A DNA stretch of 64,000 nt. It comes from Eutreptiella sp. 'Long Island Sound 2002' (taxonomy: Eukaryota > Euglenozoa > Euglenophyceae > Eutreptiales > Eutreptiaceae). The notes under the pieces were generated by a model. It ran no database searches, was not told where the DNA came from, and was given only the letters and a program-made list of their open reading frames with translations. The stretch covers positions 13,289,629 to 13,353,628 of the forward strand of contig OZ038380.1 in assembly GCA_964036045.1 (NCBI GenBank), read 5' to 3'. Positions 1-64,000 of this stretch are shown one piece after another (the stretch's first letter is position 1; every line of letters starts with the position of its first letter). Position numbers and translations under genes: made by a program.

Positions 1-1
1 A

Positions 2-730
2 TTGTTGGAAGCACGGCAGGGAATTTTCAACTCCACCCCTGTCACTCTGACGGTGCTTCCCCTTGGATGGACCAAACAGACTGGGATCGAATCAACCAAG
101 CATGCGTCAGACAACGCACTAGCAACCATTGCACTGAATCGGCCTTTCAAGTGGAGCTTCTCAGGGAGTCTTGGGAAAAGTGGGCGAAATATTGCTGTAC
201 AACAGTTCCAGATGCTGACTCCTCACTGGGTGAATCCCATCAACAAGAAGTACCCAGAGACACTCTCCAAGTCTCATTTTGTCCTCAGCCCGCGCGGCAA
301 CGTCAATTTGGACTGCTTTCGACATTACGAAGCCTCCATGCACGGGGCCATTCCGATTGTTGCCGGGCCGCAGCAGGAAATGGAGGACGCATTCCATCAT
401 TTTGCCACTGTCCCCCCGTGGCTGTTTGCGGAGTCGTTCGAGCAGGCCCGCGAGCGCGTGCAGGTTTTGCTGGGCGATCGTCAGGCTCTGCATGAGGCCC
501 AGCTTGCTGTAGTGACGTGGTGGCGCGACGAGTGGCACGGTCTCCGACGCAACATTTCAGATCAATTACACCTGCGCATCAATGCCACGAATGGGACAGG
601 GACCGGGGCAGACACGGAAGCGGTGGTTCGTCCGGGACGGCCGCTACTGCAGGCTGCAAACCGGTCCCGTAAAATGCCGCGGTTTGTGCACAGGGCTGTT
701 CGTACGGTCACGAGCAAAAGTCTTTTCTGA
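2..730 (+). CDS. Exostosin-like (GT47-type) glycosyltransferase, 3' end, partial
   Basis: An open frame runs from the window edge to a TGA at 728-730, so the 5' end is missing. Residues about 94-120 hold the pattern FVLSPRGN..LDCFR.YEA...GAIPIV, which matches the C-terminal nucleotide-sugar-binding part of exostosin/GT47 proteins (SPRG, then an E in an R-x2-EA helix and a G-x-IPV turn). Downstream residues 121-190 (WLFAESFEQARERV, WWRDEW) fit the helical tail of such enzymes. Members transfer sugars in the Golgi, usually as type II membrane proteins; any N-terminal anchor would lie outside the window. The last 45 residues are basic and look unlike the family, so the true C-terminus may be spliced. 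Donor and acceptor sugars cannot be told. Confidence 0.6.
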   Translation: MLEARQGIFNSTPVTLTVLPLGWTKQTGIESTKHASDNALATIALNRPFKWSFSGSLGKSGRNIAVQQFQMLTPHWVNPINKKYPETLSKSHFVLSPRGNVNLDCFRHYEASMHGAIPIVAGPQQEMEDAFHHFATVPPWLFAESFEQARERVQVLLGDRQALHEAQLAVVTWWRDEWHGLRRNISDQLHLRINATNGTGTGADTEAVVRPGRPLLQAANRSRKMPRFVHRAVRTVTSKSLF

Positions 731-786
731 GATTAGCAGCGGGCGGATTCATGTGGCCGAAGCAGTGAAATCTGACTGCAGGGACA

Positions 787-990
787 AGCCTTTCAATTCT
801 GTGGAAGACAGTGGGGCACAGGCCCTTGCAGCGCTGATAGAGAGCCCTCCATCTGCATACTCTGACCCTCACCATTTCTTGGAATTCTGGCACAGGCCCT
901 TGCAGTGCTGAAGGAGGCCTCCTTACTGCGCACACTGAACGTCAAGCCTTTTAACAATTCTGTGGGAGACAGTGAGGCACAGGCCCTTGG
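787..990. repeat. Degenerate direct repeat, about 160-bp spacing
   Basis: The string TCTGTGG(A/G)GACAGTG.GGCACAGGCCCTTG occurs near 797-826 and 959-989, each preceded by AAGCCTTT..AATTCTG. A partial third copy of GGCACAGGCCCTTGCAG lies at 890-906. The segment is downstream of the glycosyltransferase stop and has no convincing coding potential. Confidence 0.6.
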
Positions 991-1145
991 GGGCGCTTGC
1001 TGCGCGCCGCAGGTGCTGCAGGCGCTGCAGGGTAAGGGTAATTAGCTGTGGGGTAATAAGCACGCCATTAATTCCCCTCAATTTTGGGTTAAGGGAGTAG
1101 GTCAAACGAGCACAATGGCAAGGGACAATAGTCAAAATACACAAA

Positions 1146-1269
1146 AATGTTGCGATAACAACTCCCCATTCAAAAGTATGGTTCACAAAAGGAACAACTG
1201 GCCATGTTCAATGCCTCTTGTTCCTTTTGTGAACCATACTTTTGAATGGGGAGTTGTTATTGCAACATT
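1146..1269. repeat. Perfect-like hairpin: 52-bp inverted arms, 20-nt loop
   Basis: Bases 1146-1197 and 1218-1269 are inverted copies with one mismatch (G/A in the first 10 bp of the outer arm). The 20-nt loop is 1198-1217. No clear target duplication flanks it. It may be a foldback MITE-like insertion or a transcribed hairpin between the two host genes. Confidence 0.9.
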
Positions 1270-1272
1270 GCC

Positions 1273-1306
1273 TTCACTTGCCTTCACTTCTTTGCCTTCA
1301 CTTCAA
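1273..1306 (+). repeat. Short tandem repeat of CCTTCACTT
   Basis: Three to four imperfect copies of a unit containing CCTTCACTT follow the hairpin directly. Confidence 0.6.
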
Positions 1307-1312
1307 CAATGC

Positions 1313-1385
1313 CTTTCAATTGACATTGATCACGGCAGCGTGTAACCCAAAGCCTCTCTTCAATGCCTAAATCCCATATTGCTAG
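1313..1385 (+). repeat. Dispersed repeat shared with the 105-bp tandem at 4.46-4.68 kb
   Basis: The order TTTCAATTGACAT.GATCACGGC, then AACCCAAAGCC..TCTTCAA, then CATATTGC is the same as in the tandem copies at 4503-4680, at clear divergence. It is a third, separate member of that family. Confidence 0.6.
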
Positions 1386-1396
1386 CCCCACACCCC

Positions 1397-1482
1397 AATC
1401 TCCCCCCTCATGTCACTCTAATTCCAGAGTTTGTGTCAGAACCAATCGAAAAAGTGCTGGATGAGCTGGCAAAGCAAATGGT
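1397..1482 (+). CDS. Candidate upstream exon of the AlkB-like gene
   Basis: A 28-codon stretch reads HVTLIPEFVSEPIEKVLDELAKQ, like the region just before the double-stranded beta-helix in AlkB homologues, where a loop with P.F is followed by an acidic helix. It lies 160 bp upstream of the strong catalytic exon and in a different frame, which requires an intron. Splice sites are not clear and the middle of the domain is not accounted for, so this is tentative. Confidence 0.3.
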
Positions 1483-1644
1483 TACTTACAGGCATGCTTC
1501 AGGCCGTTTTGACTGCCAGCTCGGTTTCATCTTCACTCGGGCTCCCCGGAGCTCACTCCCCTCCTACCCCTCCACGTCGCCGCCCCCTACTTCCTCCTGC
1601 GCCTAGTAGAGGATGTCCAGTGCCTCCTAAACTTAATTGTTATG

Positions 1645-1959
1645 CAGTCCATAATCTTAGTGTACTTACGGGGTAGAGGCATTGGGTTTCACACAGATCA
1701 CGCCATGCTACCCGAGGTTGTTCTAAGTCTCAGCCTATCATCCTCCACCACCATGGACTTCATGCACCCCCATCACCCTCCTTTCTCTATCCGCCTTCCA
1801 CGCCGATCCCTCCTTGTCTTGCGCGATAAAGTACGAACAGAGTGGAAACATGGCATTTCAGATGCGTCTGTAACATCTGAGAGGACAAGCTACACTTTCA
1901 GAGGCTTCCAACCCCCGCAGCCCACATGCCATTCCCCCCCAGAACCCACACCCTTTTAG
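1645..1959 (+). CDS. AlkB-family 2-oxoglutarate/Fe(II) dioxygenase, last exon
   Basis: The exon follows a good acceptor (TTGTTATGCAG, ending at 1644) and ends in TAG at 1957-1959. It holds the full catalytic set of AlkB homologues: H-x-D as HTD (codons 1690-1698), the distal iron histidine in WKHG (1849-1851) 53 residues later, and R-x5-R as RTSYTFR (1882-1902), where the last arginine binds 2-oxoglutarate. The segment VVLSLSLSS...MDF and LPRRSLLVL are the usual core strands. Family members oxidatively demethylate nucleic acids or modify tRNA (ALKBH8 type); the closest look is ALKBH6/8, but substrate cannot be decided. The upstream part of the protein is not confidently placed, so the locus may be an intact multi-exon gene or a remnant. 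The 25-residue proline-rich tail is unusual. Confidence 0.68.
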   Translation, partial: QSIILVYLRGRGIGFHTDHAMLPEVVLSLSLSSSTTMDFMHPHHPPFSIRLPRRSLLVLRDKVRTEWKHGISDASVTSERTSYTFRGFQPPQPTCHSPPEPTPF

Positions 1960-2039
1960 TGGCCACGATCCAGGCGCGGCACCCCGATTAACCGATAGTT
2001 AAGTCCCATGCCCCCCCCCCCCCCATCCAAACTCGGCCA

Positions 2040-3430
2040 CACACCAGGCTACTGAATTTCCGCCTCTGGACTCCTAACCTCAACCCGCGAGTTAACATCC
2101 GTGCATCCTACCCGTCCTGTTGTCAAGTTGACGCATACCTGGCTACCAGGGTACTGCACTTCGGTTTCCAGATTCCTGACTCAACACCTATCCTCTTTCC
2201 CTTCATGTCAGCCTCAAAAGGTCCTGTCCGTCCAGTCCAATTTGCTGAGCAGGAAAACACGCTCAGCAACACCAAGGTATTGAATCAGCAACAGCCCAGC
2301 GGGCCTAGAGAACTTGATCAAACCAGGCTAATACACTCAGATCAAACCAGGCTAAAGCACTGTCAGAATAAAACCTGCCAACACTTTACTCATTCATTGC
2401 TTCTCTGTCCTTGTGCCCCCACCTCAGCCTTTGAGCCACACACTAGGATTCGAATTACCGGTTTCCTGACCTCAGCCCTCTCTCTCTTCCTGCATGCTGA
2501 CGTCAGACAACCTGTCCGACCCTCAGCACCGTACAGGAGCCGAAGCGCACCTCTCTTCGCAGGCCCAGCGCACAGCAGGCCCCGTGAGATTGCCGCCGAC
2601 GCTTCACCAGGGTACCAGGATGCTGCCTTCATTTTCAGTTCCCTGATTTCACGCCTGTTCCCTGCAGGTTAGCCTCGAAACGTCCGGCCCATCCCATACA
2701 AATTGCTGAGCAGGAAACACGCTCAGCGGCACTCTGCTATTCCCTTCCGCACCACCATGCAGGAGCCAAAGCCTCCTCTCTTCACAGGTCCAGTGCACAG
2801 TAGACCCAGTGAGATTGACCCAGACGCTCCAACATGGTGCCAGGTTATTGCATTCGGTTTCCAGAGTCCTGCTTTCAAGCCTACTTCCTGCATGTTGTCA
2901 AGGTAATCAACGGGAGAACCGCCTGAGTCAATCGCCAGACAACAAAATCAGGGACAGGAACCTTCCTTCATCACAGGTGGAACGATTCAGCGCCAGGCCA
3001 GAGTGCTGTCAATGGTACGATCGCAGATACGTTACCAGTTCAGTGTCCTGTGCTCGTTTGCACCATTGCTTCAGCTTTAGAGACGCTCACCAAGGTCTGA
3101 ATTTCAGCTTCCGGTTTCTTGACCTCACCCCGTCCCCTTCCCTGCTTGACAGGACCAGAGCATCCAGGCCTACTAGCCCCCCCCAGTGCCTCGGGGGTAA
3201 CGCGGGGACACACAGTGCAAAAAAGGCCTACTAGCCCACAGTGCCGAGCAGGCAGCAAGCTCTGACGGCCTGTCCAAGCCAGGACAGTGTGCAGACGATT
3301 TACTGGTGCACCATGACGGCCTGTCCAGGCCAGGACAGTGTGCAGACGATTTACTAGTGCACCAGGGTACCGAGTTTCAGCTTCCGGAATCCTGACTTCA
3401 AATCTATCCCATTCCCTCAGAATCAGACAT
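2040..3430 (+). repeat. Region of degenerate 150-300-bp repeats
   Basis: At least five diverged units share the order ACCAGG.TACTG.A.TTCGGTTTCC.GA.TCCTGAC, then a CTTCCCTGCATG.TGTCAG block, then in some copies ACAAATTGCTGAGCAGGAAACACGCTCAGC and GGTCCAGTGCACAGTAGACCC. Clear starts are near 2046, 2150, 2440, 2620, 2845, 3090 and 3364. ORFs across it are broken and no domain is visible. Confidence 0.6.
3263..3364 (+). repeat. 51-bp tandem duplication
   Basis: A unit starting TGACGGCCTGTCCA.GCCAG begins at 3263 and again at 3314, period 51, with only a few differences. Confidence 0.85.
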
Positions 3431-3579
3431 CCTGCCTCACCCGTCTATGGTACTGAGCCCCCCCCCCCCCTCCCGCAAAAAAATAAAATAAAACAAAACA
3501 CAAAAACATGCCCAGGAGAAGCTCCCAGCCCCCCACCATCACAGCCTGGAGACCGTGCCGCGCATGCGTCCCGGGTAAT

Positions 3580-4262
3580 CACAGGGAAGACGCCTAGGAC
3601 TTCAGGCTGTCGTCTAGGCAGATCTCCCAGGCAATGCCGACGACGCGGTTCAACCAAGTCTCAGCCAGGCACAAGACACTGCGAAGGGAACGCGTTTCGG
3701 CCTCCATTTCTCCTCCTCGGCAACAAGCTACTTCTGCCCCCCCCCCCCCCCCTCACACCAGTGCTCCATTTACTCTGCCACCCTTCTTTCTCCAGGCCAG
3801 CAAAGGCACAGGGAATGAAGTGGAGTCGACTAGCGCTTGCTTCGTCTCTCGCAACAGGGGTTAAAGTACAGAAGTTCGGAGGGCTAACTCTCTGCTCAAA
3901 TGTCTGAGTCTGTTTCACTGGCTCAACTGCAGCTCAGAAGTTTTCTTCCGCCTTCACATCACAGACCACTCTCCAGCAAAACTGGTTTTCTTCAGGACTT
4001 GCAAATCCAGAGACGCTGTCCTTGATGGCTACGCTTTCAGTGTATTCATACAGCAGTTGTTTTGCCACTCACGCGGGCTAACTCTCAGGGTAAGAGGTGC
4101 ACGATCAAAAGTGTTTTTTTCAAAAAATTATTGGGCGAAAGCAGAGATCGGCACAGCCATGAGCCCTGCCAGCAAAAGTCCCGGACAGGCCAAGGGAAGA
4201 CACCTAGGACTTTGAGCAGATGTCTAGGAAGCTCTCCCATGCAGGTTGAAGACACAACACCC
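3580..4262 (+). repeat. Two members of a dispersed repeat
   Basis: GGGAAGAC.CCTAGGACTT, then TGTC.TCTAGG.A..TCTCCCA.GCA, occurs at 3580-3640 and again at 4193-4255 with moderate divergence. The sequence between and around them (3.43-4.45 kb) holds two C-runs (near 3459 and 3740) and no gene I can support. Confidence 0.5.
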
Positions 4263-4457
4263 AGTCTCAACGAGCTGCACAACACTGAGGAAAATTGTTG
4301 ATTTTCCTCTTTCTCTTTCTTCCAAGACACAGCAACTGCTGTACAAACGCTTTTTGTAGCATATCTTTGTGGTTTTTAAAAACTCTGAGCAAAGCATGTC
4401 AACGCTTACATGACCTGGGACCCCCCACCCGGATAGCTGCGAGGCACAGTCCAAAAA

Positions 4458-4680
4458 TCCCATATTGCTTGGCATCATGTAAAATACGTTGGTGACCAGA
4501 TGCTTTTCAATTGACATCGATCACGGCGACTTACATGACAAAGCTTCTCCTCAACGCCAAAATTCCACATTGCTTCGTGTGATGTAAAGTATGTTGGTGA
4601 CCAGATGCTCTTCAATTGACATCGACCACGGCGACGCATAACACAAAGCCTGTCTTCAACGCCCAAATGCCATAGTGCTT
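4458..4680 (+). repeat. Tandem repeat, 105-bp period, two copies
   Basis: GGTGACCAGATGCT.TTCAAT starts at 4491 and 4596. The units continue with TGACATCGA.CACGGCGAC and CAACGCC.AAAT. A third member is at 1313-1385. Confidence 0.8.
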
Positions 4681-4884
4681 AGCGCAATGGAGTTACATTT
4701 ATGTGTGCCACTGGAACACCCTTTTGGATGTCGTTCGTGATTCCGCTCTTTTGTTTTACAACGCCGGCTGGGACTTTGAACCATTAACCACCGAAGAGAT
4801 GGTGCAGAGACACGTCCAGCCCCCGGTGACACGCAGAGGCCAGCAACCCCCAATCAGGTGGAAGAGCAATCCATGGATCATTAG

Positions 4885-4958
4885 TGTACAACTTGGGACC
4901 CTTTTGGCCACCAACATCATCAGTGGACAATTTGGGACCCTTTTGGCCACCAAAAGGT
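4885..4958 (+). repeat. 39-bp tandem duplication
   Basis: TTGGGACCCTTTTGGCCACC begins at 4893 and 4932. Confidence 0.85.
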
Positions 4959-5095
4959 GAACTCTATGCCCATGGTATTGTCTTCTTGTGGGAGGACAAG
5001 GACAAGCCTTGTTGGCACGCAAATGACGAAGGGCAAAAAGATACAACCGACATTTGAAGCTTTTTTAGTGTTTGAATGTTGCCCTGTTTGAAACT

Positions 5096-5225
5096 CAGTA
5101 AGGGGGGTCAGTAAGGGGGCTACTAAGTCATTAAGGAGGCGGTTACTGAGTCAGTAAGGGGGTTACTGAGTCAGTGAGGGGGGTTACTACGGGGGGTTAC
5201 TGCTCAGTAAGGGGGTTACTGACCC
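5096..5225 (+). repeat. G-rich minisatellite of about 19-20 bp
   Basis: Variants of CAGTAAGGGGGTTACTGAGT are repeated about six times, some shortened. Each unit is partly self-complementary (GTTACTGA...TCAGTAA). Confidence 0.75.
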
Positions 5226-5950
5226 AACGTCAATAACCCTTCTTGACCCCAATGGGGGGGGGTTGCTGACATTTTTCAACTATGTCTACTGAAGGGATAC
5301 AGGCAAGAAGACACATGTTGTACACTAATTTGTATATGGAGAACACAAATTTGTACCTTGGTTGTAGCAGAGAAAGATAAAATGGGTTTCAACTCCATTG
5401 GATATATGCTTCATTTGATCCTCCGTTCCCCAAGTTGATTATGTTTCAACTAATCAAAGATAAAAGGAAAGCTAACAAAAACAAAGTTTGGAAAATGGGT
5501 ATAAAACCATATAATTTTTGGGAGGGGTGCACACGAGCAAAAATTTACCTAAAACATTTCCCATATTGTTTGTTTGTTGCAAACCGTTTCGATACAAAAT
5601 ATTCCTATGGGATTCTCCATTTAACAAAACATAAACTAACAAGAGCAAAGGCAAAGCAAGGAAAACACAAAGAAAGTCACCACGAGGCAATGCACTCCAC
5701 AGTCAGGCATAAGTGCATCTTTATTCTCTATGCCTGACGTGGTTGAACCTTTGCCAGGCTCACCACGGCCTCATGTCTATGAAACAAAGAAAGGCATGCA
5801 AGCCAGCACACAAAGAATGCATGCAACCAAAGCAATGAAAGTGTTTCCTATATCTCTCGGGGACATCCAGTTTATGCCAACACGGAGCGAATTCGCAATT
5901 TTTCGGGGGTTTTTCAAGTTTTGGTCCAATGCACCAAAGTTTCGTTTCGT

Positions 5951-6039
5951 AGGGGGGGGGGGGGGGTATGTGTATGCTTTTTGAAATCTGTGAGAAAAGG
6001 CCGTTTCAGAAATGTATCGGTTGGGGGGGGGGGGGGGGT
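5951..6039 (+). repeat. Two long G homopolymers (about 15 and 16 G)
   Basis: Uninterrupted G runs at about 5952-5967 and 6023-6038 lie 70 bp apart, each preceded by a T-rich TTTCGTTTCGTA or ATGTATCGGTT segment. They resemble two units of an about 75-bp duplication and are potential quadruplex or slippage sites. Confidence 0.7.
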
Positions 6040-6115
6040 AGGTGGTCACAGTTTTGAGCACAGAGCTGAACAAGAGACGACACACAGGACGGGGCACTGC
6101 TCAAGGGATCACTCA

Positions 6116-6524
6116 CTATTCGGAATCCGAGTCGCTGTCATTGTTGCCCCCCTCCACAAGGGCGTGGACTCCATTGGGGCACACATCCCCCTGCTTGTGA
6201 CTGGGAACATATTTCTTCACTTTTTCCCAATCCTGTTGCTTGCGTGCCTTGACTGGCACCCATCCTGTGTTCAAGGGCAAGGCCCACAGGCCATCAGTTG
6301 TGGGGTCCACATTTCGTAGTAGTGGATAAAATGTCGTGCTCTGTGTGGGTGTAGGCAGGTTGCTGCGAACCACCTGTACGCGGTTTTTTTGCGGTGCTAG
6401 GGGTCTTCAGGCGACTAACCCGCACCGAGGTAGCACCCCCAGAGGGTGCTTTTTTGCGAACCAAAGGTTGTTGAAGTGCATCTGGGGATGCAACAGCACG
6501 TGGCGTGAATTTGTATCCGGACAT
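6116..6524 (-). pseudogene. Small unknown ORF with one frameshift, acidic tail
   Basis: Reading from an ATG at 6524, one frame (MSGYKFTPRAVASPD...) is open to beyond an A7 run (T7 on the plus strand at 6384-6390). From there the next frame is open to a TAG at 6116-6118 and ends NNDSDSDSE. A one-base change in the A7 run would make a single ORF of about 135 codons, basic in the middle and acidic at the end. The family is not recognised. It fills most of the 5850-6776 inverted-repeat unit and could be its cargo. A read error in the homopolymer is as likely as a real mutation. Confidence 0.4.
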
Positions 6525-6776
6525 GGTGGCTGTCTGTTGACAAAAACAGCCAGTAAGCAACACAGGCACTGTCCAAAAAAGACAAAAATCTCAAACATGC
6601 TTTCAGTACAACATGCAAACTGAGGGTGTTCCAAACTGCCCTTTTCAAGAGCTTTCCGAACATACCCCACATACCCCCCCCTTTGGGACACTCAGCGGGC
6701 ACAAACGAGGCAACAATCACGGCGATCCTTGAAAATGCTCCGTGTTGGCATATTCCTGTCCGTCCCCGAGAGATAT

Positions 6777-8292
6777 GCCATGCTCATATATTTAGCTATC
6801 ATGCGAACAACATGTTACTAGCTGCACCCAAACACAGCGATATACAAACCATGCACGCATGAATGCAATGAATGCGTGCACTAACGTGCGACAAAACAAA
6901 CATATGCCGTCCCCAATGCAGATCAACGAAAGTAATACAAAACTGCCTAAAACCAATTAATCTTGATCTCAATTCATCAAACATGATTTCGACACCTCAG
7001 CTCAGAAAATTGTAAATAATAACCTACCGTACTGATCGCGACCCGAAGGCGGCGCGATCCATCGTACAGTAATGTGTGAAATACAAAGCTGTCTGTACCG
7101 TACCACTGTCGATCTCTCGCTGTGATCATAGCGCCCTCAAAGAAAAGGCGATTTTTCTTACTCCCCTCCACACCTCACACTGAGAGTGGGGGTGTTTACA
7201 GGGGCGCTAATCTACACACTCCACCAGACTACGTTGACAACACATAACGGACAGCACAAACATCTGACTGTTGGCTGTTACCCGGAAACTTGGCTAGGGT
7301 GGACATCTTCAAATTGACTGACGGACACCTGACATCACTGGAGAAACTGAAGTATGACATGGGGTATCCCTGAAAAACCTCGACTCCTCAAATCTGGTTG
7401 AACCGAATTGGAGAGACCGAGGAAAAGATATCTGGGGACTCCTAGGAACAATGACACAAGAAACTTTCGACGCCTCTGCAGCACCAGTGCAGGAACTGAG
7501 GGTTAGATCATGAGCGCATGCAGATGTGCATCATCCTAGAAAGGCACTTAGCACAACAAAACAGAAAACTAACAATGTAGCTGAAGCTACGTTCTTAGAT
7601 ATGTACGCTTCAGTACTCTACGCTTTAGTAGACTGAACTGTTACTCCTATCATCAGAGAGACTATGGTTCGTACATTCAAACCTAAAGTTTATCTCTCCA
7701 ATATGATCTAGTATACTCATTCACCTTTAGGTTAATACTGACCTATGGACTTCTATCACACTATATTCTCACACTACCCAAATCAGACTAGGCAGTCACG
7801 AGCTACCCCCGTATCTGACGAATGGTGCTGAGAAAATTCAGACAATAAACACTATCCCTGGCTACTTCCGGATTCAAGTACGGAGCGGAGTTGTCACTCT
7901 TCCAGTCATTGCCAAAGACTGCCTTACCTTGAGGGCATGACCATCATCAGGGTCATGTAAAACAAAATTTGGTAGTCCCTCGCATTACAAGCGAACCCAA
8001 TCAAACACACGCAAACACAGGCGAGAACCAAACTGACTTGAGGGGCCAGCAAGGACAAATAAGCCTAGGGGAAGCCAAGGGGACACCTAGCAATTCCCTA
8101 TAAGGCAAGAATTCCCAAAAAGTGGGGAATATTATATATATTAGTATAGCTGACCCCTAAAAGTATTGTTGAAAATACCCGTTGCGCGCTGAGTGTGATT
8201 TGCGCCCCTTTTGGGTCCCGGGCCGCCATGCGTAGTTGAGCCCATGGCAAGGCTACTGAAGCCGGGTTAGATCCCTTTTGGCTGCACTATGT
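6777..8292. other. Stretch without recognisable genes
   Basis: AT-richer DNA with only short broken ORFs. The only local features are a CATGC-rich patch at 6850-6890 and a TATATA patch near 8130-8150. It ends where homology to the LTR of gypsy copy 2 begins. Confidence 0.6.
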
Positions 8293-9141
8293 TCAGAAAG
8301 TTTTATAGTGTTTTTAGCACTGTGTTTTTGTTGTGCCTCTCTTGTTGCTTGCTGCTGGTGTAGGGTTCCTGCTGCTTGTTTTTGATGATGAAAATGTTTT
8401 ATTGTTGAAATACAACCACTCCACGATAACCCAAGCCAGAGATAAGCAAGTAGAAGACAAACAGGATCAAAGCATGAAGGGCTGCAGTCACAAAGACTTA
8501 GATAAAAACAACTATCAACAATAGACTACAGCAATTAACATACAATGCAACTCAGGATGAAATATTTTACATGTTTGAGAGAAACTGATTGGAAAACTGC
8601 CCCAAGGGCTCACTCTCTTCCATAGTGCCATCTAGAGATGTGCACTCTTTGTTTTTGGGTCCCATAGGTGCTGAGGTGGCATGGCTTGTTGTGCTGAGGT
8701 CACTGCCATGTCACATGGGATATTCCTACTTAGCTAGGCTGACTGGGCCGGCCTGGCCAGCCACAAAAGGCGCCGTTCAGTGCAAAAAGCTAGGCTGACT
8801 GGGTATTGAGCCCAGGACCTCTCAAAAAGAGGTGCCCCAGGCCCTAGGATGCATACCACTACGATAGCTAAGAATTCATGAGAAAACATAGATAAATTCA
8901 TCGGCTCTGCCTTCAGTATATCAGTGCCTCAGTCACCCAAGAAAAGATGTTTTAGTGCATATAGCTTGGGGATTAAGGGGTCCACACAACATCCTGATTT
9001 AGTGTTGGGTTCCATAGGTCAAAATGTGTTATCAGCCATTTCGGTTAGGCCAATACTAAGATAAAAATGCATGGGTGCTTAGAGCATCTCTAATACAACT
9101 AAAGTATACCCTTGAGCATTGGAAAAGCACTTTTTCTTACT
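8293..9141 (-). repeat. 3' LTR of gypsy copy 2
   Basis: The whole block aligns with the copy 1 LTRs at 12,905-13,719 and 59,605-60,420, from the CAGAAA..TTTATAGTGTTTT edge to TTTTTCTTACT. It has many substitutions and small insertions, so it is an older LTR. Bounds are accurate to a few bases. Confidence 0.85.
8791..8870 (-). other. tRNA-like (Lys-UUU-like) segment in the LTR
   Basis: On the minus strand a D-arm/A-box-like GTAGTGGTATGC is followed by an anticodon-like arm ACCTC-TTTTTGA-GAGGT (loop would read UUU) and a T-arm CTGGG-CTCAATA-CCCAG. The variable region is only one base and no acceptor stem forms, so this is a tRNA-derived or tRNA-mimicking segment and not a working tRNA gene. 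Confidence 0.4.
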
Positions 9142-9149
9142 CCCCCCTT
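9142..9149 (-). promoter_or_regulatory. Polypurine tract of copy 2
   Basis: The minus strand reads AAGGGGGG immediately before the LTR, as needed to prime plus-strand DNA synthesis. Confidence 0.75.
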
Positions 9150-10445
9150 GTGCTGTGGTGGCCACCACTGTTGCATTTTCAGGAAAAAGAGATTTTTTCT
9201 TGGCCTTTCCTTGGTTTCCACACCTAACTTAAAATACCTATAGCTTCCCTAACACTGGAAAAGAGCGCTTTACCATGGCCAGCGACGCTTGCTGCACTGT
9301 TCATGACAATTTCCAACAGGAGACTCAGCGCTCTTGGCGCTGCAGGGGTTCCTGTGGCTTGGTGGGGTTAGGGTAGGGCGTGCAAAGACCATATGGATAT
9401 GCATCCCTCCCTCCAAGCTGCAGCGTAACACAACCCAACGCCAGACGCTCATAGAACGCCTGATCTAAGTCTTAGGGAACCTGATGGAGACACCTGTCCT
9501 GGTACTGGGGCGAGGGGGCGACCATTAAATTAGAATTGCCCCTTGGAGGGGTCTTGGTTCTAGCTCAGTCTCCTGCTGCTGCTTTTTGGCCCGAACAACG
9601 GCCTACTCAGCGACGCTTTGCGAGGATATCTATACAACAGAGGAATGGGAGGATGAGGGACAAATCTACGCAAACGCGAAGCGACAACACCCAAATCCGT
9701 CAAATGACGGCCTAGAATTTTTCTGAGAGCACATACCTGAACAGAATCCAATTGTGCATGGGATGCACATTTTTATAAAATTTGTGGTCATCTCCTGATT
9801 TTTTAAATCAAGAAATTCCCACGCAGAAAAAGACAGCGCAGGAGCGGGTCTTAGCGAAGCGCCGGAAAACAAAGAATCAATAAGATTATAAACGTATGTT
9901 ACGCATAATGACGAAAATGACGAAACACACATAAATAAATAAACATAAAGATTCCACCCCCACGGACAGAAAGAATTCAAGATTTAAGAATTCGAAAATC
10001 AACAGAAGGACTTCAATGAATCAGGTATAAACCACAGGTGTGCTCGTCTCGTATGCAGCATGTACATTGCTCGTCTCGTGTCTCCGTGAACGTGCCTGGT
10101 AGCAGCGCTAACAAAGGATAGAGGGATAGATTAGAAGATTGCAGATGATTAGAGGTAAGTTCAGGGTGATTAGACATACACACATATGCATAGCGTCCTC
10201 TCTCGCTTGTGTCTCGCTTTTCCCTCACCTTACTTCACTCGCCAGCAGTAGGTAAGGTAGGTAAGCCCAGGTGGGGTCACCCCCTGGTGGAGTTCGTGAT
10301 ACGGGAAAGATTGTTAGGAAAAAGGAAGGATTGAACAAGGTTGTTGACAGGTTGGAAAACTCATGCATGCTCGTGCATTCACACACGCATTAAAGGGTAG
10401 GCCCCGCGTGGTGCACTCGGTACAACCCTTGTTTAGGTTACCCAC

Positions 10446-10485
10446 GGGCTCCGCCCCACGTTCTATAAGAGAACGGGTGGAGTTC
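10446..10485 (-). other. Conserved RNA hairpin (copy 2)
   Basis: CTCC-G-CCC pairs with GGG-T-GGAG around an inner GTTCT/AGAAC stem. The equivalent in copy 1 (15,012-15,053) keeps the pairing with different bases. Confidence 0.5.
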
Positions 10486-10523
10486 CTTAAGCTTGCTTGC
10501 TTGTACTGAGGTTTGAGGAGAGT

Positions 10524-10568
10524 GTATTATAGGGCTACCTGAGAAGCGTATAATACGTGGAGGTAGTC
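10524..10568 (-). other. Pseudoknot-like element (copy 2)
   Basis: The order is a-b-a'-b': GTATTATA (10,524-10,531), GGCTACCT (10,533-10,540), TATAATAC (10,549-10,556), AGGTAGTC (10,561-10,568). a pairs with a' and b with b' (one G-T), so the two helices interlock. Copy 1 has the same layout at 15,111-15,155 with compensating changes in b and b'. Confidence 0.55.
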
Positions 10569-11406
10569 TTGGTTCCTCAGCCGCAAACCTCAGTCATCTG
10601 CCTTTGCTTTACAGATGGGAAGGGCGGGGTGATTGGTGCAGCAGCAATCCCTTTTTTCCTGCCCTGCTAAACAAGGGCGCTGATCACACAAACAAATAAC
10701 TCCGCCTCTGCCTGTGGCAGAGCAGGGAGTCCGACTCCATCAACATATGCGCTGTGCACGCCACAAGAGCACTCCTTCCCTCCAAGCCCTAGCAGGGAAA
10801 CGCGTTGTGGCGTCCCTGTTAGGCCACAGATGCTTTGTAGCTCTGTGTTCTCTTGCCATCTCACAGGTGAGCCATTAGGGCTCGTGACTTCTCCTTCAGC
10901 GCCACCCAGTAGAGCGTGCATGTAGGAGTGGTAGTCCTGAGTGGGGGCTTGAGCCAGTTGCAGAAGTGTTCGCCCACCGGGATGGTGCCACTGCAGAGTG
11001 TGTAGGACCTGTAGTGCGTGTGTCACTCTCCCACCTGTTTCCTGCAATTGTAGCGGGGTTGGTTGGCAGTGGCAGTGGTTAGGCTAGATTTTGGCCATCG
11101 TAGCAAATAGGCGTTTTCAAGCCTTCATAGCTTTTGGCCACCCCTACCTTGTAGTAGGCAGGTAGGTACGGAAAACAATACCTGGATTAGTATGCTGGGT
11201 ATTCCCCCAAGGTTGTGCGCCAGCACAGAAACTGGGCGCTTAGGGGAGGAGAGACCCGGGGCCTACCCCGTGGCACCGGTAAGACATCCTCCAGGTTTAG
11301 CAAGCGTGCAGACTTGGGTATAATTAGGACACCATTTCTGCGGCTTGCTCTCAGGACCTTAGGAATAGCACACTCACACATACGCTTAGGCAGGTTAGGG
11401 TAAGGT

Positions 11407-12899
11407 TCAGTCCCTAGCCTTAGTCTTGGAGGCAAGCGTCTCAGGGAGCCTCAGCAACTCCCCAAGGTTGTTCTGGGACAAGTAGTCTACCAGAACTGAG
11501 TTTAGGCGTCCCTCAGGTAGTACAAACGCAGAGAAGGGATCCCAGGTGGCCTGTTCGACTCCAAACCCTTCCCAGAGGGTGAGGAAGCGCCAACCCTGGC
11601 GATAGCGGTAGCGTAGGACGGACTTCACCAGGTAGAAGCCCTCCTTAGCCATCTCCTCGGCGTTCATGTCGGGGAGGTCCCCTTCAACTTCCATGGGGCT
11701 GGCAGCCCCCTGTAGGTCTAGGGCGGCGATTTCCTGGTTGTTCAGCTCCCACTCCTCCCCACAGAGGTCTTCAGAATCATAGTAGCGCTTCAGGTGTTGA
11801 GCAGCTCACACCAGGGTTTCCCCTAGACGGGGAGAACACCGCACTGTTATACGGTGTCCATCTACAGATAGAATCTTGTAGGGCCCGAAATAGGTGTCAT
11901 CGCTGGTAGAGCGTGGCCAGGCGGGTAGTCAGCTGTGGTGCACCAGCACCCAATCCCCTTCTTGATAGGTGGCAGGCACTCGGTGCTTGTTCTTCTTGTT
12001 CCACTGACGCTCCCTCACTCTCTGGAGCATAGCCTTGGCCTTGTCCACCTTCGCTTGTTGCTCTTGGACCCACTCAACCACAGAAGAATGGGTGTCTTCT
12101 GGATAGGGAGCATGCAGGAACCACGCCGGGCGCCCTAGGAATAGCTCATGGGGCGAGTAGCCAGTCGCCGAACTCTCTTGGGAGTTCATCATCAAGGATA
12201 TGACGGGGAGTAGGCTCACCCAGTCTCTGGTGCGTTCCGTTTTGCACCATATCCTTACATTCTCCTTGAGGACACGAATCTGTCGCTGACATAGGGGGTT
12301 GCTCGTGTGAGAATATGGAATCCCCGTAGACACCTGGACATTGAGGGATCTCAGGACCCTCTTGTACCAGCCGGTATCTGAGCGTACTCATACGTCCTCA
12401 TCGGAGTTGATCTCCTTGGGCGCCCCATAGACACAAAACCACTCCTCCAGGAGTATCTTGATAGTCTCCTCCCCAGTAATGTGCTTGGTACATGGGAACA
12501 CTCTGGTAAACCTGGTCAACCCGCAGGTTACCACGAGGGCGAAGTCATAGCCCCCAGACTTCGGCATCTCCGTGTAGTCCACGTAGAGAACACTGTTAGC
12601 ACAGTGAGGGATGGGCAGGGTCGAGTAGAGACCCCTATCCCTGATATCCCCAGGTTTGCAGGACCTACACGCGCACTTGTCCACGATAGGCTGGAGGGTC
12701 TTTCGCAGTTGGTCATCAGTCCACGTAGTGTGGAACCACTGCTTGAATAGCCTCAGGGTACGGTCAGCACCCACAGGACCGCCGGACTCATGGGTCCACT
12801 TCAGCAGCGCTGGGACTCTGTCACTGGGTACCATGATGCGGTCCTCGTGCCAGGGGTAGCTCTTGTCCCTCTTCCACTGTTGTTGGTTGACCAGGAGGC
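11407..12899 (-). pseudogene. pol of copy 2: integrase and chromodomain, broken
   Basis: Homologous to residues about 485-971 of the copy 1 ORF. It shows the H-x4-H...C-x2-C zinc motif, the first two catalytic acids (VDYTE and NSDED) and the chromodomain-like end (FYLVKSVL..RYRQGWRFLTLWEGFG). A CGA-to-TGA change just after NSDEDV (near 12,388-12,390) and at least two frameshifts between 11.7 and 12.4 kb kill it. The RT/RNase H half continues at 60,421 beyond the copy 1 insertion. Relative to copy 1, a 9-bp in-frame deletion lies at the insertion point. Confidence 0.9.
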
Positions 12900-12904
12900 T
12901 ACCA

Positions 12905-13719
12905 GAAAAGTTTATAGTGTTTTCAGCACTGTGTTTTTGCTTCTCCTGCTGCTTGTTGTTGCTGTAGGGTGTCCTGCTGCTGGTTTTGGATGATGAAAAG
13001 CTTTTGTTTGTTGAAATACAGTAAAGCCAACTCAATCCAGGATAGCCCAAGCCAATAGTATGCAAGGAGAAGGTAATTCAGGATCAAAGCATGAAGGGCT
13101 GCAGTGTAAACAGTGAAAGATGATTAGATATTCACAGAAACTGCAACTCAGGATACAAATGAATGCATATTCACAGAGATAGCTGAAATGTTTTGGAAAA
13201 AGAGTTAGAAAACTGCCTCAGGATCACTCTCTCTCCATAGTGCCATCTTAGGAGATGTGCACTCTTTGTTTTGGCTCCCATATGTGCTGAGGTGGCATGG
13301 TATGTGGCGATGAGGTCACTGCCATGTCACATGGGATCTTCCTACTCAGTTGGGATCTTCCTACTTAGTTAGGCTGACCAGGAATTGAACCCAGGACCTC
13401 TCAAAAAGAGGTGCCTAACCCCCTATGGTGCATACCACTAGGGCAGATAAGTATTCATGGAAAAACATAGATAAATTCATAGGCTCACATTAGGTATGTC
13501 AGTGCTCAGTCAACTCAGGAAAAGATGTTTTACTTCTGATTGAAAGGGGATTAAGGGGTCCACTCCATATCCTGATTGGGTGTTTGGTTCCATAGGTCAA
13601 AATGTGTTATCACCACTTTTGGCTGGACCAATACTAAGATAAAAATGCATGGATGTTCAGTGCATCTCTAATACAACTAGAGTATGTCCTAAAGCAATGG
13701 AAAAGCACTTTTTCTTACT
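12905..13719 (-). repeat. 3' LTR of gypsy copy 1
   Basis: Nearly identical to 59,605-60,420; the only visible difference is near 13,485 (GGCTCACATTAGG against GGCTCTACCTTAGG). TACCA at 12,900-12,904, outside the LTR edge, equals the first bases of the primer-binding site on the minus strand. Confidence 0.93.
13371..13447 (-). other. tRNA-like segment in the copy 1 3' LTR
   Basis: Minus-strand TAGTGGTATGC, ACCTC-TTTTTGA-GAGGT and GGTTCAATTCC resemble A-box, Lys-UUU anticodon arm and B-box. The acceptor stem is absent. The same segment is in the 5' LTR (60,071-60,147). Confidence 0.4.
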
Positions 13720-13727
13720 CCCCCCTT
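13720..13727 (-). promoter_or_regulatory. Polypurine tract of copy 1
   Basis: AAGGGGGG on the minus strand directly precedes the 3' LTR, as in copy 2. Confidence 0.8.
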
Positions 13728-15011
13728 GTGCTGTGGTGGCCACCACTGTCGCATTTTAGGAAAAAGGGAATTTTTCTTGGCCTTTCCTTGGTTTCCACAT
13801 CTACTTTAAAATACCTACAGTTTCCCTCACACTGAAAAATGGGCGCTCACCATGGCTGGCGTCCTTTTGCTGCTCTGATTGTACAGTTTCCTACAGAAGA
13901 CTCAGCGCTCTTGGCGCTGCCGGGGCTCCTGTGGCTTGGTTGGGTTAGATTGGGAGCATGCCAAACATGTGCATATGCATCCCTTCCTCCAAGACGCAGC
14001 GTCGACACAACCCAAACGCAAGACACATTATACACACTCGCATGGGTTCTCGTAAACCTGCTGGCGACCTGTGACCTGTCTTAGGGCGTAGGGAGTCGAA
14101 AAGAAATTAATTTGCCCCTTGGTGGGGTCTTGGTTCTGCTCAGTCTCTCCAGGCACCTGCGTTTCGGCCCGAACACGGCCTACTCAGCGAGGCTGCGCGT
14201 GGGTATCTGCAGAGGCAGGAATGGGAGATTTATGGACGAATCCACGCAAAAACGAAGCGACGACACCAAAATCCGTCAAATGACGGCGCAGAATTTTTCT
14301 GAAACGACACACCTGAGCAGAATCCAATTGTGCATCTTCAGCACATTTTTATAGAAATTATAGTCATCTCTGGATTTTTTAAGTCCAGAAATTCATACGC
14401 ATAAAATGGCGGCGCGCAGGAGCGGCTCCTAGCGAAGCGCCGGAAAATGGAAAAATAATGGAATTATAAACGTATGTATCACGTAGTCTTGAAAATGACG
14501 AGACACACATTAATAAACAAACATACAGATTCCACCCACACTAATAGAAGCTTCAAAAATTCAAGAATTCGAAAATCAATTGAAAAGACTTCAATGAATC
14601 AGGTATAAACTACAGGTATGCTCGTCTTGCATGCCGCATACACATTGCTCGTCTCGAGTCTCCGTGACCGAGTCGTGTAGCAGCGTTAACAACGATAACC
14701 ACGATAGGACGCGGTAGAGGGATTGATTAGTAAGATTGCAGATGATTAGCGGTCAGATCAGGGTGATTAGTCATACACACAAGTGCATAGCAACGTTCTT
14801 CGCGTGCGCCCCTTTTGTTTTCTCTCCTTGCTTCACTTCCCAGCGGTAGGTAAGGTAGGTACGCCCAGGCGGGGCCACCCCCTGGTGGAGTCAAGATTGT
14901 TGTGGAGATGGGCAGGTTTGCCCACGTGATTGTGCATAGTCGTGCATGCACACACGCATTAAAGGGTAGGCCACGCGAAGTGCGCACGGTAAACCTTGTT
15001 TAGGCTACCCA

Positions 15012-15053
15012 GGGGCTCCTCGGTACGTTCTTTAAGAGAACCTGAGGAGTCCC
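15012..15053 (-). other. Conserved RNA hairpin (copy 1)
   Basis: GGGCTCCTCGG and CCTGAGGAGTCCC pair around an inner GTTCT/AGAAC stem. The base-pair changes relative to 10,446-10,485 keep the helix. Confidence 0.5.
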
Positions 15054-15110
15054 TTAACGCTTGCTTGCTTGATAAGGGTAGCTGCTCCATGCAGCGTGTT
15101 TGCGGACAGC

Positions 15111-15155
15111 GTATTATAGGGCACACTGAGAAGGGTATAATACCTGGAGTGTGCC
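15111..15155 (-). other. Pseudoknot-like element (copy 1)
   Basis: GTATTATA (15,111-15,118), GGCACACT (15,120-15,127), TATAATAC (15,136-15,143) and AGTGTGCC (15,148-15,155) make two 8-bp helices in interlocking order, with linkers of 1, 8 and 4 nt. Copy 2 keeps the arrangement with the second helix changed on both sides. Confidence 0.6.
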
Positions 15156-15990
15156 TTGGTTCCTCAGCCGCAAACGCCCTTTCATTTGCCTTTGTTTTAC
15201 AGGTGGGCAGGTAGGGTGAGTGGTGCAGCAGCATTTTTTTATGCCCTGCTAAACAGGGGCGCAGATCACACAAACAAGTAACTCCGCTCCGCCTGTGGCA
15301 GAGCAGGGAGTCCGACTTCATCGACATCTGCGCCTTGCACACGAGAGCACTCCTTCCCTCCAAGCCCTTGCAGGGGAAACGCGTTGTGGCGTCCCCTGTG
15401 AGGCCACAGTTGCTTAGCAGCGCTGTGTTCTCTTGTCACTTCACAGGTGGGTCGCTAGGACCCTCGAGAACTTCCTCTTCGCAACGCCAAGTAGAGTGTG
15501 CGTGTAGGAGTGGTAGTCCTGCGTGGGGGCTAGAGCCAGTTGCCCAGCGCTCGCCCACCAGGATGGTGCCACTGCAGGGTGTGTAGGACCTGTAGGGGGC
15601 GTGTCACTGTCCCACCCTTTTCCTGCAATTTTAGCTGGGTTGGTGGGCTGTGACAGTGGGTTAGGCTAGTGTTTTTGGCCACATAGCAAACAGGCGTTTT
15701 GCATGCCTTCATAGCTTTTGGCCACCCCTCCCTTTAGTAGACAGGTAGGTAGGGAAAACAATACCTGGATTAACACTCTGGGTATTCCCCCAAGGTTTTG
15801 CGCCAGCACAGAAATTGGGCGCATAGGGGAGGGGAGACCCGGGGCGTACCCCGTGGCATCAATAAGCCAACCCTCCAGGTTCAGCAAGGGCGCAGACTTG
15901 GGTATAATTAGGACACCAATTCTGCGGCTTGCTCTCAGGACCTTAGGCCTAGCACACTCACACATACGCTTTGGCAGGTAAGGGTAAGGT

Positions 15991-18845
15991 TCAGTCCCTA
16001 GCTTTATTCTTGGAGGCAAGCGTCTCGGCGAGCCTCAACAACTCACCAAGGTTGTTCTGGGACAAGTAGTCAACCAGAACTGAGTTTAGGCGTCCCTCAG
16101 GTAGAACAAATGCAGAGAAGGGCTCCCAGGTGGCCTCTTCGACTCCAAACCCTTCCCAGAGGGTGAGGAAGCGCCAACCCTGGCGATAGCGGTGGCGTAG
16201 GACAGACTTCACCAGATAGAAGCCCTCCTTAGCCATCTCCTCGGCGTTCATGTCGGGGAGTTCACCTTCAACTTCCATAGGGCTGGCAGCCCCTTGTAGG
16301 TCCAGAGCGGCAATTTCCTCGTCGTTCAGCTCCCACTCCTCCCCACAGAGGTCTTCAGGATCATGGTAGCGCTTCAGGTGTTGAGCGGCGCACACCAGGG
16401 TCCCCCCTAGACGGGGAGAACACCGCACGGTGATACGGTGTCCATCCACAGATAGGATCTTGTACGGCCCGAAGTATGGGTCATCGCTGGTAGAGCGTGG
16501 CCAGGCGGGTAGTCGACTGTGGTGCACCAGCACCCAGTCCCCTTCTTGGTAGGTGGCCGGTACACGGTGCTTGTTCTTCTTGTTCCACTGACGCTCCCTC
16601 ACTCTCTGGAGCATAGCCTTGGCCTTGTCCACCTTCGCTTGTTGCTCTTGGACCCATTCACCCACAGAAGAATGGGTGTCCTCTGGATAGGGGGCATGTA
16701 GGAACCATGCCGGGCGCCCCATGAACAGCTCATGTGGCGAGTAGCCAGTAGCTGAACTCTCTTGGGAGTTCATCATCAAGGATATGACGGGGAGTAGTCT
16801 CACCCAGTCTCTGGTGCGTTCAGCTTTGCACCATATCCTGACGTTCTCCTTCAGGACACGAATCTGTCGCTCACATAGGGGGTTGCTCGTGTGAGAGTAG
16901 GGAATCCCCGTAGACACCTGGACATTGAGGGACCTCAGGACCCTCTTGTACCAGCCAGTATCTGAGCGTACTCGTACGTCCTCATCGGAGTTGATCTCCT
17001 TGGGCGCCCCATAGACACAAAACCACTCCTCCAGGAGTATCTTGATAGTCTCCTCTCCAGTAATGTGCTTGGTACATGAGAACACCCTGGTAAACCTGGT
17101 CAACCCACAGGTTACCACGAGGGCGAAGTCATAGCCCCCGAACTTCGGCATCTCCGTGTAGTCCACGTATAGAACACTGTTAGCACAGTGAGGGATGGGC
17201 AGGGTCGAGTAGAGACCTCTGTCCCTGATATCCCCTGGTTTACAGGACCTGCACGGGCACTTGTCCACGATAGGCAGGAGCGTCTTCCGCAGCTGGTCGT
17301 CAGTCCACGTAGTGTGGAACCACTGCTTGAACAGCCTCAGGGTACGGTCAGCACCCACATGACCACTGGACTCATGGGTCCACTTCAGCAGCGCTGGGAC
17401 TCGGTCACTAGGCACCACGATGCGGTCCTCGTGCCAGAGGTAGCTCTTGTCCCGCTTCCACTGGTCTTGGTTGACCAGGAGGGGTTCAAGGCGTTTCTCC
17501 AGGCGCCGGTAGATATCCCCAAACTCCTGTAGGTACTCCGATTGTTGGAGTCCATCCAGGGGGCGTATCATGGTCATGTTCAGGTCCAGGTGTACGTCCA
17601 TACGGCTGAACGCTTCCTTAGCCAGCGCTTCAGACCGGGCACCAATCAGGGCGTCGAAGTTATTGCGGCTGATGTAGTCGGCACACTCGTTCTTCACTCC
17701 CTGGATATGGTGTACCGTCAGCCGTAGTTGACTGAGGTAGGTCCACCAGCGACGTAGCTTGGCCTTCTCAGGTGGGGGGCCCTTCTGGAAACTGCGGACC
17801 GGTTCTTGGTCGCATAGCCAGACCACAGGGTTACTCCCCAACAGTCGTGCTTGTGAGGATAGCACCAGCATACCCGCGAGCAGTTCCTGCTCATAGGTGG
17901 AGTAGTTCCCTCTGGCCTGGTTCCACTTCCAGTTCCAGTGGCCCAGAGGTACTAGGACCCACTTGTCGTCAGGGTAGCTGTGCTTGAGGGTTCCATCTCG
18001 GTTGAGACCTTCCGTCCCCCATTGGGAAATGGCCGAGTCGAACTCCTCCTTCTCTAGTGCTTGCCATTGGAACAACGTTCCACCACCGCCCACATTGCTG
18101 GCGTCGGTCACCAGGATAATCTCCCCTTGTGCCCTAGGCACGCCCAAGCACTTAGCGTTGGCTACCTTGTCTTTGAGCTCGTCAAACGCTTGTTGCTCTT
18201 GTGGGCCCCAGCGCCAAGTAGTACTCTTCTTGATCAAGTCAGTCAGTACCGCGCTGGTGTAGGTGAAGTTTTTGATGTGGCGGCGATAGAAGTTGCACGC
18301 CCCAATGAAACTGCGTACATCATGAAGTCCTTTCTTGGGGTCTTCGTGTCGTACCTTGGCATCCATCAGGGGTTTGGCCTTAGAGGCCGCTGGGGTCCAC
18401 CACCCATAGCCAACGTCAAACCCCAGGTACTGCATGGTCTCCTGCATGAACTCACACTTCTCCAGCTTGAGTCGTGTGTGGTTCTGCTGGCAGACAGCAA
18501 AGAACTCACCCAAGAGGATTAGGTGATCCTCCTGGGTATTGGTCCCGAGGCATACATCGTCGATGTGAGCCTCCATCTGGGCCCCACGGGATATGAGCTC
18601 CTGCACCTTAGGTCTCCTTCGTAGGATGGACAAGATCTTGTTCATCAGCTCTTGGAACAGAGCGGGGGCGTTAGCCACGCCGAATGGCATGACCTTCCAC
18701 TTGAATACCCTCCCCTGAGGGGTGATGAAGGCCAGTAGTTCCTGCGCGTTGGGCGTCAGGTCCACTTGCCAGAATCCACTTCGCTTGTCCATCTTGGTCT
18801 TGTAGCGACAGGAGGCTATCTTCTCCAGGGTAGACTCCATATTGG
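15991..18845 (-). CDS. pol: pol 3' part of copy 1: RT, RNase H, integrase, chromodomain
   Basis: The frame is open from the transposon junction to a TAG at 15,991. The first about 20 codons of the longer ORF (above 18,845) come from the inserted element. Numbering from 18,906, RT motif A is MDKRSGFWQVDLT (about 39-51), motif B PFGVANAPALF (about 75), and motif C HIDD (about 114, with His for the usual Tyr). RNase H follows with TDASNVGGGG, YEQELL and LCDQEP (about 270-380). Integrase has H-x4-H and C-x2-C (about 505-550), then VDYTE, NSDED and the E in CERQ as the D,D,E set. FYLVKSVLRHRYRQGWRFLTLWEGFG..ATWEP near the end is a chromodomain-like module that would direct integration to chromatin. 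No stop or frameshift is seen, so this half is intact apart from the split. Confidence 0.93.
18837..18845. repeat. Left 9-bp target duplication of the 36-kb element (CCATATTGG)
   Basis: CCATATTGG at 18,837-18,845 recurs at 54,922-54,930. It lies in the RT codons for PNM and is the expected single copy in an uninterrupted pol. Confidence 0.85.
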
Positions 18846-18870
18846 GGTGGTGGGAGATGGCCGCTCCTGA
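18846..18870 (+). repeat. Left terminal inverted repeat
   Basis: GGTGG then TGGGAGATGGCCGCTCCTGA (overlapping at TGG); it matches the reverse complement of 54,896-54,921 except for one missing A. Confidence 0.85.
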
Positions 18871-19076
18871 CAGGAGCCGCCCCTGGCTCCTGCTCCTGAG
18901 GAGCACCGACCCTGGCTCCTGAGGAGCTCCGACCCTGGGGTGCTCCTTAGGAGCACCGACCCTGGCTCCTGAGGAGCACCGACCCTGAGGGGGCTCCTGA
19001 GGAGCACCGACCCTGGCTCCTCAGGAGCCAAAGCTCCTGAGGAGCACCGACCCTGGCTCCTGAGGAGCCAAAACAG
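18862..19076. repeat. Left palindrome-rich end: tandem GCTCCTGAGGAGC units
   Basis: About nine units of a 22-35-bp repeat (CACCGACCCTGG + CTCCTGAGGAG) fill this segment. GCTCCT-N-AGGAGC is a near-perfect 13-bp palindrome. The right end has the same units in opposite orientation. Confidence 0.85.
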
Positions 19077-19760
19077 AAAAAGGTTGTTTTTTCACTTTTA
19101 GCTGAGTACTTTGCATATTTTCTACAAAGGGTGCCCATTGTGGCTGCAAAGTTACCAACAACTTGGATAAAAGTCGCATTTTTGGACTCTTACAGGCTTT
19201 CCTAATGTCTACATCATTGATCCTGAAGAACACCACCTCTGCTCCTTGGGAACGATTCTGCTTCGGAACAAAAGCGGCCCTCAGGAACCAAAACAAAACG
19301 ACTTATTCCCAATTTTTGATTACTTATGTGTACTTTTTCGTACACGGTGCCCATCGTGCATGCAAGATTGCCAACAAGGCTAATAAAAGTTGCATTTTTG
19401 TTAGCTTTGGAGGTTCAACTAGAGGTTTCCTCCAAAATTTTGTCAGTGAACGAAGTCGTTTGTTTGAATCACTGATCTTGGGAAGAACCACTATTGCTCC
19501 TGAAGAGCAATTTTGCTCCGGAGGAGCACCGTCCGTGTCTTTCGGGGAGCTAAAACAAACCTAAGTGCTTTTCACTTTGTGCTTGTTGTTTCGCATCATT
19601 TCAACATCCGCTCCGCATCATTCTTGGAACATTACCAACAACCCAAAAGTTGCATTGCGCTTTAGAAAGTGTACTAGACATTTGTTTCCTTTGCTTCAAT
19701 GTTTGCTTTGTGACCAACGTCAATTAACAAAATACTTGTTCGTCTCAAAGAGGTGAATTT
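19077..19760 (+). repeat. Degenerate subterminal repeats, about 220-260 bp
   Basis: Three units share TGCCCAT.GTG..TGCAA..TTACCAACAA...AAAAGT.GCATT (near 19,129, 19,347 and 19,600) and end in eroded forms of the CTCCTGAGGAGC palindrome (19,225-19,300 and 19,495-19,530). No coding function is evident. Confidence 0.6.
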
Positions 19761-21690
19761 GAAGCTCTTATAGCCATGCAACTTGAGTGTAATTTTGTTT
19801 TGCAAACAACATCATTGCCTCTACTTTGAAACCGCAATGAAAACTATGTTTTTGCTTTGATTGGGCATTTTTAGTCTTTAACCTCTTGTGCTATCTTTTT
19901 CAATCAACCTTTTTTCCTAATGCCTTAGCCAAAGAACCATGCAGCAAGCACTTAAACCTAAATACATGTGTATAACAATTGACATTGTGTATTGGCACCA
20001 ATCACATAGAAACCAACACCACCTTTTCTACCATCAATTCCATTTGCTGCGGGAGAAACCACAAAATTGCACTTCATCTGCCTTACTTTAGAAGATTCGC
20101 ATTCATTGAACTTTCGGACCCCACCAGAATACAATTGTTCCATACAGCATCATTGCCCGTTGTGTTGCATCAGACTTTGGATGAAAATGATGCATCAAGC
20201 AGTACGCAAAATGCACAAAAAATCCTATCCCGAAATTCACAAAGTAAATAATCAACCAAAAATGAATACTAATTCGTAGTCCAATTGGCGCATCAATAAC
20301 TCAAGTAACACATCAAATTGCAATGGAGCCTTACGGTCCAAAGATATGAAAATTGGTACCATACAGCATATGTATTGTACGGTATCGGCATGGTATCCAT
20401 ACCATACAGTGCTGCAATATCTTGTATGGTATGGCCCAACACTCTTGTATTCACTACTTTGTCCCACCACAAAAAAAAATTGGCTTTTTTCACTCCAAAC
20501 AAATATATCGCACAATGCCTTGGCTGTCAGTGCATCCGCAGAGTGGTCCGATACATGGTTGTTGTCAATTCTTGGCAGCTGATGAACAATTGCTATCATT
20601 TTAATGAACTACTAATCGTGGGAAATTAATGACTGGACACTGGACAAAGGGCTGGCCATGGTTTCTTTTTTTTTATGCTCCATAGGAAAGGCACTATACC
20701 TTGCATCTTGGTAGTACCTATGTGGTACCCGTGACCAATGGTGTTCAGATGTGTAATGCAAAGGCATCAACCAATCAAAAATGACTGCAGTGGGTTCCCT
20801 GGGCGGCATTGGCGAGCACTTCACTGTGCCATGTCCTGATGCAAAAGAATGATGGTTGCACGATTTGGCCAAATCAGCTTGCCATAATTGCGAAATTCTG
20901 CTGCCACCGTCACACTGCTTGCTAATTGCTCCATGTTTGCTGTTTTTAACAACCTTTAACCTAGCCTGGCAACTTGCCACAGAGGCCCAGCATGCCACGC
21001 ATGCAATTGAACTCAAATTCTACCCTCCACCACCTGCTTTGCCAGTGCACTAATCACAAGTTTGGCTATTTACTGGTTCGATTTGAGGCTGGCCGACTAA
21101 GCTCAAGGCACAACACTCTCAGCAGCCCATGGTTGATTGCTAGTTCTCTCATAGGGCTTACGAGAACATTGCGAGTTGCTCAGGATTCTTGCCCTCAGTG
21201 GTGGTACTAGCAGCGTGTCCACCTCCATATCGGGACCATTGCTTGCTAATTACGGTCCCACTGCAATTCTGTCTTCCACCACCGCCGCCGCCAGTGCTCT
21301 GATCTGTTGATTGCCTTAATCCCTTGACCCGGTCCAGTGAACTCAACGCACAACACTTGCAAATGCCCGCAATTGATCGCTGGTTCCCGCATTTGGTTCA
21401 GTCTGCAAAATGAATCTGCCTTGTTGGTTTTCACCCTCGCCAATGGTTTTAACCTCTGAAAATAATGAAATCAACAAGCACACGGCGGAAATCGCGCACG
21501 GTCAGAAACCATTCAGCACCTCAATGTCCACGTCCCACGAAGCAAATGCTTTCTCACCCCACTGGGGGACTCCTCACAAGTGCAAACGCATCAACCCCCC
21601 GAAGTGGGGAAAATTTTTTCACTCACGAGGGCCCCCTGCGGCAAGCTCAGATGCAAAAAGTGCAACACAATTGCAAAAGCTGCCAAGTAA
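19761..21690. other. Stretch without recognisable genes inside the 36-kb element
   Basis: AT-rich sequence with short, overlapping ORFs on both strands and no domain. A run around 20,340-20,450 repeats GTACCATACAG/GGTATGG words in both orientations. Confidence 0.5.
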
Positions 21691-21712
21691 TTTCCAGAAA
21701 CACTGTCTGTGG

Positions 21713-22416
21713 CTACAATGCCCAAGAGGGAATACGCTTGTTGACATCACCATTGATCATTGCAAGCAAATACCCAATCTGTGAATCATAAGAGACGTCC
21801 ACAGTCACATTCTTTGCAATATGTTTGCGGGCTCCAGGCTGTCTTGGTTCAGTCGGGTTTGTTCTTGGCAGGAGTAACAGCGGTGGTTGATTGGGCAAGT
21901 GATTCTGGTGTTGCAGGCAATGTTATTCTTGGTGATGTTTTCGCAAAGAAAGGACACGGTTTGAGGTAATGGACACACAGTGTACACAATTTGTCGTCCG
22001 TCGAAAGGTGAGGGTGTCGTTCTGCAATTAGCGCTTGCTGAGATCCACCAAGGTCTGTGCTGTCAATTCTGACCCCTGGCTCAAACAAGCAGCACACTTT
22101 GCCACAAGAACTCAGTGCGGATCTGTTAACAAACAAAACAAATGCATGGGGGGCCAGACCACTGTGACACTGAAGTATGTCAGCTGAAGAATTCCCACCC
22201 ATAAAATGCCTTTTTCTGGTGTTCAATCCTGCAACCCACTGAACAACAAATCGGGGTGAATCGTTGTGGGGGGGGGGGGGGGGGGTTGACACATGGCTGA
22301 AGAGAAATTGAGTATGGACAAATAGAAGATTGTAGAGGAAGAGCAGATGTGTATGATGCAACGAATTCAACTAATTGGTCCAAAATTCTGTGAACTTCAG
22401 CACTCTGCACTGCCAT
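21713..22416 (-). CDS. Candidate exons of an unknown minus-strand gene
   Basis: Three stretches look protein-like on the minus strand. The first starts at an ATG at 22,416 (AEVHRILDQLVEFVASY). The second, about 22,150-21,850, contains GVRIDSTDLGGSQQALIAERHP and DKLCTLCVHYL. The third, about 21,830-21,716, contains NVTVDVSYDSQIGYLLAMI. They are in different frames, separated by a long C/G run and possible AG acceptors, so introns or frameshifts are needed. I recognise no family. This may be gene debris carried by the transposon. Confidence 0.25.
22265..22288 (+). repeat. G homopolymer of about 18 bases
   Basis: A nearly uninterrupted G run. Two shorter runs follow at about 22,681-22,694 and 22,908-22,922. 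Confidence 0.8.
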
Positions 22417-23277
22417 TTAAGTCTTTATTGGAAACTCTCAGTGAGTGCGCATCTCCACCAGACATTCACCATCCAACTGCCATGCTCCTGTGATGCGGTG
22501 CTCAGGGCACAAATACACGTGAGGTTTGGGGGAAACCATTCCTATCCACCCACCCACACCACATTCAGTCCAGAGTTTTTTGTTGATTGTTGGCTTGTGA
22601 AGTCACATGAAGTGCACACCGTAGTAGTGGTATCTGCTGACGCCTCCGGTTTCGAGAAGGAATGCAGAAGTCCCGAACAGTGGGGGGGGGGGGGCTGTCA
22701 GCCGACTGTCAGCAATTGCATGCGGTGGGGGCAAGATAGGCAAAAACTATCAGCTGCCAGAAAAGCACAAATCCCATTCAGGAGGGGTAGGGAATGCAAA
22801 AAACTCTCATCTGGGGGCAGTAGAAATGAAATTTGGCAGGTGGAGTTCAAGTCAAGGACAAACAAAAGCATAAGTGTATCATCATGGGGAAATGGCTGAG
22901 GCCAGGAGGAGGGGGGGGGGGGTCTGCTAACAGGTGAAGATCTGTGTGCAAGACTGAGCTGTCTTAAGCAGAAGCAGGGTTGGAACTGTGATCCCAGATC
23001 TCATGAATGGTCAATGTGGTAACCAGACAGACGTCGTGGCTCATTAAAACCATACAATACAACAGGTTTTTTTCATTTAATGGAGACCTGATCCCTTCGC
23101 AGCAGCCAACTTCATGTCCTCAGGTTTGATGGTAGCGCGCTTTGCATGTGTAGCATACACAGTACACCCTGCAGAGCAAGAGCACGTGGTTTGATGCCAA
23201 AGCCAAACACATAAACATGAACAAAGCAGACAAACATGCGCACCAAATCGATTGGTTCCCAGAGCGTTGTTCAAGCT

Positions 23278-23346
23278 TCAAAGTAAAGCAAGCGAACCAA
23301 AGACCACCATAGTTTTAAAAATGTCAGTCAAGAACGCCTCTGTGGC
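23278..23346 (-). CDS. Candidate exon Z after the satellite unit
   Basis: After TTGTAGCAG on the minus strand the frame GCC ACA GAG GCG is open for 22 codons to a TGA and reads ATEAFLTDIFKTMVV near its start. It is in phase 0, the phase in which exon X (51,537-51,676) ends. Short and unrecognised; kept because its phase matches. Confidence 0.25.
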   Translation of the reverse strand, partial: ATEAFLTDIFKTMVVFGSLALL

Positions 23347-24071
23347 CTGCTACAATCAAGGGCGAGCATGAGGATGATGTTGCAGTCATTGAGTACATGA
23401 AGGGAACCCCCACCCACCCACCCACCCACCACTTCAAGCTGATGGTGTTGCGCAGACCTCTGGTGGCTTTGGGATAAGGGACACCATGCGCCCTGTCGCT
23501 CACAGTTGCCATTGTCGTGTTGGTGTTTTTCGAGGCCCGGGCAGAGCTTGGGTAAAAGGGGGGCGGGGGGTCACTCACCTGCAACCAGCGCCTGACGCGC
23601 ACATGATGGGTACCGGTATGCAAACACAGACCACTAGAACACAAGATACATACTTTCTTGTGCTCTCGCACTGCAAAGAACTTGCACACGTCGTTGCCGC
23701 TGGCTCTGCTCCACTTTTTGCCCTCAGCTCTTGCAAGTTTCTTGTAAGCTGGGCAAATAACACAAAGCAGTGGACAATCACCAATATCAACAAATGGATT
23801 TGACCACTGGTTACGCAGTTGCCTTAGCCTCGCTTGCTCGCGTACTGAGTATCTTATGTGTAGGCCTTGTTTCTGTCCCATTTTCCACATCTGGTTGCAA
23901 CACAGGAAGCTGTGGGAATTTGGGGTCAAAATTGTGCTCCCTTTCTGGTGTGGAAATCTTACCCCTCTATGGCATGAAAATTACCCCTTGCTGTTGCGGG
24001 GCAGATTCCCAAGACCACAAACCAGTATTGAAATCGCATCATATCCAACCAGTTGTTCCCACAGCCCACCT
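23346..24071 (+). repeat. Left copy of the 726-bp terminal direct repeat
   Basis: Identical to 50,813-51,538 at constant offset 27,467, apart from three substitutions (for example CTGGTTGCAAC against CGGGTTGCAAC). It starts CCTGCTACAATC and ends CAGCCCACCT, directly against the satellite array. Confidence 0.95.
23570..23893 (-). CDS. Candidate exon with TTF-type zinc-finger look (left copy)
   Basis: On the minus strand a 100-codon open segment ends at a strong donor (TTGCAG|GTGAGTGA). It reads WSNPFVDIG, then CVICPAYKK, then KKWSRASGNDVCKFFAVREHKK. The pattern C-x2-C, a W/G-rich middle, F..VREH resembles the TTF-type zinc finger found at the N-terminus of some hAT-like transposases and ZNF862-like proteins. 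The last zinc ligand is not clear. An inner GTATGT could be an alternative donor after REHKK. The same exon is in the right repeat. Confidence 0.3.
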
Positions 24072-27000
24072 CCTCCCTCAAACCCCCTTTTCAACTGCCC
24101 CCATGGCCTCAAAACACATTTCAGCCAATGCCAACACCTCAAACCCCCTTTTCAACTTCCCCCACGCCCTGAAAACACATTTCACCCAATGCCAACACCT
24201 CACACCCCCTTTTCAACTGCCCCCATGCCATCAAAACATATTTCACCCAGTGCAAACACCTCAAACCCCCTTTTCAACTCCCCTCATGCCCTCAAAACAT
24301 ATTTCACCCAGTGCCAACACCTCAAACCCCCTTTTCAACTGCCCCCATGCCCTCAAAACATATTTCACCCAGTGCCAACACCTCCAACCCCCTTTTCAAC
24401 TGCCCCCATGCCCTCAAAACATATTTCACCCAATGCCAACACCTCAAACCCCCTTTTCAACTGCCCCCATGCCCTCGAGACATATTTCACCCAGTGCCAA
24501 CACCTCACACCCCCTTTTCAACTGCCTCCATGCCCTCAAAACATATTTCATCCAATGCCAACACCTCCAACCCCCTTTTCTACTGCCCCCATGCCCTCAA
24601 AACATATTTCACCCAATGCCAACACCTCAAACCCCCTTTTCAACTGCCCCCATGCCCTCGAGACATATTTCACCCAGTGCCAACACCTCAAACCCCCTTT
24701 TCAACTCACCCCATGCCCTCAAAACACATTTCACCCAATGCCAACACCTCAAACCCCCTTTTCAACTCACCCCATGCCCTCAAAACATATTTCACCCAAT
24801 GCCAACACCTCAAACCCCCTTTTCAACTGCCCCCACGCCCTGAAAACATATTTCACCCAATGCCAACACCTCACACCCCCTTTTCAACTGCCCCCATGCC
24901 ATCAAAACATATTTCACACAGTGCCAACACCTCAAACCCCCTTTTGAACTCCCCTCATGCCCTCAAAACATATTTCACCCAATGCCAACACCTCAAACCC
25001 CCGTTTCAACTGCCCCCATGCCCTCAAAACACATTTCACCCAATGCCAACACCTCAAACCCCCTTTTCAACTGCCCCCATGGCCTCAAAACACATTTCAC
25101 CCAATGCCAACACCTCAAACCCCCTTTTCAACTTCCCCCACGCCCTGAAAACACATTTCAGCCAATGCCAACACCTCAAACCCCCTTTTCAACTGCCCCC
25201 ATGCCATCAAAACACATTTCACCCAGTGCCAACACCTCAAACCCCCTTTTCAACTGCCCCCATGCCCTCAAAACACATTTCACACGGTGCCAACACCTCA
25301 AACCCCCTTTTCAACTCCCCTCATGCCCTCAAAACATATTTCACCCAGTGCCAACCCCTCAAACCCCCTTTTCAACTGCCCCCATGCCCTCAAAACATAT
25401 TTCACCCAGTGCCAACACCTCCAACCCCCTTTTCAACTCACCCCATGCCCTCAAAACATATTTCACACAGTGCCAACACCTCAAACCCCCTTTTCAACTG
25501 CCCCCATGCCCTCAAAACATATTTCACCCAATGCCAACACCTCCAACCCCCTTTTCAACTGACCCCATGCCCTCAAAACATATTTCACCCAATGCCAACA
25601 CCTCAAACCCCCTTTTCAACTGCCCCCATGCCCTCGAGACATATTTCACCCAGTGCCAACACCTCAAACCCGCGTTTCAACTGCCCCCATGCCCTCAAAA
25701 CACATTTCACCCAATGCCAACACCTCAAACCCCCTTTTCAACTCACCCCATGCCCTCCAAACATATTTCACCCAATGCCAACACCTCAAACCCCCTTTTC
25801 AACTGCCCCCATGCCCTCAAAACATATTTCACCCAATGCCAACACCTCAAACCCCCTTTTCAACTGCCCCCATGCCCTCAAAACATATTTCACACAGTGC
25901 CAACACCTCAAACCCCCTTTTCAACTGCCCCCATGCCCTCGAGACATATTTCACCCAGTGCCAACACCTCAAACCCCCTTTTCAACTGCCCCCATGCCCT
26001 CAAAACACATTTCACCCAATGCCAACACCTCAAACCCCCTTTTCAACTCACCCCATGCCCTCAAAACATATTTCACCGAGTGCAAACACCTCAAACCCCC
26101 GTTTCAACTGCCCCCATGCCCTCAAAACATATTTCACACAGTGCCAACACCTCAAACCCCCTTTTCAACTGCCCCCATGCCCTCAAAACATATTTCACAC
26201 AGTGCCAACACCTCAAACCCCCGTTTCAACTGCCCCCATGCCCTCAAAACACATTTCACCCAATGCCAACACCTCAAACCCCCTTTTCAACTGCCCCCAT
26301 GCCCTCCAAACATATTTCACCGAGTGCAAACACCTCAAACCCCCGTTTCAACTGCCCCCATGCCGTCAAAACATATTTCACCCAGTGCCAACACCTCAAA
26401 CCCCCTTTTCAACTCCCCCCATGCCCTCAAAACATATTTCACCCAGTGCCAACACCTCAAACCCCCTTTTCAACTGCCCCCATGCCCTCAAAACACATTT
26501 CACCCAATGCCAACACCTCAAACCCCCTTTTCAACTGCCCCCATGCCCTGAAAACACATTTCACCCACTAGTGCCAACACCTCAAACCCCCTTTTCAACT
26601 ACCCCCATGCCCTCGAGACATATTTCACCCAGTGCCAACACCTCAAACCCCCTTTTCAACTTCCCCCATGCCCGGAAAACACATTTCACCCAATGCCAAC
26701 ACCTCAAACCCCCTTTTCAACTCACCCCATGCCCTCAAAACACATTTCACCCAATGCCAACACCTCAAACCCCCTTTTCAACTGCCCCCATGCCCTCAAA
26801 ACACATTTCACACGGTGCCAACACGTCGAACCGCCTTTTCAACTCCCCGCATGCCCTCAAAACATATTTCACCCAGTGCCAACACCTCCAACCCCCTTTT
26901 CTACTGCCCCCATGCCCTCAAAACATATTTCACCCAATGCCAACACCTCCAACCCCCTTTTCAACTGCCCCCATGCCCTCAAAACATATTTCACACAATG

Positions 27001-27669
27001 CCAACACCTCAAACCCCCTTTTCAACTGCCCCCATGCCCTCGAGACACATTTCACCGAGTGCCAACACCTCAAACCCCCTTTTCAACTGCCCCCATGCCC
27101 TCAAAACACATTTCACACAATGCCAACACCTCAAACCCCCTTTTCAACTGCCCCCATGCCCTCGAGACACATTTCACCGAGTGCCAACACCTCCAACCCC
27201 CTTTTCTACTGCCCCCATGCCCTCAAAACATATTTCACCCAATGCCAACACCTCCAACCCCCTTTTCAACTGCCCCCATGCCCTCAAAACATATTTCACA
27301 CAATGCCAACACCTCAAACCCCCTTTTCAACTGCCCCCATGCCCTCGAGACACATTTCACCGAGTGCCAACACCTCAAACCCCCTTTTCAACTGCCCCCA
27401 TGCCCTCAAAACACATTTCACCCAATGCCAACACCTCAAACCCCCTTTTCAACTCCCCCCATGCCCTCAAAACATATTTCGGCCAGTGCCAAAACCTCAA
27501 ACCCCCTTTTCAACTGCCCCCATGCCCTCAAAACACATTTCACACAATGCCAACACCTCAAACCCCCGTTTCAACTGCCCCCATGCCCTGAAAACACATT
27601 TCACCCACCAGTGCTAACACCTCAAACCCCCTTTTCAACTCACCCCATGCCCTCAAAACACATTTCACA

Positions 27670-30180
27670 CAGTGCCAACACCACACCCCCCCTTTTCAAC
27701 TGCCCCCATGCCCTCAAAACATATTTCACCCAGTGCCAACACCTCAAACCCCCTTTTCAACTCACCCCATGCCCTCAAAACATATTTCACACGGTGCCAA
27801 CACCACACCCCCCCTTTTCAACTGCCCCCATGCCCTCAAAACATATTTCACCCAGTGCCAACACCTCCAACCCCCTTTTCAACTGCCCCCATGCCCTCAA
27901 AGCGGATTTCACACAGTGCCAACACCTCAAACCCCCTTTTCAACTGCCCCCATGCCCTCAAAACATATTTCACACAGTGCCAACACCTCAAACCCCCTTT
28001 TCAACTGCCCCCATGCCCTCAAAACATGTTTCACCCAGCGCCAACACCTCAAACCCCCTTTTCAACTGACCCCATGCCCTCAAAACACATTTCACCCAAT
28101 GCCAACACCTCAAACCCCCTTTTCAACTGGCCCCATGCCCTCAAAACACATTTCACACAATGCCAACACCTCAAACCCCCGTTTCAACTGCCCCCATGCC
28201 CTGAAAACAAATTTCACCCACCAGTGCCAACACCTCAAACCCCCTTTTCAACTACCCGCATGCCCTCGAGACATATTTCACCCAGTGCCAACACCTCAAA
28301 CCCCCTTTTCAACTCCCCCCATGCCCGGAAAACACATTTCACCCAATGCCAACACCTCCAACCCCCTTTTCAACTGCCCCCATGCCCTCAAAACATATTT
28401 CACCCAACGCCAACACCTCCAACCCCCTTTTCAACTGCCCCCATGCCCTCAAAACATATTTCACACAGTGCCAACACCTCAAACCCCCTTTTCAACTGCC
28501 CCCATGCCCTCGAGACATATTTCACCCAGTGCCAACACCTCAAACCCCCTTTTCAACTGCCCCCATGCCCACAAAACATATTTCGGCCTGTGCCAATACC
28601 TCAAACCCCCGTTTCAACTGCCCCCGTGCCCTGAAAACAAATTTCACCCACCAGTGCCAACACCTCAAACCCCCTTTTCAACTACCCCCATGCCCTCGAG
28701 ACATATTTCACCCAGTGCCAACACCTCAAACCCCCGTTTCAACTGCCCCCATGCCCTCAAAACACATTTCACCCAGTGCCAACACCTCAAACCCCCGTTT
28801 CAACTGCCCCCATGCCCTCAAAACACATTTCACACAATGCCAACACCTCAAACCCCCGTTTCAACTGCCCCCATGCCCTGAAAACACATTTCACCCACCA
28901 GTGCCAACACCTCAAACCCCCTTTTCAACTCACCCCATGCCCTCAAAACACATTTCACACAGTGCCAACACCACACCCCCCCTTTTCAACTGCCCCCATG
29001 CCCTCAAAACATATTTCACCCAGTGCCAACACCTCAAACCCCCTTTTCAACTCACCCCATGCCCTCAAAACATATTTCACACAGTGCCAACACCACACCC
29101 CCCCTTTTCAACTGCCCCCATGCCCTCAAAACATATTTCACCCAGTGCCAACACCTCCAACCCCCTTTTCAACTGCCCCCATGCCCTCAAAGCGGATTTC
29201 ACACAGTGCCAACACCTCAAACCCCCTTTTCAACTGCCCCCATGCCCTCAAAACATATTTCACACAATGCCAACACCTCAAACCCCCTTTTCAACTGCCC
29301 CCATGCCCTCAAAACATGTTTCACCCAGCGCCAACACCTCAAACCCCCTTTTCAACTGACCCCATGCCCTCAAAACACATTTCACCCAATGCCAACACCT
29401 CAAACCCCCTTTTCAACTGCCCCCATGCCCTCAAAACACATTTCACACAATGCCAACACCTCAAACCCCCATTTCAACTGCCCCCATGCCCTGAAAACAA
29501 ATTTCACCCACCAGTGCCAACACCTCAAACCCCCTTTTCAACTACCCCCATGCCCTCGAGACATATTTCACCCAGTGCCAACACCTCAAACCCCCGTTTC
29601 AACTGCCCCCATGCCCGGAAAACACATTTCACCCAATGCCAACACCTCCAACCCCCTTTTCAACTGCCCCCATGCCCTCAAAGCGGATTTCACACAGTGC
29701 CAACACCTCAAACCCCCTTTTCAACTGCCCCCATGCCCTCAAAACATATTTCACACAATGCCAACACCTCAAACCCCCTTTTCAACTGCCCCCATGCCCT
29801 CAAAACATGTTTCACCCAGCGCCAACACCTCAAACCCCCTTTTCAACTGACCCCATGCCCTCAAAACACATTTCACCCAATGCCAACACCTCAAACCCCC
29901 TTTTCAACTGCCCCCATGCCCTCAAAACACATTTCACACAATGCCAACACCTCAAACCCCCATTTCAACTGCCCCCATGCCCTGAAAACAAATTTCACCC
30001 ACCAGTGCCAACACCTCAAACCCCCTTTTCAACTACCCCCATGCCCTCGAGACATATTTCACCCAGTGCCAACACCTCAAACCCCCTTTTCAACTGCCCC
30101 CATGCCCTCAAAACATATTTCACCCAACGCCAACACCTCCAACCCCCTTTTCAACTGCCCCCATGCCCTCAAAACATATT
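27670..30180 (+). repeat. Higher-order duplication in the array, offset 1,290 bp
   Basis: Variant strings from about 27,670-28,880 recur from about 28,960-30,170 (for example the AAAGCGGATTTCACACAG and CATGTTTCACCCAGCG monomers). A shorter part recurs again near 29,690. Confidence 0.75.
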
Positions 30181-33100
30181 TCACACAGTGCCAACACCTC
30201 AAACCCCCTTTTCAACTGCCCCCATGCCCTCGAGACATATTTCACCCAGTGCCAACACCTCAAACCCCCTTTTCAACTGCCCCCATGCCCACAAAACATA
30301 TTTCGGCCAGTGCCAATACCTCAAACCCCCGTTTCAACTGCCCCCGTGCCCTGAAAACAAATTTCACCCACCAGTGCCAACACCTCAAACCCCCTTTTCA
30401 ACTACCCCCATGCCCTCGAGACATATTTCACCCAGTGCCAACACCTCAAACCCCCGTTTCAACCGCCGCCATGCCCTCAAAACACATTTCACCCAATGCC
30501 AACACCTCAAACCCCCTTTTCAACTGCCCCCATGCCCGGAAAACACATTTCACCCAATGCCAACACCTCCAACTCCCTTTTCAACTGCCCCCATGCCCGG
30601 AAAACACATTTCACCCAATGCCAACACCTCCAACCCCCTTTTCAACTGCCCCCATGCCCTCAAAACATATTTCACCCAACGCCAGCACCTCCAACCCCCT
30701 TTTCAACTGCCCCCATGCCCTCAAAACATATTTCACCCAATGCCAACACCTCAAACCCCCGTTTCAACTGCCCCCATGCCCTCAAAACACATTTCACCCA
30801 ATGCCAACACCTCAAACCCCCTTTTCAACTGCCCCCATGCCCTCAAAACATATTTCGGCCAGTGCCAACACCTCAAACCCCCTTTTCAACTGCCCCCATG
30901 CCCTCGAGACATATTTCACACAATGCCAACACCTCAAACCCCCGTTTCAACTGCCCCCATGCCCTGAAAACACATTTCACCCACCAGTGCCAACACCTCA
31001 AACCCCCTTTTCAACTCACCCCATGCCCTCAAAACACATTTCACACAGTGCCAACACCACACCCCCCCTTTTCAACTGCCCCCATGCCCTCAAAACATAT
31101 TTCACCCAGTGCCAACACCTCAAACCCCCTTTTCAACTCACCCCATGCCCTCAAAACACATTTCACCCAATGCCAACACCTCAAACCCCCTTTTCAACTG
31201 CCCCCATGCCCTCAAAACATATTTCACACAGTGCCAACACCTCAAACCCCCTTTTCAACTGCCCCCATGCCCTCAAAACACATTTCACCCAGTGCCAACA
31301 CCTCAAACCCCCTTTTCAACTGACCCCATGCCCTCAAAACACATTTCACCCAATGCCAACACCACACCCCCCCTTTTCAACTGCCCCCATGCCCTCAAAA
31401 CACATTTCACCCAGTGCCAACACCTCAAACCCCCTTTTCAACCGCCCCCATGCCCTCAAAACACATTTCACACAATGCCAACACCTCAAACCCCCGTTTC
31501 AACTGCCCCCATGCCCTGAAAACACATTTCACCCACCAGTGCCAACACCTCAAACCCCCTTTTCAACTCACCCCATGCCCTCAAAACACATTTCACACAG
31601 TGCCAACACCTCAAACCCCCTTTTCAACTCACCCCATGCCCTCAAAACACATTTCACACAGTGCCAACACCTCAAACCCCCTTTTCTACTGCCCCCATGC
31701 CCTCAAAACACATTTCACCCAGTGCCAACACCTCAAACCCCCTTTTCAACTGCCCCCATGCCCTGAAAACACATTTCACCAAGTGCCAAAACCTCACGGC
31801 CCCTTTTGAACTCCCCCCATGCCCTCAAAACATATTTCACACAGTGCCAACACCTCAAACCCCCTTTTCAACTACCCCGATGCCCTCGAGACATATTTCA
31901 CCCAGTGCCAACACCTCAAACCCCCTTTTCAACTGCCCCCATGCCCTCAAAACATATTTCACACAGTGCCAACACCTCAAACCCCCTTTTCAACTGCCCC
32001 CATGCCCTGAAAACACATTTCACCCAGTGCCAACACCTCAAACCCCCGTTTCAACTCCCCCCATGCCCTCAAAACACATTTCACCCAATGCCAACACCTC
32101 AAACCCCCTTTTCAACTCCCCCCATGCCCTCAAAACATATTTCACCCAGTGCCAACACCTCAAACCCCCTTTTCAACTGCCCCCATGCCCTCAAAACATA
32201 TTTCACCCAGTGCCAACACCTCAAACCCCCTTTTCAACTGCCCCCATGCCCTCAAAGCATATTTCACCCAATGCCAACACCTCAAATCACCTTTTCAACT
32301 GCCCCCATGCCCTCAAAACATATTTCGGCCAGTGCCAACACCACACCCCCCCTTTTCAACTGCCCCCATGCCCTCAAAACATATTTCACCGAGTGCCAAC
32401 ACCTCAAACCCCCTTTTCAACTGCCCCCATGCCCTCAAAGCATATTTCACCCAATGCCAACACCTCAAACCCCCTTTTCAACTGCCCCCATGCCCTCAAA
32501 ACATATTTCGGCCAGTGCCAACACCTCAAACCCCCTTTTCAACTGCCCCCATGCCCTCAAAACACATTTCACACAATGCCAACACCTCAAACCCCCGTTT
32601 CAACTGCCCCCATGCCCTGTAAACACATTTCACCCACCAGTGCCAACACCTCAAACCCCCTTTTCAACTCACCCCATGCCCTCAAAACACATTTCACACA
32701 GTGCCAACACCACACCCCCCCTTTTCAACTGCCCCCATGCCCTCAAAACATATTTCACCGAGTGCCAACACCTCCAACCCCCTTTTCAACTGCCCCCATG
32801 CCCTCAAAGCATATTTCACCCAATGCCAACACCTCAAACCCCCTTTTCAACTGCCCCTATGCCCTCAAAACATATTTCACCCAGTGCCAACACCTCAAAC
32901 CCCCTTTTCAACTGCCCCCATGCCCTCAAAACATATTTGACACAGTGCCAACACCTCAAACCCCCTTTTCAACTGCCCCCATGCCCTCAAAACATGTTTC
33001 ACCCAGTGCCAACACCTCAAACCCCCTTTTCAACTGACCCCATGCCCTCAAAACACATTTCACCCAATGCCAACACCTCAAACCACCTTTTCAACTGCCC

Positions 33101-36100
33101 CTATGCCCTCAAAACACATTTCACCCAGTGCCAACACCTCAAACCCCCTTTTCAACCGCCCCCATGCCCTCAAAACACATTTCACACAATGCCAACACCT
33201 CAAACCCCCTTTTCAACTCCCCCCATGCCCTGAAAACAAATTTCACCCACCAGTGCCAACACCTCGAACCCCCTTTTCAACTCAACCCATGCCCTCGAAA
33301 CACATTTCACACAGTGCCAACACCTCAAACCCCCTTTTCAACTCACCCCATGCCCTCAAAACACATTTCACACAGTGCCAACACCTCAAACCCCCTTTTC
33401 TACTGCCCCCATGCCCTCAAAACACATTTCACACAGTGCCAACACCTCAAACCCCCTTTACAACTCCCCCCACACATTTCACCCAGTGCCAAAACCTCAC
33501 ACCCCCTTTTCAACTCACCCCATGCCCTCAAAACATATTTCACACAGTGCCAACACCTCAAACCCCCTTTTCAACTCCCCCCATGCCCTCAAAACACATT
33601 TCACCCAATGCCAACACCTCCAACCCCCTTTTCAACTGCCCCCATGCCCTCAAAACATGTTTTACCCAGTGCCAAAACCTCAAACCCCCTTTTCAAGTGC
33701 CCCCATGCCCTGAAAACACATTTTACCCAGTGCCAACACCTCAAACCCCCTTTTCAACTCCCCCCATGCCCTCGAAACACATTTCACCCAATGCCAACAC
33801 CTCGAACCCCCTTTTCAACTGCCCCCATGCCCTCAAAACATATTTCACCCAATGCCAACACCTCAAACCCCCTTTTCAACTGCCCCCATGCCCTCAAAAC
33901 ATGTTTCACCCAGTGCCAAAACCTCAAACCCCCTTTTCAAGTGCCCCCATGCCCTGAAAACACATTTTACCCAGTGCCAACACCTCAAACCCCCTTTTCA
34001 ACTCCCCCCATGCCCTCGAAACACATTTCACCCAATGCCAACACCTCGAACCCCCTTTTCAACTGCCCCCATGCCCTCAAAACATATTTCACCCAATGCC
34101 AACACCTCAAACCCCCTTTTCAACTTCCCCCACGCCCTGAAAACACATTTCACCCAATGCCAACACCTCACACCCCCTTTTCAACTGCCCCCATGCCATC
34201 AAAACGCATTTCACCCAATGCCAACACCTCAAACCCCCTTTTCAACTCCCCCCATGCCCTCAAAACATATTTCACCCGGTGCCAACACCTCAAACCCCCT
34301 TTTCAACTGCCCCCATGCCCTCAAAACATATTTCACCCAATGCCAACACCTCCAACCCCCTTTTCAACTGCCCCCATGCCCTCAAAACATATTTCACCCA
34401 GTGTCAACACCTGAAACCCCCTTTTCAACTGCCCCCATGCCCTCAAAACATATTTCACACAATGCCAACACCTCAAACCCCCTTTTCAACTGCCCCCATG
34501 CCCTCGAGACATATTTCACCCAGTGCCAACACCTCACACCCCCTTTTCAACTACCCCCATGCCCTCAAAACACATTTCACCCAATGCCAACACCTCAAAC
34601 CCCCTTTTCAACTCACCCCATGCCCTCCAAACATATTTCACCCAGTGCCAACACCTCAAACCCCCTTTTCAACTGCCCCCATGCCCTCAAAACATATTTC
34701 ACCCAATGCCAAAACCTCAAAGCCCCTTTTCAACTGCCCCCATGCCCTCAAAACATATTTCACACAGTGCCAACACCTCAAACGCCCTTTTCAACTGCCC
34801 CCATGCCCTCGAGACATATTTCACCCAGTGCCAACACCTCAAACCCCCGTTTCAACTGCCCCCATGCCCTCAAAACACATTTCACCCAATGCCAACACCT
34901 CAAACCCCCTTTTCAACTCACCCCATGCCCTCCAAACATATTTCACCAAGTGCAAACACCTCAAACCCCCGTTTCAACTGCCCCCATGCCGTCAAAACAC
35001 ATTTCACCCAATGCCAACACCTCAAACCCCCTTTTCAACTCACCCCATGCCCTCCAAACATATTTCACCCAGTGCAAACACCTCGAACCCCCTTTTCAAC
35101 TGCCCCCATGCCCTCAAAACACATTTCACCCAGTGCCAACACCTCAAACCCCCTTTTCAACTGCCCCCATGCCCTCAAAACACATTTCACACAGTGCCAA
35201 CACCTCAAACCCCCTTTTCAACTTCCCCCATGCCCTCAAAACATATTTTGGCCAATGCCAACACCTCAAACCCCCTTTTCAACTGCCCCGACGCCCTCAA
35301 AACACATTTCACACAATGCCAACACCTGAAACCCCCGTTTCAACTGCCGCCATGCCCTGAAAACACATTTCACCCACCAGTGCCAACACCTCAAACCCCC
35401 TTTTCTACCGCCCCCATGCCCTCAAAACATATTTCACCCAATGCCAACACCTCCAACCCCCTTTTCAACTGCCCCCATGCCCTCAAAACATATTTCACAC
35501 AGTGCCAACACCTCAAACCCCCTTTTCAACTGCCCCCATGCCCTCGAGACATATTTCACCCAATGCCAACACCTCAAACCCCCGTTTCAACTGCCCCCAT
35601 GCCCTCAAAACATATTTCACCCAATGCCAACACCTCAAACCCCCTTTTCAACTGCCCCCATGCCCTCAAAACATATTTCGGCCAGTGCCAACACCTCAAA
35701 CCCCCTTTTCAACTGCCCCCATGCCCTAAAAACACATTTCACCCACCAGTGCCAACACCTCAAACCCCCTTTTCAACTCACCCCATGCCCTCAAAACACA
35801 TTTCACACAGTGCCAACACCACACCCCCCCTTTTCAACTGCCCCCATGCCCTCAAACATATGTCACCCAGTGCCAACACCTCAAACCCCCTTTTCAACTG
35901 CCCCCATGCCCTCAAAGCACATTTCACCCAATGCCAACACCTCAAACCCCCTTTTCAACTGCCCCCATGCCCTGAAAACGTATTTCACACAGTGCAAACA
36001 CCTCAAACCCCCGTTTCAAGCCCCCATGCCCTCAAAACATATTTCACACAATGCAAACACCTCAAACCCCCGTTTCAACTGCCCCCATGCCCTCGAAACA

Positions 36101-38339
36101 TATTTCACCCAATGCCAACACCTCAAACCCCCTTTTCAACTGCCCCCATGCCCTCAAAACATATTTCACATAGTGCCAACACCTCACACCCCCTTTTCAA
36201 CTCCCCCCATGCCCTCAAAACACATTTCACACACTGCCAACACCTCAAACCCCCGTTTCAACTGCCCCCATGCCCTCAAAACACATTTCACCCAATGCCA
36301 ACACCTCAAACCCCCTTTTCAACTCACCCCATGCCCTCCAAACATATTTCACCCAGTGCAAACACCTCAAACCCCCTTTTCAACTGCCCCCATGCCCTCA
36401 AAACACATTTCACCCGGTGCCAACACCTCAAACCCCCTTTTCAACTGCCCCCATGCCCTCAAAACACATTTCGCCCAATGCCAACACCTCAAACCCCCTT
36501 TTCAACTTCCCCCATGCCCTCAAAACATATTTTGGCCAATGCCAACACCTCAAACCCCCTTTTCAACTGCCCCGATGCCCTCAAAACACATTTCACACAA
36601 TGCCAACACCTCAAACCCCCGTTTCAACCGCCCCCATGCCCTGAAAACACATTTCACCCACTAGTGCCAACACCTCAAACCCCCTTTTCTACTGCCCCCA
36701 TGCCCTCAAAACATATTTCACCCAATGCCAACACCTCAAACCCCCGTTTCAACTGCCCCCATGCCCTCAAAACACATTTCACACAGTGCCAACACCTCAA
36801 ACCCCCTTTTCAACTGCCCCCATGCCCTGAAAACACATTTCACCCACCAGTGCCAACACCTCAAAACCCCCTTTTCAACTCACCCCATGCCCTCAAAACA
36901 CATTTCACACAGTGCCAACACCACACCCCCCCTTTTCAACTGCCCCCATGCCCTCAAAACATATTTCACCCAGTGCCAACACCTCAAACCCCCGTTTCAA
37001 CTGCCCCCATGCCCTCAAAGCACATTTCACCCAATGCCAACACCTCAAACCCCCTTTTCAACTGCCCCCATGCCCTCAAAACGTATTTCACACAGTGCAA
37101 ACACCTCAAACCCCCGTTTCAAGCCCCCATGCCCTCAAAACATATGTCACACAATGCAAACACCTCAAACCCCCGTTTCAACTGCCCCCATGCCCTCAAA
37201 ACATATTTCACCCAATGCCAACACCTCAAACCCCCTTTTCAGCTGCCCCCATGCCCTCAAAACATATTTCACACAGTGCCAACACCTCACACCCCCTTTT
37301 CAACTCCCCCCATGCCCTCAAAACACATTTCACACACTGCCAACACCTCAAACCCCCTTTTCAACTGCCCCCATGCCCTCAAAACACATTTCACCCAATG
37401 CCAACACCTCAAACCCCCTTTTCAACTCACCCCATGCCCTCAAAACATATTTCACCCAGTGCCAACACCTCAAAACCCCTTTTCAACTGCCCCCATGCCC
37501 TCAAAACACATTTCACACAGTGCCAACACCTCAAACCCCCGTTTCAACTGCCCCCATGCCCTGAAAACACATTTCACCCACCAGTGCCAACACCTCAAAC
37601 CCCCTTTTCAACTCACCCCATGCCCTCAAAACACATTTCACCCAATGCCAACACCTCAAACCCCCTTTTCAACTCACCCCATGCCCTCAAAACACATTTC
37701 ACACAGTGCCAACACCTCAAACCCCCTTTTCATTCACCCCATGCCCTCGAGACATATTTCACACAGTGCCAACACCTCAAACCCCCTTTTCAACTCACCC
37801 CATGCCCTCAAAACACATTTCACACAGTGCCAACACCTCAAACCCCCTTTTCAACTGCCGCCATGCCCTCAAAACATATTTCGCCCAATGCCAACACCTC
37901 AAACCCCCTTTTCAACTGCCCCCATGGCCTCAAAACATATTTCGGCCAGTGCCAACACCTCAAACCCCCTTTTCAACTGCCCCCATGCCCTCAAAACATA
38001 TTTCGCCCAATGCCAACACCTCAAACCCCCTTTTCAACTGCCCCCATGCCCTCAAAACACATTTCACACAATGCCAACACCTCAAACCCCCGTTTCAACT
38101 GCCCCCATGCCCTGAAAACACATTTCACCCACCAATGCCAACACCTCAAACCCCCTTTTCAACTGCCCCGTTGCCCTCAAAACACATTTCACCCAATGCC
38201 AACACCTCAAACCCCCCTTTCAACTCACCCCATGCCCTCAAAACATATTTCACCAAGTGCCAACACCTCAAACCCCCTTTTCAACTGCCCCCATGCCCTC
38301 AAAACACATTTCACACAGTGCCAACACCTCAAACCCCCG

Positions 38340-41300
38340 TTTCAACTGCCCCCATGCCCTGAAAACACATTTCACCCACCAGTGCCAACACCTCAAACCC
38401 CCTTTTCAACTCACCCCATGCCCTCAAAACACATTTCACACAGTGCCAACACCTCCAACCCCCTTTTCAACTCACCCCATGCCCTCAAATCACATTTCAC
38501 ACAGTGCCAACACCTCAAACCCCCTTTTCTACTGCCCCCATGCCCTCAAAACATATTTCACACAGTGCCAACACCTCAAACCCCCTTTTCAACTGCCCCC
38601 ATGCCCTCAAAACACATTTCACACAATGCCAACACCTCAAACCCCCGTTTCAACTGCCCCCATGCCCTGAAAACACATTTCACCCACCAGTGCCAACACC
38701 TCAAACCCCCTTTTCATTCACCCCATGCCCTCAAAACACATTTCACACAGTGCCAACACCTCAAACCCCCTTTTCAACTCACCCCATGCCCTCAAAACAC
38801 ATTTCACATAGTGCCAACACCTCAAACCCCCTTTTCAACTGCCCCCATGCCCTCAAAACATATTTCACCCACTGCCAACACCTCAAACCCCCTTTTCAAC
38901 TGCCCCCATGCCCTCCAAACATATTTCACACAGTGCCAACACCTCACACCCCCTTTTCAACTCCCCCCATGCCCTCAAAACACATTTCACACACTGCCAA
39001 CACCTCAAACCCCCTTTTCAACTGCCCCCATGCCCTCAAAACACATTTCACCCAATGCCAACACCTCAAACCCCCTTTTCAACTCACCCCATGCCCTCAA
39101 AACATATTTCACCCAGTGCCAACACCTCAAACCCCCTTTTCAACTGCCCCCATGCCCTCAAAACACATTACACACAGTGCCAACACCTCAAACCCCCGTT
39201 TCAACTGCCCCCATGCCCTGAAAACACATTTCACCCACCAGTGCCAACACCTCAAACCCCCTTTTCAACTCACCCCATGCCCTCAAAACACATTTCACAC
39301 GGTGCCAACACCTCAAACCCCCTTTTCAACTCACCCCATGCCCTCAAAACATATTTCACACAGTGCCAACACCTCAAACCCCCTTTTCAACTGCCCCCAT
39401 GCCCTCAAAACATATTTCACACAGTGCCAACACCTCAAACCCCCTTTTCAACTGCCCCCATGCCCTCAAAACATATTTCACACAATGCCAACACCTCAAA
39501 CCCCCTTTTCAACTGCCCCCATGCCCTCAAAACACATTTCACACAATGCCAACACCTCAAACCCCCTTTTCAACTGCCCCCATGCCCTCAAAACACATTT
39601 CACACAATGCCAACACCTCAAAGCCCCTTTTCAACTGCCCCCATGCCCTCAAAACACATTTCACCCACCAGTGCCAACACCTCGAACCCCCTTTTCATTC
39701 ACCCCATGCCCTCAAAACACATTTCACACAGTGCCCACACCTCAAACCCCCTTTTCAACTCACCCCATGCCCTCAAAACACATTTCACACAGTGCCAACA
39801 CCTCAAACCCCCTTTTCAACTGCCCCCATGCCCTCAAAACACATTTCACCCACCAGTGCCAACACCTCGAACCCCCTTTTCATTCACCCCATGCCCTCAA
39901 AACACATTTCACACAGTGCCCACACCTCAAACCCCCTTTTCAACTCACCCCATGCCCTCAAAACACATTTCACACAGTGCCAACACCTCAAACCCCCTTT
40001 TCAACTGCCCCCATGCCCTCAAAACATATTTCGCCCAATGCCAACACCTCAAACCCCCTTTTCAACCGCCCCCATGGCCTCAAAACACATTTCACACAGT
40101 GCCAAAACCTCAAACCCCCGTTTCAACTGCCCCCATGCCCTGAAAACACATTTCACCCACCAGTGCCAACACCTCAAACCCCCTTTTCAACTCACCCCAT
40201 GCCCTCAAAACATATTTCACCAAGTGCCAACACCTCAAACCCCCTTTTCAACTGCCCCCATGCCCTCAAAACACATTTCACACAGTGCCAAAACCTCAAA
40301 CCCCCGTTTCAACTGCCCCCATGCCCTGAAAACACATTTCACCCACCAGTGCCAACACCTCAAACCCCCTTTTCAACTCACCCCATGCCCTCAAAACACA
40401 TTTCACACAGTGCCAACACCTCCAACCCCCTTTTCAACTCACCCCATGCCCTCAAAACACATTTCACACAGTGCCAACACCTCAAACCCCCTTTTCTACT
40501 GCCCCCATGCCCTCAAAACATATTTCACACAGTGCCAACACCTCAAACCCCCTTTTCAACTGACCCCATGCCCTCAAAACACATTTCACACAATGCCAAC
40601 ACCTCAAACCCCCGTTTCAACTGCCCCCATGCCCTGAAAACACATTTCACCCACCAGTGCCAACACCTCAAACCCCCTTTTCATTCACCCCATGCCCTCA
40701 AAACACATTTCACACAGTGCCAACACCTCAAACCCCCTTTTCAACTCACCCCATGCCCTCAAAACACATTTCACACAGTGCCAACACCTCAAACCCCCTT
40801 TTCAACTGCCCCCATGCCCTCAAAACATATTTCACACAGTGCCAACACCTCAAACCCCCTTTTCAACTGCCCCCATGCCCTCAAAACACAATTCGCCCAA
40901 TGCCAACACCTCAAACCCCCTTTTCAACTGCCCCCATGCCCTCAAAACATATTTCGGCCAGTGCCAACACCTCAAACCCCCTTTTCAACTGCCCCCATGC
41001 CCTCAAAACACATTTCACCCAGTGCCAACACCTCGAACCCCCGTTTCAACTGCCCCCATGCCCTCAAAACATATTTCATCCAGTGCCAACACCTCAAACC
41101 CCCTTTTCAACTGCCCCCATGCCCTCAAAACACATTTCACCCAATGCCAACACCTCAAACCCCCGTTTCAACTGCCCCCATGCCCTGAAAACATATTTCA
41201 CCCAATGCCAACACCTCAAACCCCCTTTTCAACTGCCCCCATGCCCTCAAAACACATTTCACCCAATGCCAACACCTCAAACCCCCTTTTCAACTCACCC

Positions 41301-44300
41301 CATGCCCTCAAAACATATTTCACCCAGTGCCAACACCTCAAACCCCCGTTTCAACTGCCCCCATGCCCTCAAAACATATTTCACACAGTGCCAACACCTC
41401 AAACCCCCTTTTCAACTGCCCCCATGCCCTGAAAACACATTTCACCCACCAGTGCCAACACCTCAAACCCCCTTTTCAACTCACCCCATGCCCTCAAAAC
41501 ACATTTCACACAGTGCCAACACCTCAAACCCCCGTTTCAACTGCCCCCATGCCCTGAAAACACATTTCACCCACCAGTGCCAACACCTCAAACCCCCTTT
41601 TCATTCACCCCATGCCCTCAAAACACATTTCACACAGTGCCAACACCTCAAACCCCCTTTTCAACTCACCCCATGCCCTCAAAACACATTTCACACAGTG
41701 CCAACACCTCAAACCCCCTTTTCAACTGCCCCCATGCCCTCAAAACATATTTCACACAGTGCCAACACCTCAAACCCCCTTTTCAACTGCCCCCATGCCC
41801 TCAAAACACAATTCGCCCAATGCCAACACCTCAAACCCCCTTTTCAACTGCCCCCATGCCCTCAAAACATATTTCGGCCAGTGCCAACACCTCAAACCCC
41901 CTTTTCAACTGCCCCCATGCCCTCAAAACACATTTCACCCAGTGCCAACACCTCGAACCCCCGTTTCAACTGCCCCCATGCCCTCAAAACATATTTCATC
42001 CAGTGCCAACACCTCAAACCCCCTTTTCAACTGCCCCCATGCCCTCAAAACACATTTCACCCAATGCCAACACCTCAAACCCCCGTTTCAACTGCCCCCA
42101 TGCCCTGAAAACATATTTCACCCAATGCCAACACCTCAAACCCCCTTTTCAACTGCCCCCATGCCCTCAAAACACATTTCACCCAATGCCAACACCTCAA
42201 ACCCCCTTTTCAACTCACCCCATGCCCTCAAAACATATTTCACCCAGTGCCAACACCTCAAACCCCCGTTTCAACTGCCCCCATGCCCTCAAAACATATT
42301 TCACACAGTGCCAACACCTCAAACCCCCTTTTCAACTGCCCCCATGCCCTGAAAACACATTTCACCCACCAGTGCCAACACCTCAAACCCCCTTTTCAAC
42401 TCACCCCATGCCCTCAAAACACATTTCACACAGTGCCAACACCTCCAACCCCCTTTTCAACTCACCCCATGCCCTCAAATCACATTTCACACAGTGCCAA
42501 CACCTCAAACCCCCTTTTCTACTGCCCCCATGCCCTCAAAACATATTTCACACAGTGCCAACACCTCAAACCCCCTTTTCAACTGCCCCCATGCCCTCAA
42601 AACACATTTCACACAATGCCAACACCTCAAACCCCCGTTTCAACTGCCCCCATGCCCTGAAAACACATTTCACCCACCAGTGCCAACACCTCAAACCCCC
42701 TTTTCATTCACCCCATGCCCTCAAAACACATTTCACACAGTGCCAACACCTCAAACCCCCTTTTCAACTCACCCCATGCCCTCAAAACACATTTCACATA
42801 GTGCCAACACCTCAAACCCCCTTTTCAACTGCCCCCATGCCCTCAAAACATATTTCACCCACTGCCAACACCTCAAACCCCCTTTTCAACTGCCCCCATG
42901 CCCTCCAAACATATTTCACACAGTGCCAACACCTCACACCCCCTTTTCAACTCCCCCCATGCCCTCAAAACACATTTCACACACTGCCAACACCTCAAAC
43001 CCCCTTTTCAACTGCCCCCATGCCCTCAAAACACATTTCACCCAATGCCAACACCTCAAACCCCCTTTTCAACTCACCCCATGCCCTCAAAACATATTTC
43101 ACCCAGTGCCAACACCTCAAACCCCCTTTTCAACTGCCCCCATGCCCTCAAAACACATTACACACAGTGCCAACACCTCAAACCCCCGTTTCAACTGCCC
43201 CCATGCCCTGAAAACACATTTCACCCACCAGTGCCAACACCTCAAACCCCCTTTTCAACTCACCCCATGCCCTCAAAACACATTTCACACGGTGCCAACA
43301 CCTCAAACCCCCTTTTCAACTCACCCCATGCCCTCAAAACATATTTCACACAGTGCCAACACCTCAAACCCCCTTTTCAACTGCCCCCATGCCCTCAAAA
43401 CATATTTCACACAGTGCCAACACCTCAAACCCCCTTTTCAACTGCCCCCATGCCCTCAAAACATATTTCACACAATGCCAACACCTCAAACCCCCTTTTC
43501 AACTGCCCCCATGCCCTCAAAACACATTTCACACAATGCCAACACCTCAAACCCCCTTTTCAACTGCCCCCATGCCCTCAAAACACATTTCACACAATGC
43601 CAACACCTCAAAGCCCCTTTTCAACTGCCCCCATGCCCTCAAAACACATTTCACCCACCAGTGCCAACACCTCGAACCCCCTTTTCATTCACCCCATGCC
43701 CTCAAAACACATTTCACACAGTGCCCACACCTCAAACCCCCTTTTCAACTCACCCCATGCCCTCAAAACACATTTCACACAGTGCCAACACCTCAAACCC
43801 CCTTTTCAACTGCCCCCATGCCCTCAAAACACATTTCACCCACCAGTGCCAACACCTCGAACCCCCTTTTCATTCACCCCATGCCCTCAAAACACATTTC
43901 ACACAGTGCCCACACCTCAAACCCCCTTTTCAACTCACCCCATGCCCTCAAAACACATTTCACACAGTGCCAACACCTCAAACCCCCTTTTCAACTGCCC
44001 CCATGCCCTCAAAACATATTTCGCCCAATGCCAACACCTCAAACCCCCTTTTCAACCGCCCCCATGGCCTCAAAACACATTTCACACAGTGCCAAAACCT
44101 CAAACCCCCGTTTCAACTGCCCCCATGCCCTGAAAACACATTTCACCCACCAGTGCCAACACCTCAAACCCCCTTTTCAACTCACCCCATGCCCTCAAAA
44201 CATATTTCACCAAGTGCCAACACCTCAAACCCCCTTTTCAACTGCCCCCATGCCCTCAAAACACATTTCACACAGTGCCAAAACCTCAAACCCCCGTTTC

Positions 44301-45500
44301 AACTGCCCCCATGCCCTGAAAACACATTTCACCCACCAGTGCCAACACCTCAAACCCCCTTTTCAACTCACCCCATGCCCTCAAAACACATTTCACACAG
44401 TGCCAACACCTCCAACCCCCTTTTCAACTCACCCCATGCCCTCAAAACACATTTCACACAGTGCCAACACCTCAAACCCCCTTTTCTACTGCCCCCATGC
44501 CCTCAAAACATATTTCACACAGTGCCAACACCTCAAACCCCCTTTTCAACTGACCCCATGCCCTCAAAACACATTTCACACAATGCCAACACCTCAAACC
44601 CCCGTTTCAACTGCCCCCATGCCCTGAAAACACATTTCACCCACCAGTGCCAACACCTCAAACCCCCTTTTCATTCACCCCATGCCCTCAAAACACATTT
44701 CACACAGTGCCAACACCTCAAACCCCCTTTTCAACTCACCCCATGCCCTCAAAACACATTTCACACAGTGCCAACACCTCAAACCCCCTTTTCAACTGCC
44801 CCCATGCCCTCAAAACATATTTCACACAGTGCCAACACCTCAAACCCCCTTTTCAACTGCCCCCATGCCCTCAAAACACAATTCGCCCAATGCCAACACC
44901 TCAAACCCCCTTTTCAACTGCCCCCATGCCCTCAAAACATATTTCGGCCAGTGCCAACACCTCAAACCCCCTTTTCAACTGCCCCCATGCCCTCAAAACA
45001 CATTTCACCCAGTGCCAACACCTCGAACCCCCGTTTCAACTGCCCCCATGCCCTCAAAACATATTTCATCCAGTGCCAACACCTCAAACCCCCTTTTCAA
45101 CTGCCCCCATGCCCTCAAAACACATTTCACCCAATGCCAACACCTCAAACCCCCGTTTCAACTGCCCCCATGCCCTGAAAACATATTTCACCCAATGCCA
45201 ACACCTCAAACCCCCTTTTCAACTGCCCCCATGCCCTCAAAACACATTTCACCCAATGCCAACACCTCAAACCCCCTTTTCAACTCACCCCATGCCCTCA
45301 AAACATATTTCACCCAGTGCCAACACCTCAAACCCCCGTTTCAACTGCCCCCATGCCCTCAAAACATATTTCACACAGTGCCAACACCTCAAACCCCCTT
45401 TTCAACTGCCCCCATGCCCTGAAAACACATTTCACCCACCAGTGCCAACACCTCAAACCCCCTTTTCAACTCACCCCATGCCCTCAAAACACATTTCACA
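38340..45500 (+). repeat. Higher-order duplication in the array, offset 3,990 bp
   Basis: About 3.2 kb from 38,340 to 41,510 recurs almost base for base at 42,330-45,500. Marker variants such as CTCAAATCACATTTC (38,486 and 42,476) and AACACATTACACACAG (39,163 and 43,153) confirm the offset. Within it, about 40,580-41,520 is repeated at 41,500-42,440 with offset 920. Confidence 0.88.
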
Positions 45501-48340
45501 CAGTGCCAACACCTCCAACCCCCTTTTCAACTCACCCCATGCCCTCAAAACACATTTCACACAGTGCCAACACCTCAAACCCCCTTTTCAACTGCCCCCA
45601 TGCCCTCAAAACATATTTCACACAGTGCCAACACCTCAAACCCCCTTTTCAACTGACCCCATGCCCTCAAAACACATTTCACACAATGCCAACACCTCAA
45701 ACCCCCGTTTCAACTGCCCCCATGCCCTGAAAACACATTTCACCCACCAGTGCCAACACCTCAAACCCCCTTTTCTACTGCCCCCATGCCCTCAAAACAT
45801 ATTTCACACAGTGCCAACACCTCAAACCCCCTTTTCAACTGCCCCCATGCCCTCAAAACACATTTCACACAATGCCAACACCTCAAACCCCCGTTTCAAC
45901 TGCCCCCATGCCCTGAAAACACATTTCACCCACCAGTGCCAACACCTCAAACCCCCTTTTCATTCACCCCATGCCCTGAAAACACATTTCACCCACCAGT
46001 GCCAACACCTCAAACCCCCTTTTCATTCACCCCATGCCCTCAAAACACATTTCACACAGTGCCAACACCTCAAACCCCCTTTTTAACTGCCCCCATGCCG
46101 TCAAAACACATTTCACCCAGTGCCAACACCTCAAACCCCCGTTTCAACTGCCCTCATGCCCTCAAAACATATTTCACCCAATGCCAACACCTCAAACCCC
46201 CTTTTCAACTCACCCCATGCCCTCAAAACACATTTCACCCAGTGCCAACACCTCAAACCCCCTTTTCAACTCACCCCATGCCCTCAAAACACATTTCACC
46301 CAGTGCCAACACCTCAAACCCCCGTTTCAACTGCCCCCATGCCCTGAAAACACATTTCACCCACCAGTGCCAACACCTCAAACCCCCTTTTCATTCACCC
46401 CATGCCCTGAAAACACATTTCACCCACCAGTGCCAACACCTCAAACCCCCTTTTCATTCACCCCATGCCCTCAAAACACATTTCACACAGTGCCAACACC
46501 TCAAACCCCCTTTTTAACTGCCCCCATGCCGTCAAAACACATTTCACCCAGTGCCAACACCTCAAACCCCCGTTTCAACTGCCCTCATGCCCTCAAAACA
46601 TATTTCACCCAATGCCAACACCTCAAACCCCCTTTTCAACTGCCCCCATGCCCACAAAACACATTTCACCCAGTGCCAACACCTCAAACCCCCTTTTCAA
46701 CTGCCCCCATGCCCTCAAAACATATTTCGGCCAGTGCCAACACCTCAAACCCCCTTTTCAACTGCCCCCATGCCCTCAAAACACATTTCACCCAGTGCCA
46801 ACACCTCGAACCCCCGTTTCAACTGCCCCCATGCCCTCAAAACATATTTCATCCAGTGCCAACACCTCAAACCCCCTTTTCAACTGCCCCCATGCCCTCA
46901 AAACACATTTCACCCAATGCCAACACCTCAAACCCCCGTTTCAACTGCCCCCATGCCCTGAAAACATATTTCACCCAATGCCAACACCTCAAACCCCCTT
47001 TTCAACTGCCCCCATGCCCTCAAAACACATTTCACCCAATGCCAACACCTCAAACCCCCTTTTCAACTCACCCCATGCCCTCAAAACATATTTCACCCAG
47101 TGCCAACACCTCAAACCCCCGTTTCAACTGCCCCCATGCCCTCAAAACATATTTCACACAGTGCCAACACCTCAAACCCCCTTTTCAACTGCCCCCATGC
47201 CCTGAAAACACATTTCACCCACCAGTGCCAACACCTCAAACCCCCTTTTCAACTCACCCCATGCCCTCAAAACACATTTCACACAGTGCCAACACCTCCA
47301 ACCCCCTTTTCAACTCACCCCATGCCCTCAAAACACATTTCACACAGTGCCAACACCTCAAACCCCCTTTTCAACTGCCCCCATGCCCTCAAAACATATT
47401 TCACACAGTGCCAACACCTCAAACCCCCTTTTCAACTGACCCCATGCCCTCAAAACACATTTCACACAATGCCAACACCTCAAACCCCCGTTTCAACTGC
47501 CCCCATGCCCTGAAAACACATTTCACCCACCAGTGCCAACACCTCAAACCCCCTTTTCTACTGCCCCCATGCCCTCAAAACATATTTCACACAGTGCCAA
47601 CACCTCAAACCCCCTTTTCAACTGCCCCCATGCCCTCAAAACACATTTCACACAATCCCAACACCTCAAACCCCCGTTTCAACTGCCCCCATGCCCTGAA
47701 AACACATTTCACCCACCAGTGCCAACACCTCAAACCCCCTTTTCATTCACCCCATGCCCTGAAAACACATTTCACCCACCAGTGCCAACACCTCAAACCC
47801 CCTTTTCATTCACCCCATGCCCTCAAAACACATTTCACACAGTGCCAACACCTCAAACCCCCTTTTTAACTGCCCCCATGCCGTCAAAACACATTTCACC
47901 CAGTGCCAACACCTCAAACCCCCGTTTCAACTGCCCTCATGCCCTCAAAACATATTTCACCCAATGCCAACACCTCAAACCCCCTTTTCAACTCACCCCA
48001 TGCCCTCAAAACACATTTCACCCAGTGCCAACACCTCAAACCCCCTTTTCAACTCACCCCATGCCCTCAAAACACATTTCACCCAGTGCCAACACCTCAA
48101 ACCCCCGTTTCAACTGCCCCCATGCCCTGAAAACACATTTCACCCACCAGTGCCAACACCTCAAACCCCCTTTTCATTCACCCCATGCCCTGAAAACACA
48201 TTTCACCCACCAGTGCCAACACCTCAAACCCCCTTTTCATTCACCCCATGCCCTCAAAACACATTTCACACAGTGCCAACACCTCAAACCCCCTTTTTAA
48301 CTGCCCCCATGCCGTCAAAACACATTTCACCCAGTGCCAA
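45200..48340 (+). repeat. Higher-order duplication in the array, offset 1,783 bp
   Basis: About 1.3 kb from 45,310-46,560 recurs at 47,090-48,340. A shorter step of 431 bp repeats the CCCCCTTTTTAACTGCC block (46,077, 46,508, 47,860 and 48,291). Confidence 0.85.
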
Positions 48341-50088
48341 CACCTCAAACCCCCGTTTCAACTGCCCTCATGCCCTCAAAACATATTTCACCCAATGCCA
48401 ACACCTCAAACCCCCTTTTCAACTGCCCCCATGCCCACAAAACACATTTCACCCAGTGCCAACACCTCAAACCCCCTTTTCTACTGCCCCCATGCCCTCA
48501 AAACACATTTCACCCAATGCCAACACCTCAAACCCCCTTTTCAACTGCCCCCATGCCCTCAAAACATATTCCACCCAATGCCAACACCTCAAACCCCCTT
48601 TTCAACTGCCCCCATGCCCACAAAACACATTTCACCCAGTGCCAACACCTCAAACCCCCTTTTCTACTGCCCCCATGCCCTCAAAACACATTTCACCCAG
48701 TGCCAACACCTCAAACCCCCTTTTCAACTGCCCCCATGCCCTCAAAACACATTTCACCCAGTGCCAACACCTCAAACCCCCTTTTCAACTGCCCCCATGC
48801 CCTCAAAAGACATTTCGGCCAGTGCCAACACCTCAAACCCCCTTTTCAACTGCCCCCATGCCCTCAAAACGCATTTCACCCAATGCCAACACCTCAAACC
48901 CCCTTTTCAACTGCCCCCATGCCCACAAAACACATTTCACCCAGTGCCAACACCTCAAACCCCCTTTTCTACTGCCCCCATGCCCTCAAAACACATTTCA
49001 CCCAGTGCCAACACCTCAAACCCCCTTTTCAACTGCCCCCATGCCCACAAAACACATTTCACCCAGTGCCAACACCTCAAACCCCCTTTTCTACTGCCCC
49101 CATGCCCTCAAAACACATTTCACCCAGTGCCAACACCTCAAACCCCCTTTTCAACTGCCCCCATGCCCTCAAAACACATTTCACCCAGTGCCAACACCTC
49201 AAACCCCCTTAACTGCCCTCATGCCCTCAAAACATAATTCATCCAGTGCCAACACCTCAAACCCCCTTTGCAATTGCCCCGATGCCCTCCAAACACATTT
49301 CACCCAGTGCCAACACCTCAAACCCCCTTTTCAACTGCCCCCGTGCCCTCAAAACACATTTCGCCCAATGCCAACACCTCAAACCCCCTTTTCAACTGGC
49401 CCCATGCCCTCAAAACATAGTTCACACAGTGCCAACACCTCAAACCCCCTTTTTAACTGCCCCCATGCCCTCAAAACACATTTCAGCCAGTGCCAACACC
49501 TCAAACCCCCTTTTCAACCGCCCTCATGCCCTCAAAACATATTTCACCCAGTGCCAACACCTCAAACCCCCTTTTCAACTGCCCCCATGCCCTCAAAACA
49601 TATTTCACCCAATGCCAACACCTCAAACCCCCTTTTCAACTGCCCCCATGCCCTCAAAACACATTTCACCCACCAGTGCCAACACCTCAAACCCCCTTTT
49701 CAACTGCCCCCATGCCCTCAAAAGACATTTCGGCCAGTGCCAACACCTCAAACCCCCTTTTCAACTGCCCCCATGCCCTCAAAACGCATTTCACCCAATG
49801 CCAACACCTCAAACCCCCTTTTCAACTGCCCCCATGCCCACAAAACACATTTCACCCAGTGCCAACACCTCAAACCCCCGTTTCAACTGCCCCCATGCCC
49901 TCAAAAGACATTTCGGCCAGTGCCAACACCTCAAACCCCCTTTTCAACTGCCCCCATGCCCTCAAAACGCATTTCACCCAATGCCAACACCTCAAACCCC
50001 CTTTTCAACTGCCCCCATGCCCACAAAACACATTTCACCCAGTGCCAACACCTCAAACCTCCTTCTCAACTTGTTGCATGCCGACAAT

Positions 50089-50812
50089 ATACGACTACGC
50101 CCGTGGCTTTGTATCATGTCATGGCTCGTTTAGACGTGGTCGTTGATGGCCGCCCAGGTTTCACTGCCCGGCAATTTCTATTGCTTTTTTTTGTAGGTTC
50201 GCGCTTCCAGTTCCTGTAGGGGCGTTTTCTGCTGTTTTTCCTTGACTACCCAAACTGGCATTCGTGGGCGCCGTCATGCCTTACAATCCCAGCACCCAGC
50301 GGTAGGGCGCTCGTTTGGATAGCAGGGATCAAACCTAGCATGAGACTCTGCTTTCAGACCTTCTGGACATACACGATTGGGTACAATGGAGAATATGCAC
50401 AAAGTGGAAAATGTACACAGGACAATGAAATGGGCAGAAGTTGCTTAGGGTATGCGTTGGGGCTGCAACTTTGGTGCTGAATTATCCTTCGAAACAGAGC
50501 AAGAAAAAGCGTGACGGCGTCCAGCAGTGGTTGACGGCGTCCTGCAGACATTTCCAGCAGCTGGACGTACAACGCCGCGTGGCCTGGCGAACAGTGGTGC
50601 CACACCAGTCGCCGACTGGTGTGCTGCGTCTCGATTGGGATGGAGGTGGTGGGCATGGGCATCAATCGGGCCTTGTCTAGAACAGGGGGTCTTGTTGTGC
50701 CAATACCGGCTCAGAAAAAGTGTATCTAAACGTGTCATAGCATTGGGGTCTATGGTGATGTGTAACCTGACCATGACCGGAATACCTAAGCTCTCGGGCA
50801 TGGATGCATGTA
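50089..50812. other. Unique spacer between array and right 726-bp repeat
   Basis: The last monomer decays at about 50,060-50,088. The spacer has broken ORFs; one plus-strand piece near 50,470-50,680 (CRHFQQLDVQRRVAWRTVV) looks protein-like but is unrecognised. At 50,290-50,340 CAGCGGTAGGGCGCTCG and GGATCAAACC resemble tRNA A- and B-boxes. Confidence 0.4.
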
Positions 50813-51538
50813 CCTGCTACAATCAAGGGCGAGCATGAGGATGATGTTGCAGTCATTGAGTACATAAAGGGAACCCCCACCCACCCACCCACCCACCACT
50901 TCAAGCTGATGGTGTTGCGCAGACCTCTGGTGGCTTTGGGATAAGGGACACCATGCGCCCTGTCGCTCACAGTTGCCATTGTCGTGTTGGTGTTTTTCGA
51001 GGCCCGGGCAGAGCTTGGGTAAAAGGGGGGCGGGGGGTCACTCACCTGCAACCAGCGCCTGACGCGCACATGATGGGTACCGGTATGCAAACACAGACCA
51101 CTAGAACACAAGATACATACTTTCTTGTGCTCTCGCACTGCAAAGAACTTGCACACGTCGTTGCCGCTGGCTCTGCTCCACTTTTTGCCCTCAGCTCTTG
51201 CAAGTTTCTTGTAAGCTGGGCAAATAACACAAAGCAGTGGACAATCACCAATATCAACAAATGGATTTGACCACTGGTTACGCAGTTGCCTTAGCCTCGC
51301 TTGCTCGCGTACTGAGTATCTTATGTGTAGGCCTTGTTTCTGTCCCATTTTCCACATCGGGTTGCAACACAGGAAGCTGTGGGAATTTGGGGTCAAAATT
51401 GTGCTCCCTTTCTGGTGTGGAAATCTTACCCCTCTATGGCATGAAAATTACCCCTTGCTGTTGCGGGGCAGATTCCCAAGACCACAAACCAGTATTGAAA
51501 TCGCATCATATCCAACCAGTTTTTCCCACAGCCCACCT
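50813..51538 (+). repeat. Right copy of the 726-bp terminal direct repeat
   Basis: Same sequence and orientation as 23,346-24,071, three differences. It also contains the minus-strand zinc-finger-like exon (about 51,037-51,360). Confidence 0.95.
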
Positions 51539-51676
51539 GTGGAGCTTCAGCCATGTCTCCCAAAGATCCTGATATTGTGGTGCTCAGTTCCAAGCCGTCT
51601 TTGGGTCCAGCCGGCACAAACCCATTTTGGGCAGTTCTGAGTTGCCTGGCAAAAAACAACTCCATTTCAGCTGGAT
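51537..51676 (-). CDS. Candidate exon X, unknown protein
   Basis: On the minus strand a 140-nt open segment sits between TTTTTTTTGGCTTTCCAG (acceptor) and CTCCACAG|GTGGGC (donor). It encodes DPAEMELFFARQL, GFVPAGPKDGLEL and SGSLGDMAEAPQ and ends in phase 0. The donor GT is the first base pair of the shared 726-bp repeat, so the repeat starts at the intron boundary. The opposite strand is also open here (MSPKDPDIVV), which lowers confidence. Confidence 0.35.
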
Positions 51677-52689
51677 CTGGAAAGCCAAAAAAAATTGCTC
51701 CGCCACTACAGCTACGATGTTGTTGCGGGTGCACGTAGGCACCGTCTACAGACCATGGGGTCCGAACCCACAGGGCTTTGCTTGAGTAGGGTGACAAGGG
51801 GGAGAGAGGGGGACCGCTGGCGTGTCTCGTTTTCCAATGAAGGCAGTTCCTCCATAGCGACTGGCCCATCAAATGATTAGAACTGGGTGTTGGGTGGGTC
51901 AAGCAGGCGAGTAAAAAGTCTTTTTTGCCACAATGTGACAACATAGGAGTTGCTCAAAATGACCTTGAAGCAAAGCGCATCACCACAAACCAGTTTTGTG
52001 CTATTTGGAGCCGTCTAGCCTGTTTTATGGCGGAGCGGGGGGGGGGGGGGGAGGGGGCTTCCGACCTCGCCCAGAAATTGCGAATTTTCAACCAACCCCC
52101 CCCCATCCAAGATGATGAATTTACAAGTGGGTAAGCATCCAATTTCATACATTGGGGTGTGCTGCGCGAATACCCCCAAAGAGGGGACATGGCGCTTGCG
52201 CCTGCCCTTGGCCTAACAACCTTTTTTTAGGCGATGGGCGACCTAGAGTGGAGGAGGAAAGGGGGGGCGGGGTCTGGGCGGGAGCTCCTGCCCCGCCCCC
52301 TCCCAGAATGCACACTAAAGCATCCCCAAGCCACCACCCTGTGTGGGACTGTATGGCTGGGACCAGTGGTATGTTCGGACCTTGGAGGAAATTATTCAGT
52401 TTGGGACAGGCCAGCTCGATGTCTTCTTCAGACGGTGGTACAGGCAGGGCGCGCAGCAACTCTGTCTGGTATCGCCCAGGGCTCCACTCACTTGTTGGGT
52501 CTGGACCAAAATCTCAATGTATTCTTTGGCAGGAAAAAGTCGCAATGTATTTTCCCTTCCATTGTGATCCACTGCTTTTCATGTCACATCTTTTCCTTTC
52601 CTCCCTCGTCAAACGGGTTCCAGCAGTGTGCTTTAAACCCGCTACTCCTGCACACACTGACCATGGCCGTGTAATCAAGTCGTTTTGCC

Positions 52690-53302
52690 GGAGTTCGTTC
52701 TGTGGATCGCGGCGTCTCAGACAATCCCCCGAGTTGCTTTGGACTGCCATTTCATTTGGGAGTCCTTTAGGCTGCCCAGAGTGTGGCCGGATGGTGCCAG
52801 TTCCTGGGTGAGTGCCCGAGGGTTTTGCAAGGCTGAGACGTGCGTTCAGATTGCAGAGTGCAGATTATCCTTATGCTGTGTGCGCCTTTGGCCTTTCTTC
52901 CCCTCGTGACAAAATTTTGATTCCGTCAACTTCTCACATAAGCGCCTGTCTTTCACTTTTTTTCCTGGCCGCTCACAGGTTTTACTGTTTTTCGACTGCT
53001 TGATTGCCCATCACGGACATCGCCCACGTGCATTCTGCATCTTTCGCCCCCCACCATATTTTCAAGCAGTGGCTCAAATTCCTCAGGGTGGCTGGGGATA
53101 CTTTGCCGCTCTACGAATTGTGCATGACACAGGTAAGGAGCCAGTCTGGGACCAGACCTGTTTCAGAAGCGTCTTCCTCTCATCGAACAGCGAAGTCGCC
53201 TCAGCCTTCTTTCAGGGGTCGGGCGTACTGATTCAATGCGCTCTCTGTCTTGGAATTGTGCGCATCCTGGATCTTCAAGAACAAATCTCCTACGAAGTGT
53301 GT
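52690..53302 (+). CDS. Three exon-like segments of an unknown plus-strand gene
   Basis: Segment 1 (to about 52,808) reads SPELLWTAISFGSPLGCPECG and ends CCTGG|GTGAGT. Segment 2 (52,980-53,131) follows TTTTTTTCCTGGCCGCTCACAG, reads IPQGGWGYFAALRIVHD and ends ACAG|GTAAGG. Segment 3 (53,219-53,302) follows CCTTCTTTCAG, reads SMRSLSWNCAHPGSSRTNLL and ends TTCAG|GTGCGC. The donor phase of segment 2 (1) fits segment 3. The good splice signals support a gene or gene fragment; the family is not recognised. CPECG may be half of a zinc ribbon. Confidence 0.35.
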
Positions 53303-53451
53303 TCAGGTGCGCGTCAACGGGCCCTGGTCACTATTCAACCTACCTTGCCCACCTTGCCCACAACCCGATGCATTGAAGGCCGCTTCAGGCGGTACCATTC
53401 AGGACAAAAGTATCACAGTATCACGTTCAGTTGCCACGGTTCGGCAGTCAC

Positions 53452-54086
53452 CTTTGCAGACAGCATCGATCATCTTGTCACCGATCTTGCACTCGGAGCC
53501 GAACTTGGTTTTCACAAGGGTCATATTCTCCTTCGTTTGGGAATCGAATTGAGGATTAACTGCAGGAGTGGCGTGCATTATGATGGAGTGTCCTCTGCAG
53601 CGCTTGGTGCAACGCTTTCCGTCAGCGAGCACTTTTGCCAGTGAGGGCACGTAGTGCAGATTTTTGCGGGAGCAATTGTGCAGTGTCCAGTAGAGACATA
53701 CCAATCAGACAATTGCCGAAAACCCACAAATCATTTCTGATGATGTGGGGCTTTGTATCGATTTTCTGCAGCCAAAAGAAGAGGAGAGTTGGCAGCGCCT
53801 CACCGCTGTGTCGTCAAGCATCTTTGCATTTGTTGTGCACAGTGCACAACTTGTGCAGTGGATCTTGCACAGCTTGAAGTCCACGCAACTACCCCCAGAC
53901 TACGACAAGAACTCAATGATCGAAAACTACACAAAAAAGATCAAAACGCATCGAAGGGCGCACAGGTTTGCCCCCCCCCGCTGAAATACCTTCCTCTTCA
54001 ATTTTTCACCGATCTTGTCAGTTATCTGGTCGAGGATGTACTGCACGTGCTTTCCGCCCTTGAACGTCCAAATGCTGTTGACGAAG
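53452..54086 (-). pseudogene. TOP2: DNA topoisomerase II fragment: three exons of the ATPase/transducer region
   Basis: Exon a (54,086-53,990) has FVNSI.T.KGGKHVQYILDQI; exon b (53,765-53,702) has KPHIIRNDLWVFGNCLI; exon c (53,559-53,452) has NPQFDSQTKENMTL and FGSECKI. These are in the order and spacing of eukaryotic topoisomerase II, and SQTKE is the QTK loop whose lysine touches ATP. Introns have proper sites: AAG|GTATTT to CTGCAG, ATTG|GTATGT to CTGCAG, AAAG|GTGACT. Phases agree across both joins. Topoisomerase II passes one duplex through another in the nucleus. I could not place the preceding or following exons (the toprim, cleavage and C-terminal parts are absent within the element), so this looks like a captured genomic fragment. 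Confidence 0.82.
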
Positions 54087-54624
54087 CTTCAGTGCTGAAA
54101 CTGTGACCATCGTTGTCTTCGATTTCAAGGGTAGAGTGACGGCTTGGGACCAGTTATTTACCCAGCAATCTGGTCATCCCGTTGTCAACCATTGGTCACC
54201 AACGACTTACAACTAATCGTGGACAGGCGTAATTTGGAACACGGCGAAAGCTTCTAATGATGGATGAGTGAGTTGGATGTACGAATGAACATTTGTGTAT
54301 GGTTCAGCTTTGAATGGGGACGACAGTTCATTTTCTCCTGCTGCCTGAATCAGGGCGCTTCGCGACATACAAATCGCGATACCCTGTTTTGGTGTGTTCT
54401 GGTTCAACAGCCTTTTTTTTCCTTTTCTAAGCTTGTGAGAGGTCGTTTCCAAAGTAGAAAATATCAGCGTAATCAATTATGGCGCATACGCTGGGGAACA
54501 CCAACGATTGAAATTTGATGACAACCATTCCACTTCTAAATGCATACATCATGGAAGACACCATACATAGACCATAGTTGACTGTCAAATTTCGATTTTT
54601 TTTCCCGAACCCCTTCTTCCTGCG

Positions 54625-54905
54625 GAGCAATGCCAACCTTTGACCCTAGCTCCTGAGGAGCCACGCCCCTAGCTCTGGAGGAGCAATGACCCTGGCTCCT
54701 TAGGAGCAAAATGCTTAACAAGACAACCGCCGCTCCTGAGAATCGCCGACCCTGGAGGTGGTACAGGGTCGGTGCTCCTGAGGAGCATTTATCAGGGTCG
54801 GTGCTCCTGAGGAGCAGCACCAGGGTCGGTGCTCCTGAGGAGCCAGGGTCGGTGCTCCTGAGGAGCTGGCTCCTCAGGAGCAGGGTCGGCGATTCTCAGG
54901 AGCGG
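54625..54905. repeat. Right palindrome-rich end of the 36-kb element
   Basis: About nine GCTCCTGAGGAGC-type palindromes, here linked by CAGGGTCGGT, the reverse complement of the left-end linker. The outer part therefore forms a long inverted repeat with 18,862-19,076; a short segment (54,700-54,760) contains one inverted switch. Confidence 0.85.
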
Positions 54906-54921
54906 CCATCTCCCACCTACC
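54896..54921 (-). repeat. Right terminal inverted repeat
   Basis: Reverse complement reads GGTAGG then TGGGAGATGGCCGCTCCTGA (overlapping at TGG); pairs with 18,846-18,870. Confidence 0.85.
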
Positions 54922-54930
54922 CCATATTGG
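54922..54930. repeat. Right 9-bp target duplication (CCATATTGG)
   Basis: Same 9 bp as 18,837-18,845, followed by the pol sequence of copy 1. Confidence 0.85.
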
Positions 54931-57004
54931 GAATGGACCCTGAGTGGTTCAGCGTCTTCTTGTTCAGCTCTCCATAGTCCACTACCAGCCGTTTGGCTGT
55001 AGACCCAGGTTTAGCCACCAGGAAACAGGGGCTGCAGTGTAGGGGGTAGTCCCCATCCTTGTACTCCAGGACTAGGCCAGCGTCGATACATTCTTGTATC
55101 TGTCGCTCAATCTCGTCGGCCTGCTCTTTAGGAGCTGGATAGGGTCTCCTCCGGATCTTGTGACCCACGAACTCGGGTTTCAGCTTGAGGTCCATCTGTA
55201 CCAGTTTGTCGCATGAGGCTGGAGGGGGTAGTTCTCCGAACACCTCCAGATAGGTCCTTATCAGCTTTTGTACCCGCGGGTCCAGTACCTTGATCTTGTC
55301 CTCCATGTCCTCGTCGGAGTGTAAGTTGCTTGCCCCTTGAATAGACGTCGGGAGGTGGTCCTCCACCGACTCTTCGCCCGCGGTAGCATCCTTCAGCCCT
55401 TGGTAGGCATACAGAAGGTCTTGCTCAACCATCTCCGGTGGACGATGGCAACATAGGCACGCTTTAGGGGGTTCACATACACATTCCTCGGAGAGGTCGT
55501 CCTCCTCTGGGGTCCTCACATGGGCACCCCATACGCTCTTCATGAGCTTGAGATCTACCTCCCTTTGCCAGGTGGTGATCTTTTGTTCGAGGTCCTCCTT
55601 CAGTTGGGATAGGTCTCCCATACGTCCTTGCTTCAGTGGCCACGAGCTGCGGGTAGGCTTCGCGTAGCATAGCTTTTTCGCCACCAACTTCCTCTTGGAA
55701 TCCACATACTCCCTGAGCCTGGATCGAGGGTCCAGCTCTTCATCCACGGGGTCTTCCACCCTCATGGAGAGTAGGGGTTTTAGTGGGGCGACATACTCGG
55801 CGTTCTCCACTTCTTCCACCGCAGTCTGCACGAAGAAGGCGTCGTGCTCAGTTTCGTCGTCTGAGTGGATAGAGCTAGGTAGCTCAGATAGTCCACACTC
55901 AGAGACTCCATCAGGAACAGGTACATGACAGGGAGAGTTGGGGGCGTTGGTGTCAGTCACGACGTACTCATCTCCTCCGGGTGTAGTTTCAACAGCATCT
56001 TGAGGTCGTAGACGATCCTTCAAGTCACCCAAGGCGAGTCCATCGCTTTCTCGTTGTATAGCCTGGACCAGAGTAGGGTCCAGGTCTTCCCAGGGGATGG
56101 TGGTAAGACTTCCGTCCACCACGCTGAGCATACTCCCCCATCCGGGCTTCCCAATGGGCGTCTTGCGTCCCAGAGGCACGTAGATGGCCTCATCAGGTAA
56201 CCGCACAGAGCTGATAGTCAGCTTGTCAAGGAGGGTTCGCCAGTACTCGTTGCCCCCATGGGCTCCCCAATCGGGGGAACACAGGACCATACGGGAACGT
56301 TCCAAGGCCACCTTGGTCAGCACCTTCCCCAGTTCACTGAATCTGGGGTTCCCGTAGGCCATCCCGAAAGAGGGCCAGTAAAATTTGTAGCTGCAGTTCT
56401 TCCCCTTGCTGCAGTATAGGTCCAGTACATGCTGCTTGTCGCTGGCGAACAGTTCCACACTTAGGTCTTCTCGAGAGTAACCCAACTCCTTCAGACCTTG
56501 GTCTAGGACTTCACCCAATAGTTGATAGTCCTCAGTTTTGGAGGCGGCCATCATGTTCGAGGGCTCCTCCTTCGATAGTCTCAGGTAACTCGAGGTATGT
56601 TCCGACTGCTCCAGTGGCACAGACTCTCTGCCACTGCCGTGGTCCACGTACAGGAGGTAGGGCGCTTGCAGCGTCAGGGATTGTATCTGGGAGTGCTGCA
56701 CGAAGAAGTCAGTACCCAGTACAAAGTCGAAGGCATCAGTGTCCATCACATAGAACCGATGGGCGATAGTCCTGGAGCCCATAGGTACCTCCACTTCGCA
56801 GTCCCCGCAGCTGTGCACCACATGTCCATCCCCCATCCGTATAGCGGCGGTGGTCAGGGTGTTCTTCAGGCTCCCACAAGGTAAAATTTTCTTGGCCACT
56901 ATCGATATTGTGGCTCCAGTATCCAGTACCCCCAGGTATTCACGTCCCCCTAGTCGGATACGTACCCAAAACACCAGGTCTTGGGTGCCACCAGAGCGTC
57001 CCCG
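54922..57004 (-). CDS. pol: pol 5' part of copy 1: protease, linker and RT fingers
   Basis: The frame continues directly from gag after one TGA codon and has no ATG near its start, so it is probably made by readthrough. VLDTGATISIV (about 35 codons in) is the retroviral-type aspartic protease active site. A long acidic linker with a cysteine cluster (CVCEPPKACLCC) follows. The last about 100 codons are the RT N-terminus (VQMDLKLKPE, RRRPYPAP, VDYGELNKKT). Coding is cut at the 36-kb insertion in SIPNM, where the duplication supplies a new TAG, and resumes at 18,845. Confidence 0.9.
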
Positions 57005-59506
57005 TCAGAACTCCGCGGGACAGGTCACCTCGAACCCCTTGTTCCGCAATTTGCGGGCCATCCTCATGAAACGGCTTCTCTTCTTGGCGTTGCCGTCGTC
57101 ACCACCTTCATGCTCACGCTTGGCTCCTTGTTCTTGCTGGGCCTGCGTCTGTGAGCGTGTGGTAGGTCCAGACTGCCCTCCAGAGGGCTCGGAGTTCCCC
57201 CCTGGATTAGGGTTGGGGTTACCTCCGTTCTTGTCCTTGTTCTTGTTGTCGTTCTGGCGATTAGCGCCTCCTCCTCGTCCGCCTTGACCCTTGTCTTGAC
57301 CACCTTGACCACGTCCTTTCGACTTGCCCTTGCCGGAGTCGTTGCCTTTGGCCTTGCCTCCACCTTTGCCTGAGCTTTTGCCAGGATCTTCCCCCTTAAG
57401 CTTCGCCGATAGGCGTTGCTTATGGTAGCACTCGTCCTCATAGTGCTTCCGCTTACCGCAGAATGCACACGTGATGGTGCAGCGGTAATGATCCGGCATC
57501 TTCACCTTGGCGCCGGTGATCTTTTCCTGCTGCTTCCCCTGGACAACAAAGCAGTCTCGCTGCTCGCAGTCGGAAGCATGCTGCAGGTGGCCCTGTTCAT
57601 CTCTGGCATCACACCAGAATAGCTCCTTCACATTCTCCATTAGGCGGGCGTGGGCGTGTTTGGGGGTAGTCCCCTGCCCAGGTCGGGACCCTTGGTACCC
57701 TTTGCCTCCAGAACCTCCACCACCAGGACGGTAGTGGTTCAGGTGTTGGTCGCTCTCCTTCTCCAGCGCCATCTCCAGGAGCAGCACGCATAGATCCTCG
57801 TAGCGGAGGGATCTAGCCTTGCGCTCAGCCGTCAGACGGCACTCGTCCCATAGCTCACGGGGGAGCTTGGAGCACAACCAAAACAGCAGGTCGTCGCTGC
57901 TGTAGGAACCGGGCGTCAGTCGCCCAGCCCAGTGGTCCAGGTCCGCCAACAGCTCGGAGACCCTGCCGGGTTTGGGGTTGTTCGGCAGCACGGGCAGGTT
58001 CTGGATCTCGGCCCTGATGGAGAGGTCGGTCTCGTAGGTTGGGTACTGCCTCTCCAGGGCAACCAACACGTCGGCAAAGGTGGCGGAGTTGGTGACGATC
58101 TGCCTGACCTGCTTCTCCAGGTACTTCGTCTTGCAGCACTGCAGGAGCAGGTCGCACTTCACTCGCCCACTCGCGTGGGTTTGGCCGGTCAGTCGTAGGA
58201 ACCGGCCAAAGTTCTCAGCGAACTCGCTGAGGTCCTTGCCTGTGAATTCAGGCAGGTTCACCACTATCTTGGAGGTGGCAATAGCCTTCGCCTCCTGAGC
58301 TCGGCGTCCTTCAGGGCGTCGGGTCTTCTTCTTCTTCTTCTTCTTCTTCTTACCCTTGGAGTCCTCGGGGTCCTCAGGGTCTTCGTCATCCGATGGCGAA
58401 GAAGAAGTCATCGAAGGCGGCCCATCATCGGAGGGGTCTCCGCCTAGATCACTGGAGCCATAAGGCTCCACGTCCACCATAGCCCTTAGGGCTGTCAGCC
58501 CCAGCTGGTCCAGCTCGGCCCTCGTCGAGTTTGTCACATGACTGTAGGGCGGCTGGGCTGTCCTCGGGACAAATGGGCTTCTTGGTACTGCTGCAGGAGT
58601 CGGCATCGGTCGGCTCCTCAGGCTCCCCAGGGTATTCGTCAACCCTGCCGCCAGGTGGTTAGCCTGTACTCGGTGGGGTGACATCCCCACTGTCGTAGGT
58701 GACGCATGGGACGGGATCATCAGGGGCTGCAGTTTCTCCCTGATCTCTTGCGTGAGGTCGCTCACGATTTTCGAAGTGGCTCCTTGGAGCACCTCGTTGA
58801 TCTCCGACCGCGTCAGGGACCTGTTGGAGGATCTTCCCGATCCTCTACTCCTGCCTCCCAGAGACTCTGGTCCTCTCCTCAACCCACTCAGGGGTGCATA
58901 CCCAGGTGTACACCCAGGAGCATACCCAGGAACTTCCATGTAGGTTCCCGTGGCGTGGAGTGGATGGGGATGGTCAGCCGCATACCAACGCGGCGCAGAG
59001 CTGGAAGCCACCGGCTCACTGGCAGTAGTTGCCTCAAGGAGCGCAGTGGTAGGTGGGCCCATGCCATAGGCGGGGTAGTGAGGCATGCCAGTAAAGCCTG
59101 TGCCCTCTGCCATAGGCTGGTTGGTTGTGGAAGTGGATGTAGCGGCGGCTGGGTGTGTGGTGGTTATGGGAGAGGGTGATGCTTGGAGGCCAGAAGCGCT
59201 TGGTGCGCCTTCGAAGGTAGGGACATCCGTCGGGTCTTGCCCTTGCTCCTCTCCTTCGTCTGCTCCTTCTCCAGCATCCTTCTCGCTCTCGTTTCCTCTC
59301 TTCCTCTTCACAGGCTGAGGCTGAGAGACCATTTCCTTCACCGACAGGGCCCCAAAGGCCGTCTGGAGGCCATCCAAGGAGTCCTCCGCCGTATCCATTG
59401 GCCCATGTAAGGGCTCCACCGAAGGTACAGCGTCAGGCGCCGGCCTTGCCGGTGTCTCTGGCGCTGGCGCTGTGTTCACCTCGGCGTCCACTCTTCCTGG
59501 ATCCAT
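57005..59506 (-). CDS. gag: gag of gypsy copy 1
   Basis: 834 codons including stop, starting at the first ATG after the primer-binding site. The N-terminal 350 residues are proline/serine-rich and disordered. A basic run of nine lysines (TTC microsatellite at 58,328-58,351) precedes the capsid-like helical part (about 420-610: VNLPEFTGKDLSEFAENFG, LLFWLCSKLPRELW). A CCHC zinc knuckle, CAFCGKRKHYEDEC, is at about 680-693 and is followed by a Gly/Lys-rich RNA-binding tail. Gag forms the cytoplasmic particle that packages element RNA. The stop is TGA followed by CGG, in frame with pol. Confidence 0.92.
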   Translation of the reverse strand: MDPGRVDAEVNTAPAPETPARPAPDAVPSVEPLHGPMDTAEDSLDGLQTAFGALSVKEMVSQPQPVKRKRGNESEKDAGEGADEGEEQGQDPTDVPTFEGAPSASGLQASPSPITTTHPAAATSTSTTNQPMAEGTGFTGMPHYPAYGMGPPTTALLEATTASEPVASSSAPRWYAADHPHPLHATGTYMEVPGYAPGCTPGYAPLSGLRRGPESLGGRSRGSGRSSNRSLTRSEINEVLQGATSKIVSDLTQEIREKLQPLMIPSHASPTTVGMSPHRVQANHLAAGLTNTLGSLRSRPMPTPAAVPRSPFVPRTAQPPYSHVTNSTRAELDQLGLTALRAMVDVEPYGSSDLGGDPSDDGPPSMTSSSPSDDEDPEDPEDSKGKKKKKKKKKTRRPEGRRAQEAKAIATSKIVVNLPEFTGKDLSEFAENFGRFLRLTGQTHASGRVKCDLLLQCCKTKYLEKQVRQIVTNSATFADVLVALERQYPTYETDLSIRAEIQNLPVLPNNPKPGRVSELLADLDHWAGRLTPGSYSSDDLLFWLCSKLPRELWDECRLTAERKARSLRYEDLCVLLLEMALEKESDQHLNHYRPGGGGSGGKGYQGSRPGQGTTPKHAHARLMENVKELFWCDARDEQGHLQHASDCEQRDCFVVQGKQQEKITGAKVKMPDHYRCTITCAFCGKRKHYEDECYHKQRLSAKLKGEDPGKSSGKGGGKAKGNDSGKGKSKGRGQGGQDKGQGGRGGGANRQNDNKNKDKNGGNPNPNPGGNSEPSGGQSGPTTRSQTQAQQEQGAKREHEGGDDGNAKKRSRFMRMARKLRNKGFEVTCPAEF

Positions 59507-59586
59507 CTTAATCCACCCTTCTGCTTATGTTTGCCTGCTCGGAGCACTGGTTGTACGGCGCGGGGTCGCTGCCGGTGCACAGAGAC

Positions 59587-59604
59587 AGGCTGCCTCTGCT
59601 ACCA
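59587..59604 (-). promoter_or_regulatory. Primer-binding site of copy 1
   Basis: Minus strand after the 5' LTR reads TGGTAGCAGAGGCAGCC, close to TGGTATCAGAGC, the initiator-Met tRNA type site. It would prime minus-strand DNA synthesis. Confidence 0.75.
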
Positions 59605-60420
59605 GAAAAGTTTATAGTGTTTTCAGCACTGTGTTTTTGCTTCTCCTGCTGCTTGTTGTTGCTGTAGGGTGTCCTGCTGCTGGTTTTGGATGATGAAAAG
59701 CTTTTGTTTGTTGAAATACAGTAAAGCCAACTCAATCCAGGATAGCCCAAGCCAATAGTATGCAAGGAGAAGGTAATTCAGGATCAAAGCATGAAGGGCT
59801 GCAGTGTAAACAGTGAAAGATGATTAGATATTCACAGAAACTGCAACTCAGGATACAAATGAATGCATATTCACAGAGATAGCTGAAATGTTTTGGAAAA
59901 AGAGTTAGAAAACTGCCTCAGGATCACTCTCTCTCCATAGTGCCATCTTAGGAGATGTGCACTCTTTGTTTTGGCTCCCATATGTGCTGAGGTGGCATGG
60001 TATGTGGCGATGAGGTCACTGCCATGTCACATGGGATCTTCCTACTCAGTTGGGATCTTCCTACTTAGTTAGGCTGACCAGGAATTGAACCCAGGACCTC
60101 TCAAAAAGAGGTGCCTAACCCCCTATGGTGCATACCACTAGGGCAGATAAGTATTCATGGAAAAACATAGATAAATTCATAGGCTCTACCTTAGGTATGT
60201 CAGTGCTCAGTCAACTCAGGAAAAGATGTTTTACTTCTGATTGAAAGGGGATTAAGGGGTCCACTCCATATCCTGATTGGGTGTTTGGTTCCATAGGTCA
60301 AAATGTGTTATCACCACTTTTGGCTGGACCAATACTAAGATAAAAATGCATGGATGTTCAGTGCATCTCTAATACAACTAGAGTATGTCCTAAAGCAATG
60401 GAAAAGCACTTTTTCTTACT
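59605..60420 (-). repeat. 5' LTR of gypsy copy 1
   Basis: Matches 12,905-13,719 almost perfectly, including the tRNA-like segment at 60,071-60,147. It ends against pol of copy 2, which resumes with AGGC at 60,421. Confidence 0.93.
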
Positions 60421-61595
60421 AGGCGTTTCTCCAGGCGCTTGTGGATATCCCCAAACTCCTTCAGGTACTCCCCTTGTTGGAGTCCATCTAGGGGGCCTAT
60501 CATAGTCATGTTGAGGTCCAACTGTATGTCCATACGGCTGAACGCCTCCTTAGCCAGCGCTTCAGACCGGGCACCAATCAGGGCGTCGAAGTTGTTGCGG
60601 CTGATGTAGTCTGCACACTCGTTCTTCACTCCCTGGATATGGTGTACCGTCAGCCGTAGTTGGCTGAGGTAGGTCCACCAGCGCCGTAGCTTGGCCTTCT
60701 CAGGTGGGGGACCCTTCTGGAAAGTGCGGACCGGCTCTTGTTCGCACAGGCAGACCACAGGGTTACTCCCCAACAGTCGTGCCTGAGAGGATAGCACCAG
60801 CATACCCGCGAGCAATTCCTGCTCATAGGTGGAGTAGTTCCCCCTGGCCTGGTTCCATTTCCAGTTCCAATGGCCCAGGGGTACTAGAACCCACTTGTTG
60901 TCAGGGTAGCTGTGCTTGAGAGCTCCATCTCGGTTGAGACCTTCAGTCCGGACCCGATCAAGAAGAGTGCTACTTGGCGCTGGGGCCCACCAGAGCAACA
61001 AGCGTTTGACGAGCTCAAAGACATGGTGGCCAATGCTAAGTGCTTGGGCGTGCCTAGAGCACAAGGTGAGATTATCCTGGTGACCGATGCCAGCAATGTG
61101 GCCGGTGGTGGAACGTTGTTCCAATGGCAAGCACTAGAGAAGGAGGAGTTCGACTCGGCTATTTCCCAATGGGGCCGTCAGAATGGCGCTGGTGTAGCTG
61201 AAGTTTTGGATATGGCGGCGATAGAAGTTGCACGCCCCAATGAAACTGCGTACATCATGGAGTCCTTTCTTGGGGTCTTCATGTCGTACCTTAGAGTCCA
61301 TCAGGGGTTTGGCCTTAGAGGCCGCTGGGGTCCACCACCCATAGCCAACGTCAAACCCCAGGTACTGCATAGTCTCCTGCATGAACTCACACTTCTCCAG
61401 CTTGAGTCGTGTGTGGTTCTGCTGGCAGACAGCAAAGAACTCACCCAAGTGGATTAGGTGGTCCTCCTGGGTATTGGTCCCCAGGCATACATCGTCGATG
61501 TGCGCATCCATCTGGGCCCCACGGGATATGAGTTCTTGCACCTTTGGTCTTTGTCGTAGGATGGACAAGATCTTGTTCATCATTTCTTGGAATAG
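60421..61595 (-). pseudogene. pol of copy 2: RT palm and RNase H, 5'-truncated and rearranged
   Basis: Homologous to residues about 80-485 of the copy 1 ORF: LFQEMMNKILS, AHIDDVCLGT, GFDVGYGWWTPAASKAKPL and FIGACNFYRRHI of RT, then NYSTYEQELLAGM and HHIQGVKNECADYISRN of RNase H. A 219-bp piece coding the RNase H start is inverted (60,956-61,174). Homology stops at about 61,595, in front of RT motif B, so protease, gag and the 5' LTR are missing. The integrase half is at 11,407-12,899. Confidence 0.9.
60956..61174 (+). repeat. In-place inversion in copy 2 pol
   Basis: GATCAAGAAGAG at the left edge through CCCAATGGGG at the right edge reads, on the plus strand, the same coding sense that copy 1 has on the minus strand (18,015-18,240): KSATWRWGP, LVTDASN, FQWQALEKEEFD. 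The sequence on both sides keeps minus orientation. Confidence 0.9.
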
Positions 61596-61599
61596 TGAC

Positions 61600-61633
61600 G
61601 CGTTCCCGTGGGGGGCCGGCCACGGGACGCTGC
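61600..61633. repeat. GC-rich hairpin at the truncated end of copy 2
   Basis: GCGTTCCCGTGG and CCACGGGACGC pair around GGGCCGG, right at the point where RT homology ends. Confidence 0.6.
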
Positions 61634-62996
61634 GGGACACGCGCAAGTGAGCAGGCAGGCAAAGCACTACGCTCACAGGGGCATCAATGCGCTCATGTCA
61701 TGTGACAAAGCGTTTCAGAATCCTTGCCACTCTGCAAAGAGGGAACAAAAGTATGTACAACAACACATCAGGATATGTACACATGGGGTTAAGACTGGAC
61801 TGGGGTAAGGGCATCACAGGACAATAGACACTCAGTCCTAACTCGTATCCCAATCCCAGGTCCGACCCTGTCAGTGGCTGATGGGGGCGGGGGCTCAAAC
61901 ACAACCCATGCCCTGCTCAGTCCGGACCCTGAAACCCTGCCAATGGGGGAGGTGTCCCGCCCAGCCACAGGCGAGTTCCTGGGAACCAAGGGGCTCCAAG
62001 GCCAACCGACAGTGGCTCCCTCTGCTCCCTTAACGGCAGGTCCCAACTCCTCTCTGAGCCAGAGATATGGCCCCGCCATTATCACCCAGGAGTTGGTAGC
62101 TGAAAATGGACTGTTTCAGCCCAAACTGAAATTAACTCAAAGTTCCCCAAAATTGACCCCTCGTCCGGACCCGCCAGAGGTAGGGACGAGGCAACTGACC
62201 CTATGCCCTTCGAGTACGAACTCCCTGGACCCCTCACCCAACCTGGTTCCCTCTGAGGTCCCGGCATCAGGGCACCAGGTGCTCGTCAAGTGGGGTCATG
62301 ATGCCAAAATCACCAAAATTGGCGTCATTCCCACGCATGGCTCGCCCGGCCAAGGTAAGGCCAATGGCTCACAGGGTAGGAGGCAGGACCTAGGACTTAT
62401 ATCTGAGTGTACAACTTGGATTTAGGTCGGGGCTCCCTATGGGCTTAGAGAAATGGGGCCGCCAATTGACCACACGGAAGGGGGAAGTTGGGGTCCCAAA
62501 ATTGGGTCATTTTGGCTGCTTGAAATGAGCCAAAATTCGGTGTGCTCCCATTAGTATATCTCCACGCCGGCTTGGAGATCAGATCCGCCATTCCATACGC
62601 GATTCACCGGGAGTCCAACAGAGACTCCCATGCACTTGGCTCTCAAAGATCTCCATGCCACTTGGCGTGGTGACGATCCCAATTGGGTCCACAAATGCCA
62701 AAATGGCAAAATTGCCCGCACTCACTTTGGGCTAGCGCCTGAACGAAGGTGGCTCCGCTTCGCCCACGTGGTGTGTGGACCATGGGGACCATTACCCATA
62801 ACACCCATGTCATATATGGTCCATTGGTCCATGCGTCCGGCGTGCACGAGGGTTAGAACATAGTGCACGGCGGGCAGCAAAAGTGGAAAATTGCTCAAAA
62901 TGGCCAAAAATGCGCACACTCATGGTTGGGGCAAATGAGGCACATGCCCGACTCGGACCGGAGTGTGCTATAGGATTGGTATCAAGTCATATGTGT

Positions 62997-63153
62997 CCAA
63001 CATATCTTTTGGGCGTCGCCCAACTCCTCCGGTATTGGGAATGGCAGGGTCGCCAAGTGAGCCCATGATTTGGGATAGTCCCAAATCGCCAACATGGCGG
63101 CCACGGTATGCCAAGCCTAAGAGGAGTTATTCGCCGGGTCCAAGATATGTTGG
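62997..63153. repeat. Imperfect inverted repeat
   Basis: CCAACATATCTT (62,997-63,008) and AAGATATGTTGG (63,142-63,153) are inverted, with AACTCCTC and GAGGAGTT further in. Confidence 0.6.
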
Positions 63154-63187
63154 GCACCGAAGTATGTACCCTCATAACATACTTGGG

Positions 63188-63243
63188 TCATGATGTCAAT
63201 TGAGCGCAACGTTGAGATACACGGTCGCCACTTGACATCATGA
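63188..63243. repeat. Small palindrome with 12-bp arms
   Basis: TCATGATGTCAA (63,188-63,199) and TTGACATCATGA (63,232-63,243) are perfect inverted copies 32 bp apart. Confidence 0.75.
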
Positions 63244-64000
63244 CGGGCCAAAAACGGCAAAATTGGCACAAAGACACACAAAAGTGCATTGAAAGGTGCA
63301 CAATTATATTATAATATCTTCGGCTTGGATCGTGCAATTAACTAATCCTTCTAAACACAATGACTTGACACCAATGACCTTCGATCCCACATATATGCTC
63401 CACTTGGGGCCCCTTGAAAGGTTACGAGCGCTACTTCCCAAGTGGGCACACGAAAATATGGAAAAATTGCAAAACACACACCTTGCTCCCAACGCATCGC
63501 TTCGGGATCACCACACAAGCTTCCCTTCACGAAGGTTAGGCTTGCAATTGACCGTAGGGAGTATGGAGAAGGGGCTTGCACAATATGAGGTCCATTGGCG
63601 GGCTTGGCTTGGAGTAATGGACCCGCCAAATGGGCACGCAACACAACACATGGCACATACCACATATTGCCCAAAAAGGTAGCTCCCACCACGATATGTC
63701 ATGCCCCTCCAAGGGCATAACTTTGTGTCAATCGCTCATAGGAACCCAAGGAGAGTTCCTATGCAACACCAACACTTGCGCGCTACACTCGAAAGTTATC
63801 TTAACGCACGCAATATCATGGCCAATGAGTTGTAACGCAAACTCTACCCTCTTGACCATGATCCATTACACTAGCGCGCACGTGTGGAGACGCAAGGCAT
63901 ATAATGCTTCCTAAATTACGTCGGGAGTATTGTGAATACATCCCACGTTTCCTTATTGTCATTCCTCGCAAGCGGCACGAGATATGACCCTTACAAGTGG

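Follow-up and report, generated by a model that had tools for sequence, protein, structure and literature searches.

A 36-kb satellite-bearing insertion in a gypsy copy of Eutreptiella: probable member of a family of non-autonomous terminal inverted repeat transposons

Introduction

How blocks of satellite DNA come to occupy new sites has long been an open question, and one locus of Eutreptiella sp. 'Long Island Sound 2002' raises it in a concrete form. In the window (the whole 64,000-nucleotide stretch that was analysed, positions 13,289,629 to 13,353,628 of contig OZ038380.1), the reverse transcriptase of a Ty3/gypsy copy (12898 to 60420, reverse strand) is broken by a 36,077-bp element with a long satellite array inside (18845 to 54921, L end left and R end right; features are on the forward strand unless stated). 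What kind of element is this, and did it arrive together with its array? The insert is very probably a member of a non-autonomous, cut-and-paste family of terminal inverted repeat (TIR) elements, with distinct L and R ends, 23-bp palindromic subterminal repeats on both sides and an 8-bp target-site duplication, and was moved in trans with the array included.

The insertion and its boundaries

The host gypsy copy is young, since its LTRs (12898 to 13719 and 59598 to 60420) are 99.76% identical. A preliminary description of this DNA had held that the two pol halves are in frame once the insert and one duplication are removed. Indeed, 90 + 90 bp of flank fused around one duplication gave a stop-free translation with 59 residues identical to P0001, an uninterrupted pol of 1,428 aa. 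This open frame across the joined flanks, together with the near-identical ends and the duplication, also bears out the earlier view of a giant, very recent insertion of the DNA-transposon type.

The boundaries follow from the 8-bp length of the duplications across the family and from the point at which identity with a sister copy starts. They place the target-site duplication CCATATTG at 18837 to 18844 and 54922 to 54929, the L-type TIR GGGTGGTGGGAGATGGCCGCTCCTGA at 18845 to 18870 and the R-type TIR GGTAGGTGGGAGATGGCCGCTCCTGA at 54896 to 54921 (reverse strand). A 9-bp duplication and ends of 25-26 bp with one indel, as first proposed, have to be revised. The window has exactly two copies of CCATATTGG, at 18837 and 54922; the ninth base, G, is the element's own terminal base, and 22 of 23 L ends begin with it, with or without a match in the flank (GGGT starts 22 of 23 L ends, and GGTA 22 of 23 R ends). 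With the duplication taken as 8 bp, the 26-bp ends (GGGTGGTGGGAGATGG.. and GGTAGGTGGGAGATGG..) are the same at 24 of 26 positions and differ by two substitutions and no indels. The palindrome-rich inverted regions reported behind the ends are present on both sides, at 18892 to 19068 on the L side (23-bp unit GCTCCTGAGGAGC and ACCGACCCTG) and at 54649 to 54881 on the R side (reverse strand). All 15 window copies of GCTCCTNAGGAGC lie inside the terminal 300 + 300 bp of the element, against an expectation of about 0.004 per window.

Internal organization and gene fragments

From the left, the element consists of a 4.5-kb unique part common to family members (WL, 18845 to 23345), a 726-bp direct repeat (23346 to 24071), the satellite array of 424 61-bp units (24076 to 50071), a 741-bp segment joining the array to the right direct repeat (50072 to 50812), that repeat itself (50813 to 51538, 99.6% identical to the left copy) and a 3.4-kb unique part, also common to family members (WR, 51539 to 54921). 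The array holds a segmental duplication (38340 to 45516), in which stretches of 38340 to 41526 recur exactly at +3,990 bp; it is at this place that a sister copy, described below, lacks 3,990 bp. The 726-bp repeats that bracket the array resemble the footprint of an insertion.

Host exons had been suspected in the insert, and the suspicion is clearly justified for one of them. A captured 33-aa topoisomerase II exon, followed by a GT end like that of a splice donor, lies at 53990 to 54088 (reverse strand); it matches PF00204 above cut-off (E 6.8e-8) and a topoisomerase II structure, 1pvg (E 1.4e-6). The second, a possible captured CENP-S-like histone-fold exon of 28 aa (23086 to 23169, reverse strand), is a weak match, below cut-off for PF15630 (E 3.3e-4) and at E ~0.02 for CENP-S structures. 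A further frame, of an AlkB-type oxygenase matching PF13532, occurs in the family members L001/L029. Thus, host gene fragments are present between the ends both in the window (topoisomerase II) and elsewhere (AlkB-type).

A family with common ends

The preliminary description had proposed a search for further copies, and would have counted the lack of any other locus with these ends and short duplications as a refutation; such loci were found. In the 2.28-Gb genome, exact copies number 244 (122 + 122) for a 22-mer of the ends, 92 for a 29-mer starting one base inside the L end and 119 for an extended R 32-mer; the respective controls, with the reversed pattern in the case of the 22-mer, gave 0 for all three. 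From the 92 L ends and 100 of the 119 R ends, 42 correctly oriented L/R pairs were formed within 100 kb, with spacings of 0.4-83 kb, whereas 1,000 shuffles of strand and type gave a mean of 6.5 pairs and a maximum of 14. The other 108 of the 192 ends listed are in none of these pairs. Large members are common: 19 of the 42 pairs span at least 20 kb, and partial or full reading covered four of these (the window element, L041/42, L026/27 and L028/43).

An exact 8-bp duplication flanks 18 of 23 elements (19 of 23 with up to one mismatch), or 18 of 24 when L002, scored by eye outside the scripted set, is included; cross-pairing the flanks as a control gave 0/506 exact matches and 2/506 with up to one mismatch. 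In the remaining six elements, the two flanking copies differ at one position (L011) or at three of 8 (L002), and there is practically no duplication at L014, L020, L023 and L026/27. These counts leave out L003-L008 and L030, which overlap other loci, L053, a single end, and L056, an R/R pair. The last of these (C6:146854258), an inverted duplicate lying close to one end of its contig, C6, was judged to be an assembly fold. Inverted ends alike at 24 of 26 positions and a constant 8-bp duplication at independent loci are what marks a cut-and-paste TIR element.

Eighteen smaller but whole members (L009-L014, L015/25, L016-L024, L047/48 and L057) are built of the window's WL, 726-bp repeat, WR and array, and no gap left unmatched exceeds ~12 bp. 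The numerous small copies derive from one and the same master by internal deletion.

A sister copy of the whole unit

A sister copy lies 121 Mb away, at C3:134865120-134902319, with its own duplication CCACCTCT. Its flanks are unlike those of the window, and identity starts at the first base of the element. The two were compared in nine blocks cut at the observed shifts, short stretches at indels being left out: over 27,688 compared bases they differ by 22 mismatches, each of them within an array block, and the last 1,604 bp of the sister, at its R end, are free of mismatches. By comparison, likeness is no more than ~91-92% for the arrays of two other giants. Apart from a 4.8-kb insertion and changes in array length, the sister is colinear through the array; the window array is longer by 3,990 bp at one point, with other shifts of -122, -247 and +61. 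Because this colinear copy has a duplication of its own, it can be said that the 36-kb unit moved whole.

An assembly error or a plain segmental duplication in place of transposition is highly improbable: long arrays are difficult to assemble, and L056 looks like an assembly fold, but the in-frame empty site equals the uninterrupted pol protein, the window and sister copies have separate exact duplications, and homology ends at the element end.

Which transposase?

Profile searches in six frames of 19080-24076 and 50070-54800 found no transposase domain in the insert, which was therefore probably mobilized in trans, as had been supposed. Two 15.6-kb pairs (L047/L048 and C2:89840486) were considered as autonomous members; L047/L048 was read and contains only known parts.

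The best fit to the ends, as yet unproven, is Merlin. The part of the literature available on Merlin gives TIRs of 24-462 bp starting 5'-GG, duplications of 8 or 9 bp and, in some elements, internal tandem repeats (PMC8101967). The 26-bp ends starting with GG and the 8-bp duplications match these traits, and 87 Merlin-domain matches exist in the genome. However, none of 85 IS1595-type domains (DDE_Tnp_IS1595, PF12762; two on C2076 left out) lies inside a pair, the nearest being 124 kb from a listed end, and at the ten best Merlin loci, with ~1.5 kb read on each side, no end like the family's was recognized. Mobilization by an IS1595-type DDE transposase is possible, though short of probable.

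A Mutator-like origin, with a MULE transposase of the same genome mobilizing the family, appears doubtful. MULE duplications are of 8-11 bp and mostly of 9 bp, and it was a 9-bp duplication that had first pointed to this group; that argument is gone with the 8-bp duplication. A length of 8 bp still falls in the usual MULE range, the capture of gene fragments is typical of Pack-MULEs, and MULEs are abundant in the genome (739 candidates; of the 150 scored, many have open frames of ~1,000 aa). Yet none of these 150 scored MULE domains (PF10551) lies in any of the 42 end pairs, the nearest being 420 kb from a pair. One MULE (C2:151567742), 3 kb from the truncated R end L053, was examined as an autonomous partner and rejected because it has a terminus of its own: it starts at CGGGAATGGCTATGC.. 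(L053:2374), a start common to L054 and L055 with different flanks.

Duplications of 8 bp are also made by hAT and P elements, as well as by MULEs. In hAT elements they take the form nTnnnnAn, and T2 with A7 was found in 0 of the 18 exact duplications. The KDZ transposase profile (PF18758) gave no match in the genome, the control genomes being silent too.

The satellite array as part of the family

The 26-kb satellite of the preliminary description, with its 61-bp unit, is indeed inside the element. To call it cargo is misleading, as arrays of variable length recur inside members of the family. Its orientation relative to L and R is identical in all nine elements with the exact test unit; as assembled, array length ranges from 0 to at least 26 kb across the family, and from 0.76 kb to at least 26 kb in these nine. 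The 15.6-kb member L047/L048 has the full order of parts, with a 6.2-kb array flanked on both sides by the 726-bp repeat.

One broader reading, put forward tentatively, is that the family represents a new TIR lineage in which the full-length element is normally a 15-80 kb satellite carrier. Ends and satellite would be one travelling unit, with the array growing and shrinking between jumps and seeding long satellite blocks at new sites, and the transposase may be of an undescribed group. Alternatively, an ordinary host satellite may have entered an ordinary transposon on a single occasion, by capture or insertion, which would make the giant form an accident. The footprint-like 726-bp repeats on both sides of the array would suit such an accident, but it is made unlikely by the single orientation and wide range of lengths of the array in nine elements, and by the frequency of pairs of at least 20 kb (19 of 42, four of these read in part or whole).

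Proposed mechanism and significance

For the non-autonomous TIR family itself, the following course is proposed. The fullest form comprises the L end, the 4.5-kb part with the CENP-S-like fragment, a 726-bp repeat, the 61-bp array, a second 726-bp repeat, the 3.4-kb part with the topoisomerase II exon, and the R end. The transposase, provided from another locus, would bind the ends, the subterminal repeats being its likely binding sites. Everything in between moves with them, array included, as the colinear sister with its own duplication shows. Array length shifts, in one direction or the other, by unit steps and by segmental duplication, as the differences between the sister copies show; the likely cause is either unequal exchange or slippage in the copying that accompanies gap repair. 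The small, internally deleted copies are what interrupted gap repair after excision would be expected to leave.

The movement of a 36-kb unit with a 26-kb array means that whole satellite blocks can travel with the family, through a TIR system able to move tens of kb of mostly non-coding DNA. With two copies available for base-by-base comparison, it becomes possible to measure how the array has changed since one jump.

Comparison with known systems

Pack-MULEs are likewise non-autonomous and have host gene fragments between terminal inverted repeats, but the present family has 26-bp ends, an 8-bp duplication, a large satellite and none of the 150 scored MULE domains in its pairs. Merlin, in the published portion cited above, resembles it in ends starting with GG, 8- or 9-bp duplications and, in some elements, internal tandem repeats; it differs in that no pair holds a Merlin transposase (0/85), members reach tens of kb and the subterminal repeats are palindromic. 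For KDZ/Zisupton elements, the available text records 8-bp duplications in Zisupton and a Dileera, which is the point of likeness, and in some KDZ elements a 2OG-Fe(II) oxygenase of the TET/JBP kind, whereas the oxygenase frame of L001/L029 matches PF13532 (PMC12730594). Large retrotransposon derivatives, as excerpted, similarly have non-coding interiors moved in trans but are LTR elements, rarely >10 kb, while the present element is a TIR DNA element (PMC6431247). A minisatellite inside a bacterial MITE also figures in the accessible part of one report (PMC4596501).

A literature search on large and tandem-repeat TIR elements showed, in the parts of the sources available, no precedent for so large a mobile array, although this does not prove that none exists. 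Among the literature found, the closest case is Tetris, a foldback transposon of Drosophila virilis. The consulted portion of its description gives copies that lack conserved frames, duplications of 8-10 bp and internal 220-bp tandem repeats that expand to satellite-like arrays with as many as 66 copies; in the authors' suggestion, transposition may have been disrupted by the larger arrays (PMC4079207). On that account, the two systems are alike in their 8-10 bp duplications, frameless copies and expansion of internal tandem repeats into satellite-like arrays. The Tetris repeats, however, sit in the inverted repeats, whereas here the array is central and has 424 units, and the giant element transposed intact.

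Movement of the complete element

The complete 36-kb unit (18845-54921 of the window; 36,077 bp) has moved, as seen from a sister copy at C3:134865120-134902319. The sister copy is bordered by an exact duplication of its own (CCACCTCT), its flanks differ from those of the window copy, and identity between the two begins at its first base. Across nine colinear blocks, 22 mismatches were found in 27,688 compared bases, all but 2.9 kb of the sister copy having been retrieved. Four blocks contained none (L-side unique part, left 726-bp repeat, first 2.1 kb of the array), and the R-terminal 1,604 bp were likewise free of mismatches. An insertion of 4.8 kb (L041:2497-7295 in the sister locus), with a 7-bp repeat on its flanks, is present in the sister and absent from the window copy.

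The two copies also differ in their 61-bp satellite array (window 24076-50071, 424 units), and these differences arose after the copies parted. The window array is 3,990 bp longer at one point, and other shifts of -122, -247 and +61 bp correspond to about two, four and one units. The arrays of two other giant members are only ~91-92% alike; at another register of the window array, similarity reaches 95%. Array length may change through unequal exchange or slippage during gap repair.

Host site

The 2.28-Gb assembly (window G000:C3:13289629-13353628) was treated as eukaryotic given its gypsy elements and exon borders that look intron-like. In it, the element splits the reverse transcriptase of a young Ty3/gypsy copy whose LTRs are 99.76% identical. 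This copy is nested within an older gypsy copy, to parts of which 8294-12898 and 60421-61595 correspond. The preliminary description had the interrupted pol halves in frame; indeed, 90 bp of each flank, joined by script around one duplication, encode 59 residues identical to P0001, an uninterrupted 1,428-aa pol protein from a 90% cluster of 6,186 members. The younger gypsy lies in pol of the older copy, which is rearranged (83.5% to the younger over 8294-12898; segment 60956-61174 inverted). Outside the element, exon-like matches were seen to a 2OG-Fe(II) oxygenase (PF13532, E 6e-9, 1594-1872, + strand) and to the RXYLT1 C-terminal domain (PF24785, E 3.2e-6, ~212-364, + strand), together with imperfect tandem repeats of 20 bp (GTCAGTAAGGGGGTTACTGA) at 5107-5222.

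Ends, target duplication and family size

The same ends, with a target duplication of 8 bp, occur at many loci. The duplication had been described as 9 bp, which does not hold for the family: 8 bp are duplicated exactly in 18 of the 23 elements for which both ends were available (window 18837-18844 and 54922-54929) and with a single mismatch in one more, while swapping partners gave 0/506 exact duplications. With L002, a locus outside the 23-element script that differs at 3/8 positions, the full count is 18/24; the six elements lacking an exact duplication, the 37.6-kb L026/27 among them, count against our reading. At the L end, 22/23 elements have a G directly beside the duplication (T in L022); this base matches the flank only sometimes and therefore belongs to the element. 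L022 might reflect a single 9-bp duplication event.

The two ends of an element are asymmetric, and each of the 23 elements has one L-type and one R-type end. An R/R pair from the pairing step, L056 (G000:C6:146854200-146861420), is outside this set; it lies near the end of contig C6 as an inverted duplicate bounded by two R ends, and is likely an assembly fold.

A 22-mer common to the ends has 244 exact genome copies (control, 0). Among the listed ends (92/92 L, 100 of 119 R), 42 correctly oriented L/R pairs ≤100 kb apart were obtained, where 6.5 were expected and none of 1,000 shuffles gave more than 14; 108/192 listed ends fall outside pairs, which counts against our reading. Pair distances, taken end to end in the assembly, span 425 bp to 83.4 kb (≥20 kb in 19/42; none at 16-22 kb). 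Some of the large values may reflect chance pairing or nested insertions of the kind found in the sister copy.

Internal structure

The 18 complete smaller members align to parts of the window copy: its 4.5-kb L-side part, 726-bp repeat, 3.4-kb R-side part and array. No array was seen in 13 of them. In nine of 12 array-free members (L009, L010, L012, L016, L018, L021, L022, L024, L057), the aligned sides of the deletion point overlap by 1-9 bp; L014, L020 and L023 lack such overlap, and L017 (~180 bp), too short for a call, was left out of the 12. Internal deletions may result from interrupted gap repair. Arrays measure 0.76 kb in L019, 2.1 in L011, 2.4 in L013, 3.2 in L015, 6.2 in L047/L048 and 26 in the window; lengths are as assembled, which counts against our reading. 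In L026-L028, the array continues beyond the sequence examined. Array orientation relative to L/R is the same in 9/9 elements with an exact test unit.

A divergent member of ~3.2 kb (L001/L029; ends 81-88% alike) carries an AlkB-type 2OG-Fe(II) oxygenase frame (L029:5-535, PF13532, E 5e-12) in place of the usual interior; thus, interiors vary between shared ends. The window insert contains a convincing topoisomerase II exon with splice-like borders and, weakly, a CENP-S-like exon.

Transposase and mechanism

No transposase domain was found in six-frame scans of 19080-24076 and 50070-54800 of the window insert, and none of the 85 Merlin and 150 MULE domains tested falls inside an L/R pair. An autonomous member was not found, which counts against our reading. 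The genome has 739 MULE candidates; copies of one MULE family (L053:2374-5592, L054, L055) are 97.5-99.2% alike, start with CGGGAATGGCTATGCAGG and have 1,008-aa frames. A transposase would act on the element in trans, with the 23-bp palindromic repeats as putative binding sites. The GG ends and 8-bp duplication fit Merlin, a candidate superfamily, as described in PMC8101967.
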